Shown here: piece by piece, positions 1 through 45,849 of the stretch | Position numbering within the stretch: position 1 is the first letter of the stretch | Layout: every line of letters starts with the position of its first letter | Source: a virus | Reading direction: 5' to 3' (one strand) | Length of the DNA: 45,849 bases | Virus record (IMG/VR): IMGVR_UViG_3300033143_004242 | Coordinates: 1 to 45,849 of that record | Translations under genes and position numbers: made by a program | Notes under the pieces: model-generated | Database searches by the model: none | The model's input: the letters and a program-made list of their open reading frames with translations, nothing else | Told to the model about the DNA's origin: nothing

Positions 1-113
1 TATTAAAAACTATTGTATCGTCAGTTCCATCCGAAAATTCCCATACACCACTAATTCCCCATTCTTTAAACTCCGCCGGTTTTGTTCCTGGAGCTTTTAA
101 AGCATTAAACGGC
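1..113. repeat. Direct terminal repeat, left copy
   Basis: These 113 bases are identical to the last 113 bases of the window. The tail-fibre reading frame continues without a break from position 1 into 45736, so the duplication is most simply the overlap left when a circular or circularly permuted genome was assembled. It lies inside a gene and has no features of a packaging end, so a true 113-bp terminal redundancy is less likely but not excluded. Confidence 0.95.
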
Positions 114-1366
114 AGCCATAAAGATTTCGACATTCCGCCGGTTAATTGGCTATCATTCCCTGTATCATCCGTGAACCAGAGTTCACAGGGTGTTGTGTTC
201 TTTATCCAGAGCTGGCCGTAGGCTGCTGTGTCTGCGTTAGCCGCAGCCTGTTCCTTCAGGCTCATTGTTCCTTCGACTGTTAGTTTTTGATTCGGACTCT
301 CAGTCCCTATACCAACATTACCATTTACAAAAAGATCATCTTCTATCCGTACATCTCCATCCACAAAACTAATAAGATCTAATTGCTCAAGGCTGACATT
401 ATCGAAATAGGCGTTGTCGGTATTAGCAACAGCAAATAATTGCATATAATAATTTATTTGTGTTGAAGGACATTTAATAATTATATCATAAGTATCCCAA
501 TTTCCTGCACCTGCACCTGCTATACTACCAGTATCATAAATAATTCCAACTGTGGTTGATCTCACAGTAATTCTATAATTATCTCCAACATCAGCCCCAG
601 CACTTACTTTAAGTCTATATAATTTGCCCTTTGTTAAAGTTATACCTATTTTTCTTGCTTGCCCGTTTGCTGCTCCAGCCGCAACCTTCAGCCTATTCCC
701 TGTCACACCTCCGGCCTCGGAAGTCAAAACGCCACTATTATAGGGCGTCCAACCAGTCGTATTATCCTGATCATCGTCCGGGTCGGTACAGCATGAGGTT
801 GGAGCTAACTCAGAGCCAACATCAAACTGTATTCTCTCACTTGCAGCACCAAGACCTATCCACTTGTTGCTTCCGACTATGATATTACCGATACCTACTA
901 AGTTCTGACTATTCCAGTTGAAGGCTGCCCCAGCGTGCCCACTCAATGCAGCCAGGACATCAGCCGGAGAGGTAGGTAATGGAGTATTGTCAGCTGAAGC
1001 ATAGAGAAAAGTATCTGCATTAAAGTCTGTTTCCAAAACTGATATGCCAGCAGCTTCCTTTCCGTTAAGTTGAGTTTGAATATCTGAAGTAACTCCGTCT
1101 AAGTATCCCATTTCAGTCTGTGTGACTGAGTTACGCCAGGTGGTAATCTCAGTCTCAGTGAAATACCTATCATCATGAGTATGAGATACTGTAACTGGTA
1201 TCCACACAGCAGCTCCAGCAGTAATGTCTACACAAACGTAGTAAGTATCATTAGTCTCATCTATCCAGAGATCTCCAACTTCATAACCATCATTCTGATC
1301 GTCATTAACAGTAGGAGCTGTAGTCTTGTCTTCGTAGACAGTAACCTCAGCTGGCATAAAAGTCAT
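1..1366 (-). CDS. Tail fibre protein, N-terminal part (continues at 45736 across the contig ends)
   Basis: This is a receptor-binding or tail-fibre type protein. The ATG at 1364-1366 opens a frame that runs off position 1 and continues in frame at 45736 down to the stop at 45396, giving about 568 aa in the circular genome. The N-terminal 50 residues resemble the small beta modules at the start of many phage fibres. Further in, around residues 350-400, is the phrase VGIGTESPNQKLTVEG, a hallmark of modular phage fibre proteins, followed by a glycine- and threonine-rich beta region. The start codon overlaps the stop of the upstream 40-aa membrane protein (ATGA), suggesting translational coupling. 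The exact receptor cannot be told. Confidence 0.85.
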   Translation of the reverse strand, partial: MTFMPAEVTVYEDKTTAPTVNDDQNDGYEVGDLWIDETNDTYYVCVDITAGAAVWIPVTVSHTHDDRYFTETEITTWRNSVTQTEMGYLDGVTSDIQTQLNGKEAAGISVLETDFNADTFLYASADNTPLPTSPADVLAALSGHAGAAFNWNSQNLVGIGNIIVGSNKWIGLGAASERIQFDVGSELAPTSCCTDPDDDQDNTTGWTPYNSGVLTSEAGGVTGNRLKVAAGAANGQARKIGITLTKGKLYRLKVSAGADVGDNYRITVRSTTVGIIYDTGSIAGAGAGNWDTYDIIIKCPSTQINYYMQLFAVANTDNAYFDNVSLEQLDLISFVDGDVRIEDDLFVNGNVGIGTESPNQKLTVEGTMSLKEQAAANADTAAYGQLWIKNTTPCELWFTDDTGNDSQLTGGMSKSLWLPFNALKAPGTKPAEFKEWGISGVWEFSDGTDDTIVFN

Positions 1367-1485
1367 TTTAAAAGCTCCGAAAAAACATACGTCCAGTAGC
1401 CTAACTCAATCCCAAGGAGAAGTCCAAGGAGAAAAGCCAGGACATTAGTCTTTGTAAAAACTGCTTCTGGTAATATCCAAGTCAT
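1363..1485 (-). CDS. Small single-span membrane protein (40 aa)
   Basis: This frame encodes 40 residues. A short polar start precedes a strongly hydrophobic stretch (about residues 15-26, FLLGLLLGIELGYW) and an aromatic, short charged tail, so it probably spans the membrane once. The ATG is preceded by GAGG at a suitable distance and the TGA stop overlaps the tail-fibre ATG, both typical of a real gene in this tightly packed operon. Possible roles include a holin-like or fibre-associated membrane protein, but nothing in the sequence decides between these. Confidence 0.6.
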   Translation of the reverse strand: MTWILPEAVFTKTNVLAFLLGLLLGIELGYWTYVFSELLK

Positions 1486-1492
1486 ACTAACC

Positions 1493-1828
1493 TCATTTCT
1501 GTGTGAACCAAAGAGTAAGCACAATATCATCACTTGTGACAGCTACAGAGAAACGAATAAATTCTCCTGGCTTTAGCCTGAGAGGAATAATATCCCTTCC
1601 ATTACTGTCTGGCCCAGAGGTCTTTGTAGCTCCACTTAGTTTGATTCCATTTGAGACCCAGAACTTTCCACTGATTGAAGTAAGAACCTCAATAGCTACA
1701 GTACCATCTCCAGTGATTTCATACTCAAAAGAGTGAATAGAGAACCTATCCCAAAGATGAACCATACCAGGATTTACCTGTGTATCATCCTTGACAATAG
1801 TCACATTATCGAAGACTGAAGTCCACAT
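1493..1828 (-). CDS. Hypothetical virion-associated beta protein (111 aa)
   Basis: This is an acidic 111-aa protein without signal peptide or membrane segment. Alternating hydrophobic residues and the absence of long helices suggest a beta-sandwich, as in small phage tail or capsid accessory proteins. Its start (1826-1828) abuts the stop of the signal-peptide protein at 1828-2202 and its stop contributes the ribosome-binding site of the following 40-aa gene. The final pattern of a GEF/GES turn, two beta strands and a C-terminal charged end vaguely recalls the 112-aa protein at 2896-3234. I do not recognise a family. Confidence 0.75.
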   Translation of the reverse strand: MWTSVFDNVTIVKDDTQVNPGMVHLWDRFSIHSFEYEITGDGTVAIEVLTSISGKFWVSNGIKLSGATKTSGPDSNGRDIIPLRLKPGEFIRFSVAVTSDDIVLTLWFTQK

Positions 1829-2202
1829 TAGTTAGGAATCTCATCCTTTGTAGACATTACCTTTGGTTGCCTACCGTCCTTGAAATACTTAACCCTTATG
1901 ATTTTGGCCAGCTTCTCGTTCTCGTACCATCTCATTACTATGACATTAATTTCTCCACTCTCATAATAAGTATAGGTATCAAACCGCCTGCGGGTTTCTT
2001 TCTTGCCATCAACAGTCCGATCAAGGGTTTCAGTCCAAGAAGTTTTCTGCTTATCCGCCCTTCTTACGACTGTGATTTTATGGTTTTTCCATTCGAGCTT
2101 GTCAACGACAGGTTCTTTGTCAACAGGCTTTTCAATAGGTTGTGGCCATGCAGGGGCGGTAAATAACAGGATAATTATAATTAGCAGTATTCTTTTCATC
2201 AT
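1828..2202 (-). CDS. Exported hypothetical protein (124 aa)
   Basis: The N terminus is a textbook Sec signal peptide: MMKR, then a run of isoleucines and leucines, then a small-residue/proline region near residues 16-22. The mature part is about 100 aa, lysine-rich and strongly charged with predicted beta strands (YTYYESGEINVIVMRWYENEK). Two adjacent ATG codons are available; the second is slightly better spaced from the GGGGGAA ribosome-binding site. It is the first from the fibre side of three successive signal-peptide proteins. No lipobox is present, so a periplasmic or secreted location is inferred. Confidence 0.75.
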   Translation of the reverse strand: MMKRILLIIIILLFTAPAWPQPIEKPVDKEPVVDKLEWKNHKITVVRRADKQKTSWTETLDRTVDGKKETRRRFDTYTYYESGEINVIVMRWYENEKLAKIIRVKYFKDGRQPKVMSTKDEIPN

Positions 2203-2208
2203 TTCCCC

Positions 2209-2886
2209 CTAATCAGCATCCCGCACAAGGCGGACATACCATACAACCGTTCGTTTTGCATTCCTGGTTACAGTAGAATTGCCAAAGTTTATAATAAAGG
2301 CATTGGCCGTAATGGCCAGGCTGGTAGAAGATGTCCAAAAGTAATCACTAGGTGTCGAGGGGAATGCAGTTGTATTAATGCATGGATTATTCTGGCCTAC
2401 ATCAAGAATTTGTACCAATTCAAAATAATTCGGCACTCGCCAATCATTATGACCCCCCAAGCTATTAGCATTAGCTTCTACAAGAAACTGCCAGATGTTC
2501 TCATCAACATCTATTGACCAATACAACTTCCCATCATTCCCAGGGCCAATATCAGAATCCGGTGTCCTGCTCATCCACATCAAGCCACTTTGGTTGTCTA
2601 TCGTGCAGGCGTTCTCCATAGCTATTGTCTTGGCGTTTATCGTGATATTGGTCGTACCTGCGTATTGGCCTGTGGTTAGTACCGTGTAGTCTCTGGTCAC
2701 GCCTGATTCAAGGTCACCATCGTCATAGGCAGTTGTGCCGGATGTATAGCTGACGGTCTGGCCGGTGACAAGGGGTTGGGCAGGAAAATCATAGTAATAC
2801 TTAGTTACTTGTGGCCTTGCCTCTACTTGAGAATTCAATATAACCACAAAGATTAAGCATAGTAATAGACTAAATATTCGTTTCAT
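2209..2886 (-). CDS. Exported DUF1566 (Lcl C-terminal-like) domain protein
   Basis: This 225-aa protein starts with a Sec signal peptide (MKRIFSLLLCLIFVVIL, cleavage near VEA). The C-terminal two thirds match the DUF1566/Lcl_C pattern: a DNQSGLMWM start, then GGHNDWRVPNYFELVQIL, NPCIN, a Y/FWTSST turn and a closing YVRLVRDAD. The mature protein keeps two cysteines that could form the usual disulfide. DUF1566 folds are related to C-type lectins and are normally bacterial exported proteins, so a phage copy in the fibre region may act at the host surface; that role is inference. A strong GGAGGG site precedes the ATG. Confidence 0.85.
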   Translation of the reverse strand: MKRIFSLLLCLIFVVILNSQVEARPQVTKYYYDFPAQPLVTGQTVSYTSGTTAYDDGDLESGVTRDYTVLTTGQYAGTTNITINAKTIAMENACTIDNQSGLMWMSRTPDSDIGPGNDGKLYWSIDVDENIWQFLVEANANSLGGHNDWRVPNYFELVQILDVGQNNPCINTTAFPSTPSDYFWTSSTSLAITANAFIINFGNSTVTRNAKRTVVWYVRLVRDAD

Positions 2887-2895
2887 TTTTCCCTC

Positions 2896-3234
2896 CTATC
2901 TTTCTACTATAACTTCGACTGTGCAGCCAGAACTAACACACTTGAAGCAAAAGATTGTAGAACCCGAACCTACCTTTAAATCCATAGAGAATGATGACTC
3001 TCCTGGAACTGTAAAATAGTTATCCCCAGGAGACCGAGTAGCTGCAATCAACCAGTCTTGCTCACCTCTTGTCTTAGCAACAAAGGAAGAAATCTTATCC
3101 CCCTCTACCTGAACATGAGTCCAAGTAGATGTATTACCCGCTTTTACAATAGGAGTTTCAATAGTATCCTGAGCAAAAGCCAGACTACCAAAGAACAAAC
3201 TTACTGCACAAATAAAAACTAGTATTCCTTTCAT
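2896..3234 (-). CDS. Exported hypothetical protein (112 aa)
   Basis: This 112-aa protein begins with a Sec signal peptide (MKGILVFICAVSLFFGSLAFAQ, cleavage after AFA). The mature domain of about 90 residues is predicted to be all beta and contains a cysteine pair near the end (CFKCVSSGC, three cysteines in nine residues). The start follows GGAGGAGAAA. Upstream in its leader, between it and the 1011-aa gene, sits one copy of the dispersed 23-bp dyad. It is the first-transcribed member of the three-gene exported cluster. Function unknown. Confidence 0.75.
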   Translation of the reverse strand: MKGILVFICAVSLFFGSLAFAQDTIETPIVKAGNTSTWTHVQVEGDKISSFVAKTRGEQDWLIAATRSPGDNYFTVPGESSFSMDLKVGSGSTIFCFKCVSSGCTVEVIVER

Positions 3235-3264
3235 TTTCTCCTCCAGGTTAAATTATTCACGAGG

Positions 3265-3287
3265 AAAGATTCAATTTTTGAACCTTT
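3265..3287. repeat. Dispersed 23-bp dyad, copy 1
   Basis: Arms AAAGATTCAA and TTGAACCTTT flank a 3-nt TTT spacer, with one mismatch between arms. It lies in the gap between the stop of the 1011-aa gene and the leader of the exported 112-aa gene. Plus-strand flanks (GG before, ATCTC after) resemble those of other copies. Confidence 0.85.
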
Positions 3288-3290
3288 ATC

Positions 3291-6200
3291 TCATTCACCA
3301 CCATGATACTTGATAATACTTTTTGCCAGCCCAGGGAAACCTTCTTTCCGAATTCCTCTGACCATTTGACCAATCTGAAGCCCACCAGGAGCATAGATAA
3401 GACTGCTACGAATAGTAGCCATCATTTGCTTCTTTGCCATCTCCATATCTGAAACTCTAAGTGGAATACCACCTGCAACTACAAGAGTCTTAACTGCATC
3501 ATGAAAGGGCTTCCAAGAAGCTGGAAGATCAAAGTCAAGGGGAAGAGGCCCAGTCCAAACTGTTCTTCTTGCTGTCCCAGGCCCCCATAAAGGCTTAGCC
3601 ATAATATGATAACCTACTGCACTTGAAAGTGTCCAAGCAAGCATTCTATTTGCTGAAGTACTCACATCTCCAGATCGAAACATCCACTTACCAAGAGCAC
3701 TTCCATAGTTCATCCACCAAGTCTGGAATACCATAGCAGTCCTTGTAACTCCACCACCTACCTGAGCGAACAATGGACTATCTGCGGCTCCGTAAAGATA
3801 CTGAGTATCAGCAATTACATCTTTAACCCAAAGAGCTTTAGCTTCTTCCCAAGATTGCCTTGTCCCAATCCGAAGTTGCTCTTCAATCTCTGCCTGAACC
3901 CAACGCTCTCTGCTGCCTAAGTTAAGTTTCTTCTTAAACCTTTCAATTCCCCTTGTCCCCGTCTCAAGCTTACCTCCCTCTCCAATCCGAATATACTTGT
4001 TAAAGAAGTACTCCCACTTGTCAAGTGCTGCTCCACCAGTGACATACCTATTATGCCTATCCGATCCCTTGAACATCCACATAGCATAGTCCCTCATCTT
4101 CTGCATTTGAGGTAGACTAAACTCCTTCTCTCCAACCCTAAGAATCTTTCCAAATTGACTAACTGCAGGACGAAAGAGAAGGTCTGGTGAATACTCTGTA
4201 ATAGCTCCAATATCTCGAATATACTTCCTCGTCTCAGGTTGAAAGGCTCTCCGATAACCTCTTGCAAGCCAATAGAAGTCCTTAATCCCTCCCATATCTG
4301 CAGGAACCATTAGAAATGGCTGGATGTAGTTCCTCATAGCCGAGAAAGGTTTGAATCCAATACCTCCCATATAAATGAGATCATTGACTGTCCAAGCAAG
4401 CCTCATAACTCTACTGTCATCCCAATGAGTACCAAGGAGCCTATTCACCATCCGAGCAACCTTAGCATCTACCTCACTCGCTTGACCAAGCATTCTCTTA
4501 ACGTAGTGGTTACTATAACTCTTCAACTTAGGAGGTAAAGTAGCTATAGCCTCATTCCACTCTGGAAGATGAGGATTAACAAAGACCTCTTTACTTTGAC
4601 TTGTTGCTCGTCTCTCTACTACCCTTCCAAGATCTGAGACAGCTTCTTCAGCGGTTTCCTTTGTTCTGGTTTTAACGAATCCGGCTGTTGCTTTACTCGG
4701 TGGTAGTTTTGTCATTCTTCCAGGTCTGTCAAAAAGCCTTTGTCCATAGTTCTCCAGGTAGTGAGGAAATCCTACCTTAGCTCCTTTACCTCTAAAGGTA
4801 AGAGCTTTAAGAAGTGTCTTTTCAGCTCCAATAGCTTCTTTAGCTTCAAAGTCCAAGAACCAATGAGGATGGTCTTTAGCAAGAGTACGAAACCTACCAA
4901 GGATATTCTCAATTACTCTTACCTTATTCTCAAAACCTAAGTTATTTCCTTCAGCAAGAACTTCAGTAATATAAGAGTCCATCTTCCCAGAAAACCTACT
5001 GGTCAACCTCTCAAGTCCATTGACTCCTTCTGGAGTAAGCCCCCTCAAGTGAAAGAGCTGAGGAATCTTTTCCTTCATAAAATTGGCGTACATATAGTCT
5101 GTCCAAACTGCATAGGACTTAGCAATTCCTTGGATTGTAGGAGAAGTCTGTGAGAACCTTGCTTGAATAGCTACTTGTGGAGCACCACTTCCTTGAGCAT
5201 CATCCATCCATCTTACAAGTTTCCCAGCCTCATCCCACTCAGCTTGACTGTAGCCTGCTCGAAACTCCCCTCGCTTAGTAATCTTCCCAAGTCCTCTATT
5301 TGCCTGGATAAGATGGAATTGCTTGACAGCCATATAAGAAGCTGAATTAGCGTTCCCAAAGGCTTTCTTAATAGGCTTATAAACTCTACTCATAGTATGA
5401 TACATACCTTCCCAAGGCCCAAAGACTTTCCTTATTGGAAGAATATAAGCTCTATTAGTTATGTCTAACTTCCTTAGTACTTTACCCTCATTAAGAAGTG
5501 TATCTAAGAGGACTTTGCTGAAATCCCTTGCTCCGATGGTATCCCAAGTGAGTCTCTCTACTTCCTTCGCCCCGAAGAGTCTCCCCACCTGGACTTTAAA
5601 CAGATCATCTACTTTATAAACTCTATCACTTCCAATGAGAGTTTTAAAATACTTCTTAAACTGCCTCTTAAAGAATTCAAGTTTCTGTACTTCTCTTGAG
5701 GTTGTCCATCGCTCCATAAGTTTCTGAGCGGGTCTCCTCAAATCTCCCATTTTGTTAAAGATTTTCTCTGCATTATGAATAGGAGAATATATCCAACTTC
5801 CAGACCTTCCTACAGGAGCCCAAACATGACTCTTTCCTCTTAGGACTGCCTCTACTTCATCTCCACTAAGCCCATAAGTCTTTGCAAGCCCAGTCCTTGG
5901 AGTAACATATTCAAAGGTTTCAAGCTTCCTCATAAGACCATCAAGTACAGACTTAGGCTCAAGATTAATAGACCTCATTCCAAAAGAAGGAAGTCTACGA
6001 CCAGCAACAGCCAGAGGCTTAAACAACGGCTTGGCGGTAACCTTCAAGCCTTTGCCAATCCAACCAAACGGCAGAAAAACAGCAGCATCAAGACCAAGAT
6101 GGACAACCTTCTGGCCCAAAGAACCAGCAGCAAATTCCTTCCTTCCTGAAGGAAAGAGGAAAGTTGCGAAGGGAACAATGTCAGCTGCAGTACGCAGAGC

Positions 6201-6326
6201 AGCAAAAGTCCCAGGACTCCAAGCAGCAAGCTCCTGTTCAAATCCCTCAAAGGTAGGGCCGATCTCAGGAATAGGAATAGCTTCCCTTAGTACTTTCGGT
6301 GTAGTTCTAATAGGTTCAACTATCAT
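3291..6326 (-). CDS. Large virion/ejection-type protein (1011 aa)
   Basis: This is the largest gene, 1011 aa. The first 150 residues include hydrophobic and glycine-rich stretches (about 40-60 and 75-95), the centre is mostly helical and basic, and residues near 880-960 contain a second hydrophobic, tryptophan-rich zone around VGGGVTRTAMVFQTWW. Length, composition and position between the stabilisation-protein block and the fibre match the large internal or ejection proteins of podoviruses (comparable in place to T7 gp16), but I see no lysozyme or transglycosylase motif. The ATG overlaps the stop of the 511-aa gene (ATGA). Assignment rests on position and size. Confidence 0.7.
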   Translation of the reverse strand: MIVEPIRTTPKVLREAIPIPEIGPTFEGFEQELAAWSPGTFAALRTAADIVPFATFLFPSGRKEFAAGSLGQKVVHLGLDAAVFLPFGWIGKGLKVTAKPLFKPLAVAGRRLPSFGMRSINLEPKSVLDGLMRKLETFEYVTPRTGLAKTYGLSGDEVEAVLRGKSHVWAPVGRSGSWIYSPIHNAEKIFNKMGDLRRPAQKLMERWTTSREVQKLEFFKRQFKKYFKTLIGSDRVYKVDDLFKVQVGRLFGAKEVERLTWDTIGARDFSKVLLDTLLNEGKVLRKLDITNRAYILPIRKVFGPWEGMYHTMSRVYKPIKKAFGNANSASYMAVKQFHLIQANRGLGKITKRGEFRAGYSQAEWDEAGKLVRWMDDAQGSGAPQVAIQARFSQTSPTIQGIAKSYAVWTDYMYANFMKEKIPQLFHLRGLTPEGVNGLERLTSRFSGKMDSYITEVLAEGNNLGFENKVRVIENILGRFRTLAKDHPHWFLDFEAKEAIGAEKTLLKALTFRGKGAKVGFPHYLENYGQRLFDRPGRMTKLPPSKATAGFVKTRTKETAEEAVSDLGRVVERRATSQSKEVFVNPHLPEWNEAIATLPPKLKSYSNHYVKRMLGQASEVDAKVARMVNRLLGTHWDDSRVMRLAWTVNDLIYMGGIGFKPFSAMRNYIQPFLMVPADMGGIKDFYWLARGYRRAFQPETRKYIRDIGAITEYSPDLLFRPAVSQFGKILRVGEKEFSLPQMQKMRDYAMWMFKGSDRHNRYVTGGAALDKWEYFFNKYIRIGEGGKLETGTRGIERFKKKLNLGSRERWVQAEIEEQLRIGTRQSWEEAKALWVKDVIADTQYLYGAADSPLFAQVGGGVTRTAMVFQTWWMNYGSALGKWMFRSGDVSTSANRMLAWTLSSAVGYHIMAKPLWGPGTARRTVWTGPLPLDFDLPASWKPFHDAVKTLVVAGGIPLRVSDMEMAKKQMMATIRSSLIYAPGGLQIGQMVRGIRKEGFPGLAKSIIKYHGGE

Positions 6327-7858
6327 TTTTTAATCCCCTTTACTCCACCTTCTTCCAAAGCGTCTATTTCCTCAGGAGTTAATATGCTTCTGATTCTTTC
6401 TAAAACTGCTTCCTTCTTGAGTGCTGCAGTAAAATCAGATTCCCCAGCAGCAATTAACAGTTCACCTATCTTATCCATAGCACTCTTGAAAAGTCCTCCT
6501 ACTATCGCAGAGTCCTTAACAATTTGCTTACTTGCTACCTTAAGACGTCCTTTAGCAAACTCCCATTCAGTAGGCTGCTTGAGTGTTATATCAGGAACCT
6601 GATCTCCATCTCCAGCTCCAGTGGCTGTCTTAATAGGTGTTCCTTGATTATCCCTTACGATTTTTGTAGCAGAATCTTGGTGGAACTTTCCAACGGCTCC
6701 GTTGGCATCAACAAGGCTTATAACTCTATCTGCAGCCGCCAAGACGATAGCTCCATCCTTTATCTTAATCTCTGTTCCTGGCCACCATGAGGAGACTACA
6801 GTTTCAGGAGTAAGATTAAAAAATACTTTGAAATTAGAATTAGGATAACGATTTTGAAGAAGATCATTAAGTTCATTTACTGTTTTTTCAGCATTAGCTA
6901 CAGCTATATCTGCTTTAGAAATGCCCTTCTTTTTTTCTTCTTTCGTGGGTTCTCTACCTCCATATCTTATAGGAAGATCCTTCAACTTCTCCACAATAAT
7001 TCTCACTGAAGCATTCTTAATATCATCAGTATCCGTATCCAATTCATAGTGAGCAAAAGCATCCCTCAAGTCTCCTGGAACATCTTTGATTGCGGCATCT
7101 GGTCTACCTAAATATTCTTTGTTAATTCTATCTTCTCCAGTCACAAGGTCTTTCCCAGGTTGAATTAGAACACTAATTCCTCCTTCTATCATAGTCTTTG
7201 AAGGCCCAGTAGGTCTAAAGTTCTCATTCATCATTCTTGGAACAGTCCAACCTAACTGCTCTGCCTCCTTAACATCTCCAAGAATAAGACTTTGTTCTCC
7301 GATCATTATTCCTTGAGTCTGTGGGTCTTTGTAGGCTATCTTATCTCCTACTTGAATAAATGTAGGAACCTTAGCCATCTTTTCTCCTACTCCTTCTCCA
7401 TGCATTACCATAGCTCTTCTTACTATTCGCTCTTCTTCTCCAAAACGAAAAGCAGCAATTTGACGATAGTTCTCTGGAATCTCTGGAAGTGGATTCCCTT
7501 CAGCATCCTTAGGAAATTCTGTTTTTGGATACATCTCATCAAACCATCTTCCCTTCTGAGCCATCTCATTGATAGGAGAATGAGCAAGAATCATCTTAGC
7601 AGCAGTTAATTCTGTTGGAGACATTAGATTTGCTAAGGAACCCATCTGTTCTGCGATTACTTTCTTCGAGGCTGGAGAAGCAGTTTTATAAAGATCATTA
7701 AATTTATTTAAGGTAAACTTCATTTGATCAGCAGCAAATCTTCTCTCCCTATCTTTCATCGCTTGCATAGTATTAATATCTCGAAGAGTTTCGCCTGCTC
7801 CAGTACCGAGCCCAAGGCTTCTGCCTGTAGACATAAGTTGTCGAAAGTAATTTATCAT
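6323..7858 (-). CDS. Virion/ejection-type protein (511 aa)
   Basis: This is a 511-aa, mainly helical and charged protein. The N-terminal 100 residues look like amphipathic helices (MQAMKDRERRFAADQMKF); the C terminus is also helical (residues about 450-505). It has no signal peptide or transmembrane segment. It lies directly upstream of, and overlaps by four bases, the 1011-aa gene, an arrangement like the paired internal core proteins of podoviruses. A GGGAG site precedes the ATG at 7856-7858. I do not recognise an enzymatic motif; the virion role is inferred from neighbours. Confidence 0.7.
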   Translation of the reverse strand: MINYFRQLMSTGRSLGLGTGAGETLRDINTMQAMKDRERRFAADQMKFTLNKFNDLYKTASPASKKVIAEQMGSLANLMSPTELTAAKMILAHSPINEMAQKGRWFDEMYPKTEFPKDAEGNPLPEIPENYRQIAAFRFGEEERIVRRAMVMHGEGVGEKMAKVPTFIQVGDKIAYKDPQTQGIMIGEQSLILGDVKEAEQLGWTVPRMMNENFRPTGPSKTMIEGGISVLIQPGKDLVTGEDRINKEYLGRPDAAIKDVPGDLRDAFAHYELDTDTDDIKNASVRIIVEKLKDLPIRYGGREPTKEEKKKGISKADIAVANAEKTVNELNDLLQNRYPNSNFKVFFNLTPETVVSSWWPGTEIKIKDGAIVLAAADRVISLVDANGAVGKFHQDSATKIVRDNQGTPIKTATGAGDGDQVPDITLKQPTEWEFAKGRLKVASKQIVKDSAIVGGLFKSAMDKIGELLIAAGESDFTAALKKEAVLERIRSILTPEEIDALEEGGVKGIKK

Positions 7859-7869
7859 ATTCTACTCCC

Positions 7870-8058
7870 TTATTTATCCAGCCACTTTATAACAGCCTCA
7901 GCTACTGCTTTGTCGAAACACTTTAGTATTGGGATCATAGCAGAGACTGGCCTAGGAAAAACTATTAGATCACTCTCAAGTTTAACTACTGCTAACCCTT
8001 CAAAGCAATTTCTTATTTCATCTATAAGTACTTTAAGTTCAATCTTTTCAATTATCAT
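7870..8058 (-). CDS. Small hypothetical protein (62 aa)
   Basis: This 62-aa frame has one of the strongest ribosome-binding sites in the operon (AGGAGGTGAGGAA before the ATG). The protein is mixed alpha/beta with a repeated I/L/V pattern and ends in an amphipathic helix (AVAEAVIKWLDK). It fills the gap between two virion-type genes with 11 bases to the next start. No family recognised. Confidence 0.65.
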   Translation of the reverse strand: MIIEKIELKVLIDEIRNCFEGLAVVKLESDLIVFPRPVSAMIPILKCFDKAVAEAVIKWLDK

Positions 8059-8081
8059 TTCCTCACCTCCTTTCCTTCTCC

Positions 8082-8684
8082 TTAGAAACCAAAAGGATGC
8101 TGCTCATAGGTTTCCCAACCTTTCCAACCATAGTCTCCATAGGCTTTGCCATAGCCAGTATCAGGAGTGTAACTTGAGAATGAGTCTCCAAAGGCTTCTC
8201 TCCAGTCTTCTCCACCCCAGAAATCACCACCTCCTCTAGGAGTCTCTTGACCTTCTCCCCTAAGCATTCCTCCAAAGAGCTCCTTCTTCCAAGCGTCTTG
8301 CTCTCCCATTAAACCCTTGTAGAATTCAAAGACCTCCCTTTGCTTCGATGTTTCTTGAGCATACTTACTCTTCTCCCAATCAAGAGCAGCCTGAGCTGAT
8401 CTAGTCTGAGCACGAATTTGCCTTCTCCCAAGATTAACATCTCTCCACTTGAGCCATTTCTCGTGCTCCAATCTGGCTTCCCACTGCTCCTTTCCAGCAG
8501 CAAGTGTTGCTTCAAATTGTTCCTGAGCTTGATCAAGACCAGCGTAGAATTGATCCATAGCACTAAGGTACTTTGCACTCTTAAGTGCTTCTCCCCTTAG
8601 TATATTCTCATAGGCTCCTGGCCACCGATAAGATGTCTCCGGAGGCAGAAACATACCTACATCTCCAAGACCTGTTCTTGCCAT
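8082..8684 (-). CDS. Helical virion-type protein with glycine/aromatic tail (200 aa)
   Basis: Residues 30-130 form a long charged helix or coiled coil rich in Gln, Glu and Ala; residues 140-200 are rich in glycine, tryptophan and tyrosine (DTGYGKAYGDYGWKGWETYE). This pairing of coiled coil and flexible tail, and the place just before the large ejection-type proteins, fit a small internal or ejection protein. AGGAGG precedes the ATG. The stop codon lies just before the ribosome-binding site of the 62-aa gene. Function is inferred from position only. Confidence 0.7.
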   Translation of the reverse strand: MARTGLGDVGMFLPPETSYRWPGAYENILRGEALKSAKYLSAMDQFYAGLDQAQEQFEATLAAGKEQWEARLEHEKWLKWRDVNLGRRQIRAQTRSAQAALDWEKSKYAQETSKQREVFEFYKGLMGEQDAWKKELFGGMLRGEGQETPRGGGDFWGGEDWREAFGDSFSSYTPDTGYGKAYGDYGWKGWETYEQHPFGF

Positions 8685-8686
8685 CT

Positions 8687-8875
8687 TTAATCCTCCTTAC
8701 AATTACCACAACCAAGATTAGTATTAATATTTATCTTCCTTCTTAATAACCTCGAAGACCTTTTTTCCTCTCCTTTAACTTTCTTAGGAGCAGAAAGAGT
8801 TCGTCTGTGCTGCTTCCCACAGGCTTTTTTAACTGAAACACCAGCCTTAAATGGATTTATTACAGTAATAATCAA
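8687..8875 (-). CDS. Small basic protein, TTG start (62 aa)
   Basis: The frame fills the gap between the 26-cysteine protein and the 200-aa gene. It starts with TTG at 8873-8875, preceded by AAGAGAG. The 62 residues are highly basic (KKVKGEEKRSSRLLRRK) with a cysteine near residue 19 and a C-terminal CGNC, a possible metal site. The unusual start and lack of known relatives make it less certain than its neighbours. Confidence 0.45.
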   Translation of the reverse strand: MIITVINPFKAGVSVKKACGKQHRRTLSAPKKVKGEEKRSSRLLRRKININTNLGCGNCKED

Positions 8876-8892
8876 CTCAGTCTCTCTTTATC

Positions 8893-10185
8893 TTAAGGAA
8901 TACATTGCCATTCATAAAGCTTATCTCCCACATAATAAAAACAGTTGAGATTCTTATAATGACCCGCTCCATCTCCATCACCAAGACAAGTAATACAATC
9001 GTAACCATTACTACATTTAGTAGGGACAAGAGAGTTGATCGTAGCACAATCCAGAAGGACGCATTCCGTAGCATCAGAACACTTCCCAGCACAACTATCA
9101 CAGGTATAAGCATATTGTGAGTGACTTACGCTATATGCACAACCATACTTTGTTTCTTGTTTGTGTTTTCCAACAATTTTATAGAAATAAAATTTTGTAT
9201 CTGGATATCCTGCTCCATCATTCCAATACCCATCGTGTTCACCAGGGTATACGCAACCAGTACCAATTTCTACCCATTGACCTTCAGAGCATCTTATGTA
9301 ATCTGTTCCAGTGTTGCCACAGGCATCTGTAACTGTAACTGTTCCTGTCCCACAAGCAGTAGCATCAGCATAAATTAATATTGTTGTAGCAGCAGTGGCA
9401 GTTTCCCCAGTTGTTGGGCCATCTACAGCATCAAAGTGAAATCCAGTTCCACTTATAGTCCACTTATATGGAGGATATTCAGGTTCTCCGCCTAATGCTC
9501 CTCCAACATAAACCGCAGCAGCAGCCTCTCGAGCTATTTCATCACAATCACTTCCACATCCAAGTTGTATACTATCTACATCACAAAGAACCACAAGATC
9601 AACTTCAGTACACTCAAGTGGACACTCTATATGCCACTCCCAATGACAAACCTCGTCCCACTCAGTCTTATGAGTTATATGAAAATGACAGTGACCAACA
9701 GTTGGATCTGTTGGGTCAGGAATAGCTCCATCTGGATTTATCTTGAACTTTACCCCTGGGCCACCCTCCAATACTCCTTGTCCTACTCCATATGTAGCAG
9801 AATCAAAGTAGCTTATTATATAATCAAAACAAGGTACACCATCACAACTTGAGCTTTCTATTGTCCAAGTACCCTTGTCAGGATAACCCAAAGGAAGTGG
9901 TGGAGACCAGTGATCCTTCTTCCACATAACTACTGCATAATCACATTCACCATATTCTATAGCAAGAAGAGTTCCACAATCAGGATACTTTATTGGCTTC
10001 GGAATTGGGTCTTCTGGCCCTGGAGGTTTGTAGTGCATTTCTCGGTAGCCTTCACCAGAACGATATGGCTTTTCAAAAACCGACTCCTTCTCCAGACTTT
10101 CCTTCATATACCTAATTGGAGCTTGGAAAACCTCTCTAAGACTCTTTCCAAGATCCATGTAAAGTCTTCTTTTGCTATAAGCCAA
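8893..10185 (-). CDS. Cysteine-rich structural protein with Ig-like segment (430 aa)
   Basis: This 430-aa protein carries 26 cysteines, most in the last 370 residues and dense near the C terminus (CDSCAGKC, then CATI, CSNGYDCITC). A threonine- and glycine-rich stretch around residues 240-305 resembles an Ig-like or big-domain fold (YPPYKWTISGTGF then GTVTVTDACGNTG). The TTG start at 10183-10185 follows AGGAGAAA and overlaps the stop of the 822-aa gene by 11 bases; an ATG at 10156-10158 is an alternative. Its place after the stabilisation protein suggests a tail needle, spike or decoration. So many cysteines in a phage structural protein is odd. Confidence 0.7.
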   Translation of the reverse strand: MAYSKRRLYMDLGKSLREVFQAPIRYMKESLEKESVFEKPYRSGEGYREMHYKPPGPEDPIPKPIKYPDCGTLLAIEYGECDYAVVMWKKDHWSPPLPLGYPDKGTWTIESSSCDGVPCFDYIISYFDSATYGVGQGVLEGGPGVKFKINPDGAIPDPTDPTVGHCHFHITHKTEWDEVCHWEWHIECPLECTEVDLVVLCDVDSIQLGCGSDCDEIAREAAAAVYVGGALGGEPEYPPYKWTISGTGFHFDAVDGPTTGETATAATTILIYADATACGTGTVTVTDACGNTGTDYIRCSEGQWVEIGTGCVYPGEHDGYWNDGAGYPDTKFYFYKIVGKHKQETKYGCAYSVSHSQYAYTCDSCAGKCSDATECVLLDCATINSLVPTKCSNGYDCITCLGDGDGAGHYKNLNCFYYVGDKLYEWQCIP

Positions 10186-12643
10186 TTTCTCCTATTGCCT
10201 CCAACTCATAGAGGAATGACCAAATCTCAAGCTCAAGATCAGCAGTATCTCCAATAAATTCAAGTTGAAAAGCTGTACAACCTACTTGGCTTGTGTTCAA
10301 TCCAGGTGTTGTCATAGTATAACCGGAGTTTACGAGACTCATAGCAGAAGGTATAGCAATTTCTACTCCAGTTTCAATAAGATTCTTATAAAAGTTGGTA
10401 GTAATACTCCCTGAACCTCTTGCCTTGAGTTCTGCCCAGAGTCTTCGAAAGTTAAACTCAAAGATAGTAGCCTGCTCTGGGTCAACACAGATAGCCCTTG
10501 TTCTTATAGAATGAGTAATTTTAGCGTCAACTTCTGTACTTCCACTAGGAGCACTTTTATCAGTCGTATCATCCTCAAGGCGAAGAACTCTACCTACATT
10601 ATTCCCTGCATAAGTATAATATCTCCCTCCAGTCCCACGAAGGTGTGTACCACAGATAAGATAATCAGTTGCTCCACCTACTGTTCTTTCCCAAGGAGGA
10701 TACCACTCATTGGATACATAGTTATAAACAAGTTCTATAAGTCCAGTAAGAAGATGGTATTCATTATTAAGGGGATCAATAAACGCTTGACAAGCACCAA
10801 GCTTATTTGCTGCCATTGCAGTAGTATACTCAGTATTAAAATACTGATCTACTGGCCCTGAGACTTTTCTTGGTTTCCTTCCATCAATGACATAGACTCC
10901 ATCAGTATCCATAAAGAGACAGACGCTCAATGCTTCATTTCTGTGCATTCCAGGAAAGCCAACCTCTGAAACCATAGGAGTCTTAGCAGCGCAAGTCCCA
11001 ATAGTATCAGCTATCTTCAGAGTTCCAAAGTTTTTTGGATTCTCTCCCTCAAGCAACCACACAGAGTTTGCTTTGAATACAAGAAGCTCATTGTAGAATC
11101 TTACTACAGAAACAATCTCTTCCATATTTCCAAAGGCATCAGTGTAACCACTATCCTTTCCGCAAAGGCAGTCTGGTCTTCCAGCAGCACTATATCGAAG
11201 TCTGTTTGGATACTCCGGATCTGGCCAGAAGAAAGCCCTACTCTTAAACTCAATGACTCCTTTATACTTAGGAATCTGCTCAGGATAAAGAGCCGTAGTT
11301 ACAGCAAAAAGCCTAATATCCTCAGCAGTATTACCAAGTGCTACATCCCAGGAAACTCTGTACCAAAATCCAGCAATCGAATCAAAGTCCATTGTCCTTT
11401 TCTTAACTGCTAATCCTGCAGCATTCCACCAGACTGTCCCAGTCTGAGCAAAACTTGAATCACCTGCTTCATCTAAGGTTTCGTCGATTATCCCAGTACT
11501 TATTGTTACCCAAGAATCTCCATCCCAATAGTCAATATTATCTATCTTTGCAGCATCTGTATTCTCATAATTTGGTACTACAGCAAAGCCAATTCCACAC
11601 AAAGGAGTCACAGACTTAACATAGATAAAGTCAGTTGTTGTCGCAGCTTCAAGTTGAAGATATTGAGAAGTAGACTCATTAGTAAGTGTCCCAAGATAGT
11701 CTACATACTCCGTAGCACTTTGATCGTAGAACCTAACTCCTGTAGGCCACTCATAGACTCCATTCCACTTGTTAGTAACTGGAGCAGGATCAAACTTAAC
11801 TTTGCAACTAACTACATCAACTGAACCAGACAAAGCACCAGTAAAATCTATTTTATACCAATAGCCCATCATGCCATTAATGACTCTCATGGTATCACTG
11901 GCACTTCTTGTCCAGGTAAATGCTCCACTCTTAGCATGAGTCTTGGTACTAGTTGCTGCATCTAACGTTCCATCAGTAGCACTTCGATCAACCCAAGCTC
12001 CAGCTTGCCAACTATAAAGAACTGCAGTCTCAGCAGCAGCATTTACAGTATCCCCAAGGACAAGGGTAATGGCCTCAGCAATCTGAGGGCTACAGACATA
12101 GTACTCATCATTTGCTGCTCCAAGTACTAAAGCTTCTGTTTCAGTTCTATCATCAGTAACTTCTCTGGTATAGTCACTATTTACGTCTTCGCTATCATCA
12201 TGAACTACAAAGCCACTACAGAAAGGATCATCTCCTCCCCAGATAATCGGAGCACTTCCTCCATCAGCATAGAAGAACAACTCCTCTATCATATCAGAAA
12301 ACCCAGGAACTGTGCTCGAGGGATCAGAGGAAATTGCAGACCCAAAGGTAGTGCCACTTGCTGGAGGATCATTGGTAGCATCATAAAGACCTCCATTACA
12401 TTGAGCAAGAAAGTGATAATCCTCATTCCTTGGATGAGTGTATTGATGAAGAGAAAGAATTGAAGCTGCAGCAATTTGTGTAGTATTATGATGAGTACAA
12501 CCCTTCCTTGCCTTCCAACCTCCAAAGGGACTCACTTTCCTTACATTCCTTCCATCAGAGATTCCTCCAATAGGAAGGAGTGTAGGTGGAGTAATAAAGT
12601 CATACTTACCATTAAGAGGTTCTTTGAATATCTTAATTGCCAT
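10175..12643 (-). CDS. Podovirus-type stabilisation / tail hub protein (822 aa)
   Basis: This 822-aa, nearly all-beta protein is rich in aromatic, glycine and threonine residues. The start (PTLLPIGGISDGRNVRKVSPFGGWKARKG, given here only as a pattern of positions 20-50) resembles podoviral stabilisation or tail-tubular proteins such as P22 gp10/T7 gp12. A later segment near residue 470 (FFWPDPEYPNRLRYSAAG) is typical of that group's propeller domain. It begins at TAATG overlapping the adaptor stop, fitting adaptor-then-nozzle order. In virions of this type it extends the short tail below the adaptor ring. Family placement is by pattern, not by search. Confidence 0.7.
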   Translation of the reverse strand: MAIKIFKEPLNGKYDFITPPTLLPIGGISDGRNVRKVSPFGGWKARKGCTHHNTTQIAAASILSLHQYTHPRNEDYHFLAQCNGGLYDATNDPPASGTTFGSAISSDPSSTVPGFSDMIEELFFYADGGSAPIIWGGDDPFCSGFVVHDDSEDVNSDYTREVTDDRTETEALVLGAANDEYYVCSPQIAEAITLVLGDTVNAAAETAVLYSWQAGAWVDRSATDGTLDAATSTKTHAKSGAFTWTRSASDTMRVINGMMGYWYKIDFTGALSGSVDVVSCKVKFDPAPVTNKWNGVYEWPTGVRFYDQSATEYVDYLGTLTNESTSQYLQLEAATTTDFIYVKSVTPLCGIGFAVVPNYENTDAAKIDNIDYWDGDSWVTISTGIIDETLDEAGDSSFAQTGTVWWNAAGLAVKKRTMDFDSIAGFWYRVSWDVALGNTAEDIRLFAVTTALYPEQIPKYKGVIEFKSRAFFWPDPEYPNRLRYSAAGRPDCLCGKDSGYTDAFGNMEEIVSVVRFYNELLVFKANSVWLLEGENPKNFGTLKIADTIGTCAAKTPMVSEVGFPGMHRNEALSVCLFMDTDGVYVIDGRKPRKVSGPVDQYFNTEYTTAMAANKLGACQAFIDPLNNEYHLLTGLIELVYNYVSNEWYPPWERTVGGATDYLICGTHLRGTGGRYYTYAGNNVGRVLRLEDDTTDKSAPSGSTEVDAKITHSIRTRAICVDPEQATIFEFNFRRLWAELKARGSGSITTNFYKNLIETGVEIAIPSAMSLVNSGYTMTTPGLNTSQVGCTAFQLEFIGDTADLELEIWSFLYELEAIGEIGL

Positions 12644-13479
12644 TAGTAAGGATCTCCTATCATTGTTCCATTACTCTCAGGAATTCGACTTGCAAGCCAG
12701 GCATCTACCTCAGCTCTTGCATCCTTTACTCTATCTACGTAGAACTTGATTACATTCTTATCTATTGAAGCAGAAGGCTTCATCATAGCTAATACAGTAG
12801 CATCAAGGACAATTAGCATATGAGTCTCTTCAGGCAATCTTGAAATTGTCCCGAATACTGAATCAGTACTAACTGTTCCTGTAATAGTTGCAAGTCTTGT
12901 AGAGGCTACATAATCAGTGATAGTGTCAATAGTCCCAGCAAGAGTACCATCAGTTATCTCAACTTCAACATTATTATAGTAATCATCAACCCTTTTAGTG
13001 TTTAAATTATCCGGAAAGTACAACTTTGTAGCTGCACTTCCAGTAGTTGCAGTCCCTGTTTGAAGGTCAGGAACTCTGATTTGATACCAAAGGGTACAAG
13101 CAGTAGAATAAGAATCCTTGTTAATTTCGAGAGTACTCAGAAGAGGATATGCCTCAAGTGATCCAACATCAAGACTTGTTCCTACTGGTCTCGAGACTCT
13201 CCGATAGGCTACCTTCTGGAGCCAATGGACTGGAGATCCAGAGTCTGTCTCTTCCATATAGATAGGTTTACTGCAATCAGCTGGAAGAGTAATAACACTA
13301 TCTGAAGGAGTAACAGAGGCACTCTTTATCAACCACTGCCCAGGACTCATAGCAACAAGAAGAGCTATCTCCCTTTGCGCCATATTGAGTCTTCTTACGA
13401 GGTTCACATCACTCCAATGAGACTCAACAGCTTCGTTAATATTATCCCGAAGAAGTTCTAACATTTCTACAGCATTCAT
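12643..13479 (-). CDS. Head-tail adaptor protein (278 aa)
   Basis: The N-terminal helical pattern (MLELLRDNINEAVESHWSDV, then LVRRLNMAQREIALLVA) is characteristic of phage head-tail adaptor proteins that dock beneath the portal. A beta-rich middle and a C-terminal helix (KNVIKFYVDRVKDARAEVDAWL) complete the usual layout. Length fits a podovirus adaptor with an inserted beta domain. The stop overlaps the start of the stabilisation protein (TAATG). Its leader contains dyad copy 2, ending only a few bases before the GAGGGAAA ribosome-binding site. Confidence 0.7.
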   Translation of the reverse strand: MNAVEMLELLRDNINEAVESHWSDVNLVRRLNMAQREIALLVAMSPGQWLIKSASVTPSDSVITLPADCSKPIYMEETDSGSPVHWLQKVAYRRVSRPVGTSLDVGSLEAYPLLSTLEINKDSYSTACTLWYQIRVPDLQTGTATTGSAATKLYFPDNLNTKRVDDYYNNVEVEITDGTLAGTIDTITDYVASTRLATITGTVSTDSVFGTISRLPEETHMLIVLDATVLAMMKPSASIDKNVIKFYVDRVKDARAEVDAWLASRIPESNGTMIGDPY

Positions 13480-13491
13480 AAATTTCCCTCG

Positions 13492-13514
13492 AAAGATTCA
13501 AAAATTGAATCTTC
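13492..13514. repeat. Dispersed 23-bp dyad, copy 2
   Basis: Arms AAAGATTCAA and TTGAATCTTC flank an AAA spacer, mismatched only at the outermost base. It occupies most of the 38-bp gap between the adaptor start and the stop of the 108-aa gene. Plus-strand flanks are CTCG before and TACTC after, shared with copy 7. Confidence 0.85.
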
Positions 13515-13517
13515 TAC

Positions 13518-13844
13518 TCAATACGATATTTTAAAGTCTTCTGAAGCACCAAAGGAACCCTCTTGAGGAGGAGTTCCTCCAGGGGTAACTCCTGACTCTT
13601 CAGCAGCAAAGTCCATCCCCTCCAGCTCTCTCACTGGATTCTGAGGAATAGGTAAAGCCTGGAATTGCTCCTTCAATTCTATCCACATCTGACGGAGATC
13701 TTGTAACTCCTGAGTCTTCCGGAAAGTCTCAGCTTCAAGCATCTCACTGATCTCCCTCAACTTGGTATAAGAAATCTGGAACTTCTTCTGTTCATCGCTC
13801 AACCTGTAACTCTCTACAGCTTCTCCTCTTACATCTTTTGGCAT
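13518..13844 (-). CDS. Coiled-coil hypothetical protein (108 aa)
   Basis: Residues 10-70 form a charged helix or coiled coil (REISEMLEAETFRKTQELQD). The last 35 residues are acidic, glycine- and proline-rich and probably disordered. Clear TAGGAG site before the ATG. It sits between capsid and adaptor genes, suggesting a small assembly or head-completion accessory; no family recognised. Confidence 0.65.
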   Translation of the reverse strand: MPKDVRGEAVESYRLSDEQKKFQISYTKLREISEMLEAETFRKTQELQDLRQMWIELKEQFQALPIPQNPVRELEGMDFAAEESGVTPGGTPPQEGSFGASEDFKISY

Positions 13845-13845
13845 T

Positions 13846-14310
13846 TTAGTCTCCTATAATAGCTCTTCGCATCTTATATTTTAGAGGAACCTGGATCTTT
13901 GTAATTCCTCTGGCGTAGTCATAGAACTCAAAGGCCATAGACTTAAGATCTTCCTTGAATTGTTTCTCCTTAGCCCTCTGAATATTATCATCCATCTGAT
14001 CAAAGTAAGCACAAAGTTCCTTAAGTGTATACCTCGTTGGATCACCAGCTTGGAGTTTCAATAAAATATCTGCTCCGAGCTCCCTGAAAGTCCTTCCCTG
14101 AGTTTGTACAGTCAACATATGGAAGGCCTTGTTGTCTATCCTTTTTACCTTCTTCTTTGCTTGACCAGGGAAACGCCAAATCTCCCATTTGTTACTTCCC
14201 CAGTCCCACACAGTATCAAGCTCTGGGTCAAGTACCCACAGTTGCTTCTTGAACCCTACATCAGCAACCATAACTCCATCACAAGTTGTTCGATAATCCT
14301 TAGATTTCAT
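13846..14310 (-). CDS. Hypothetical head-region protein (154 aa)
   Basis: This is a 154-aa basic protein. The first half is rich in tryptophan and beta strands (KQLWVLDPELDTVWDWGSNK), the second half is helical and charged and ends with a basic tail. It has no membrane segment or cysteine cluster beyond two cysteines. GGAAAGGAA precedes the ATG. The 112 bases upstream (14311-14422) hold purine-rich direct repeats and short hairpins but no gene. Its location after the capsid genes suggests a head-completion or connector role, unproven. Confidence 0.65.
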   Translation of the reverse strand: MKSKDYRTTCDGVMVADVGFKKQLWVLDPELDTVWDWGSNKWEIWRFPGQAKKKVKRIDNKAFHMLTVQTQGRTFRELGADILLKLQAGDPTRYTLKELCAYFDQMDDNIQRAKEKQFKEDLKSMAFEFYDYARGITKIQVPLKYKMRRAIIGD

Positions 14311-14422
14311 TTCCTTTCCTTTCTGGAGGAGGAGAGGAGGAGGTAGAATACCCCTCCACCCTCCAGGCCAGCACCGCCAAGAAGTGCTAGCTTTCGTTTA
14401 ACTTCTCGAAGATGTCATTATT

Positions 14423-15316
14423 TTATGTAGTTATCAAAGTATGATTATGATAATTCGCACCCTCACACTGAGCATCAAGGGAACTCCTAATACAGTGGTC
14501 AGCATCGGAATATCCTACAAAATGATTGCCGTCTATCATTAAGTCTCCTACTGCTACATCAGCATTATTGTAGATACCATAACAAGCTCCGCCTTCTGCA
14601 TTAAAAAACTTGTTATCTAGAATGAAGCTGTTTCTAACTCCAGTTGTCATGGCTACACAATAAATACCATATTTCCCATCACCACCAATTTGAGTAAACA
14701 GATTATTTCTAACCACAGACCTCATTCCTTGGCCCAGGGTAATCTGTTTATCTCCTCCCTTCCAAAATGTGTTTTCAGTGATATAAGTAGTATCCGTTGC
14801 ATGAGAGGTGTCAATACCGCAGACAATTGCTTGTCCATCTCCTGGGGCTAATGCATAAAGGTTATTATTATGAATCCAGGTACTATACTGAGTAGCACTA
14901 CTCGCCAATCTTATTGCAGCATAAGTATTACTGCCATAAAAAGTGAGTCTGAATCCAGCGATTTCAAAGTTGTGCGCTCCGTTTGCAGAAATTATATCCT
15001 TTTCCGCTGTTTGCCGAATCTCGGTTCGAGATAAAGCACCCCAAGGCCCAGGATCTGCCGCCAAAAGCTTCTGGTTCTCTGCAGTAAAAGCAATAGTATC
15101 AGTCTCTATATACTGTCCAGGCCAAACAACAATATCCTCATTCGCCTGAAGATCTGCAAGGGCATCAAGAATAGTATGATAGAGCTGACCATGTGGGATA
15201 TTGTCATATAAGTAATCAGCGTTTACTGCATCCACTTTACAAACATGAAGTTGCTTGCGTGGATATCCAGTAATCAATCCTCTAACTGTTGGATCTAAGT
15301 TCTTTAACTTAATCAT
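14423..15316 (-). CDS. Right-handed beta-helix protein, possible capsid decoration or spike (297 aa)
   Basis: From about residue 60 to the end the protein repeats short strands with turns of asparagine and glycine (HNNNLYALAPG, ITENTFWKGG, VRNNLFTQIGG, ILDNKFFNAEGG, MIDGNHFVGYS), each about 22-25 residues apart. This is the rung pattern of a pectate-lyase-like parallel beta-helix. The N terminus of about 40 residues would be the anchor. Such folds usually form tailspikes, but this gene directly follows the major capsid gene, so a capsid-surface fibre or glycan-binding decoration is equally possible. No catalytic acid cluster is clear. Confidence 0.7.
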   Translation of the reverse strand: MIKLKNLDPTVRGLITGYPRKQLHVCKVDAVNADYLYDNIPHGQLYHTILDALADLQANEDIVVWPGQYIETDTIAFTAENQKLLAADPGPWGALSRTEIRQTAEKDIISANGAHNFEIAGFRLTFYGSNTYAAIRLASSATQYSTWIHNNNLYALAPGDGQAIVCGIDTSHATDTTYITENTFWKGGDKQITLGQGMRSVVRNNLFTQIGGDGKYGIYCVAMTTGVRNSFILDNKFFNAEGGACYGIYNNADVAVGDLMIDGNHFVGYSDADHCIRSSLDAQCEGANYHNHTLITT

Positions 15317-15339
15317 TTTAACTCTCCTTATAGTTTACC

Positions 15340-15370
15340 CCCATAGGTTTGAGGTTATCTCCCCTATGGG
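15340..15370 (-). terminator. Hairpin downstream of the major capsid gene
   Basis: Perfect 8-bp arms (CCCATAGG at 15340-15347 and CCTATGGG at 15363-15370) enclose an inner GAG/CTC pair. It sits 22 bases beyond the capsid stop. No T-tract follows on the minus strand, so it may be a leaky terminator, a processing site or an mRNA 3' stabiliser that separates abundant capsid mRNA from downstream genes. Confidence 0.5.
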
Positions 15371-15392
15371 ATACTGGATAAAAGGTTAATTA

Positions 15393-16772
15393 TTAGCCTC
15401 CGTAGCCCTCATTGATTCCCTTCGTGTAAGCAATATCCGTCAAGACACCTTGAGTACTTCGATTTGTAACGCCCAGCTCGCAATACCTAAACAGCACTGC
15501 TTCATACACATCATAGCCAGAAATCCGGCTCAGGATTGCTCCATCCTTCTGCATCCAATCATAGTCACTCATCCGATACATCTGGAGATCTTTAGTTGTA
15601 AGGAAATAAATCTCTCCGTCAATAGCGTCATTGTCTACAGTAAGTGGTACTCCATTATAATCCAGAGCAGACCAACCTCCGTCAAGCTGCATTGTATTGA
15701 CAGCTCTCCGATCAGCCTGGCACAGCTCCAGATACTCTCGCCTGATGGCTCGAGTAGTTAGAATAAGATTTGGCCCATAGTCCTTGCCAGCTGTCTCCTC
15801 CACCATATCAAACATAGTTTGCATAAGCGTGAGGGTCAGAGCTCTCTGCCCTGCATACCGGCCAGAACTATGAGAATCCACAATGGCTTTGAACCAAGGA
15901 TAGGTAGAAACATCCAGAGTCTGCAGTGGGTCATTAGTAGCACCACCTGCATCAGTCCCATCCGTTAGGGCAATCTCATCAAGATCAGTGTCAGTAACGA
16001 TCCCTCTGATCCCCATTGGCTCAAGTCTATGTGCTCCTGAAGCAGCATAGGTACCAAGGGAAGCAGGCCTTACATAGAAGGTACCTGCTGCCTCAGTAAC
16101 ATCAGCTGTAGTAACAGTTATAGTATCATAAGCAGCACCCCTTGTAATAGCTGACACTGCCCCATTAATCGTACCGACAGTAAACGTAGCAGAACCTCCG
16201 AATGTAGCACCAAGAACAGTAACAAGATCGTTTCTCTTCTCTACATACTTTGAACCAAAGGTACTACCCCAGCCATCACCACCAGCACTATTACCTCGAT
16301 ACTTCTTCTGCAAGGTTATCGTAGTACTATCACCACTTCTCCATCGAGCTAAGGTGCCGTAGCCACAACCCCACATCATCCTGTTAACCTCTTTTTTGAG
16401 GTCATCCACAATTCCTCGGATTTCTGTATCCAGGGCTTTGGCGTAAGCCCCTTTGCTATCCCTAGTAGCCGCCAGTGTAGGGCCAGTTAACTCAACACGG
16501 CCGTAGAGATACTTCATTGGAACTGTGCATGTTTTAAAGCGTTGATAATTGGAAGTAGGCAAGGCTCCACCATCAGCTCTTGCGCCAGTTCCTGTACTTC
16601 TCCCATAGTGATTCTCAATCGTAGCATTCTTACCAGAAATATCCTTCTCATTAGCATCAATAAAAGCCGAGAGGATATTTGCCTGATTCAAATACTCCTG
16701 AATCCCTTCGAGGTAGTACGTCTTCAAGACCTCATCATAATGGCTCAGATTAGCATAATCACCAGTTGCCAT
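15393..16772 (-). CDS. Major capsid protein (HK97-fold type)
   Basis: This 459-aa protein lies directly after a scaffold-like gene and before a strong hairpin. Features expected of an HK97-type capsid subunit include the N-arm and E-loop region (residues 1-90), a long spine-helix-like segment around 108-135 (KALDTEIRGIVDDLKKEVNR), a threonine/glycine-rich inserted beta domain (about 190-290) and a closing P-domain-like segment. The inserted domain could project from the capsid surface. GGGAG precedes the ATG. Family placement rests on size, order and fold pattern. Confidence 0.8.
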   Translation of the reverse strand: MATGDYANLSHYDEVLKTYYLEGIQEYLNQANILSAFIDANEKDISGKNATIENHYGRSTGTGARADGGALPTSNYQRFKTCTVPMKYLYGRVELTGPTLAATRDSKGAYAKALDTEIRGIVDDLKKEVNRMMWGCGYGTLARWRSGDSTTITLQKKYRGNSAGGDGWGSTFGSKYVEKRNDLVTVLGATFGGSATFTVGTINGAVSAITRGAAYDTITVTTADVTEAAGTFYVRPASLGTYAASGAHRLEPMGIRGIVTDTDLDEIALTDGTDAGGATNDPLQTLDVSTYPWFKAIVDSHSSGRYAGQRALTLTLMQTMFDMVEETAGKDYGPNLILTTRAIRREYLELCQADRRAVNTMQLDGGWSALDYNGVPLTVDNDAIDGEIYFLTTKDLQMYRMSDYDWMQKDGAILSRISGYDVYEAVLFRYCELGVTNRSTQGVLTDIAYTKGINEGYGG

Positions 16773-16774
16773 AG

Positions 16775-17596
16775 TTATTCTCCCTTATCCACTTGCTTAA
16801 AGTAGTCCTGTGTAGCTTGAAGTGGAGTAACAAAACCTTCTCCTGTTTTCATAAAAGAGAACTTCTTCCCTTTATGAGAAGCTATACCTCCACCTTTGCC
16901 ATCAGCCTCATTAAGCTTATTCTCATCAAACTTCTCTATGTCCACACCAAATTCTTTGGCATGAGCCTTTCGAAGCTCAGCGATTTTATTCGCCTTTGTG
17001 TTAGCCACAGTCTCAGCGTGTTGCCACAAAGTCTTAGTCTTATCCCTCATAGCAATACTGAACACCTTGGAAACGTCCTCATCGTCTAAGACAGGGAACT
17101 TAGCCTTTAGTCCATCCTCAAACTTGCTCCTAATCATTCCAGTCTGAACTTCAATAATATCATCCATTCGTTTATTCTGAGCATCAATCTTTTCAGAGAC
17201 GCTACTTAGAGCCTTAGCCACAATATCATCAACCTTGGTCTTATCCGGTGGAGTAATATCATCTTTCTTCATCTGAAACATAGGATCATCAGGCGGAGGT
17301 TCTCCTCCCTTTTTCACAAGAACATTACCCTCTGCGTCAATAATCCCACCTTTCATGAGATCATTAACTAATCCGAAGGCCCCTTCAGCATTCACAAGAA
17401 GCCCTTCGGTATCTAAATTATACTTATCACAAAAATCCTTAACCTGCGCTAACTGCTGTGACCCAGCGGTCATTGAACTCACCTGAGAGACCAGGTTCTC
17501 TACATCAGCCGTAGAATACTCCTTGTCTCCTACCTTAATTTTTTCTGCGGCACCATCCTTCCCAGGATCGCCCCCAGAGCCGTTCTTGTCAACCAT
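16775..17596 (-). CDS. Capsid scaffolding-like protein (273 aa)
   Basis: This is an acidic/basic, largely helical 273-aa protein. It starts with a glycine-rich disordered segment, has a GDKEYSTADVENLV motif common at the start of scaffold-type proteins, long helices (100-205) and a basic C-terminal region. It immediately precedes the capsid gene with a 2-bp gap, the classic scaffold position. Strong AAAAGGAGGAATAAG leader. It would direct procapsid assembly inside the cell and be lost on packaging; no protease motif is visible. Confidence 0.75.
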   Translation of the reverse strand: MVDKNGSGGDPGKDGAAEKIKVGDKEYSTADVENLVSQVSSMTAGSQQLAQVKDFCDKYNLDTEGLLVNAEGAFGLVNDLMKGGIIDAEGNVLVKKGGEPPPDDPMFQMKKDDITPPDKTKVDDIVAKALSSVSEKIDAQNKRMDDIIEVQTGMIRSKFEDGLKAKFPVLDDEDVSKVFSIAMRDKTKTLWQHAETVANTKANKIAELRKAHAKEFGVDIEKFDENKLNEADGKGGGIASHKGKKFSFMKTGEGFVTPLQATQDYFKQVDKGE

Positions 17597-17597
17597 C

Positions 17598-17996
17598 TTA
17601 TTCCTCCTTTTCTAAAGTTATCTTCATTGCTTCCAAGCCACCTTGAGCTCTGTAGAAATCTACAAACCTCGGTAGCATAACCACAAATCTAGCCTTTGGG
17701 AACCAAGACATAGCCTTTTGAACCATTATTGGAGCCTTGTCCTTTGTATCCCTCGGGGTCTCTGACACAATCTCTTGGAACTTCTCCCACAGATCTTCTG
17801 CAAGAATAAGACAATCAACAAAGCCGTCCCAAAGCCGCGCAAGAGATTTTGCGTGTTCCTTCTCTTGGCCAAGGAACTCAATAAAAGCTGAATGGAAATC
17901 TGAGAAGCCATCAATTGCGACTCCTTCTTCTTTTGCTTTCTTCAGTTCCTCCGTCAACGCTCTCGCCTGTTCTTGAATCTCTGCTTTACTTACCAC
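17598..17996 (-). CDS. Helical hypothetical protein, GTG start (132 aa)
   Basis: A GTG start at 17994-17996 lies inside the last codons of portal (11-bp overlap) with AAAGGAGG eight bases upstream. The protein is all alpha, charged in the first 25 residues and more hydrophobic in the middle. Its position between portal and scaffold suggests a head-assembly accessory. No recognised domain. Confidence 0.7.
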   Translation of the reverse strand: MVSKAEIQEQARALTEELKKAKEEGVAIDGFSDFHSAFIEFLGQEKEHAKSLARLWDGFVDCLILAEDLWEKFQEIVSETPRDTKDKAPIMVQKAMSWFPKARFVVMLPRFVDFYRAQGGLEAMKITLEKEE

Positions 17997-19923
17997 CTTT
18001 ACTACCTCCTTTCGCCTCTAATCGGGCCATTCTATCCTCCTGAGCTTTCATCTGCTCACTAAGGATTTGTTGATGTTGCTGTATATGAGTTTGAAAACTC
18101 ACCTCAAGAACAAGAAATTTCTTCATATCGTCCACCTTTAGTTTCTGATACTCAGGTTGCTTCCTCGCAAGATTATGTTCCTCAATATGAACAGCATGAT
18201 TATCGTACAAGTTAACTATATGAGTTATCTCTGGTTGACTTGTCAAAGCGTAATTCTCAATCTTAGCATTCTGCCTATCCAAATGAGATTCCTTGAAGAT
18301 GTCTTGGATGTCATCAGGTACTTCTTCAAGCATTCGAAGCACCCTTTCTCGAGTTCTCTCATCTTCTGGACTTCCATAGAGGCCTTCCTTGTAATTCTCC
18401 TTAATCCGAAACTGTCTTGCTATTTTAGAATCAGGAAGACTGCTCTCCTTAAGTACATGAACATCAGTATTATTCTTTAAATCAGCTCCCTTAAAATTAA
18501 ACACCTCATATTCAGCAGACCTTCCAGATACACTGATTGTTCTTGCTGTAGTATATCCCTTTTGTATCCTTCGAAGTACCCTTCCCATACAGGCTTCAAG
18601 ACCCTCCTCAAAGATTGCATGAGTAGGTACGTTCCCAAAATCATCTTGCTCAAGAAGCAAGGCTACCATCTCCCCACTTCGAATGTCAGATTTATTAGTC
18701 CCTTGAGTCACTTCATGCTGATGATAAAGTTCCATAAGACTTGATGCTACAATCACGAGAGTTTGCTGATAGGTAGCAGGAAGCCCCTTGATAGTCATCA
18801 TCTCAGGCTTATGCCCCATCACAGGATTATAAAGAATCCTTTGACCATGAGAATCATCGGGAAGTGTTTCTACCTTAGCATTCCTTGGAATAAGCCATTT
18901 CCCTCTTGCCATAACTCTATTGAACTCGGCAATATCACCTAATGTTCTGTTCCAGATCTTCTGCAACCAGATAGCAGCTTCTGTAGTTGCCATTCCATGA
19001 AAGACTCCAGGAATTTCAATATCTTTGAAATGCTCCATATGATAGTAATTAAAAGGATAGTCACTCTGCTCAAGAACAATTCCATTAGCTCCAATTATAA
19101 AAAGTCCCTTCGGAAATTCAGTATTCGGTTGAATATAAAGCTGTATCTCTATAGCTCCTTCAAGTTTATGAATAGCAGTAAGAGCACCTGACAAAGTACC
19201 AAATAAAGCGGCTGTATCAACAAAAGGAATAGGCCTTGTCTCTGGGGGAACCTCCCCACCTCTCTTATATCTCGAGAAGTACTCAAGAGGACGAAACTTA
19301 GCTTTCCACATCCAGGGAAAAGAATGAAGGTCACAGTCATTAAGACCACTTGCAGGAACTCCAATCTCAAACGGAGACCAAACTCCACACTCTACATCTC
19401 CCAGATATTCTACTTCTCCCTTATCATTAATCGTCTCTGGACCAGCCTTTGGGTTCCATCTATCATCCAGAAAGCCATTACCACAAGAATAAATCCAACC
19501 TCCAAGCTCCCGAATTTTCTTCCTCATTTGACCTTGTCTCCAGAAACTCTTCAGAACCTTATCTCCTACCTTTGCAGCCTTAATATCTTCTTGATCAGTA
19601 GAAGAAGGAACTACACTCATCCGAGGATTATTCCTAATAAGCCTTGAAATCTGTTTCTGGTATCTTGGAAGTATCTTGTTATCTACTACCCTAAGCCTTC
19701 CTTTCCTCTGAGCAATATGTTGGAGAAGTTGAGCAGCTTGGTTATAAAAAGTGTATTGCTTACCCCCAAGAAAACTCAGATTGATAAGCCACTTCTGCTC
19801 ATAGGGCTTTCGTAACTCCATCCCCACTTCAAACTTCTCTTTTATTAAAAACCAGAGTTTATCCTTCCCAACTCCTTTAGCAGTCTTCTTCAGCATAGAT
19901 TTAACTGTTCGTTTTGTAGCCAT
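17986..19923 (-). CDS. Portal protein (645 aa)
   Basis: Size, position after terminase and sequence character identify the portal, the dodecameric ring through which DNA is packaged. Typical features are the early helical region with YEQKWLINLSFLGGKQY (about residues 40-60), NNPRMSVVPSS near residue 115, EQSDYPFNYYHMEHF in the stem/wing region near 300 and a glutamine-rich helical C terminus that would form the barrel or crown. I chose the ATG at 19921-19923 over an in-frame start 43 codons upstream, because the latter would overlap the preceding gene and begins with basic residues unlike portals; a GGTGGG-type site precedes the chosen start. Confidence 0.85.
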   Translation of the reverse strand: MATKRTVKSMLKKTAKGVGKDKLWFLIKEKFEVGMELRKPYEQKWLINLSFLGGKQYTFYNQAAQLLQHIAQRKGRLRVVDNKILPRYQKQISRLIRNNPRMSVVPSSTDQEDIKAAKVGDKVLKSFWRQGQMRKKIRELGGWIYSCGNGFLDDRWNPKAGPETINDKGEVEYLGDVECGVWSPFEIGVPASGLNDCDLHSFPWMWKAKFRPLEYFSRYKRGGEVPPETRPIPFVDTAALFGTLSGALTAIHKLEGAIEIQLYIQPNTEFPKGLFIIGANGIVLEQSDYPFNYYHMEHFKDIEIPGVFHGMATTEAAIWLQKIWNRTLGDIAEFNRVMARGKWLIPRNAKVETLPDDSHGQRILYNPVMGHKPEMMTIKGLPATYQQTLVIVASSLMELYHQHEVTQGTNKSDIRSGEMVALLLEQDDFGNVPTHAIFEEGLEACMGRVLRRIQKGYTTARTISVSGRSAEYEVFNFKGADLKNNTDVHVLKESSLPDSKIARQFRIKENYKEGLYGSPEDERTRERVLRMLEEVPDDIQDIFKESHLDRQNAKIENYALTSQPEITHIVNLYDNHAVHIEEHNLARKQPEYQKLKVDDMKKFLVLEVSFQTHIQQHQQILSEQMKAQEDRMARLEAKGGSKGGK

Positions 19924-19975
19924 CCTAATCCCACCTAAAGACCTCCAAAGAATTTTGATACAGTATCTGTCATCC

Positions 19976-20548
19976 CTAATCTCCTGCTCCTGAGCCAGGC
20001 GCCTGAAGCCCACTACTCTTTCGATCCTTACCCCTTTCCATAAGTCTCTCATAGTCAGCCCAAAGATCTTGTCTTCTTTCTATACCCCTTTTATAGTTTT
20101 CCATCATAGGAAGATTCATTCCATAAGGACTTTGATACTCAGGTTGAGGAACAGTAGGCCTTCTCTCTGGTTCAATAGCACCATAACTACCTACATCTTG
20201 ACCTTCTTCTGAGCTTTTCCAAAGCTTCATATAGTCTCCCCACATTTTCCCCCAGAAGTCTTTAGGAATCTCCCAAAAGAACTCTGAAGCCCAGTCACTA
20301 AATCCCTCAGCCATCTTTCCTCTCCCCTTCTTAGAGTAGTACTTCCCACCTTTCCCTTTGAAAATTCTATGCCCAGCTTCCTCCTCACCAATTTTTGTCA
20401 GATAGTAAGTTGAATGCTTTCTTCCCTTTAAAATCTGTCCTGTTTGTGGGACTCTACTTGGCCAATGTCCTGTATCATCTGGCTTTAGACCATATCTTCG
20501 AGCCGTCTTATAATCATATCCTGAACCTTCAGGATCAAAATCAGCCAT
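19976..20548 (-). CDS. Hypothetical protein upstream of portal (190 aa)
   Basis: This 190-aa protein is rich in tyrosine, glycine and lysine, with a tryptophan-rich centre (FSDWASEFFWEIPKDFWGK) and a helical, basic C-terminal part. It looks like a flexible virion-associated protein rather than an enzyme and shares its aromatic/glycine style with the 200-aa protein at 8082-8684. The ATG follows CTGGAGAATAAAG, and dyad copy 3 lies immediately upstream of that site. Unknown function. Confidence 0.65.
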   Translation of the reverse strand: MADFDPEGSGYDYKTARRYGLKPDDTGHWPSRVPQTGQILKGRKHSTYYLTKIGEEEAGHRIFKGKGGKYYSKKGRGKMAEGFSDWASEFFWEIPKDFWGKMWGDYMKLWKSSEEGQDVGSYGAIEPERRPTVPQPEYQSPYGMNLPMMENYKRGIERRQDLWADYERLMERGKDRKSSGLQAPGSGAGD

Positions 20549-20563
20549 CTTTATTCTCCAGTA

Positions 20564-20586
20564 AAAGATTCGATGTTTGAATCTTT
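20564..20586. repeat. Dispersed 23-bp dyad, copy 3
   Basis: Arms AAAGATTCGA and TTGAATCTTT surround a TGT spacer. It fills the gap between two minus-strand genes and overlaps the stop codon of the upstream one by two bases. TACTC follows on the plus strand as in other copies, except that here the leading T belongs to the arm. Confidence 0.85.
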
Positions 20587-20866
20587 ACTCATCCGATTCA
20601 ACAACCTCTCCAGCTATATCCTCATCTTCTCCAAGTACATAAGGAGTAGTAACCTCTCCTCCTCCAGGAAGTGTATAGGTCTTCAACTCCGGTATATCCC
20701 TCGCCATAAGTCTGTCCATGAGATCTTTGTTCTGCAGCTCAAGCCTCTTAATATGCTCCCTAAGAACTACCAAAGCAGCAGTCTCCTTCTTAGCAGCAAG
20801 AAGCCTATGCTGGAGAAGTCCTTCAATTCTCTCAAGTAATTCAAATACCTTCTTGGCTTTAAACAT
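20585..20866 (-). CDS. Small coiled-coil protein (93 aa)
   Basis: This 93-aa protein begins with a basic helix and coiled coil (FELLERIEGLLQHRLLAAKK, residues 8-27, continuing to about 60) and ends in an acidic tail. The start chosen is the ATG at 20864-20866, directly after GGGGGAGTAGTT. A longer in-frame start upstream would only add a translation of a T-rich leader (runs of Phe and Cys), which I treat as spurious. It lies between terminase and portal genes; unknown role. Confidence 0.65.
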   Translation of the reverse strand: MFKAKKVFELLERIEGLLQHRLLAAKKETAALVVLREHIKRLELQNKDLMDRLMARDIPELKTYTLPGGGEVTTPYVLGEDEDIAGEVVESDE

Positions 20867-20937
20867 AACTACTCCCCCTAAGAAACAAAAAAGAAAAAAA
20901 AAGACCAAAAAACCAAAGACACAGCAAAAAAACCAAC

Positions 20938-20987
20938 AGCCAACGAACTGCAGAGGCACTACTTCTTTGGCTTCTTCCCCGTTGGCT
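20938..20987 (-). terminator. Possible attenuator with T-rich downstream tract
   Basis: On the minus strand AGCCAACG (20980-20987) can pair with CGTTGGCT (20938-20945) around a 34-nt loop. GTTGG and seven T residues follow (down to about 20924), then a second T run near 20893-20901. The whole 20870-20940 stretch is almost pure A/C on the plus strand. The loop is long, so this is a weak terminator or attenuator candidate rather than a clear one. Confidence 0.3.
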
Positions 20988-21117
20988 TCCAACCGTGAGC
21001 GATTCCTCTTAGTAAATTAGCTTGCTTCTGAGCCTTTGCTTTGGTAGTACTCTTAGCAGAAACCTTTCCACCATGAGATACTCGATATCCATCTATCTTC
21101 TTTACTTTAACTGGCAT
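20959..21117 (-). CDS. Small basic protein (52 aa)
   Basis: This is a lysine-rich 52-aa protein (MPVKVKKIDGYRVSHGGK, then KAKAQKQANLLRGIAHGWK). The short strand-turn-helix arrangement resembles small phage proteins of unknown function often found in head operons. The ATG at 21115-21117 overlaps the stop of the preceding gene (TGATG) with GGGGAGGAG upstream, favouring it over an ATG 11 codons earlier. A nucleic-acid interaction is plausible from charge only. Confidence 0.65.
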   Translation of the reverse strand: MPVKVKKIDGYRVSHGGKVSAKSTTKAKAQKQANLLRGIAHGWKPTGKKPKK

Positions 21118-21395
21118 CACCACTCCTCCCCTTTTAAAGTGTCTTTGCAACGAGAACTTACTAACTCCGTAAGAGCAAGAATCTCGGAAGGGCCTATGTT
21201 AGTTGTATACCATCCAAAGCCATAACTGTCTTCCTTATCATCCAGAAGAATAAGCACAGCTTTATTAGGACTCTTGACAGGACTTACTTCCTCACTAAGC
21301 TCCTTAAGGGCTGTTTGAAGCATCCCTTTAATATCCCAAGCTCTTGTGTCGTTTAACTTCTTCGCAATGTAGCTGACCTTACCAGTCTTCTCCAT
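21117..21395 (-). CDS. Hypothetical protein (92 aa)
   Basis: This 92-aa alpha/beta protein contains VLILLDDKEDSYGFGWYTTN (residues 46-65), suggesting a small regulatory fold. It overlaps terminase large subunit by 17 bases at its start, with AGGAGG in the leader, and overlaps the 52-aa gene at its stop. No family recognised; it appears translationally linked to both neighbours. Confidence 0.65.
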   Translation of the reverse strand: MEKTGKVSYIAKKLNDTRAWDIKGMLQTALKELSEEVSPVKSPNKAVLILLDDKEDSYGFGWYTTNIGPSEILALTELVSSRCKDTLKGEEW

Positions 21396-23211
21396 AGAAT
21401 TCTACCTCCTCTCTGTCCTCAAGAGCTTTCTTTTGAAGTGCAGTAGCAAGACATCTTCCCTCAATAGAAATATCCTCATCAACAACATGATCTTCTCTGT
21501 TAAATTCCCTTATAGCCATAGGATCATAGCTGGGTCTTGCCTCTTTAACTTCTTCGTAGTCAAGAGGTGCAATCTCATCTATCTGAAGTGTGATACCAAA
21601 GCTAATAACTCCATCATCATGAGCCCCGGACTTTGCTTGAGCTTTCCCTGTCTTACTCCTCACGAAGGTCATAAGCTCTCCAACGATCCTCTGACTGTTA
21701 ATCTTCCCAGTCCTACCAATAAGATATTGCTTGATCCCAGAGATAAGTTCATTTCTTGAGTTTGTGTCTGTTCTCCAGCCCTTCTTATATGAGACTCCTC
21801 CCTTCACAACATCATATCTTGGAGCCATGAATAAATTCACTACTCCAAGAAGCATACAAAGATCAAAGGTCGAGAGGCCTGGGCCGTTAGTCTCAATCCC
21901 ACACCAAGGAGAATCTGCTGAATCAGGCTCTGGGGAGTAGACATCTTGGACTATCTTAATAATCCTTGAGGCAAGTACCTCATCGAACTGACTCCAGTAG
22001 ATTGCATCTACATTCTTAGTAATTCTATTTAGTACTGTGCCAAAGAGATAGTCTCCTCCTTCTTTTCCTTCAACAATATCCCATCCAGTAGCATATCGAT
22101 GCTTAGGATTAAACTTTTCATAGATTATAAGGTAACCTTCCTCCGAGAACGGAGCTTCGTCAAGAAGTTCTATTTCAAGTTCCTCTAATTTGAGCTTCCC
22201 CCAGAGGATAGGCTCCTCTTTCAATTTATGGTAGAAGCGAAGCGAAATCCCTGCTTTTCCCTCAAAAACAGGATTCCCAGATCCAATATAATCAATATCT
22301 AATTCTTGTAATACTTCTGAGGGACTTCGTCTTTTACATTCTTTGTTATACCAAGGAGAGACTAACTTCTCATCTGGCTCCCAATCTTCCCTCATCTGAG
22401 CTTTATCCTCCTCATTGGGAGGTGGCCAAACACAGGAAATTCCTAATGACTTCTCTGGATGAAGTTTCCAGTGAAGGGTAAGGCGTTTAGTTCTTCCATC
22501 TGTAACAAGTCCATAATACTGCCCTGCTGCCCCAAAAGGAGTAGATACCGCAATCCTACAGGGCGTGGCATCTCCTGCAGCTGTCCAGGCAGATTCATCA
22601 GTAGATTCCCATTTGGCAAACTCGTCGAATAAAACAGCTGCGTATCGTCCACCAGTCGAAAAGTTGGCATTGTTAGACTCACCTCCAATTACTGCACCAG
22701 TCTCAGGATTCCACAACCTCATGAAGTTGTCATGTTTCCCTCGAACAAAGCCCTTTGGTCTGAGCCACCAAGGGAGTCGGTAGAGAGCGTAACGAGCTTT
22801 ATGGAATAAAGTTCTTGGGTCTCCTGTTTTGTCAACATAGTCCTCAATTCTGCTTCCGAGGAGGAAGTCCGCCCCTCCTACTGGATCAAGCCAGTGGTGG
22901 AGAAACACCAGTATAACACTCCATGTGACTCCCATATCTCTGCTCTTTTCGATAACGAGGTCTTTTCCGACATTTATACTCTCTTCTATGTCAAGGATCT
23001 CACCTTCTTGGAAGTCCCAAAGGGAAAATGGAATCTCGTGGAGAGGTCGCTTCCTTGGATCATAGGTATAGAAGAATCCACTAAAAGCAAAGAGAATATC
23101 TCGGAAGAACATTTCCTTGAGCATCTCTCTGAATCCCATATCCTCTGTCGCTCGTCGGAGTACCTTGTTCCTCCAGCGTAAGTTCTCGATCCGATCTTTA
23201 GGGATTTCCAA
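21379..23211 (-). CDS. terL: Terminase large subunit (610 aa)
   Basis: This is the packaging motor and nuclease. The ATPase half shows a Walker A-like IEKSRDMGVTWS (about residue 88-99) and a Walker B AAVLFDEFAKW near 195, followed by a coupling STPFGAAGQ. The nuclease half shows ATGWDIVEGKEGGDY near 375, CGIETNGPG near 435 and HDDGVISFG near 545, which supply the acidic metal ligands. The gene starts with TTG at 23209-23211, directly after the upstream stop; no ATG lies nearby before the conserved start of the domain, and an AGAGGTG site is present. Confidence 0.92.
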   Translation of the reverse strand: MEIPKDRIENLRWRNKVLRRATEDMGFREMLKEMFFRDILFAFSGFFYTYDPRKRPLHEIPFSLWDFQEGEILDIEESINVGKDLVIEKSRDMGVTWSVILVFLHHWLDPVGGADFLLGSRIEDYVDKTGDPRTLFHKARYALYRLPWWLRPKGFVRGKHDNFMRLWNPETGAVIGGESNNANFSTGGRYAAVLFDEFAKWESTDESAWTAAGDATPCRIAVSTPFGAAGQYYGLVTDGRTKRLTLHWKLHPEKSLGISCVWPPPNEEDKAQMREDWEPDEKLVSPWYNKECKRRSPSEVLQELDIDYIGSGNPVFEGKAGISLRFYHKLKEEPILWGKLKLEELEIELLDEAPFSEEGYLIIYEKFNPKHRYATGWDIVEGKEGGDYLFGTVLNRITKNVDAIYWSQFDEVLASRIIKIVQDVYSPEPDSADSPWCGIETNGPGLSTFDLCMLLGVVNLFMAPRYDVVKGGVSYKKGWRTDTNSRNELISGIKQYLIGRTGKINSQRIVGELMTFVRSKTGKAQAKSGAHDDGVISFGITLQIDEIAPLDYEEVKEARPSYDPMAIREFNREDHVVDEDISIEGRCLATALQKKALEDREEVEFYGEDW

Positions 23212-23664
23212 TTACTTAGCACCTCTTACTCCATAGGCCTCAAGAGCTTCTCGAAGGAATTGACTCTTAAAGCCTTCCTCCATTCTCATGCGAGGATCCT
23301 TCATCCCTCTCGCTTTGCGTAGACTTGCTCGATAAGCAGAAGCGAGTTGTTTCGCATAAGGCTCTGTAGCTTCTTTCCCAAAGGCTATAGCTTCTTCGGT
23401 ACCTTTAAAAGAGGGAATAGGATATTTTGCCCTCCGTACCATCCCTCCAAAACCTGCGAGGGCAATATTCCTAAGACGCTCCATTTGCTCTTCCTTAGGA
23501 AGAGAAGCAAAGCCCTCAAGACTCATCCCCTTATGTGTGCTTCTTAAGAAGCCAGCAAGCCCTTTGCCTCCCCATTTAAGGAAGTCAGTAAGAAGGGTTG
23601 GAGGTTGAGACTTAATGAACTCTCCTCTTATTGTGCTGTACCAATCGGAGTTATTTGTAGGCAT
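23212..23664 (-). CDS. Hypothetical protein between terminase subunits (150 aa)
   Basis: This is a basic helical 150-aa protein. A central block near residues 85-115 (IPSFKGTEEAIAFGKEATEP, followed by a run of Ala, Leu and Arg) looks like a compact helical domain. It starts at TAATG, overlapping the small terminase stop, and ends one base before the TTG of terL, so all three are translated together. It could assist packaging or be a cargo protein; I do not recognise it with confidence. Confidence 0.65.
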   Translation of the reverse strand: MPTNNSDWYSTIRGEFIKSQPPTLLTDFLKWGGKGLAGFLRSTHKGMSLEGFASLPKEEQMERLRNIALAGFGGMVRRAKYPIPSFKGTEEAIAFGKEATEPYAKQLASAYRASLRKARGMKDPRMRMEEGFKSQFLREALEAYGVRGAK

Positions 23665-24149
23665 TAGCCTTCTACCTCTACTTCAAGCAGTTCAGTTATC
23701 CCACTTCGTAGCTCTTCATCTGACATATCTTTGACTTCCTTATGAGCATGGAGGTGGACATGTTTTTGAGGCACTGCCTTCTTCCCATATCCTGTCCTGT
23801 CAAGTATCTCGAGAGCAGTGTTCACTCTGCCCTTAATATCGTGCTCCTTATTTGTGAGGTGTTCATCCACTGTCTCCAGAGCTATTCCTTGACGGATTTC
23901 TAATTCCGTTCTCATGTCTACTGCTTCATACTCTGCCTGAGCTTCCATTCGATTAAGCTCTGCAAGGAAGAGTGGAGAGTTAGTTATTACTGATATTTGT
24001 GTAGGGGTTATCCCAAAGAGCACAGCCAGCTCTCCTGGTCTCTTTCCTCCAGCTACCATCATCCTTGCCATACTTCTGTGCCAAGGTCTGAGTTGTGCTA
24101 TAGTAGGAGTAGTAGTTTGCTCTCGGTTTTGAATTGCAAGTCTGCCCAT
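23664..24149 (-). CDS. terS: Terminase small subunit-like protein (161 aa)
   Basis: Residues about 25-60 form a helix-turn-helix (GKRPGELAVLFGITPTQISV), followed by SPLFLAELNRMEAQAEYEAV and a long oligomerisation helix, then a conserved NTALEILDRTGYGKK segment seen in this group of small terminases. It binds the packaging site and recruits the large subunit. The ATG overlaps the stop of the 68-aa gene (TGATG). Position two genes before terL supports the call. Confidence 0.8.
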   Translation of the reverse strand: MGRLAIQNREQTTTPTIAQLRPWHRSMARMMVAGGKRPGELAVLFGITPTQISVITNSPLFLAELNRMEAQAEYEAVDMRTELEIRQGIALETVDEHLTNKEHDIKGRVNTALEILDRTGYGKKAVPQKHVHLHAHKEVKDMSDEELRSGITELLEVEVEG

Positions 24150-24355
24150 CAGCGGCCTCGTCTGTTCCCTAAAAGCATCTTGACCTCATCAGCAGTTCTT
24201 GTCTGCTTAGAGGGCTTTGGTATAAGATGTTCAAGAACATTGTCTCCAATATTCAGAGTTTGTCTCAGACCTTTTGTAAGCTCTTCTACAAGATCCTTAT
24301 ACCCTTCTCCTTGATCATCCTCTACAATGGAAATAAATCTATCTCTTGAATCCAT
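24149..24355 (-). CDS. First gene of the leftward operon, hypothetical (68 aa)
   Basis: This is a 68-aa charged helical protein with a basic C terminus. It opens the late minus-strand operon with a strong AAGGAGGTAGATT leader and overlaps terS by one base. Its place before terS suggests a packaging or regulatory accessory; no domain recognised. Confidence 0.6.
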   Translation of the reverse strand: MDSRDRFISIVEDDQGEGYKDLVEELTKGLRQTLNIGDNVLEHLIPKPSKQTRTADEVKMLLGNRRGR

Positions 24356-24415
24356 AATCTACCTCCTTGAGTAAATAAGTTAATAAGGGTGTACCTCTTC
24401 TCTTTAGAGTCATCC

Positions 24416-24442
24416 ATTATTCCCATAATATCTCAATGTCAA
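24416..24442 (-). promoter_or_regulatory. Leftward promoter candidate for the late operon
   Basis: On the minus strand TTGACA (24437-24442) and AATAAT (24416-24421) are separated by 15 bp, about 60 bp upstream of the first late gene. The -35 is perfect and the -10 matches 5 of 6, but the spacing is short for sigma-70. Confidence 0.4.
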
Positions 24443-24525
24443 GAGAATAGCAAGAGACCATCATTTGATTGTAATGGTAAAAGAGACCTAACTCAAAACT
24501 ATTTTCTGAGGCTTCCTCTGGAGGG

Positions 24526-24548
24526 GAAGGTTCAATATTTGAATCTTT
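24526..24548. repeat. Dispersed 23-bp dyad, copy 4
   Basis: Arms GAAGGTTCAA and TTGAATCTTT flank a TAT spacer. It is the copy most easily read in the opposite orientation, since the CTTGAAAGATTC flank appears on the minus strand. It lies about 170 bp upstream of the first late gene. Confidence 0.8.
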
Positions 24549-24580
24549 CAAGGTATGGGATTCCTTTCTGGAATTTATTC

Positions 24581-24603
24581 GAGGTTTACCTTGAGGTTTA
24601 CCT
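24581..24603. repeat. Tandem 11-bp direct repeat
   Basis: GAGGTTTACCT occurs twice (24581-24591 and 24593-24603) separated by one base, upstream of the leftward promoter candidate. It could be a binding site for a regulator. Confidence 0.7.
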
Positions 24604-24740
24604 CGTAGGGAGTCTCAAATTTCAGATGGGTAGTCTCTGGGCCTTTACCGCACCCCCAAAACTCTTAAATCCCCCCAGAGGCTTTTCCACCACCAGAAAT
24701 GAATGACGCCTCATTCAATGTAAAGTATGACACCTTTGTA

Positions 24741-24760
24741 AGTCATTGAAATCATTGGAG
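24741..24760. repeat. ATTGAAATCATT motif, copy 1
   Basis: First of four copies of a 20-bp repeat with an identical 12-bp core ATTGAAATCATT. Located in the divergent control region. Confidence 0.8.
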
Positions 24761-24900
24761 AATCAGCATATTAGTTAGTCTTAACTAACATTGTTACTCC
24801 TGCCTATCAAACTTATCTAACAATAACATTGTTACCACTGGGTAACAGTATTAGCCAGTGATGATAGTGTTACTCATGCCAAACAATGTTTGAGTATGCC

Positions 24901-24928
24901 TTGACAAGTGTGCTTTGTGTGCCATAAT
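24901..24928 (+). promoter_or_regulatory. Strong rightward promoter candidate
   Basis: TTGACA (24901-24906), 16-bp spacer and CATAAT (24923-24928), with TG one base before the -10 (extended -10). It reads toward the early gene at 25307. This is the best sigma-70-type match in the region. Confidence 0.55.
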
Positions 24929-25008
24929 TGACACATGATCAGGCAAAACACACACAGTATAAGATATTGTACTTCGATACAATTTAGTACAATTATTTGT
25001 ACCTTCCA

Positions 25009-25028
25009 AGTCATTGAAATCATTGAAC
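25009..25028. repeat. ATTGAAATCATT motif, copy 2
   Basis: Second copy of the 20-bp repeat; it matches copy 1 over its first 17 bases. It lies between two GTACAA/TTGTAC palindromes. Confidence 0.8.
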
Positions 25029-25079
25029 AAATCCCTTGAGATACATACTTATACATACATAGGTACAAGAGTTTGTACT

Positions 25080-25108
25080 TTATCAAACGACTGTTCGATT
25101 GATATAAT
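25080..25108 (+). promoter_or_regulatory. Rightward promoter with overlapping operator dyad
   Basis: TTATCA (25080-25085), 17-bp spacer and a perfect TATAAT (25103-25108). Arms TATCAAACGA (25081-25090) and TCGATTGATA (25095-25104) form a dyad with one mismatch that covers both promoter elements and the spacer. A protein bound there would block the promoter, so this is a candidate autoregulated early promoter. Confidence 0.6.
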
Positions 25109-25176
25109 CATCTAACTTGTTGATATCATTAAAGATTTACGATTTGGTCAGGTTTGGCATACGGCTTGCATATTAA

Positions 25177-25217
25177 TGTGATAACATCACAAGGCGTGAT
25201 GCACTTCCGAAAGGAAG
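25177..25217 (+). other. Leader hairpins of the early transcript
   Basis: TGTGAT/ATCACA with a 3-nt loop (25177-25191), overlapping ATCAC/GTGAT (25186-25200), and CTTCC/GGAAG closed by a GAAA tetraloop (25204-25217). They would lie in the 5' leader of the 25307 gene. The first two share a strand and exclude each other, a possible switch. Confidence 0.4.
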
Positions 25218-25248
25218 GTAATTTTGTTCTTTGACAATTGAATATTGA

Positions 25249-25279
25249 TTTAGGCATTTCACAGGTGACTTCTGTCGTT
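25249..25279 (+). repeat. 31-nt inverted arm, left of the early ORF
   Basis: This arm can pair along its whole length with 25791-25821. By eye there are 27 Watson-Crick pairs, three G-U pairs and one A-C mismatch. It ends 27 bases before the start codon of the enclosed gene and leaves its ribosome-binding site free. Confidence 0.8.
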
Positions 25280-25306
25280 AATCCAATATGAAGGGAGATT
25301 AACAAT

Positions 25307-25777
25307 ATGGAAGGAAAACCTAATACACCTGAGCTAATAGCTCACCCAGTAGTACTTTTCCCTGATTTTAAGGGTAAGAGAATCGAAACCGATAAGCGGT
25401 TTGGAGATAAGGTTAACAAGGCAACACTAAGTTGTCCAGTTCCCGAAACCGATGAAGATGCCAAGAGGATGTATGGTATTGACTTGGCCGGATTATTTAA
25501 CCTGGGCGTCAAGACTCATGTGTACGGCGAGAGCTGGTTCGCTGCCCATATCAAGGAGAGCGTCAAAAATGGCGTAGACCTTAACAGTGATGACTTTATC
25601 AAAGGCCTCCAGGCTGGTTTTGAAAGTGCAGTGCATCGAATTCCCAGAGTTGCGGGAGAAGGTAGTGGCACAAAGGCCGAAGCGATGAAGTACCGTCAAC
25701 TGAAACAGTCCCTGGGTGTCGAAAGTGATGAAGAGCTGGCGGAAATTATAGCCATGATGAAAAAGAAAAAGAAGTAA
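25307..25777 (+). CDS. First early gene, unknown function (156 aa)
   Basis: This 156-aa protein has a mixed N-terminal half (VVLFPDFKGKRIETDKRFGD) and a helical C-terminal half ending in a run of lysines after AEIIAMM. It contains no cysteine cluster, signal peptide or recognised enzyme motif. AGGGAG precedes the ATG. It is the first gene of the rightward unit and probably the earliest made, so a host-takeover or regulatory role is reasonable but unproven. Codon choice (GGC, CTG, GCC) is richer in G/C at third positions than the AGA/GAA/ATA-rich genes downstream, and it sits inside a pair of 31-nt inverted arms, suggesting a separate origin. Confidence 0.75.
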   Translation: MEGKPNTPELIAHPVVLFPDFKGKRIETDKRFGDKVNKATLSCPVPETDEDAKRMYGIDLAGLFNLGVKTHVYGESWFAAHIKESVKNGVDLNSDDFIKGLQAGFESAVHRIPRVAGEGSGTKAEAMKYRQLKQSLGVESDEELAEIIAMMKKKKK

Positions 25778-25790
25778 AACCGTCAACCTA

Positions 25791-25821
25791 AACGGCAGGA
25801 GTCACCTGCGAAGTGCCTAAA
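25791..25821 (+). repeat. 31-nt inverted arm, right of the early ORF
   Basis: Complement of 25249-25279 as described there. It begins 14 bases after the stop of the 156-aa gene and ends before the ribosome-binding site of the 46-aa gene. AATATT occurs at the outer edge of both arms (25241-25246, 25820-25825). Confidence 0.8.
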
Positions 25822-25847
25822 TATTCCACAGAAGGGAGGTGATAATT

Positions 25848-25988
25848 ATGATTTTTTGGCTTTGGTTTCATGATCTTATTCCAGAGAATTTAGATGAACT
25901 GGTAAAACTAAATAATGAGACTTTGTTTATAGCAAACTGTGCACCATGTGATTATAGTGAAACTGTCTGGGTATGGTACGAATTATAA
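25848..25988 (+). CDS. Small aromatic protein (46 aa)
   Basis: This is a 46-aa frame starting at ATG 25848-25850 after a strong GGGAGGTGATAATT. The sequence is acidic and rich in tryptophan (MIFWLWFHDLIPENLDEL, and WVWYEL at the end), with CAPC in the middle. It is the last gene before the rho-independent terminator at 26006, so it is co-transcribed only with the 156-aa gene. Function unknown; expression early and strong is inferred. Confidence 0.65.
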   Translation: MIFWLWFHDLIPENLDELVKLNNETLFIANCAPCDYSETVWVWYEL

Positions 25989-26005
25989 GGAGCTAATCCA
26001 CCAAG

Positions 26006-26032
26006 GGGAGCAGAAATGCTCCCTTTTTCTTT
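26006..26032 (+). terminator. Rho-independent terminator of the early operon
   Basis: GGGAGCA and TGCTCCC form a 7-bp stem closed by a GAAA tetraloop (26006-26023), followed by TTTTTCTTT. It ends the two-gene early operon. It is the clearest intrinsic terminator in the genome. Confidence 0.9.
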
Positions 26033-26092
26033 GCCCAAAAATCTTACCTCAGCCTCCCAGGAGCTTGGCAGCCGTAAACTACTGGATTGCTA

Positions 26093-26112
26093 AGTTATTG
26101 AAATCATTGGAC
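26093..26112. repeat. ATTGAAATCATT motif, copy 3
   Basis: Third copy; core identical, with one base change before the core (TTATTG instead of TCATTG). Located after the early terminator. Confidence 0.75.
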
Positions 26113-26133
26113 AATTCCAATACCCTGCCTCTA

Positions 26134-26153
26134 ACTCATTGAAATCATTAGAC
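26134..26153. repeat. ATTGAAATCATT motif, copy 4
   Basis: Fourth copy; core identical, followed by AGAC instead of GGAC. Only 21 bases separate it from copy 3. Confidence 0.75.
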
Positions 26154-26180
26154 ATTTTAGCCGACAAAATTGCGTCAACT

Positions 26181-26400
26181 CTCCGACTCTACTGTAGGGT
26201 AGACACCAACCCATACCCCGCCCAAAATTGAAGGTTGACTATGAATTTTGTTTTGTAGTAGTTAGTAGTAGTAGTAGTTTTAGAATTTTTTTTTTAAAGA
26301 AACAAACAACTACTACTATTAAACTCTACTATTAAACTTTACTCGAAACAATTAAAATTTCGGGGGACGGGTAGGTCGCTACCCTATGGTAGAGTCGGAG
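26181..26400. repeat. 220-nt interrupted inverted repeat
   Basis: The outer arms CTCCGACTCTAC (26181-26192) and GTAGAGTCGGAG (26389-26400) pair perfectly. The stem continues inward to about 26220/26361 with two G-T pairs and a few mismatches. Inside it a second stem pairs TAGTAGTAGTT (26269-26279) with AACTACTACTA (26308-26318). The GC-rich base contrasts with the T- and A-rich interior. It could be an origin element, a packaging site or a non-coding RNA. Confidence 0.7.
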
Positions 26401-26406
26401 CGTAGA

Positions 26407-26430
26407 GGAGTGAACTCCGAAGTGAACTTC
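26407..26430 (+). repeat. Tandem mini-hairpins with TGAA loops
   Basis: GGAG-TGAA-CTCC (26407-26418) is followed at once by GAAG-TGAA-CTTC (26419-26430). Both have 4-bp stems and the same loop. They lie between the long inverted repeat and dyad copy 5. Confidence 0.55.
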
Positions 26431-26440
26431 ATCACCCAGG

Positions 26441-26463
26441 AAACATTCAAAATTTGAACCTTT
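26441..26463. repeat. Dispersed 23-bp dyad, copy 5
   Basis: Arms AAACATTCAA and TTGAACCTTT around an AAT spacer, preceded by CAGG as in copy 6 (AAGG). It lies 50 bp upstream of the -35 of the next promoter. Confidence 0.8.
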
Positions 26464-26512
26464 AGGAGTACCACCAATTCAACCACCTGGAGACATTTAT
26501 TTTGAGGTGGTA

Positions 26513-26541
26513 TTGACAAAACATCCTTCATATGGTATGGT
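26513..26541 (+). promoter_or_regulatory. Promoter of the small-gene operon
   Basis: TTGACA (26513-26518), 17-bp spacer and TATGGT (26536-26541), 27 bp before the first gene of the operon. A 7-bp inverted repeat (TACCACC at 26469-26475, GGTGGTA at 26506-26512) ends right at the -35. Confidence 0.6.
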
Positions 26542-26567
26542 ATTTACGTAAACATTGAGGAAACCAG

Positions 26568-26750
26568 ATGAAATGTTTATTTTGCGATAGTAAAAATATT
26601 TGGCTTTATCCGACAAAAGATGGTAATGGAATATGCAAAGAATGTATTTTCCTTGCCACAATAAGTCTTGCAGAAAATACCCATGTCTTAAGAGAAGCAA
26701 AAGTTCTCGCAGACAAAATGGTTATAGCTGAGCACCTTGAGAAGAGGTAA
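26568..26750 (+). CDS. Zinc-ribbon miniprotein (60 aa)
   Basis: Two CxxC pairs (CLFC at residues 3-6 and CKEC at 23-26) form a small zinc ribbon, followed by a helix (NTHVLREAKVLADKMVIAEH). GAGGAAACC precedes the ATG. It is the first gene of the long rightward operon. Such miniproteins often bind nucleic acid or a host protein; the target is unknown. Confidence 0.7.
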   Translation: MKCLFCDSKNIWLYPTKDGNGICKECIFLATISLAENTHVLREAKVLADKMVIAEHLEKR

Positions 26751-26757
26751 ACCATAA

Positions 26758-26910
26758 ATGTCCCTAATACCCTTATCCTCATGTCATAACTGTCGCCCAG
26801 ACCTCTGGAGAACGCTAAAGCGCCCAGCCAAGGGAGCCTATTACTGTAAGAACTGCGATAAACGGGTTAAGGTAATACTAAGGAAAAGAAGGGAGAAACC
26901 TAATGCCTAA
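26758..26910 (+). CDS. Zinc-ribbon miniprotein (50 aa)
   Basis: The ATG at 26758 opens a 50-aa frame with CHNC (residues 9-12) and CKNC (30-33) and a very basic tail (KRVKVILRKRREK). This is a second, unrelated CxxC miniprotein right after the first. AGAGG lies about 11 bases upstream. The basic tail suggests nucleic-acid binding. Confidence 0.65.
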   Translation: MSLIPLSSCHNCRPDLWRTLKRPAKGAYYCKNCDKRVKVILRKRREKPNA

Positions 26911-26936
26911 CTTGGGAAAGGAGGGGAGGAGTTGAG

Positions 26937-27170
26937 ATGAAAGATTTCAGACAACGAACAATCGCAGAGACTTCGACTGATGGAAGGATCTTGGTGAGTA
27001 AAACTCGAAAATCTAATGGTTACGGGGAGATTTTCATCGACGCTAATGGAAGACTACTTAAATTCTGCAGTACAGATGATAGCCATGAGGCAGAGGTAAA
27101 CACTTTGCTTCAACTACTCATCAAAATAGTAAATCATCCTTGTCTCTTGGAGGAAGAAGAGGAGGACTAA
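26937..27170 (+). CDS. Hypothetical protein (77 aa)
   Basis: This is a 77-aa protein with an N-terminal beta region (ILVSKTRKSNGYGEIFIDANGRLLKF), a helix and an acidic tail of seven residues. GGGAGGAG precedes the ATG. Its stop overlaps the next start (TAATG). Not recognised. Confidence 0.65.
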   Translation: MKDFRQRTIAETSTDGRILVSKTRKSNGYGEIFIDANGRLLKFCSTDDSHEAEVNTLLQLLIKIVNHPCLLEEEEED

Positions 27171-27394
27171 TGCTCAAGTCTTGGACAGGTACTCCACCAA
27201 AGAAATGTGACATCTGTCATACTCCAATTACAGAGGAGTTCATAGATGGGAAGATAGCCCTGGCTACAACGTGGGCTTTCTTCTGTCCAAAGTGTCATGA
27301 GGCTAAGGGAAGTGGTCTTGGACTTAGCCTTGGACAAAGATACAAGCTAACTGCTTGGGAAGGAGAAGAGATATGGCTGAAAGTAGAGGGATAG
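27170..27394 (+). CDS. Zinc-ribbon protein (74 aa)
   Basis: CDIC (residues about 13-16) and CPKC (about 40-43) make a zinc ribbon, with a glycine-rich turn after the second pair. The ATG at 27170 overlaps the preceding stop; GGAGGA lies just upstream. A longer upstream start would read through the end of the previous gene and is not needed. Function unknown. Confidence 0.65.
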   Translation: MLKSWTGTPPKKCDICHTPITEEFIDGKIALATTWAFFCPKCHEAKGSGLGLSLGQRYKLTAWEGEEIWLKVEG

Positions 27395-27753
27395 ACAATG
27401 GTTCACTTATGGAAGAAAAGGCAAAGTCGTGGAGACAAGCAAAGAAGATCATTAAGGGGCTGACCCAAGAAGAGGCAGAAGCAAGAATAGAGCATATCAA
27501 ATACGCACTCCACCAAAGAGCAAGTAACCTTAAACAACTCGAACTCCTCGTTGCAGGAGAGAGGGAGGGGGTAGCCTACCTTCAGGAAGAATTCATAAAA
27601 CTTCAAAAAGTACTCACACCAATAATTAAAGTAAAACTTAAGACGAAGAAGAAAGCATCTAACTCCCTATGGGCAGAGGCCCAGGACGTTTGGGATAGTC
27701 TCTCTAAAGAGGAGAGAGCTTCAGTTCTTAAGGAAAGGGAGGGGAGAAAATGA
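27373..27753 (+). CDS. Coiled-coil hypothetical protein (126 aa)
   Basis: This is a mostly helical protein with a coiled coil (about residues 25-85) and a basic stretch KVKLKTKKK before a final acidic helix. I chose the ATG at 27373 because AAGGAG lies at the right distance; 27355 and 27409 are alternatives. It overlaps the zinc-ribbon gene by 22 bases. Not recognised. Confidence 0.6.
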   Translation: MAESRGIDNGSLMEEKAKSWRQAKKIIKGLTQEEAEARIEHIKYALHQRASNLKQLELLVAGEREGVAYLQEEFIKLQKVLTPIIKVKLKTKKKASNSLWAEAQDVWDSLSKEERASVLKEREGRK

Positions 27754-27977
27754 ATCAATCACAAGCAGAACGAAAACTCACAAAACTTAGGGAGGATAGT
27801 CTCGGGTACTGTCCTCTTATTAAAAGTGGATGTAGAAAAGACTGCGCAGCTTACTCTGAGGGTAGTATTTCTAAGCTTCCTTATCAAAGGCCTGATGAGG
27901 AGGAGGAGTGCTGGCGTATTTACCCTCCACGTTGTGAAAGCCCAATAGTAAGTGGAGTAATTATTGTAGAATCCTAA
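27750..27977 (+). CDS. Cysteine-containing hypothetical protein (75 aa)
   Basis: Five cysteines (residues 21, 28, 32, 54 and 62) in a pattern YCPLIKSGCRKDCAAY and CW...RC resemble small metal-binding phage proteins. It overlaps the previous stop (ATGA) and is preceded by GGGGAG. Unknown role. Confidence 0.65.
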   Translation: MNQSQAERKLTKLREDSLGYCPLIKSGCRKDCAAYSEGSISKLPYQRPDEEEECWRIYPPRCESPIVSGVIIVES

Positions 27978-27990
27978 AGGAGGTAGCCCA

Positions 27991-28140
27991 ATGAGCAAAC
28001 TTCAAAGAAAACTCAAGCGTCTGGAGGAGCTCTTTGAGAAGACTCCAGAGAAGGCAACCCTACGAAGAGCAAAAATCCTTAGACAAGCTGAGAAGGTAAC
28101 AGCTAAGCTGGAAGAACTGAAGAGGGGGGTGAAGGTATGA
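27991..28140 (+). CDS. Small helical basic protein (49 aa)
   Basis: ATG at 27991 after AAAGGAGGTAGCCCA. The 49 residues are almost entirely helical and basic (MSKLQRKLKRLEELFEKTPE) and would form one or two amphipathic helices. Its stop overlaps the next start (ATGA). Unknown. Confidence 0.6.
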   Translation: MSKLQRKLKRLEELFEKTPEKATLRRAKILRQAEKVTAKLEELKRGVKV

Positions 28141-28502
28141 GTATAATAGAATATTCTTACGAGGACGGAATTAAGATAAAGGTAGGAGATACTATAGTAT
28201 TCACAATAACCAAGTTTGACTTTACTTCAGAAGAACCTCCAAGCTCCACTTATCCAGGAGCTCCCTCAGATATAGAGGTTCTTGAAGTCTGGGGAGAGAA
28301 TGAGGGAAGGAAACCCTTCCTACTCGCACCTGAAGCAGCCGGAGTTTTTGGTAATCTCTATAGAAAAAAGCTTCAGAGGGAGATTCTCCTCCGAAGGAAA
28401 GCTATAAATGAGTCTTGGAACCTTGAGAGAAAACTTGAGGAAAGGGAAAGCAAAAGGCTTCGAGACAATGACTGGGGGATAAGGATAGATAAGGATAGAT
28501 AA
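28137..28502 (+). CDS. Hypothetical protein (121 aa)
   Basis: A beta-rich first half (MSIIEYSYEDGIKIKVGDTI) is followed by a charged helix (residues 75-115). It starts within the stop of the preceding gene. The 3' end contains a tandem repeat of GGATAGATAA, encoding part of the C terminus. Not recognised. Confidence 0.65.
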   Translation: MSIIEYSYEDGIKIKVGDTIVFTITKFDFTSEEPPSSTYPGAPSDIEVLEVWGENEGRKPFLLAPEAAGVFGNLYRKKLQREILLRRKAINESWNLERKLEERESKRLRDNDWGIRIDKDR

Positions 28503-28514
28503 GGAGAAGAGACA

Positions 28515-28721
28515 ATGTTAGCAATAGGAAATGATGAAATAGAAAAAGCACCTCCTTTAGGAGATTTCATTTTGTGTACTGTGTGTGGCAAGAGACACAG
28601 AATTGAATTTGGAGATGAAGTTCTAAAGGATGGCACTAAGAAACAATCAAAACTATTAGCATTTTATAAATGTGGAGGTAAGTCATATCTTGCTGGTATC
28701 AATGGAAAAGACATCAGATGA
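28515..28721 (+). CDS. Small CxxC protein (68 aa)
   Basis: CTVC at residues 21-24 followed by KRHRIEFGDE, and a further cysteine near 53 in FYKCGGKSYLAGI. This looks like a degenerate zinc ribbon. AAGGAGAAGAG precedes the ATG. Unknown. Confidence 0.65.
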   Translation: MLAIGNDEIEKAPPLGDFILCTVCGKRHRIEFGDEVLKDGTKKQSKLLAFYKCGGKSYLAGINGKDIR

Positions 28722-28783
28722 AGAAAAGAAGGAGGATGAGACTATGCCAAGAATAACAAAAGCAGATCTAAGGAGGTAAAATT

Positions 28784-29233
28784 ATGAAAGCATTAGAAGA
28801 AAGACTTAATGCCAGAAAGGCCGAGTACGAAGCACTTATTAAAGCTGAGTATGCGGTCGAGTCTGTTCTCGAGAAAATTCTTCCTCTATTCCCAGAGAAT
28901 ACTAATTTTAGTGGTAATGTTTATTCTGAGTTCGCTTATCTCTACATCACAATTGACTCAGTTGAGGAGTTTGAAGAGAACATCATCTCAGAATTGTCCG
29001 AAGTCCTGAAGGTAACCTGGGAGAGAAGTGTTGATGAAACTGATATTGTCCACAGGGCTGACTTCCTTGCAGATGAGAACTATTATACCTATATCACTGT
29101 ATCCTCAAAGCCTACTGACTCTTGTAGAATCATTGCAGTTCCCACAGGAAAAGTCAAAAGGGTCTCAAAAATTGTCTGGGCAGATGAAGTTGAAGTAGAG
29201 TATATGGTAGACTGTGGTGATCCAGATGACTGA
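28784..29233 (+). CDS. Hypothetical protein (149 aa)
   Basis: An N-terminal helix (MKALEERLNARKAEYEALIK) leads into an acidic alpha/beta region and a C-terminal beta segment. CTAAGGAGG sits just upstream and overlaps the end of an 11-codon upstream frame at 28744-28779. Not recognised. Confidence 0.65.
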   Translation: MKALEERLNARKAEYEALIKAEYAVESVLEKILPLFPENTNFSGNVYSEFAYLYITIDSVEEFEENIISELSEVLKVTWERSVDETDIVHRADFLADENYYTYITVSSKPTDSCRIIAVPTGKVKRVSKIVWADEVEVEYMVDCGDPDD

Positions 29234-29477
29234 AAACACAAAAGGCTACCTTATTGGTAAGAAGGATAAGTATAAATATAGCATAATCGGAAGGTACTTC
29301 AAAGAAGAAGAAGAAAATCACCTCTTGAAAGACATAAAGTTCTTTCAAAAACAACTCAAGGGGACTGGTGACCTGAGTCTTTTCCTTCCCCTTAAGGTAG
29401 TACTTGGCTCAGCCGGATTTGGTCATATTAGGCCACTCACACCAGATGAGAAGAAAGCTCTGGGGAAGGAGAAGTAA
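29226..29477 (+). CDS. Hypothetical protein (83 aa)
   Basis: This is a small basic protein starting MTENTKGYLIGKKDKYKYSI, with a glycine-rich segment (VLGSAGFGHIRPLTPDEKK). The ATG at 29226 overlaps the previous stop by eight bases; an ATG four codons earlier is possible. Not recognised. Confidence 0.6.
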   Translation: MTENTKGYLIGKKDKYKYSIIGRYFKEEEENHLLKDIKFFQKQLKGTGDLSLFLPLKVVLGSAGFGHIRPLTPDEKKALGKEK

Positions 29478-29479
29478 GA

Positions 29480-29680
29480 ATGGAACTAAGAATATTTCCT
29501 ATAACAAAGAAGACTCATCCAAAGCCCTTCAAAAGGACAAAGCTGTTTACCTACAGAGTATCAAAGGATGCTTATAAACATAGCGGAGTAGGAATACTAC
29601 TCCATTTTATTGGTATCTCCTTCGGTATCCAGTATCCTTCTGGGAAAATCTTTGATGAAGAGGAGAGAGAATGGACTTAA
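29480..29680 (+). CDS. Hypothetical protein (66 aa)
   Basis: This is a basic 66-aa protein with a hydrophobic centre (GVGILLHFIGISFGIQYP) that is probably a beta hairpin rather than a membrane span. AAGGAGAAGTAAGA precedes the ATG. Overlaps the next gene by 10 bases. Not recognised. Confidence 0.6.
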   Translation: MELRIFPITKKTHPKPFKRTKLFTYRVSKDAYKHSGVGILLHFIGISFGIQYPSGKIFDEEEREWT

Positions 29681-29859
29681 TAAAAGCCTTTAAGCCAATC
29701 TTAGTAATATCCATAGAGAATCTTCCTCCAGGATATAGTAAGGGAGCAAAGATTGAAAAGGATGTTATAGCAAAGTGTATGGAGGCCCTTGGAGAAGAGT
29801 ATGTACTTCTCTTTGATCAGGAACACAGTAATATCTATATCTCTGGAAAGATAAAATGA
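29671..29859 (+). CDS. Hypothetical protein (62 aa)
   Basis: A 62-residue alpha/beta protein (ILVISIENLPPGYSKGAKIE, then a helix and YVLLFDQEHSNIYISG) resembling a small ferredoxin-like half fold. It overlaps both neighbours by a few bases, with GAGGAGAGAG upstream. Not recognised. Confidence 0.6.
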   Translation: MDLIKAFKPILVISIENLPPGYSKGAKIEKDVIAKCMEALGEEYVLLFDQEHSNIYISGKIK

Positions 29860-30263
29860 CCTACACCAAGAAATTCAATGCAGCAAAGTTCACTCATCTT
29901 ACAGAAACTTTCAAGAACCTCCTTGATCTTCCTCCAGGCGGAAAGCTCACTTTGGGAGGGATGGAGATAGGAACTCTCTTTCGCACCAGATGGCTTGTCT
30001 ACGACTGGCTCCACCATATGGGGCTTAGGAAACAATTCAAAGTCTCTCAAAGAGAGGGAGAACTTGTAATAATAAGAAAAGGAGGGCCTTCTCCTATTCT
30101 GAAGAGAGAGACTCCTTCCCTTGCAGAACTTGAACCACTTCTCAAAGATATGCTCCAAGTAGATGATGCAGTAGCTTGGCTTCGAGAAGCACGAAGAGAG
30201 AAAAAAATCACTGCCGAGGAGATGGGCATACTCCTTGATCGCTACAACGAAATCATGATATGA
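29856..30263 (+). CDS. Hypothetical protein (135 aa)
   Basis: The first 85 residues alternate helix and strand with a winged-helix-like order (FRTRWLVYDWLHHMGLRKQF, then a hairpin ending in VIIRKGG). The last 50 residues are helical. A DNA-binding role is possible from this order but no family was recognised. It overlaps its neighbour at the start (ATGA). Confidence 0.65.
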   Translation: MTYTKKFNAAKFTHLTETFKNLLDLPPGGKLTLGGMEIGTLFRTRWLVYDWLHHMGLRKQFKVSQREGELVIIRKGGPSPILKRETPSLAELEPLLKDMLQVDDAVAWLREARREKKITAEEMGILLDRYNEIMI

Positions 30264-30274
30264 GGAAGGTAATT

Positions 30275-30547
30275 ATGAATAAGAAAGTAGAATTCAAATG
30301 GTCTCGTTGGATGCTTAGGCTTAATAAAGATCGAAGACTTGTCTTAGGGAGAGATGCTGCTATTGTTGGCACAGAAATTTGGGGTTATGTTGAGCTAGAT
30401 CTTCTTAGAATGATTAAAAATCATTTAGTAGGTCTCCTTCCTATTTGGAAGGTGTGGCAAACAGAAAAGTTTTGTACAGAAAGAGATATGTTGGAACACT
30501 ATGACTTCACCAAAACCAACTCCTTGGACAACACTACACATAAGTGA
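30275..30547 (+). CDS. Hypothetical protein (90 aa)
   Basis: This is a basic, tryptophan-containing 90-aa protein. ATG at 30275 follows GAGGAAGG; an ATG five codons earlier overlaps the previous stop. The 3' end overlaps the following gene by 47 bases in another frame, unusually long for this operon. Not recognised. Confidence 0.55.
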   Translation: MNKKVEFKWSRWMLRLNKDRRLVLGRDAAIVGTEIWGYVELDLLRMIKNHLVGLLPIWKVWQTEKFCTERDMLEHYDFTKTNSLDNTTHK

Positions 30548-30734
30548 TAGAGAGGAACATAGATATTATACTTGTGAACATTACAATGATTGCTTAGGTA
30601 AAGCAGCTAAAGGTCGTTGGGAGAGTTTTACTTGTCTTTACTGCCCTTGCAACAAACTAATGAAGGAGGAAGAATGGAAGAAACGAGAACGGATGAAGAA
30701 GTTACGGATATCAAAGAGGCCCTTAAGCTTATAG
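30501..30734 (+). CDS. Cysteine-rich small protein (77 aa)
   Basis: Residues 22-52 carry YYTCEHYNDCLGKAA and FTCLYCPC, a spaced cysteine pattern (C25, C31, C45, C48, C50) seen in small phage and prophage proteins and likely metal-binding. The rest is basic helix. Overlaps are long on both sides but the cysteine pattern supports it being real. Confidence 0.6.
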   Translation: MTSPKPTPWTTLHISDREEHRYYTCEHYNDCLGKAAKGRWESFTCLYCPCNKLMKEEEWKKRERMKKLRISKRPLSL

Positions 30735-30991
30735 AGGTAATAGTTCTTGGGCCTGGGCCAGAAGTATGGGCAGAAGCACTCATGAAATCAGAAAGAGCTG
30801 TTCCTCTTGGGCTGCCAGAATCAGTCTATAACTTCCATCAGAAACAAACAGCTCCTCTTTTAAATCTTGTCCTTCAGAAAGTCTTCTTATACGGACTTCA
30901 GTCATTAGTTGAGGAAGTAGGCCCAGAAGAACTAGCTAAGAGACAGGAACAACTTAAGAAATTTTCCAAGGGAGGCCAAGATGCTGGATAA
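30674..30991 (+). CDS. Helical hypothetical protein (105 aa)
   Basis: Mostly helical and acidic. I chose ATG 30674 for its GGAGGAAGA site rather than an upstream in-frame ATG at 30617. It overlaps the nuclease gene by 11 bases, so it may be its partner. Not recognised. Confidence 0.6.
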   Translation: MEETRTDEEVTDIKEALKLIEVIVLGPGPEVWAEALMKSERAVPLGLPESVYNFHQKQTAPLLNLVLQKVFLYGLQSLVEEVGPEELAKRQEQLKKFSKGGQDAG

Positions 30992-31916
30992 GGAACTCAG
31001 AGAACTCGGCCCTCCGGAAATCTACGATAATACTATACTCAGTAACATGACTAAGTGTCCTCGTAACCTCTATTGGTTTCTTCGAGGCCTGGATTACAAG
31101 ATCTCACCCACTTACTTCACCTGGGGTAGAGCCCTTGGTGTAGGCCTCAATACCTGGCATGTTACTCAGGGGAAGGAAGAGCCGAAGATGAGGTTGGCCA
31201 GGGCTATTGTAGCTGCTCAGGAAGAATGGGAAAAGGATAACCCAGTAGAAATTGGTGATAACACCTGGGATAACCTTGAGAATTGCCTCAAACTCTACGT
31301 TGAAGTCTATGGAGTAGAAGAGCCTTGGACTATGTTATACGACACAGGAGAGCTTGGCTTTGCTCTTCCAATTCCAGGAACCTCAATCTCCTACGGAGGA
31401 GCTCTTGATGCACCAATAGTGTGGAATCCCTATGGAATCCTTGTAAGAGAGGATAAATCTACTGGAGGCTACATAACTGATGCCTACCTCGATCAATGGA
31501 ATCATGCTTCCCAAGTTACTGGATACCTCTGGGGGCTTCACCAAGTCACAGGTGAGGAGCCCTTCGGAGCCTACATGAACATAGTAAGTAAGAGGCCTCG
31601 GAAGGAGTCACAAGATAGATTCTATAGGCTTCTCGTCAAGCGGAGTGAGTGGGAGCTTGCCCAATTTATGAGAGATACAGTACTTCTTATTGATGATATT
31701 AGGAGAGAGTATGACCGTTGGCTATGGCCGAAGCTTGGAGAAAGAGATCCTATTAACTGTGCTGGGGGCATGGGAAGGAGTGCTTGCCTCTATCGGAGAC
31801 TTTGCAAGACTGAAATGGAACCTTGGGAGCTGGAAGAAACCTATGACTTTGACCAAGAGTTCCTATGGAGAGAGAAGAAATGGGAGCCCTGGAAGAGAAA
31901 GGGGGAGAATGAATGA
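30981..31916 (+). CDS. PD-(D/E)XK nuclease with four-cysteine (Fe-S type) layout
   Basis: This is a RecB/Cas4/AddB-like exonuclease, 311 aa. A first cysteine lies in MTKCPRNLYW (residue 26). The nuclease core has GGALDAP near 135 and REDKST near 152 (the D and ExK of the motif), and QVTGYLWGL gives the conserved glutamine. Three more cysteines near the C terminus (NCAGGMGRSACLYRRLCK) complete the layout that holds a 4Fe-4S cluster in AddB and Cas4 proteins. In phages with a Sak4-like annealase this nuclease produces single-stranded ends for recombination or replication. Confidence 0.85.
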   Translation: MLDKELRELGPPEIYDNTILSNMTKCPRNLYWFLRGLDYKISPTYFTWGRALGVGLNTWHVTQGKEEPKMRLARAIVAAQEEWEKDNPVEIGDNTWDNLENCLKLYVEVYGVEEPWTMLYDTGELGFALPIPGTSISYGGALDAPIVWNPYGILVREDKSTGGYITDAYLDQWNHASQVTGYLWGLHQVTGEEPFGAYMNIVSKRPRKESQDRFYRLLVKRSEWELAQFMRDTVLLIDDIRREYDRWLWPKLGERDPINCAGGMGRSACLYRRLCKTEMEPWELEETYDFDQEFLWREKKWEPWKRKGENE

Positions 31917-32110
31917 AGTACGCTTTATTTTTATATTATCAAAGTAGTCCCAACATGAAAGTAGAACAGGGACTATTAGAAACCAAAGGGGTCTATTCAA
32001 TGTATTACACTCGTGTATCCCACTCTACAGAGGAAGAGTATATTACAAGTATCAAAGACCTAATTAAATCCTTAGAACAAAGATTAAAGGAGGTAACAAG
32101 CAATGGATGA
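31913..32110 (+). CDS. Hypothetical protein (65 aa)
   Basis: 65 residues: an aromatic beta half (MKYALFLYYQSSPNMKVEQG) and a C-terminal charged helix. It starts in the stop of the nuclease (ATGA) and ends inside the next gene. Not recognised. Confidence 0.6.
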   Translation: MKYALFLYYQSSPNMKVEQGLLETKGVYSMYYTRVSHSTEEEYITSIKDLIKSLEQRLKEVTSNG

Positions 32111-32438
32111 GACTGAAAAGTTAGTATGGAGCCAAAAGAACCGCAAACAAAAGATAGAAAGTTTAAATATTGAATTAAGTAAGGTAAGAATGAGAGTTTT
32201 TTCTTTAGAAGAACAGTCTTCTTGTCCTCATAGAATAGGAACTTGGAAACGAGAGATATGGACTCCAGCTAACAAAGAATTCGATTATAATAAGGTATGT
32301 AGTAAATGCAATAAGGTCTTAGCTCATGGTGACATACACTATAAACTACAGGATGAACTTAAAGATGCAGAACAAAAAGTACAAGAACTTAAAATAGAAA
32401 TTGAAAGTAGAAGGAAGGAGAAAATGACTAATGTCTGA
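32103..32438 (+). CDS. Coiled-coil protein with zinc-binding centre (111 aa)
   Basis: Two helices (residues 1-37 and 75-110) flank a zinc-ribbon-like centre with CPH and CSKC. Coiled coil plus zinc knuckle could make a dimeric binding protein. AAAGGAGG upstream; overlaps on both sides. Not assigned to a family. Confidence 0.65.
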   Translation: MDETEKLVWSQKNRKQKIESLNIELSKVRMRVFSLEEQSSCPHRIGTWKREIWTPANKEFDYNKVCSKCNKVLAHGDIHYKLQDELKDAEQKVQELKIEIESRRKEKMTNV

Positions 32439-32622
32439 TAACTTATTTCTAAATAGTGAGATTACAAAAGTAGCTATTGACTCTGAAGACTTTGTAATTA
32501 CTACAGAAAATACCAAGATTTGGTTTGCTCTTACTAATCCTATTGACTTCAAAAACCAAGTCCTCTGGGCTTATGAGAAGTATCTGAGGGAAAGGAAGGA
32601 GAAGGCTAATGACAGAAAATGA
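32431..32622 (+). CDS. Hypothetical protein (63 aa)
   Basis: A 63-residue beta-then-helix protein (VAIDSEDFVITTENTKIWFA, then a charged helix). Overlaps both neighbours by 8 and 14 bases. Not recognised. Confidence 0.6.
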   Translation: MSDNLFLNSEITKVAIDSEDFVITTENTKIWFALTNPIDFKNQVLWAYEKYLRERKEKANDRK

Positions 32623-32800
32623 TAAAAGAATTAGGATCTTGGAAATGATAATGAGAGACATGAAAGATGATGCAGAAAGCTTTGATGGTCAGCCTTTCAA
32701 TGGAAGGACTGTTGCCAGATACTTTGCGCATCAAGGGGCAGCTATATCAGCATTGGCTGGTATTATGAAGTCAATCTTAGAACAAATAAAAACGAAGTAG
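32609..32800 (+). CDS. Small helical protein (63 aa)
   Basis: Entirely helical, with two helices split by SFDGQPFNGRTVARYFAHQG. AAGGAGAAGG precedes the ATG. Not recognised. Confidence 0.6.
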   Translation: MTENDKRIRILEMIMRDMKDDAESFDGQPFNGRTVARYFAHQGAAISALAGIMKSILEQIKTK

Positions 32801-32811
32801 GAGGTAGACCT

Positions 32812-33054
32812 ATGAAACTCGAGGAAACTAAGCTTTGTATGAAATGTGGAGAGATATTCGACGTTCCTACTCCAGGACACTGTCCTTGCTGTAATGAGGA
32901 CTCCTGGGTCTGGGTTCTGGCATTTATGAGTAGTGATGTGAAAGAGGAACTCTTTAAGACTGGGGTTCTTTATAATATACCTAATAGGATTAATTTAGAG
33001 CTACATACAGATATAGCAACGGGTGATGACTACTCTATAAATGGAGGTAACTGA
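32812..33054 (+). CDS. Zinc-ribbon protein (80 aa)
   Basis: CMKC (residues 9-12) and CPCC (24-27) make a zinc ribbon followed by an alpha/beta tail. Strong AGGAGG site. Its stop overlaps the start of the Sak4-like gene (TGATG), so the two are probably linked. Confidence 0.65.
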   Translation: MKLEETKLCMKCGEIFDVPTPGHCPCCNEDSWVWVLAFMSSDVKEELFKTGVLYNIPNRINLELHTDIATGDDYSINGGN

Positions 33055-33869
33055 TGCTCAAGTCAACAGTAACTAAGAAGGTTGGAGTCCTTGAAAGGGT
33101 TACCCCAGCTCGAGATATGGAGATAGGGGAGAACTATCTAATTAAAGGATTCCTTGCTGGGCCAAGTGGAAGTGGAAAGACCCAATCCTCAATAACTCTC
33201 CCAAAGACTAAAGAGAAGCCTCTCCTTCTTGTTGACTATGATGGAAGAGCTGAGACTGTAGCAGGAGAGGAGGCAGTTGTAGTTCTCAAGCTCTTTGACC
33301 CAAATCCAGATAGTCCTAAAGCTTGGGATGAGGGAGAGAGCCTCCGCAAGGAACTCTGGACACTTGCCAGAGGAGAAGATTTCCCTTACTCCGGAGTTAT
33401 TGAGGACTCCCTTAGTATGATGGCAAGAATAGCAATGAATAGTGCAGTCTTGCTTGACCCGAAGAGAGGTCTTGGAGGGGCTCCGGCAAAGCAACATTGG
33501 ATGCCTCAGATATACTACCTCGTAAAGCATATCAACTCAATGAGAATGCTCCCATGTCACTACGTCCTTACTGGGCACATGGAACTCCTTGCTGATGAGG
33601 AGAGTGGAGCTATAAAAATCCTCCCCAAAGTGACGAGAAGTCTTCGAACAGAGCTTCCAGCTTGGTTCAACGAGACTTACTATACTCATAGGGAAAGAGG
33701 GAAGGATAAGATTCAGTATTACTGGACTACAGCCGGAACTGGGAAGTATGAATTCTTTAAGAGTACCCTCAACAACAAGGGGAAATATTGGAATGACCCA
33801 GTAGAGATTAACTTTGACAAATCTCCTGTGGGGTTTGAGGGACTACTAAAGAGGAGGTTTGGGAAGTGA
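33054..33869 (+). CDS. Sak4-like RecA-fold ATPase (AAA_24 type)
   Basis: This 271-aa ATPase has Walker A GPSGSGKT (residues 36-43), a following LLLVDYDGRAET that serves as the Asp-containing strand, and a Walker B-like segment near SGVIEDSLSMM. Such phage proteins (AAA_24, Sak4 group) are RecA-like ATPases that help single-strand annealing, usually with a phage ssDNA-binding protein and a nuclease. Both partners are found nearby (30981-31916 and 34779-35303). It overlaps the next gene by four bases. Confidence 0.8.
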   Translation: MLKSTVTKKVGVLERVTPARDMEIGENYLIKGFLAGPSGSGKTQSSITLPKTKEKPLLLVDYDGRAETVAGEEAVVVLKLFDPNPDSPKAWDEGESLRKELWTLARGEDFPYSGVIEDSLSMMARIAMNSAVLLDPKRGLGGAPAKQHWMPQIYYLVKHINSMRMLPCHYVLTGHMELLADEESGAIKILPKVTRSLRTELPAWFNETYYTHRERGKDKIQYYWTTAGTGKYEFFKSTLNNKGKYWNDPVEINFDKSPVGFEGLLKRRFGK

Positions 33870-34228
33870 CCATTGACTGGCAAGCTCTTGCAGAGCGGAG
33901 AAGCTACCCAAATATTAAGAGTCTCCTTATTGACCGATACTACAAGAAGGATGAGAATAGTATCCAGATCGGTGAGTATATTGGAGCTACTGATGCCTCA
34001 GTAAGGAATATTATGAGGGCTCTTAATCTCCCAAGGAGGCAGAAGGGACATTCAGTAGGAGCAGGAGTTCTTGCAAGGCTCGTAGGGATAAGAGAGGGAG
34101 ATAGAGCCCTTCTTACTGCAGAACAGCTCGCCAAGAAAGTAGGAGCTCATCCTGCTACAGTGAGGAGACTTATGGCAGAGAATAATTTAACTTATAAAAG
34201 GAGGAAGGAGAATGGAGAAAATAGATAA
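33866..34228 (+). CDS. Helix-turn-helix DNA-binding protein, GTG start (120 aa)
   Basis: Two helix-turn-helix units are visible: SIQIGEYIGATDASVRNIMR (about residues 32-51) and TAEQLAKKVGAHPATVRRLM (about 84-103). GTG at 33866 overlaps the Sak4-like stop, with GAGGAGG upstream. It is the best candidate for a phage transcription regulator and thus for a protein that might read the genome's repeated dyads; that link is only inference. Confidence 0.7.
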   Translation: MTIDWQALAERRSYPNIKSLLIDRYYKKDENSIQIGEYIGATDASVRNIMRALNLPRRQKGHSVGAGVLARLVGIREGDRALLTAEQLAKKVGAHPATVRRLMAENNLTYKRRKENGENR

Positions 34229-34610
34229 TAAGGTAGAATACAAAGATTGGAATGACACTAAAATAATGAAGCATACTTGTCACTTGGACTTTGTTGATTT
34301 TAGCCAAGCCAACATTAAAAGATGTGAGGAGGTTTTTCACCCCTTAGATTCCTGGTCTTTGAGTGATTGGGCTACTGCTGCTGTAGGAGAGCTTGGTGAA
34401 GCATGTAACTTAATTAAGAAATTAAATCGAGGTGAGAATATACCACTTGATTTAATAGCGGAAGAGTTGGCTGACTGTGTTACTTACATTGATTTGCTCG
34501 CAACTCGAATGGAGAAAGAACTTATGCACGAACTTATTAAGAAGTTCAATAAGGTTTCCGACAAAAAAGGGAGTGATGAGTATCTTTGGGGTAATGCACC
34601 ACAAAGATAA
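34212..34610 (+). CDS. MazG-like nucleotide pyrophosphohydrolase (132 aa)
   Basis: Matches the MazG pattern: AAVGELGEACNLIKKL with the metal-binding glutamates, then ELADCVTYIDLLA with the second acidic pair, followed by LIKKFNKVSDKKGS. These enzymes cleave nucleoside triphosphates or (p)ppGpp-like molecules and in phages adjust host nucleotide pools. AGGAGGAAGGAGA precedes the ATG. Confidence 0.8.
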   Translation: MEKIDNKVEYKDWNDTKIMKHTCHLDFVDFSQANIKRCEEVFHPLDSWSLSDWATAAVGELGEACNLIKKLNRGENIPLDLIAEELADCVTYIDLLATRMEKELMHELIKKFNKVSDKKGSDEYLWGNAPQR

Positions 34611-34716
34611 TTCTTTAGTATTACTTGATACTATTTGTAATCGTAATAGTGAGTCTTTATTAATAGTTTATATTGATCAGCTATTTCCAAAGGAAGGAGG
34701 TGAGAAAGAACCATAA
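34594..34716 (+). CDS. Possible small protein (40 aa)
   Basis: An in-frame ATG at 34594 opens 40 codons (starting MHHKDNSLVLLDTIC, ending acidic) that overlap the MazG-like stop by 17 bases. Codon use resembles that of neighbouring genes and GGGGT lies just upstream. Without it the gap to the next gene would be 168 bp. Confidence 0.4.
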   Translation: MHHKDNSLVLLDTICNRNSESLLIVYIDQLFPKEGGEKEP

Positions 34717-34723
34717 TCCAAGG

Positions 34724-34746
34724 AAACATTCAATTTTTGAATCTTT
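34724..34746. repeat. Dispersed 23-bp dyad, copy 6
   Basis: Arms AAACATTCAA and TTGAATCTTT around a TTT spacer, preceded by AAGG and followed by AACTC. It lies in the leader of the 174-aa gene, 32 bases before its start. Confidence 0.85.
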
Positions 34747-34778
34747 AACTCAAAACATTTCAACATAAGGAGGTTTAG

Positions 34779-35303
34779 ATGGGTACTTTTAAAGTAGGAA
34801 AGTCGATTGATGATATTGAGGAAGCTGTGCTTATGCCAGTAGACTGGTATGAGTTTGAGATTAGTGATGATCCAGTACTTAAACCAAATAATACCCTTAA
34901 GGAGATGGTTTCCGAGGATGCAACCGATGAGGAAATCGACCAAGCTATTGAGGAGAATGAAAAGGCTGGCTTTAATTTGACGGTCTCTTTACGTTCTGAA
35001 TCCCCGGAAGTCCAATTCGATGGAAGGAAACTTACAGCTTGGCTACCTTATCCCTCTGCTGCAGATGAAGAACGCTACGACGGAAGGGGTATGAAAATCT
35101 TTGACTCTAAATTCGAGAGGCTTGTGGATTTTGTCACAAAGTTCGGAGGCTCAGTGGACGAAGGTGAGAAGGGTGAGACTGAGATAACTCTTGTCAAAGG
35201 GATGAAAGGTTGTTGCTACGTTACTCAAGGGAAGATTCCTGGTAGGGAAGAGCTCGGTAACTCCATTGACATCTTCGCGGGGTTTAAGGAGTATGGAGAG
35301 TAA
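34779..35303 (+). CDS. Probable ssDNA-binding protein of the recombination module (174 aa)
   Basis: This is an acidic 174-aa protein with a beta-rich C-terminal half (NLTVSLRSE, LTAWLPYPS, GCCYVTQGKI, SIDIFAGFKE). Size, acidity and place one operon step after the Sak4-like gene resemble DUF669-type phage proteins that act as ssDNA-binding partners. The assignment is tentative. Leader holds dyad copy 6 and a clear AAGGAGG site. Directly downstream lie the structured RNA candidates. Confidence 0.5.
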   Translation: MGTFKVGKSIDDIEEAVLMPVDWYEFEISDDPVLKPNNTLKEMVSEDATDEEIDQAIEENEKAGFNLTVSLRSESPEVQFDGRKLTAWLPYPSAADEERYDGRGMKIFDSKFERLVDFVTKFGGSVDEGEKGETEITLVKGMKGCCYVTQGKIPGREELGNSIDIFAGFKEYGE

Positions 35304-35311
35304 GGAGGAGG

Positions 35312-35389
35312 TGTGCTGGTAGGTACGAGGGCAGGCCACCCTCAATAGTGTGAAGGGGGAGTCCCGCAAGGACACGACCTGCCAGCACA
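35312..35389 (+). ncRNA. Structured RNA candidate A
   Basis: A 13-bp stem closes it (35312-35324 with 35377-35389, including one G-U). Inside are a 5-bp hairpin GAGGG/CCCTC (327-331/339-343 after 35000) and a GTCC/GGAC hairpin (35361-35364/35370-35373). GGCAGG (35330-35335) can instead pair with CCTGCC (35378-35383), opening the closing stem: a possible switch. No T-tract follows, so it is not a simple terminator. It matches no RNA family I can name. Confidence 0.5.
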
Positions 35390-35391
35390 AA

Positions 35392-35471
35392 GGCGGTGAG
35401 GGTTTGGTGAGTAGGCAGCGGGGAGTTACTCTTTAAGAGCCTACGCATACGCTCACCAGCCCCAAGCCGCT
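35392..35471 (+). ncRNA. Structured RNA candidate B
   Basis: A long interrupted stem: GCGG/CCGC base (35393-35396/35467-35470), GGG/CCC, then TGGTGAG/CTCACCA (35405-35411/35452-35458) and TAGGC/GCCTA (35412-35416/35439-35443). The alternative hairpin GAGTA/TACTC (35409-35413/35427-35431) excludes the main stem. It ends just before the ribosome-binding site of the next gene, so it could control it. Confidence 0.5.
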
Positions 35472-35500
35472 AACATCAGGGCGTGAGGAGGTGTAATAAG

Positions 35501-35833
35501 TTGCCGAAAATAAAACTTAATTTAATAGAAGATAGGATTTGTAATGGGTGTAATTGGTTAAGAATAAAGGTAGGGTCAGATTATCATGGTTGCACTTGCA
35601 ATGCTTCAGATCCTCTTTATTGTAGTTGTTATAAATATTCAACCTATAACGGAAATAAGAATCTTAACTGGTGTTCTTTGTATCAAAGAGAGTTATCAAA
35701 AGGTCTAAAACCAAAGCAGCTCAGAAGGTGTAGAAAAAATTGGGAAGTTCCAAATACTAATAAAAAATGGCATTGGGATTATGGTGACACTATAACATGG
35801 AAACAGTTACAAAATGAGGATTTTACAGTTTAG
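35501..35833 (+). CDS. Cysteine-rich protein, TTG start (110 aa)
   Basis: This 110-aa protein has a cysteine-rich first half (RICNGCNW, GCTCNAS, YCSCYKY, WCSLY) and a basic second half with several tryptophans. I chose TTG 35501 because GAGGAGGTG lies eight bases upstream; a GTG at 35483 would place the start inside that site. It directly follows the two RNA candidates. Likely metal-binding; role unknown. Confidence 0.6.
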   Translation: MPKIKLNLIEDRICNGCNWLRIKVGSDYHGCTCNASDPLYCSCYKYSTYNGNKNLNWCSLYQRELSKGLKPKQLRRCRKNWEVPNTNKKWHWDYGDTITWKQLQNEDFTV

Positions 35834-35866
35834 GACGTGAGGTAAGGAAAGGAGGGAATTTTGATA

Positions 35867-36010
35867 ATGGAAACAATGACTTTTGCAATTGGAATATGGT
35901 CTCTCATCATGGGTGTTAATATAGATAGTACTTCATTGGTTCTGATTAGCTTTGGGTGGGTGAGTGCAGGAGTCGTTCTTACAGTAATAAAAGTACTACG
36001 AAAACCCTAA
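35867..36010 (+). CDS. Small membrane protein (47 aa)
   Basis: ATG 35867 follows GGAAAGGAGGG. Two hydrophobic stretches (MTFAIGIWSLIMGVNI and LVLISFGWVSAGVVLTVI) and a basic C terminus suggest two membrane spans with the end inside the cell. It could be an early membrane-active protein such as an exclusion factor; not a clear holin. Unknown. Confidence 0.6.
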   Translation: METMTFAIGIWSLIMGVNIDSTSLVLISFGWVSAGVVLTVIKVLRKP

Positions 36011-36049
36011 CTTGCTCTAACAGGGTGTGAGAAGGAAAGGAGGAAGAAA

Positions 36050-36340
36050 ATGGGAGCCTGTAGAGAAACATTCAGTATTTGGTTTCATATTAAAAAAGTT
36101 ATTAAGCCAACTTTTAAAACGTGGGGACGCTGGAAATGTTTTAAAGATTTATTGAATTTAAGAATTGAAAGCTATTTCTGGCATGATTCGTTTGGGCGAT
36201 ATATTAATCGTTGGCTTTTATGTCCTTTATTTGGACATCGGAAAGTTCAATGGCTTAGTGATGGTAGTTGCTCTGATGAACGCCCTATGAACTATTGTTT
36301 TAACTGTGAACAAGAAGTTGACAACCCTAACTCGCCTTAA
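36050..36340 (+). CDS. DUF1660-like zinc protein (96 aa)
   Basis: The C-terminal half reads CPLFGHRKVQW and later CFNCEQEV, the CxxxGH...CxxC arrangement of small prophage zinc proteins (DUF1660-like). The N-terminal half is basic and aromatic. A GAAAGGAGG site precedes the ATG. Function of the family is unknown. Confidence 0.65.
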   Translation: MGACRETFSIWFHIKKVIKPTFKTWGRWKCFKDLLNLRIESYFWHDSFGRYINRWLLCPLFGHRKVQWLSDGSCSDERPMNYCFNCEQEVDNPNSP

Positions 36341-36350
36341 CGGCATAGGC

Positions 36351-36536
36351 ATGAGAGTTATGACAAATTACCAATATATAGTTGATGCAATTCAAGAGGA
36401 AGCAAAAGTAAGACTACAAAAAGAGCCTGAATTAAGGAATGAACTCCGGGCTGTGTATGCTGTTAGTACAGAAGTAGACTTACTTGTTGGAGAAATTATG
36501 AAAAAGTTAAGTTTATCTGACAGCCATACCTCGTGA
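36351..36536 (+). CDS. Small acidic helical protein (61 aa)
   Basis: Helical protein (YIVDAIQEEAKVRLQKEPEL). Starts at 36351 or 36360 are both possible; no strong ribosome-binding site helps choose. Its last codons and stop lie in the first arm of the four-way-junction fold at 36517-36581. Not recognised. Confidence 0.5.
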   Translation: MRVMTNYQYIVDAIQEEAKVRLQKEPELRNELRAVYAVSTEVDLLVGEIMKKLSLSDSHTS

Positions 36537-36581
36537 GACTATGGAGTGTTCGCTGCACTGTGGTAGCAGTCCACCTGTCAG
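36517..36581 (+). ncRNA. Four-way-junction (cloverleaf-like) fold candidate
   Basis: CTGACAG/CTGTCAG (36517-36523/36575-36581) close three adjoining hairpins without unpaired bases between them: CCATA/TATGG (36524-36544), AGTG/CACT with a 7-nt loop (36545-36559) and GTGG/CCAC with a 7-nt loop (36560-36574). The layout recalls a tRNA but lacks the T-loop sequence and normal D-arm, and total length is only 65. It may be a tRNA-like or regulatory RNA in the leader of the next gene. Confidence 0.35.
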
Positions 36582-36604
36582 GTTTAATAGAAGGGGAAGA
36601 ACAA

Positions 36605-36919
36605 ATGAAATCCTTAGACATAATCATCATACTTATCATCAGCATTCTACTCATAATAGCCCTCTGGGTTACTCCCTGCAGACCTCAAAAGCCTCAGCCT
36701 ATACTCAAGGAGCTCTCTGAAGAGGTCTCTGATCTTGAGAAAGACATAGCTTATGCTATTTGGAATAAAAAAAGGCTATATTATACTCTATGGATTATAA
36801 AAGATCTGACTAAAGTTCATATAAGAGAAGCCAAGAATTACGATACAACTGGAAATTTTCATCATTGGACAAAGAAATATAAACATAATTCTAAGATAAA
36901 TATTCTGGAGGAGCCGTAA
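36605..36919 (+). CDS. Single-span membrane protein (104 aa)
   Basis: An N-terminal hydrophobic span (IIIILIISILLIIALWV, residues 5-22) is followed by a helical charged region of 80 residues: probably inner-membrane anchored with a cytoplasmic or periplasmic helix. I chose ATG 36605 after GGGGAAGAA; a start at 36533 would run through the folded leader. Unknown. Confidence 0.6.
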   Translation: MKSLDIIIILIISILLIIALWVTPCRPQKPQPILKELSEEVSDLEKDIAYAIWNKKRLYYTLWIIKDLTKVHIREAKNYDTTGNFHHWTKKYKHNSKINILEEP

Positions 36920-36921
36920 TT

Positions 36922-37077
36922 ATGTCATTAAAAGCCGAGAAGTATTTAGATCCTGCAGTAATACCTTATTATGCCTGTATATCTTTTAATCAAAGAGGTG
37001 AAAAGTGTTTAGGAGATAAAACTATAATAAAACTATTTTATGGTTGTAAAAACTGTTTATGTTATAAGGAGCTATAG
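36922..37077 (+). CDS. Small cysteine-containing protein (51 aa)
   Basis: ATG 36922 after CTGGAGGAGCC. 51 residues, ending GCKNCLCYKEL, with cysteines at 19, 29, 42, 45 and 47; another likely metal-binding miniprotein. The next gene's ribosome-binding site lies at its 3' end. Confidence 0.6.
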   Translation: MSLKAEKYLDPAVIPYYACISFNQRGEKCLGDKTIIKLFYGCKNCLCYKEL

Positions 37078-37080
37078 CCT

Positions 37081-37287
37081 ATGCCTAACTACAAGATATT
37101 CCAGATGAAACTTCCTACTCCTCTTTTCGAGGAGTTTTACAAAGCTTTCCCAGGTCGAGGGGAGAGGAAACTCCTGGTGGAGAAGTTTATAGAAATGGCA
37201 GTAGAACTCTCGGGGGAAAAGAACTGCTTTATTGAGGGAGTTCTTGAGGAAGCAACTCTAAGATATGGAGAAAGGGAAGATGGATAA
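37081..37287 (+). CDS. Small ribbon-helix-helix-like protein (68 aa)
   Basis: A short strand (YKIFQMKLP) and two helices (FEEFYKAFPG and RKLLVEKFIEMAVELS) follow the order of ribbon-helix-helix repressors, though the family is not certain. AAGGAGC precedes the ATG. If real, it could be a second candidate reader of the genome's short palindromes. Confidence 0.55.
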   Translation: MPNYKIFQMKLPTPLFEEFYKAFPGRGERKLLVEKFIEMAVELSGEKNCFIEGVLEEATLRYGEREDG

Positions 37288-37570
37288 ACTAGTTAAGATA
37301 ATTGGGCCTGCCCCCTCTGAAATGTCTGATGAGGAGTTTGCAATTCGACTCCGGAAAGAGAGAGGTAGGGTGACAACAGCACTCGAGGAATACTCTTACC
37401 AAGCCAAGACGTCAAAGCCGAGAGCTAAGGCAAAGCCCCTCCTCAGTTCACAGGAGAGGAAACTTAAGACTGCCTTAGAAGAACTTGGTATGACTCCAGA
37501 GGAATTCGTCGAAGCATATAAGGAAGAACAACAAAAGAAGGAGGAGGTAAAAGGAGAACCAATGAAATGA
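37280..37570 (+). CDS. Helical basic protein (96 aa)
   Basis: Helical, very basic centre (AKTSKPRAKAKPLLSSQERK) and an acidic end. ATG 37280 follows AAGGGAAG; 37265 is an alternative. It overlaps the ParB-methyltransferase gene by four bases and could be its partner. Not recognised. Confidence 0.6.
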   Translation: MDKLVKIIGPAPSEMSDEEFAIRLRKERGRVTTALEEYSYQAKTSKPRAKAKPLLSSQERKLKTALEELGMTPEEFVEAYKEEQQKKEEVKGEPMK

Positions 37571-39258
37571 CAGAAAAAGAGATGGTCTATAGATTGCCAG
37601 TTGAAGCAATCATTGTTCCAGAAGATAGGGTTCGCCAAGAGTTTAAGCGACGAGAGATGGAGAAGCTTGTTGCATCCATCAAAAAGTTTAACATTATAGA
37701 ACCTGGAGTTTGTCGAAAGGAGGGTGAGGACTTTATCCTTGTAGCAGGGGAGAGAAGACTTAGAGCTTGTGAGATAGCCAAAGTTCCTTTCTCCTTTGTA
37801 CTTCTAGAAGAGATTGATCCACTAAGGATTCGTGAAATAGAACTTGAAGAGAATGTCTGCCGAGTTGATCTTACCTTTCAAGAGGAGGTAACTGCTTATC
37901 AAGAACTTCATACCATTAAACAAGAACAACTCGGAGTAAGTGTAAGTGGTGCTTCTGGAGGCTATGGAATTGCAGACTTTGCGGAGTATTTAGGCCGCTC
38001 TGAAGGAATCGTATCAGAAGATTTAGAGCTTGCTGCCTTTCTCCAAATCGACGAAGTCCGAAATGCTAAGACCAAGACTGATGCAAAGAAGATAGTCAAA
38101 AGAATCAAAGACGAGTATCGAACCTCTAAAGCCCTTAAAGAAGCCCGAGAAGGGCCGCAACCTCCAGAAGTAGAACTCGATGAGAATGCTACAGAATCCA
38201 TGCGTCAGGCAGCAAGGGCGGCAGAGCTTAAGGAAAAAGTGGAGTTCTTTGGAAAGAGAATTCATCTGGGAATGATGGAAAAATTACTTCCAGAGTATGC
38301 AGATGGCTTCTTTGATGTGGTCTGTTTCGATCCTCCTTGGGGAGTGAATTTCGATACAGTAAAGAAGGAGACTGGTTCAACAAGAGATTTTAAGGATGAC
38401 TGGGGCTTTGTTCAAGACAATCTACCTAAGTGGCTTGATCTTATCTACAACAAGATGTCAGAGAATAGTCATCTCTATATGTTTTTTGGGATAGTCAATC
38501 ACCGATATATTTATGAGTGGTTAGAAAATGCTGGTTTTGATACTAACGGCATCCCCCTCATTTGGTTCAAGCAAGGAGCTCATAGGACTCGTAACCCTGA
38601 TATTTGGCCAGGGAGATCATACGAACCTATCGCCTATGCAAGGAAAGGAAGCAAAGTCCTTGTCCGAAAGGGAGCCCCTGATGTAATTGTCACTCCAGCT
38701 CCTACTCCCACTATTAAGGGAACTCATCCCTCAGCAAAACATCCTATGATCTACATTGAACTCCTTCAGAGGTCTTGTTCTCCAGGAGACAAAATCCTTG
38801 ACCCAATGTGCGGAAGTGGAATGATGGCAGTAGCTGCAGAGACCCTTCGTGTTACTCATCAACTCGATTGGCATATGATTGAAGTTGAGGAAACCTTCCA
38901 GGAACTTAGTCTCTTTAATACAATCAAAGGTTATCATTACCTCACTAATATTGACACAGTCTCCCCAGAGCTTCGTACTGATCCAGTGGAAGAGAAGCTT
39001 CCCTACTATATTTGCTCCAGCTGTGGCGCATCTGGAACTGTAGCAAGTTTGCCTATTAGGAAGAAGGATGGAAGGAAAGTGTGTAAAGAATGTGATAGTT
39101 CTATTATACTTCGTACTGAAGATGTACCAGAAGACTACAAGGAGATAGAACTTGATCGTCCTGGAGGAAAAGAATTGTGGAAGGCTTGCTGGAAAAAATA
39201 CCCAGAGAAGCAAGACGAGATGCTTGCTTGGAAGGAGGAGAAAGATGAAGGTAACTAA
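37567..39258 (+). CDS. ParB-like domain / DNA methyltransferase / zinc ribbon fusion (563 aa)
   Basis: Three parts in one chain. Residues 1-110 are a ParB/Spo0J-like N-terminal domain (PEDRVRQEF, then LVAGERRLRACEIA with the GERR nucleotide-binding motif). Residues about 225-445 are an N4/N6 amino-methyltransferase of the beta class, in which the catalytic DPPW (about 257) precedes the SAM-binding DPMCGSG (about 416). Residues 475-505 carry CSSC and CKEC, a zinc ribbon. It would modify phage DNA against host restriction or act on host DNA; target sequence unknown. No restriction partner is seen. Confidence 0.85.
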   Translation: MTEKEMVYRLPVEAIIVPEDRVRQEFKRREMEKLVASIKKFNIIEPGVCRKEGEDFILVAGERRLRACEIAKVPFSFVLLEEIDPLRIREIELEENVCRVDLTFQEEVTAYQELHTIKQEQLGVSVSGASGGYGIADFAEYLGRSEGIVSEDLELAAFLQIDEVRNAKTKTDAKKIVKRIKDEYRTSKALKEAREGPQPPEVELDENATESMRQAARAAELKEKVEFFGKRIHLGMMEKLLPEYADGFFDVVCFDPPWGVNFDTVKKETGSTRDFKDDWGFVQDNLPKWLDLIYNKMSENSHLYMFFGIVNHRYIYEWLENAGFDTNGIPLIWFKQGAHRTRNPDIWPGRSYEPIAYARKGSKVLVRKGAPDVIVTPAPTPTIKGTHPSAKHPMIYIELLQRSCSPGDKILDPMCGSGMMAVAAETLRVTHQLDWHMIEVEETFQELSLFNTIKGYHYLTNIDTVSPELRTDPVEEKLPYYICSSCGASGTVASLPIRKKDGRKVCKECDSSIILRTEDVPEDYKEIELDRPGGKELWKACWKKYPEKQDEMLAWKEEKDEGN

Positions 39259-39457
39259 ACATCTTGACCAAGAGAGCTTAATAGAATTACTAAAGGATTT
39301 ACTATGCGCTCCAAAGACGTATAAGTATAATACTACGTCTGGGGTCTTTCAACTTAATACTAAGGCTAATATATATGAAGTACAAAGAGCTATCTTTGAG
39401 TGGCTTTCAATTCCTGAGAGGAAACATAACTTTATGCTAATGGGAGGAAAGAAATGA
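39245..39457 (+). CDS. Hypothetical protein (70 aa)
   Basis: 70 residues, helix then beta (ESLIELLKDLLCAPKTYKYN), ends methionine-rich. ATG 39245 lies inside the end of the methyltransferase gene after AAGGAGGAG. Its stop overlaps the exonuclease start. Not recognised. Confidence 0.6.
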   Translation: MKVTKHLDQESLIELLKDLLCAPKTYKYNTTSGVFQLNTKANIYEVQRAIFEWLSIPERKHNFMLMGGKK

Positions 39458-40020
39458 CAAACTACATAGTACTTGACATCGAAACCACTGGACTTGATAC
39501 AACTAAGGATGTACCAATTCAACTGGCTTACGAGTCATATTCTCTCGATGTACCAACTCAAGTATTCTTTCTAAATAAGAAAGGAGCATTCTACATCAAA
39601 CCTCGAGCAAGACTAAGCCCTGAGATTATTAAGATTACTGGCATAACAGATAGCCTTCTTGATGATGAGGGATTGAACTCCCGTGATGCTGTGAATAACT
39701 ACCATAGTCTTGTTTGGACTCATTGGCCAGCTTGGTTAGTAGGATATAACATAGTTAATTTTGATTTCCCTATCATCCAAAATTGGCTATCGAAATACAC
39801 TCCTGGAAGGTTTAAGCATCCACCATTACTTGGAGTAATAGATGTAATGTTCGTTTGCTGTAGAGAATTCGGGCAGAAGAAATGGCCCAAACTTATTGAT
39901 GCAGGACAAAGACTTAAGATTGGCTTTGACCCCAAGGAGCTTCATGATGCCAGGGCTGACGTTGCCTTGACTTGGAAGATTCTTGCTAAGATAAAGGGAT
40001 GGGAGGAGGCAAGTGGATAG
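39454..40020 (+). CDS. DnaQ-like 3'-5' exonuclease (188 aa)
   Basis: DEDDh-type exonuclease: VLDIETTGLD gives the first two acids (D8, E10), NIVNFDFPI the third, and HDARADVALT the histidine and last aspartate. It acts in proofreading or end processing. It overlaps the polymerase gene, which has its own exonuclease domain, so the two activities are adjacent and probably co-made. Confidence 0.9.
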   Translation: MTNYIVLDIETTGLDTTKDVPIQLAYESYSLDVPTQVFFLNKKGAFYIKPRARLSPEIIKITGITDSLLDDEGLNSRDAVNNYHSLVWTHWPAWLVGYNIVNFDFPIIQNWLSKYTPGRFKHPPLLGVIDVMFVCCREFGQKKWPKLIDAGQRLKIGFDPKELHDARADVALTWKILAKIKGWEEASG

Positions 40021-42499
40021 ACTAACTACCAACGTAATCCCTCCAGATGGCCCTCTCGATGCTAAGATCTGTGGAATTGGTGAGGCTCCTGGGCAAGAAG
40101 AGGATTTCAAACTCACAGTCTTCAAAGGAGCAGCAGGAAAGTTTCTCAATCAATGTCTTAGAAGTATTGGACTCTCAAGGACAGAGATACTACTTTATAA
40201 TGTCTTTGAGCAGAGACCTCCGCATAATAATATTAACTATTACTTCGTAGATAAGAGTAACACTCAACCTACTTGGGAAGGGCAGGAGCATATTGACCGA
40301 CTTCAACGCTGGCTCCAGAATCTTCTTACAATCAGAGAGCAAGGAGGTGGAGGGCCTAATATTATTGTGGCCTTTGGAGCTATCCCTATGAATGTTCTTA
40401 CAGGGAAAAGGAGAATCACCAAGTGGAGAGGAACCATTCTCCCTTGTACTCTTGTCGAAGGCTTTAAAGTATATCCTACCTTCCATCCTTCCTACGTAAA
40501 CAGGTTAATGAATGAGACCAGAGAACGACTTGTCGGAGAAAGGAAGAAGCAACAACAGAATGCCTTACCAATATTTCTTCGAGACCTTGATAGAATAGTA
40601 GAGCAATCAGAGTCTCCTACTTTTACCCCTCCTAAAAGAGAATTCACAATAGTCTCCACTGCTCAAGAGGCAATCTCTCTCCTCAACTCCCTTCATGATT
40701 GTCATGAAGTTGCTGTAGATATTGAGACTCTTCCTTCTTCTTCAGGCCCTATTGTCTGGTGTATTGGTTTTTCATCTTCTCCTTCTGAGGCTTTCTGTAT
40801 TCCTATCATTAAAGCACGCCGCCTTTGCTGGTCAGTAGGAGAGGAAGTAAGAATTTGGCGAACTATTTCGGAGGTATTTCTTGATGGAAATATACAAAAG
40901 ATATTTCAGGGAGGCCTTTACGACACGTCCGTACTTGGACGGTACTATGGTCTCAGGTGTGCTAACGGGACATATGGAGATACTATGCTCTGCCACCATG
41001 CTTCGCATCCCTATCTTAGGAAAGGTCTTGAGCTTCTTGCTTCCATATATACTTGGGAGCCTTACTATAAAGATGATGGTAAGGTGTGGAGCGGGAAGAG
41101 AATATCCGATCAGGCAGAATTTATTTACAACTGTCGAGATTGCGCTGTTACCAGAGAAGTCTTTCCAATTGTAAAGAGAGATGCCAAGGAACTAAAGACT
41201 TGGGATGGATATAAGAGAACCATAAGTGTTCTTCCTTCTGTCCTTGCTATGCAACTTCGTGGGGTTAAGATAGACCTCGAAAAGAAAGAAGTATTAACCC
41301 AGAATTTCACAGCTAAAGCAGAACAAGCCGAGATGGAACTCAACGAACTCGCTGAAGGAAACTATAATGTAAACTCATCGGCACAGGTATCAAGATTACT
41401 CTACGGAGTCCTTGGCCTGGAAATTCAATACAGCCACAAAACAAAGAGGCCAACCACAGACATAGATGCAATCAATAGACTCCTGAAGAAACATCCAAAG
41501 ACAGAAAGCAAAGAACACAAGATTCTTAAGACTATTTCTAGCTTCCGGAAGTATAGTAAACTTGCTTCTACTTATGCTACAATGGAAGTAGATACTGATG
41601 GAAGAATTCATACCAGTTATAGTTGGATTTCAACCTATCGTCTTAATTCTTCAGAGTCTCCGTTCGGTGGAGGAGGGAATCTTCAGAATATTCCTGTAAA
41701 AGATGAAGAAGGAAGAGCCATTAGAGAGCTCTTCATCCCTGATGATGGACTTGTCATGCTTGCCGGAGACCAAGCTCAAGCAGAATCTCGAGAAGTTGCC
41801 TGGTTAGCAGAGGACATTAGACTTATTGAGGCTTACCTTGCTGGTGTTGATATTCATTGGGAGAGAGCAAAAGAAATCTTTGGTATCCCAGATTCTGTTC
41901 CTTATAATCCAAAGGCACTCTTCAAGGATAGATTTACTGGAGAGTCTCATACTCTCTACTTCTATCGTCAGATTGCTAAAACTATTGTTCATGCTTTTAA
42001 TTATAAGATGGGGCCGATAATGCTACAGAATATCCTTCTCCGAGAAGAAGTCTACTTTCCTGCTGCTACTTGTAAACAGTTACTACAGTCTACCAGAGTA
42101 AACAATCCTCTTACCATTCGATGGCAGAATATGGTTACTGAGGAGATCAGGGCTACAAGGACTCTTATTACTCCTCTCGGTAGGAAAAGGATCTTCCGAG
42201 GAAGATTAAACGACGAACTCTTCCGAAGTGCTATAGCCTTTGGCCCTCAATCTACTGTAGGAGAACTTACGCAATTAGCAATACAGGAAATCCACTCGAA
42301 AGATTCGACATTTGAATGTTTACTCAATTCACACGACGAAGTCTTAGGCCAATGCCCAAAGGAGGATATTCCAAAAAATATAGAACTCATCAAAAAAGCT
42401 ATGGAAATTCCACACATGGTAGGAGGAAGAGAACTTATCATTCCCTGTGAGTTTAAGTGGGGATTTAACTGGGGTCAGATGGAGGAGATAAAAGAATGA
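40013..42499 (+). CDS. Uracil-DNA glycosylase-like / exonuclease / family A DNA polymerase fusion (828 aa)
   Basis: This replicative polymerase has three visible parts. Residues 18-185 follow the family 4/5 uracil-DNA glycosylase pattern: GEAPGQEED (23-31), NVFEQRPPHNN (about 63) and PTFHPSYVNR (about 156). The N-terminal cysteines that hold the Fe-S cluster of family 4 are absent. Residues about 230-390 are a 3'-5' exonuclease (VAVDIET, LYDTSVL, YNCRDCAVT). The palm/finger region has DQAQAESREVAW (motif A), RQIAKTIVHAFNYKMG (motif B) and NSHDEVL (motif C). In motif B the residue at the Escherichia coli Phe762 position is histidine. Dyad copy 7 lies in frame just before motif C. Confidence 0.9.
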   Translation: MDRLTTNVIPPDGPLDAKICGIGEAPGQEEDFKLTVFKGAAGKFLNQCLRSIGLSRTEILLYNVFEQRPPHNNINYYFVDKSNTQPTWEGQEHIDRLQRWLQNLLTIREQGGGGPNIIVAFGAIPMNVLTGKRRITKWRGTILPCTLVEGFKVYPTFHPSYVNRLMNETRERLVGERKKQQQNALPIFLRDLDRIVEQSESPTFTPPKREFTIVSTAQEAISLLNSLHDCHEVAVDIETLPSSSGPIVWCIGFSSSPSEAFCIPIIKARRLCWSVGEEVRIWRTISEVFLDGNIQKIFQGGLYDTSVLGRYYGLRCANGTYGDTMLCHHASHPYLRKGLELLASIYTWEPYYKDDGKVWSGKRISDQAEFIYNCRDCAVTREVFPIVKRDAKELKTWDGYKRTISVLPSVLAMQLRGVKIDLEKKEVLTQNFTAKAEQAEMELNELAEGNYNVNSSAQVSRLLYGVLGLEIQYSHKTKRPTTDIDAINRLLKKHPKTESKEHKILKTISSFRKYSKLASTYATMEVDTDGRIHTSYSWISTYRLNSSESPFGGGGNLQNIPVKDEEGRAIRELFIPDDGLVMLAGDQAQAESREVAWLAEDIRLIEAYLAGVDIHWERAKEIFGIPDSVPYNPKALFKDRFTGESHTLYFYRQIAKTIVHAFNYKMGPIMLQNILLREEVYFPAATCKQLLQSTRVNNPLTIRWQNMVTEEIRATRTLITPLGRKRIFRGRLNDELFRSAIAFGPQSTVGELTQLAIQEIHSKDSTFECLLNSHDEVLGQCPKEDIPKNIELIKKAMEIPHMVGGRELIIPCEFKWGFNWGQMEEIKE
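42299..42321. repeat. Dispersed 23-bp dyad, copy 7 (inside the polymerase gene)
   Basis: Arms AAAGATTCGA and TTGAATGTTT around a CAT spacer, with CTCG before and ACTC after as in copy 2. It is translated as part of SKDSTFECL, between two conserved motifs, and is the only copy in a coding frame. Confidence 0.85.
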
Positions 42500-42645
42500 C
42501 TTATACTGTAACACAGATTATAGAAGCTATACGAGAAGAAATAAATGAGGGGCTTGAGAAGAAAACCTCTTGGAGGAAGAATGAAGTAAAACTGGTTATT
42601 GAAAAGGCTATTACTCGAGCTGTAGTACGATTTATGGAGAGATAA
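42496..42645 (+). CDS. Small helical protein (49 aa)
   Basis: ATG overlaps the polymerase stop (ATGA), after GGAGGAG. 49 residues, almost all helical, starting MTYTVTQIIEAIREE and with basic ends. It could be a replication accessory linking polymerase and the next ATPase. Not recognised. Confidence 0.6.
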   Translation: MTYTVTQIIEAIREEINEGLEKKTSWRKNEVKLVIEKAITRAVVRFMER

Positions 42646-42649
42646 ACCT

Positions 42650-43840
42650 ATGGCCAGAAAACTATCTAACTGGCTTAAGGGACTCCTTGAATATGTAGAA
42701 GAAACTGAAGCACCACGAGACTTTTGGCTATGGGGTGGAATCTTTACCATCAGCTCCGCTCTCCAGCGAAAAGTTTGGCTTCCTTATGGCCTTGAAAATC
42801 TTTATCCAAATCTCTACGTTCTCTTTGTTGCTCCTCCAGGTGGAAGGAAAGGAGCACCAATAACTTTAGCTAAGAAAATGTTAGAAGACAAAGGGATAAA
42901 TATTCCAGTAGCTGTAGACTCCTCCTCAAAACGAGCCATGACAAAAGAACTTGCTCAACTTGCTAGGACTGAGCAATTCCGTTACCAAGGCAAGCCTATG
43001 CCTATGTCTGCTATGGCAGTTATCTCAAAAGAAATGAGCAGCCTCCTTGCCCTTGACCCAAAAGGACTTATTGAAATCCTCACTGACCTCTTTGACAGTC
43101 ATGATAGTTGGAAGTACAAAACCAGTGGAGAAGGCCATGACTACCTTTACAACGTCTGCGTAGGATGCTTCATTGCTACTACTCCAACTTGGCTTGCTTT
43201 AAATCTTCCTCAAGAAGCTATTGGTGGAGGCTTTACGACTCGTTTTGCTATAATCTCAAATAGAGAGAAGTACAAGCTTGTCCCTCGACCTCCAGAGCCA
43301 AGCAAGAAGCTTTATAGACAGCTGATTTTTGACCTTAACAGGATCTCTAATCTTGTCGGCCCTTTTACTTGGGGAGAAGGCTGCGAAGAGTTCTTTGATG
43401 CCTGGTATTATACTATCCCTGCTTTGACAAAGGCCACTAAAGATGAGAGAGTTCATGGGTATCTTGAGAGAATTCATATAATAACTCTTAAGACTGCTAT
43501 GGCCCTTAGAGTTGCCTATTCTGATGAGTTGATTCTTACTAAGGATGATATAGGAAGAGCAATAGAACTAACCACTGGACTTATCAAGGGAACTTCAGAA
43601 GCCCTTGGTGGGCATGGGAGGAGCAAACTTGGCCCGGATACAGAGAGAGTAATGAGACAAATTCAACTTCTTAAGAAGACTACCCTTAAAGAGGTTCTTG
43701 CCATGAACTACCGGAATCTCACAAAGAGTGAGCTCATGGAAATCCTCGAATCCATTGAAGCTATGGGTAGAATCAGAGTAAAGACCGATGAGAAGGGAGT
43801 AGTACTAATTGGCTGGATTAGAGGACAGGATGAGGAGTAG
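42650..43840 (+). CDS. DUF3987-like replication ATPase/helicase (396 aa)
   Basis: Residues 1-60 hold the helical entry typical of DUF3987 (LKGLLEYVEETEAPRDFWLW, then a short SALQRKVWL strand). A P-loop-like segment LFVAPPGGRKGAPI (about 57-70) keeps the glycine-rich turn and one lysine but not the classic GKT/S. Later parts include ALDPKGLIEILTDLFDSHD and a C-terminal winged-helix-like region. Such proteins replace the primase-helicase in some phages with family A polymerase; its exact activity is not certain. Its stop lies in the stem of the convergent hairpin. Confidence 0.7.
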   Translation: MARKLSNWLKGLLEYVEETEAPRDFWLWGGIFTISSALQRKVWLPYGLENLYPNLYVLFVAPPGGRKGAPITLAKKMLEDKGINIPVAVDSSSKRAMTKELAQLARTEQFRYQGKPMPMSAMAVISKEMSSLLALDPKGLIEILTDLFDSHDSWKYKTSGEGHDYLYNVCVGCFIATTPTWLALNLPQEAIGGGFTTRFAIISNREKYKLVPRPPEPSKKLYRQLIFDLNRISNLVGPFTWGEGCEEFFDAWYYTIPALTKATKDERVHGYLERIHIITLKTAMALRVAYSDELILTKDDIGRAIELTTGLIKGTSEALGGHGRSKLGPDTERVMRQIQLLKKTTLKEVLAMNYRNLTKSELMEILESIEAMGRIRVKTDEKGVVLIGWIRGQDEE

Positions 43841-43872
43841 GCTACTTATAAATAGTCTATAGGTAGCCTACT
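43836..43872. terminator. Convergent-gene hairpin
   Basis: Perfect 10-bp arms AGTAGGCTAC (43836-43845) and GTAGCCTACT (43863-43872) with a 17-nt loop, where rightward and leftward units meet. No T-tract on either strand, so a bidirectional transcription block is only likely. Confidence 0.5.
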
Positions 43873-43880
43873 AAATCATC

Positions 43881-44054
43881 CTAAATACCTGAGTTTCTCA
43901 AATTCTTCTTTCTGTTTTTCCAAGCCCCAACACCAGCGATGATACCATCTATCACGAGATCATCCCAAGTCCAAGGAGTAAGTCTGACAATCTTCTCGAT
44001 GATGTAAAGACCGAGAAGGAAGTATTCCCAGTTTTGCATTATAAACTCTATCAT
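43881..44054 (-). CDS. Small membrane protein of the lysis region (57 aa)
   Basis: 57 residues: an N-terminal hydrophobic helix (YFLLGLYIIEKIV), then LTPWTWDDLVIDGIIAGVGAW and a basic end. GGAG precedes the ATG at 44052-44054, which overlaps the stop of the 53-aa gene (CCATGA). The LTPWxWDD pattern is common in small phage lysis-region proteins near holins, so holin-like or lysis-related is likely; no direct evidence. Confidence 0.6.
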   Translation of the reverse strand: MIEFIMQNWEYFLLGLYIIEKIVRLTPWTWDDLVIDGIIAGVGAWKNRKKNLRNSGI

Positions 44055-44212
44055 GGTATAAACTCCTCATCTTTGGGAACCATATCTCGTAAATTTTGAA
44101 AGTCCTCAGTGGTAGGATTCTCGATCTTCCAGTTTTGGATAATCCCTAAAGCTTTCTCTGCTCCATGCTTGAGGATCAAAATTCCTACGGATAACAAAAA
44201 TTCTACTTCCAT
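44051..44212 (-). CDS. Small hypothetical protein of the lysis region (53 aa)
   Basis: Short hydrophobic N terminus (VEFLLSVGILILKHG), then an acidic helical part. It overlaps the lipoprotein stop (TAATG) and the next gene (ATGA). May be membrane-associated. Not recognised. Confidence 0.55.
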   Translation of the reverse strand: MEVEFLLSVGILILKHGAEKALGIIQNWKIENPTTEDFQNLRDMVPKDEEFIP

Positions 44213-44562
44213 TATAAGTCTCCTTTCTCAACCAGTTGTTGAATTTCTAGAAGAACACTGGATACCTTCAGAAGCGCGGCTGACACGTCTTCAACGGTTT
44301 GGAATCCCTTTTCATAGAGTTCCAAACTATCAATCGCTGCATGATAGCCAGTACGCCATAATCTTGCCTTGCTGTTGAGCTCGGATTTTTGACTCTCAGT
44401 AATCTGACCCTGGGCGTACAAATCTCTGGCAGTTCCCTGTGCTACTTGATAGGCAGCGGCGGAAACCGCTAAGCTCCTGTAGGCATCTCGTGTGAACTTA
44501 GCTCCACAGCCTGCCAGGAAAATTACGACTAACGTCAACATCAACAATTTACGCTTTAACAT
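44212..44562 (-). CDS. Phage lipoprotein, outer spanin-like (116 aa)
   Basis: Residues 1-19 (MLKRKLLMLTLVVIFLAGC) are a lipoprotein signal with lipobox LAGC, so C19 would be lipidated and the rest periplasmic, likely outer-membrane anchored. The mature chain is helical and charged. In a cassette with a membrane coiled-coil protein and an endolysin, it is a good candidate for an outer spanin, but it is longer and less proline-rich than classical Rz1. AAAGGAGG precedes the ATG. Confidence 0.65.
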   Translation of the reverse strand: MLKRKLLMLTLVVIFLAGCGAKFTRDAYRSLAVSAAAYQVAQGTARDLYAQGQITESQKSELNSKARLWRTGYHAAIDSLELYEKGFQTVEDVSAALLKVSSVLLEIQQLVEKGDL

Positions 44563-44908
44563 TTTTAGCCTCCTTTACTTTTGTGTTAGGGTGTACCTGA
44601 AGATGGATGTGACTACCACTTCCAGCATCGTGAAAGATAGCACATACCTTCTCAGGTCTTTCAAAGTCATACTCCCAATGAGTGTTGATATCATCTACTA
44701 CTTCCTGAGGTCTACGGAATACCCAAGAACGTACATCTATCCCTCGACAAGGAATAGCTCCATGAACTCCGAAGCCCTCTCGATAAGCACTTGTAATAAC
44801 GGTCTCAGAATACCTAATAGAGAACCATGAAAGAAGCTCTATCATTCGAGGGTGAAAGGGGTATTGAAGTAACCCTTTTAAAACCTTGTGATCTTTAACT
44901 TGAATCAT
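44549..44908 (-). CDS. M15-type peptidase, probable endolysin (119 aa)
   Basis: The pattern SAYREGFGVHGAIPCRGIDV (H49 and D58 as zinc ligands) and HIHLQVHP near residue 99 fits the M15 D-Ala-D-Ala / VanY-like metallopeptidases used as short endolysins. It has no cell-wall-binding domain, as usual in Gram-negative phages. It would cut peptidoglycan peptide bonds at the end of infection. Overlaps the upstream stop (ATGA). Confidence 0.75.
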   Translation of the reverse strand: MIQVKDHKVLKGLLQYPFHPRMIELLSWFSIRYSETVITSAYREGFGVHGAIPCRGIDVRSWVFRRPQEVVDDINTHWEYDFERPEKVCAIFHDAGSGSHIHLQVHPNTKVKEAKNVKA

Positions 44909-45156
44909 TTTGCTACAGCCTCCTGGATAGTCTTTAAACGTTCATCATAGCGACCAAGGGTCTCAATCATTTCTATCTGGGTATCCATAATCTTAGTAAA
45001 CTTCTCGTCACCTTTGGTTAAATCATCTTTGATGTTTTTAGTACGTTCATCAAACACAGCTTGGTCTACTTTCTTGTCAATCTTAGCGTTTAAAAATCTC
45101 ATAGTAATCCCCGTTAGTCCTATAATTGATCCTGCTGTTGCTATTTCTGCCCACAT
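44905..45156 (-). CDS. Membrane-anchored coiled-coil protein, inner spanin-like (83 aa)
   Basis: N-terminal hydrophobic helix (TAGSIIGLTGITMRFLN) and then a charged coiled coil of about 55 residues. This is the topology of an inner spanin or a small holin-associated protein. AAGGAG precedes the ATG. It directly precedes the endolysin gene, and the lipoprotein gene lies one gene further on, so a two-component spanin is inferred. Confidence 0.55.
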   Translation of the reverse strand: MWAEIATAGSIIGLTGITMRFLNAKIDKKVDQAVFDERTKNIKDDLTKGDEKFTKIMDTQIEMIETLGRYDERLKTIQEAVAK

Positions 45157-45165
45157 AGCTTCTCC

Positions 45166-45375
45166 TTATCGTCTTGGAATTAACACAATCCGAGGCTCAA
45201 TAAAGCCTCGACCTATTGTCATAGTTGCTTGCTGCTCAAAGCCATACTTGTTTAACGCAGCAACTATCTCTCCGACACAAGCCATTCTGCGCCTTTCCAG
45301 TTCCTTTGCAATAACCTGGCTAGCCTCAGCAGAATTCATCTTTGGACTAGATTTTTCTATTTTTTTCTTTGCCAT
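45166..45375 (-). CDS. Small hypothetical protein (69 aa)
   Basis: 69 residues, basic N terminus (MAKKKIEKSS), a helix (AEASQVIAKELERRRMACVG) and a short beta end. Between fibre and lysis genes; AAAGGAGG precedes the ATG. Not recognised. Confidence 0.6.
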   Translation of the reverse strand: MAKKKIEKSSPKMNSAEASQVIAKELERRRMACVGEIVAALNKYGFEQQATMTIGRGFIEPRIVLIPRR

Positions 45376-45395
45376 TTGAGCCTCCTTTATTTATG

Positions 45396-45849
45396 CTACC
45401 TGTATTTAAAACAAATTCCGTGAAGTTCCGCTGTATCTGTAAGGTCATCAGCAGGATCAGCACCTAATCTTTTCATTCTACAGTGCATACATTTATTTGT
45501 TGCGCCTGGTAAATCAATGCCTGTAATTTCAGCAACGATCAAGCCATTCGCTTGAGCAATAGCATTGGAATTGACAGTTAAAGTTTCCTGTGCCGCTGCG
45601 GTTGTGTCTTCTCCTTCTGAAGTCCATAAATATTCCAATTGCCAGACTGCTGTTTCAGTTGTTACTGCTGTATTTGTACTCCATCCTATTAATAATGAAG
45701 GAGCAACATTTATATCCATATCATAAGGAGTTTGGATATTAAAAACTATTGTATCGTCAGTTCCATCCGAAAATTCCCATACACCACTAATTCCCCATTC
45801 TTTAAACTCCGCCGGTTTTGTTCCTGGAGCTTTTAAAGCATTAAACGGC
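45396..45849 (-). CDS. Tail fibre protein, C-terminal part (continues at position 1)
   Basis: This partial frame has no start in the window because it is the continuation of the gene at 1-1366 after circular joining; its first 113 bases duplicate the beginning of the window. The C-terminal domain is beta-rich with two cysteines in KCMHCRMKR and ends HGICFKYR, an arrangement seen at the end of phage fibres. The stop at 45396 is 21 bases before the next gene. Confidence 0.85.
   Translation of the reverse strand, partial: PFNALKAPGTKPAEFKEWGISGVWEFSDGTDDTIVFNIQTPYDMDINVAPSLLIGWSTNTAVTTETAVWQLEYLWTSEGEDTTAAAQETLTVNSNAIAQANGLIVAEITGIDLPGATNKCMHCRMKRLGADPADDLTDTAELHGICFKYR
45737..45849. repeat. 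Direct terminal repeat, right copy
   Basis: Identical to 1-113. Removing one copy gives a 45,736-bp circle in which the tail-fibre gene is intact. Confidence 0.95.

Follow-up and report, generated by a model that had tools for sequence, protein, structure and literature searches.

The parS site of ParB is TGTTTCAC-GTGAAACA, and the NBS of Noc is TATTTCCC-GGGAAATA (PMC7383237). Noc nucleates at NBS sites and then spreads with CTP (PMC8429893), and KorB of plasmid RK2 is a CTP clamp of the ParB family that is loaded at operators and exerts its effect at a distance (PMC11790492). Fusions of a ParB CTPase with an N6_N4-methylase are commoner in phages; the available text of a PNAS 2025 survey offers only conjecture about their role, in anti-defence or phage–host interactions, and gives no cognate DNA sites for them (PMC12704722). 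The virus analyzed here encodes, at 37567–39258, the same domain fusion as those surveyed, and we propose DNA sites for it.

Results

A Dispersed Dyad in the Phage Genome

The window, that is, the whole stretch of 45,849 nt that was analyzed, is an IMG/VR-type virus record with a direct terminal repeat of 113 bp. Its late genes are on the minus strand up to about 24.4 kb, a control region occupies 24.4–26.9 kb, and the early genes are on the plus strand; a short block at the end is again on the minus strand. We observed seven dyads matching AAAGATTCAAnnnTTGAATCTTT with at most two mismatches each, far above the 0.01 expected (mean of 100 dinucleotide shuffles of the window, none of which gave seven matches); a search of the window allowing up to four mismatches did not reveal an eighth copy. 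These are the seven positions listed in a previous sequence-only reading, all of which were correct. Copy 1 (AAAGATTCAATTTTTGAACCTTT, 3265–3287) is located between two leftward genes in a gap of 56 bp and precedes the start of 2896–3234 by 30 nt; copy 2 (AAAGATTCAAAAATTGAATCTTC, 13492–13514) occupies the 38-bp gap between 12643–13479 and 13518–13844; and copy 3 (AAAGATTCGATGTTTGAATCTTT, 20564–20586) lies in the 36-bp gap between 19976–20548 and 20585–20992, overlapping the end of the latter gene. Copies 4 (GAAGGTTCAATATTTGAATCTTT, 24526–24548) and 5 (AAACATTCAAAATTTGAACCTTT, 26441–26463) are on the late and early sides, respectively, of the divergent control region, and copy 6 (AAACATTCAATTTTTGAATCTTT, 34724–34746) is 32 nt upstream of gene 34779–35303. 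Six copies are in gaps, as had been noted, and copy 7 (AAAGATTCGACATTTGAATGTTT, 42299–42321) is within gene 40013–42499. This gene encodes a fusion of a uracil-DNA glycosylase domain with a family A DNA polymerase (UDG-PolA, Pfam), which is conserved in relatives. The position just before a ribosome-binding site, described before as frequent, applies to four of the seven copies (3265, 13492, 20564 and 34724; 12–32 nt to the start codon) and not to the other three. The shared plus-strand flanks are looser than claimed, with GG ahead of four copies, CTCG ahead of two and ACTC after four.

Other repeats are present in the control region. Palindromes of a second type (GTACAATTATTTGTAC, GTACAAGAGTTTGTAC) are clustered at 24957–25080, and three palindromes similar to them (GTACAATATTTTGTAC and variants) occur in one stretch (17516–17620) of the related contig G023; these local palindromes are possibly the operators of a separate regulator. 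Four iteron-like direct repeats of about 20–27 bp around TCATTGAAATCATTG are found at 24740, 25008, 26092 and 26133. A large inverted repeat at 26175–26406, with 46-nt arms that are 80% complementary and enclose a 30-nt inverted repeat, lies just ahead of copy 5; it had no match in an Rfam search and may act as an origin element or fold as a structured RNA. Finally, a 32-nt inverted repeat (88%; 25248–25279 and 25791–25822) flanks gene 25307–25777. Members of the family of this gene, named X, are found between dyads at the equivalent place of the control region in several relatives, and the AF2 model of X (pLDDT 50) was unusable.

Related Contigs Carry Dyads of Their Own Sequence

About forty related contigs were collected via terminase, capsid and methylase searches, using an alignment for the methylase, and their genes were called with a simple script. 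Scanning related genomes had been set as a check on the sequence-only reading, and the dyads were not absent from them: a de novo search, blind to the window sequence, showed that each contig with the replication module of the window, G023 excepted, has its own dispersed dyad. In shuffled genomes, this search gave clusters of about 2–6. The dyads of the relatives have a 10-3-10-like geometry centred on a base, and their sequence differs from genome to genome: ATcGTTtCGTTaAACGaAACgAT in G007, gaTCCATTaAATGGAtc in G011, AtcgGTTCAt.C.aTGAACcgaT in G017 (16 copies), cggCGTCAAaatTTGACGccg in G020 (13 copies), ATTGATTCAaaaaaTGAATCAAT in G025 (14 copies), TGTTCaAaatTtGAACA in G028 (20 copies), caTATCACaatGTGATAtg in G029 and AAtGTTTCATTaAATGAAACaTT in G035. 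Judged from these comparisons, the window dyad is one case of a general pattern in about twenty relatives. A small mobile palindrome, which had also been considered, does not fit, since the geometry is kept while the sequence varies by genome and the sites are evenly spread. We also considered the dyads as GANTC (CcrM) methylation sites, which fits the window alone and not the motifs of the relatives.

No dyad family was found in G009, G030, G031 and G032, which share the capsid or the terminase and have another early module; G032 retains only the PolA and DUF3987 homologues of the module. Given that contigs that share the capsid and terminase and not the module are also without dyads, the presence of dyads follows the early module. 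All of the module is present in G023 and its HTH is apparently intact, yet a dispersed dyad was not found in this contig, and the search for other geometries revealed only the local cluster of GTAC palindromes. As a separate observation, G009, G030 and G031 have a capsid and terminase lineage in common with the group of the window and unrelated early modules, which represents a whole-module exchange between late and early halves.

Anatomy and Distribution of the Sites

In total, 201 sites were identified in 21 contigs, of which 158 are in gene gaps (23 expected) and 43 inside genes. The median centre is 24 nt past the upstream stop codon and 40 nt ahead of the downstream start, and most sites are in short tandem gaps shortly ahead of start codons. 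They are symmetric and are present in both transcription directions. The half-site pooled from 22 contigs has the pattern C(-15) T(-14) .. A(-11) .. G(-8) n T(-6) T(-5) C(-4) A(-3), and the C at -4 occurs in 99%. In the relatives, the symmetric conserved bases span about 31 bp and include C-T at -15/-14 and A-G at +14/+15; therefore, the length of 23 bp first assigned to the element is an underestimate in the wider group.

Over the 201 sites, changes in one arm are independent of those in the other: at almost all variable positions, symmetric pairs were as frequent as expected or less so. This confirms the earlier remark that changes between the arms are not compensated, and is expected if one protein subunit reads each half, not if RNA pairing is selected. 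The stem is A+T rich, with no T-run, and shows neither compensatory pairing nor the GC stem and T-run of a terminator; no Rfam match was obtained for the sites. The sites are typically 2–10 kb apart, and their spacing is more even than that of random positions or random gene junctions (Stouffer z = -5.3 versus junctions). We did not find an association with promoters as defined by the sigma-70 consensus only: -10 matches (at least 5/6) were present in 31% of the gaps with a site and in 35% of those without one. Altogether, the sequence comparisons give good support to the proposal that the dyads have a DNA-level role of a protein-binding type.

The Fusion Protein Encoded at 37567–39258

The proposed dyad binder (plus strand, 563 aa) consists of a ParB/Noc CTPase-type domain, an HTH and an N6-adenine-type DNA methyltransferase. 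It matched PF02195 (4.7e-10) and PF01555 (N6/N4 methylase, 3.3e-8) in Pfam, and the Noc model (2.6e-19) and TIGR00180 (58.8 bits, barely above the cut-off of 58.45) in NCBIfam; residues 1–212 gave a profile match to Noc 7nfu. The N-terminal NTP-clamp domain (37585–37857) contains GERRLRAC and ENVCR, which conform to the ParB/Noc motifs GERRxRA and ENxxR. In some relatives the clamp motif has degenerated, to GEGRLTAC in G017 and GFRRLTAC in G027. In the AF2 model (pLDDT 80 overall), a central HTH like that of ParB/Noc is predicted at residues 135–160 (37969–38046), with helices at 135–142 and 146–160 (the recognition helix) and a pLDDT of about 90. The residues equivalent to ParB R173 depart from the simple ParB/Noc base code. 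The C-terminal dimerisation domain of ParB/Noc is replaced by the methylase domain (38314–38895). Across ten relatives, the DPPW of this domain and the GS of its second motif do not vary. Foldseek with the model retrieved MboIIA and CcrM-type N6-adenine methylases, as well as Noc/ParB structures.

HTH Divergence and Motif Divergence

Motif distance and protein distance between genomes were compared over 113 segments of 50 residues from eight conserved proteins; an earlier Mantel scan was also carried out. Among 13–15 genomes with common ancestry, the best-correlating segment was residues 136–185 of the methyltransferase (r 0.57, rank 1 of 113), and segments overlapping its HTH ranked 1, 3, 6 and 13 of 113. 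Divergence of the HTH helices thus tracks that of the motif best, and the ParB N domain of the same protein gave an r of about 0. Segment 751–800 of PolA ranked second (0.56) and capsid segment 276–325 was close as well, indicating that shared ancestry accounts for part of the signal; in the Mantel scan, too, a correlation was seen for the capsid protein.

The sequence-only reading had named two possible binders, the HTH protein at 33866–34228 and the ParB-like domain at 37567. The former was found only in the window and in its near-identical relative G001, whereas every module-bearing relative except G023 has sites; hence, it cannot explain the sites of the relatives. Other candidates were also discarded: protein X is absent in G029 (motif r 0.03), the RHH-like protein (37081–37287) was not detected in G027 and G028 (motif r 0.20), and p96 and the SSB-like protein were not found in a Desulfofustis phage that carries dyads. 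The designations SSB-like (34779–35303, from size and context only), RHH-like and RecB-like nuclease are names that we presume from sequence and context; family searches for the SSB-like and RHH-like proteins gave no match.

To these comparisons we added distant named phages, which have homologous replication genes and other structural genes. Desulfofustis phage LS06-2018-MD01 (OP947158) keeps the ParB HTH and has nine dyads close to GCTATGTCCCAAATTGGGACATAGC, and its relative G042, which also keeps the HTH, has 13 AGWTTGAATAAAATTTATTCAA-type dyads. In Vibrio phage ABTNL-3 (MF497422), where the HTH of the methyltransferase is lost, no dispersed dyad family of this kind was found; the phage has only three terminator-like hairpins of 16 nt that contain GC. 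Its relative G043, which has a methylase with a disrupted HTH, did not show a dyad family either. Homologues of X, RHH, SSB, p96 and p29 were not detected in the Desulfofustis phage, so these five proteins are not needed for its dyads, and AAA_24, PolA, DUF3987 and the nuclease are all present in the dyad-less Vibrio phage. By elimination, the ParB-type HTH remains as the common factor. Microcystis phage Mel-JY34 (PP438425) has only 2–4 weak sites, and ctMlz233, with an altered HTH, showed no dyads. Leaving these two out, dyads are present in 15 of 16 contigs of at least 40 kb with an intact HTH, versus none of the five without it (G009, G030, G031, the Vibrio phage and G043), a tally of contigs that share ancestry and are not phylogenetically independent. 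Taken together, the sequence data support a description of the sites as dispersed, symmetric, genome-specific, evenly spaced and tied to the replication module and the HTH, and the HTH divergence and co-occurrence make the ParB-like domain the best-supported candidate for the binder.

Likeness to parS, NBS and KorB Operators

In common with ParB/Noc are the ParB-type N domain with an HTH, and palindromic sites with a TTTC-containing half (PMC7383237). The pooled half-site G-n-T-T-C-A (C 0.99) resembles the parS half TGTTTCAC, and the half-sites TGTTTCAT of G004 and G035 match seven of the eight parS bases. However, TTCA and TGAA are 5 bp apart in the dyads and 2 bp apart in parS, and because the central spacing is off by 3 bp, we term the sites parS-like, not parS. 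Whereas parS and NBS are 16-bp palindromes of two 8-bp halves, the dyads have a similar half-site core in an element of 23–31 bp with a 5-bp centre, conserved out to ±15, and their sequence varies between phages. Similarity to parS is lower for the dyads of G042 and of the Desulfofustis phage. By our estimate, a 5/6 match of the pooled six-base core to parS, with register and strand free, would appear by chance in a few percent of tries; for this reason, the resemblance is taken as supportive only, and we regard the similarity as modest and partly post hoc.

As for distribution, Noc sites are spread round the chromosome and the phage dyads round the genome. With KorB, the proposed likeness would be clamp loading at operators on a mobile replicon. 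In contrast to the phage protein, KorB cooperates with KorA and no methylase is described for it, and its OB sites are at set distances from promoters, whereas the dyads show no promoter association.

Discussion

The sequence-only reading is partly supported by these results: the DNA-level role and the ParB-like domain stood, and the HTH protein and the mobile palindrome were set aside. We think that the HTH of the 37567–39258 protein probably binds the dyads, given how its divergence and its presence accompany them. Somewhat less firmly, we favour the idea that the dyads are dispersed parS/NBS-like binding sites that load this protein as a clamp. Taken by itself, the loading of a spreading or sliding clamp at the sites, suggested by analogy, is a finely balanced proposal that we lean slightly against. 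According to the proposed mechanism, one HTH would occupy each half-site, the two halves making up the symmetric site of 23–31 bp. The protein would nucleate at a dyad, close as an NTP-dependent clamp and slide between sites, as suggested by ParB, Noc and KorB (PMC8429893, PMC11790492). Through sliding, the fused N6-adenine-type methylase or the clamp itself would be enriched on phage rather than host DNA, and the purpose may be to mark this DNA as self against restriction, to organise the genome or to regulate over a long range. That methylation of phage DNA is the payoff is a tentative suggestion, and its in-cis character is speculative. Slightly more tentative still is the complete scheme, a clamp-loaded methyltransferase that slides from parS-like sites every few kilobases and methylates phage DNA in cis, marking the molecule as self.

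In view of KorB, the main rival is a regulatory role, although we consider it rather unlikely. The dyads would then be dispersed operators from which a repressor or regulator, possibly the ParB-MTase itself in a KorB-like manner, silences early and late operons, and KorB is indeed a ParB-family clamp acting as a long-range repressor from distant operators (PMC11790492). The location of most dyads in short tandem gaps just ahead of start codons agrees with this, as do the dyads on either side of the divergent control region of the window and of several relatives, and the genome-specific sequences, which resemble diverging immunity specificities. However, -10 promoters are not enriched at the sites, 43 of the 201 sites are within genes, and there is no conserved, dedicated repressor that follows the motif, X (r 0.03) and RHH (r 0.20) each being missing in some dyad genomes. 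Furthermore, no integrase, repressor or lysogeny gene was recognised among the window proteins scanned, and a search of GTDB contigs revealed no prophage and one MAG fragment only.

Many copies across early and late regions, diverging between related phages, are known for the SPbeta MrpR sites and the phiC31 inverted repeats. The L5-type stoperators of mycobacteriophages resemble the dyads in these same respects; however, they have a single orientation relative to transcription and have been described as asymmetric sites to which a monomeric immunity repressor binds (PMC9283540), whereas the dyads are symmetric. Loading-site and regulatory roles could both be true at once.

It is improbable that the sites serve segregation or genome organisation (partition, compaction, packaging or replication), with a functional ParB-type domain and an incidental methylase. 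The ParB/Noc relationship of the protein and the even spacing of the sites are in line with this idea, but the methylase motifs are invariant across relatives, the sites are genome-wide and not a single centromere, and relatives without sites have the same packaging proteins. In addition, the ParABS partner ParA was not recognised among the window proteins scanned, a set that includes only part of the small genes. Recognition by a host protein, with the sequence differences mirroring differences between hosts, is very improbable; hosts probably do differ between genomes, but the presence of sites tracks the early module of the phage and the HTH, not the structural genes. Least credible of all are RNA hairpins (terminators, processing sites or translation-control structures in intergenic RNA), which would suit sites between the stop and start codons of tandem genes but not independently varying arms, an A+T-rich stem lacking a T-run, sites inside genes and the lack of an Rfam match; simple terminators, the outcome that would have contradicted the sequence-only reading, are not what the copies turned out to be.

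If the dyads are the targets of the ParB-methylase fusion, more than a dozen protein/site pairs of differing specificity are available for binding tests, and these pairs would extend ParB/Noc specificity beyond the two known site types. Loading of a methylase in cis at clamp sites would represent a new way of directing DNA modification, in which self-marking of the whole molecule is achieved via loading sites and not by the sequence specificity of the enzyme alone. The dispersed sites would also provide a simple genomic signature to find such systems.
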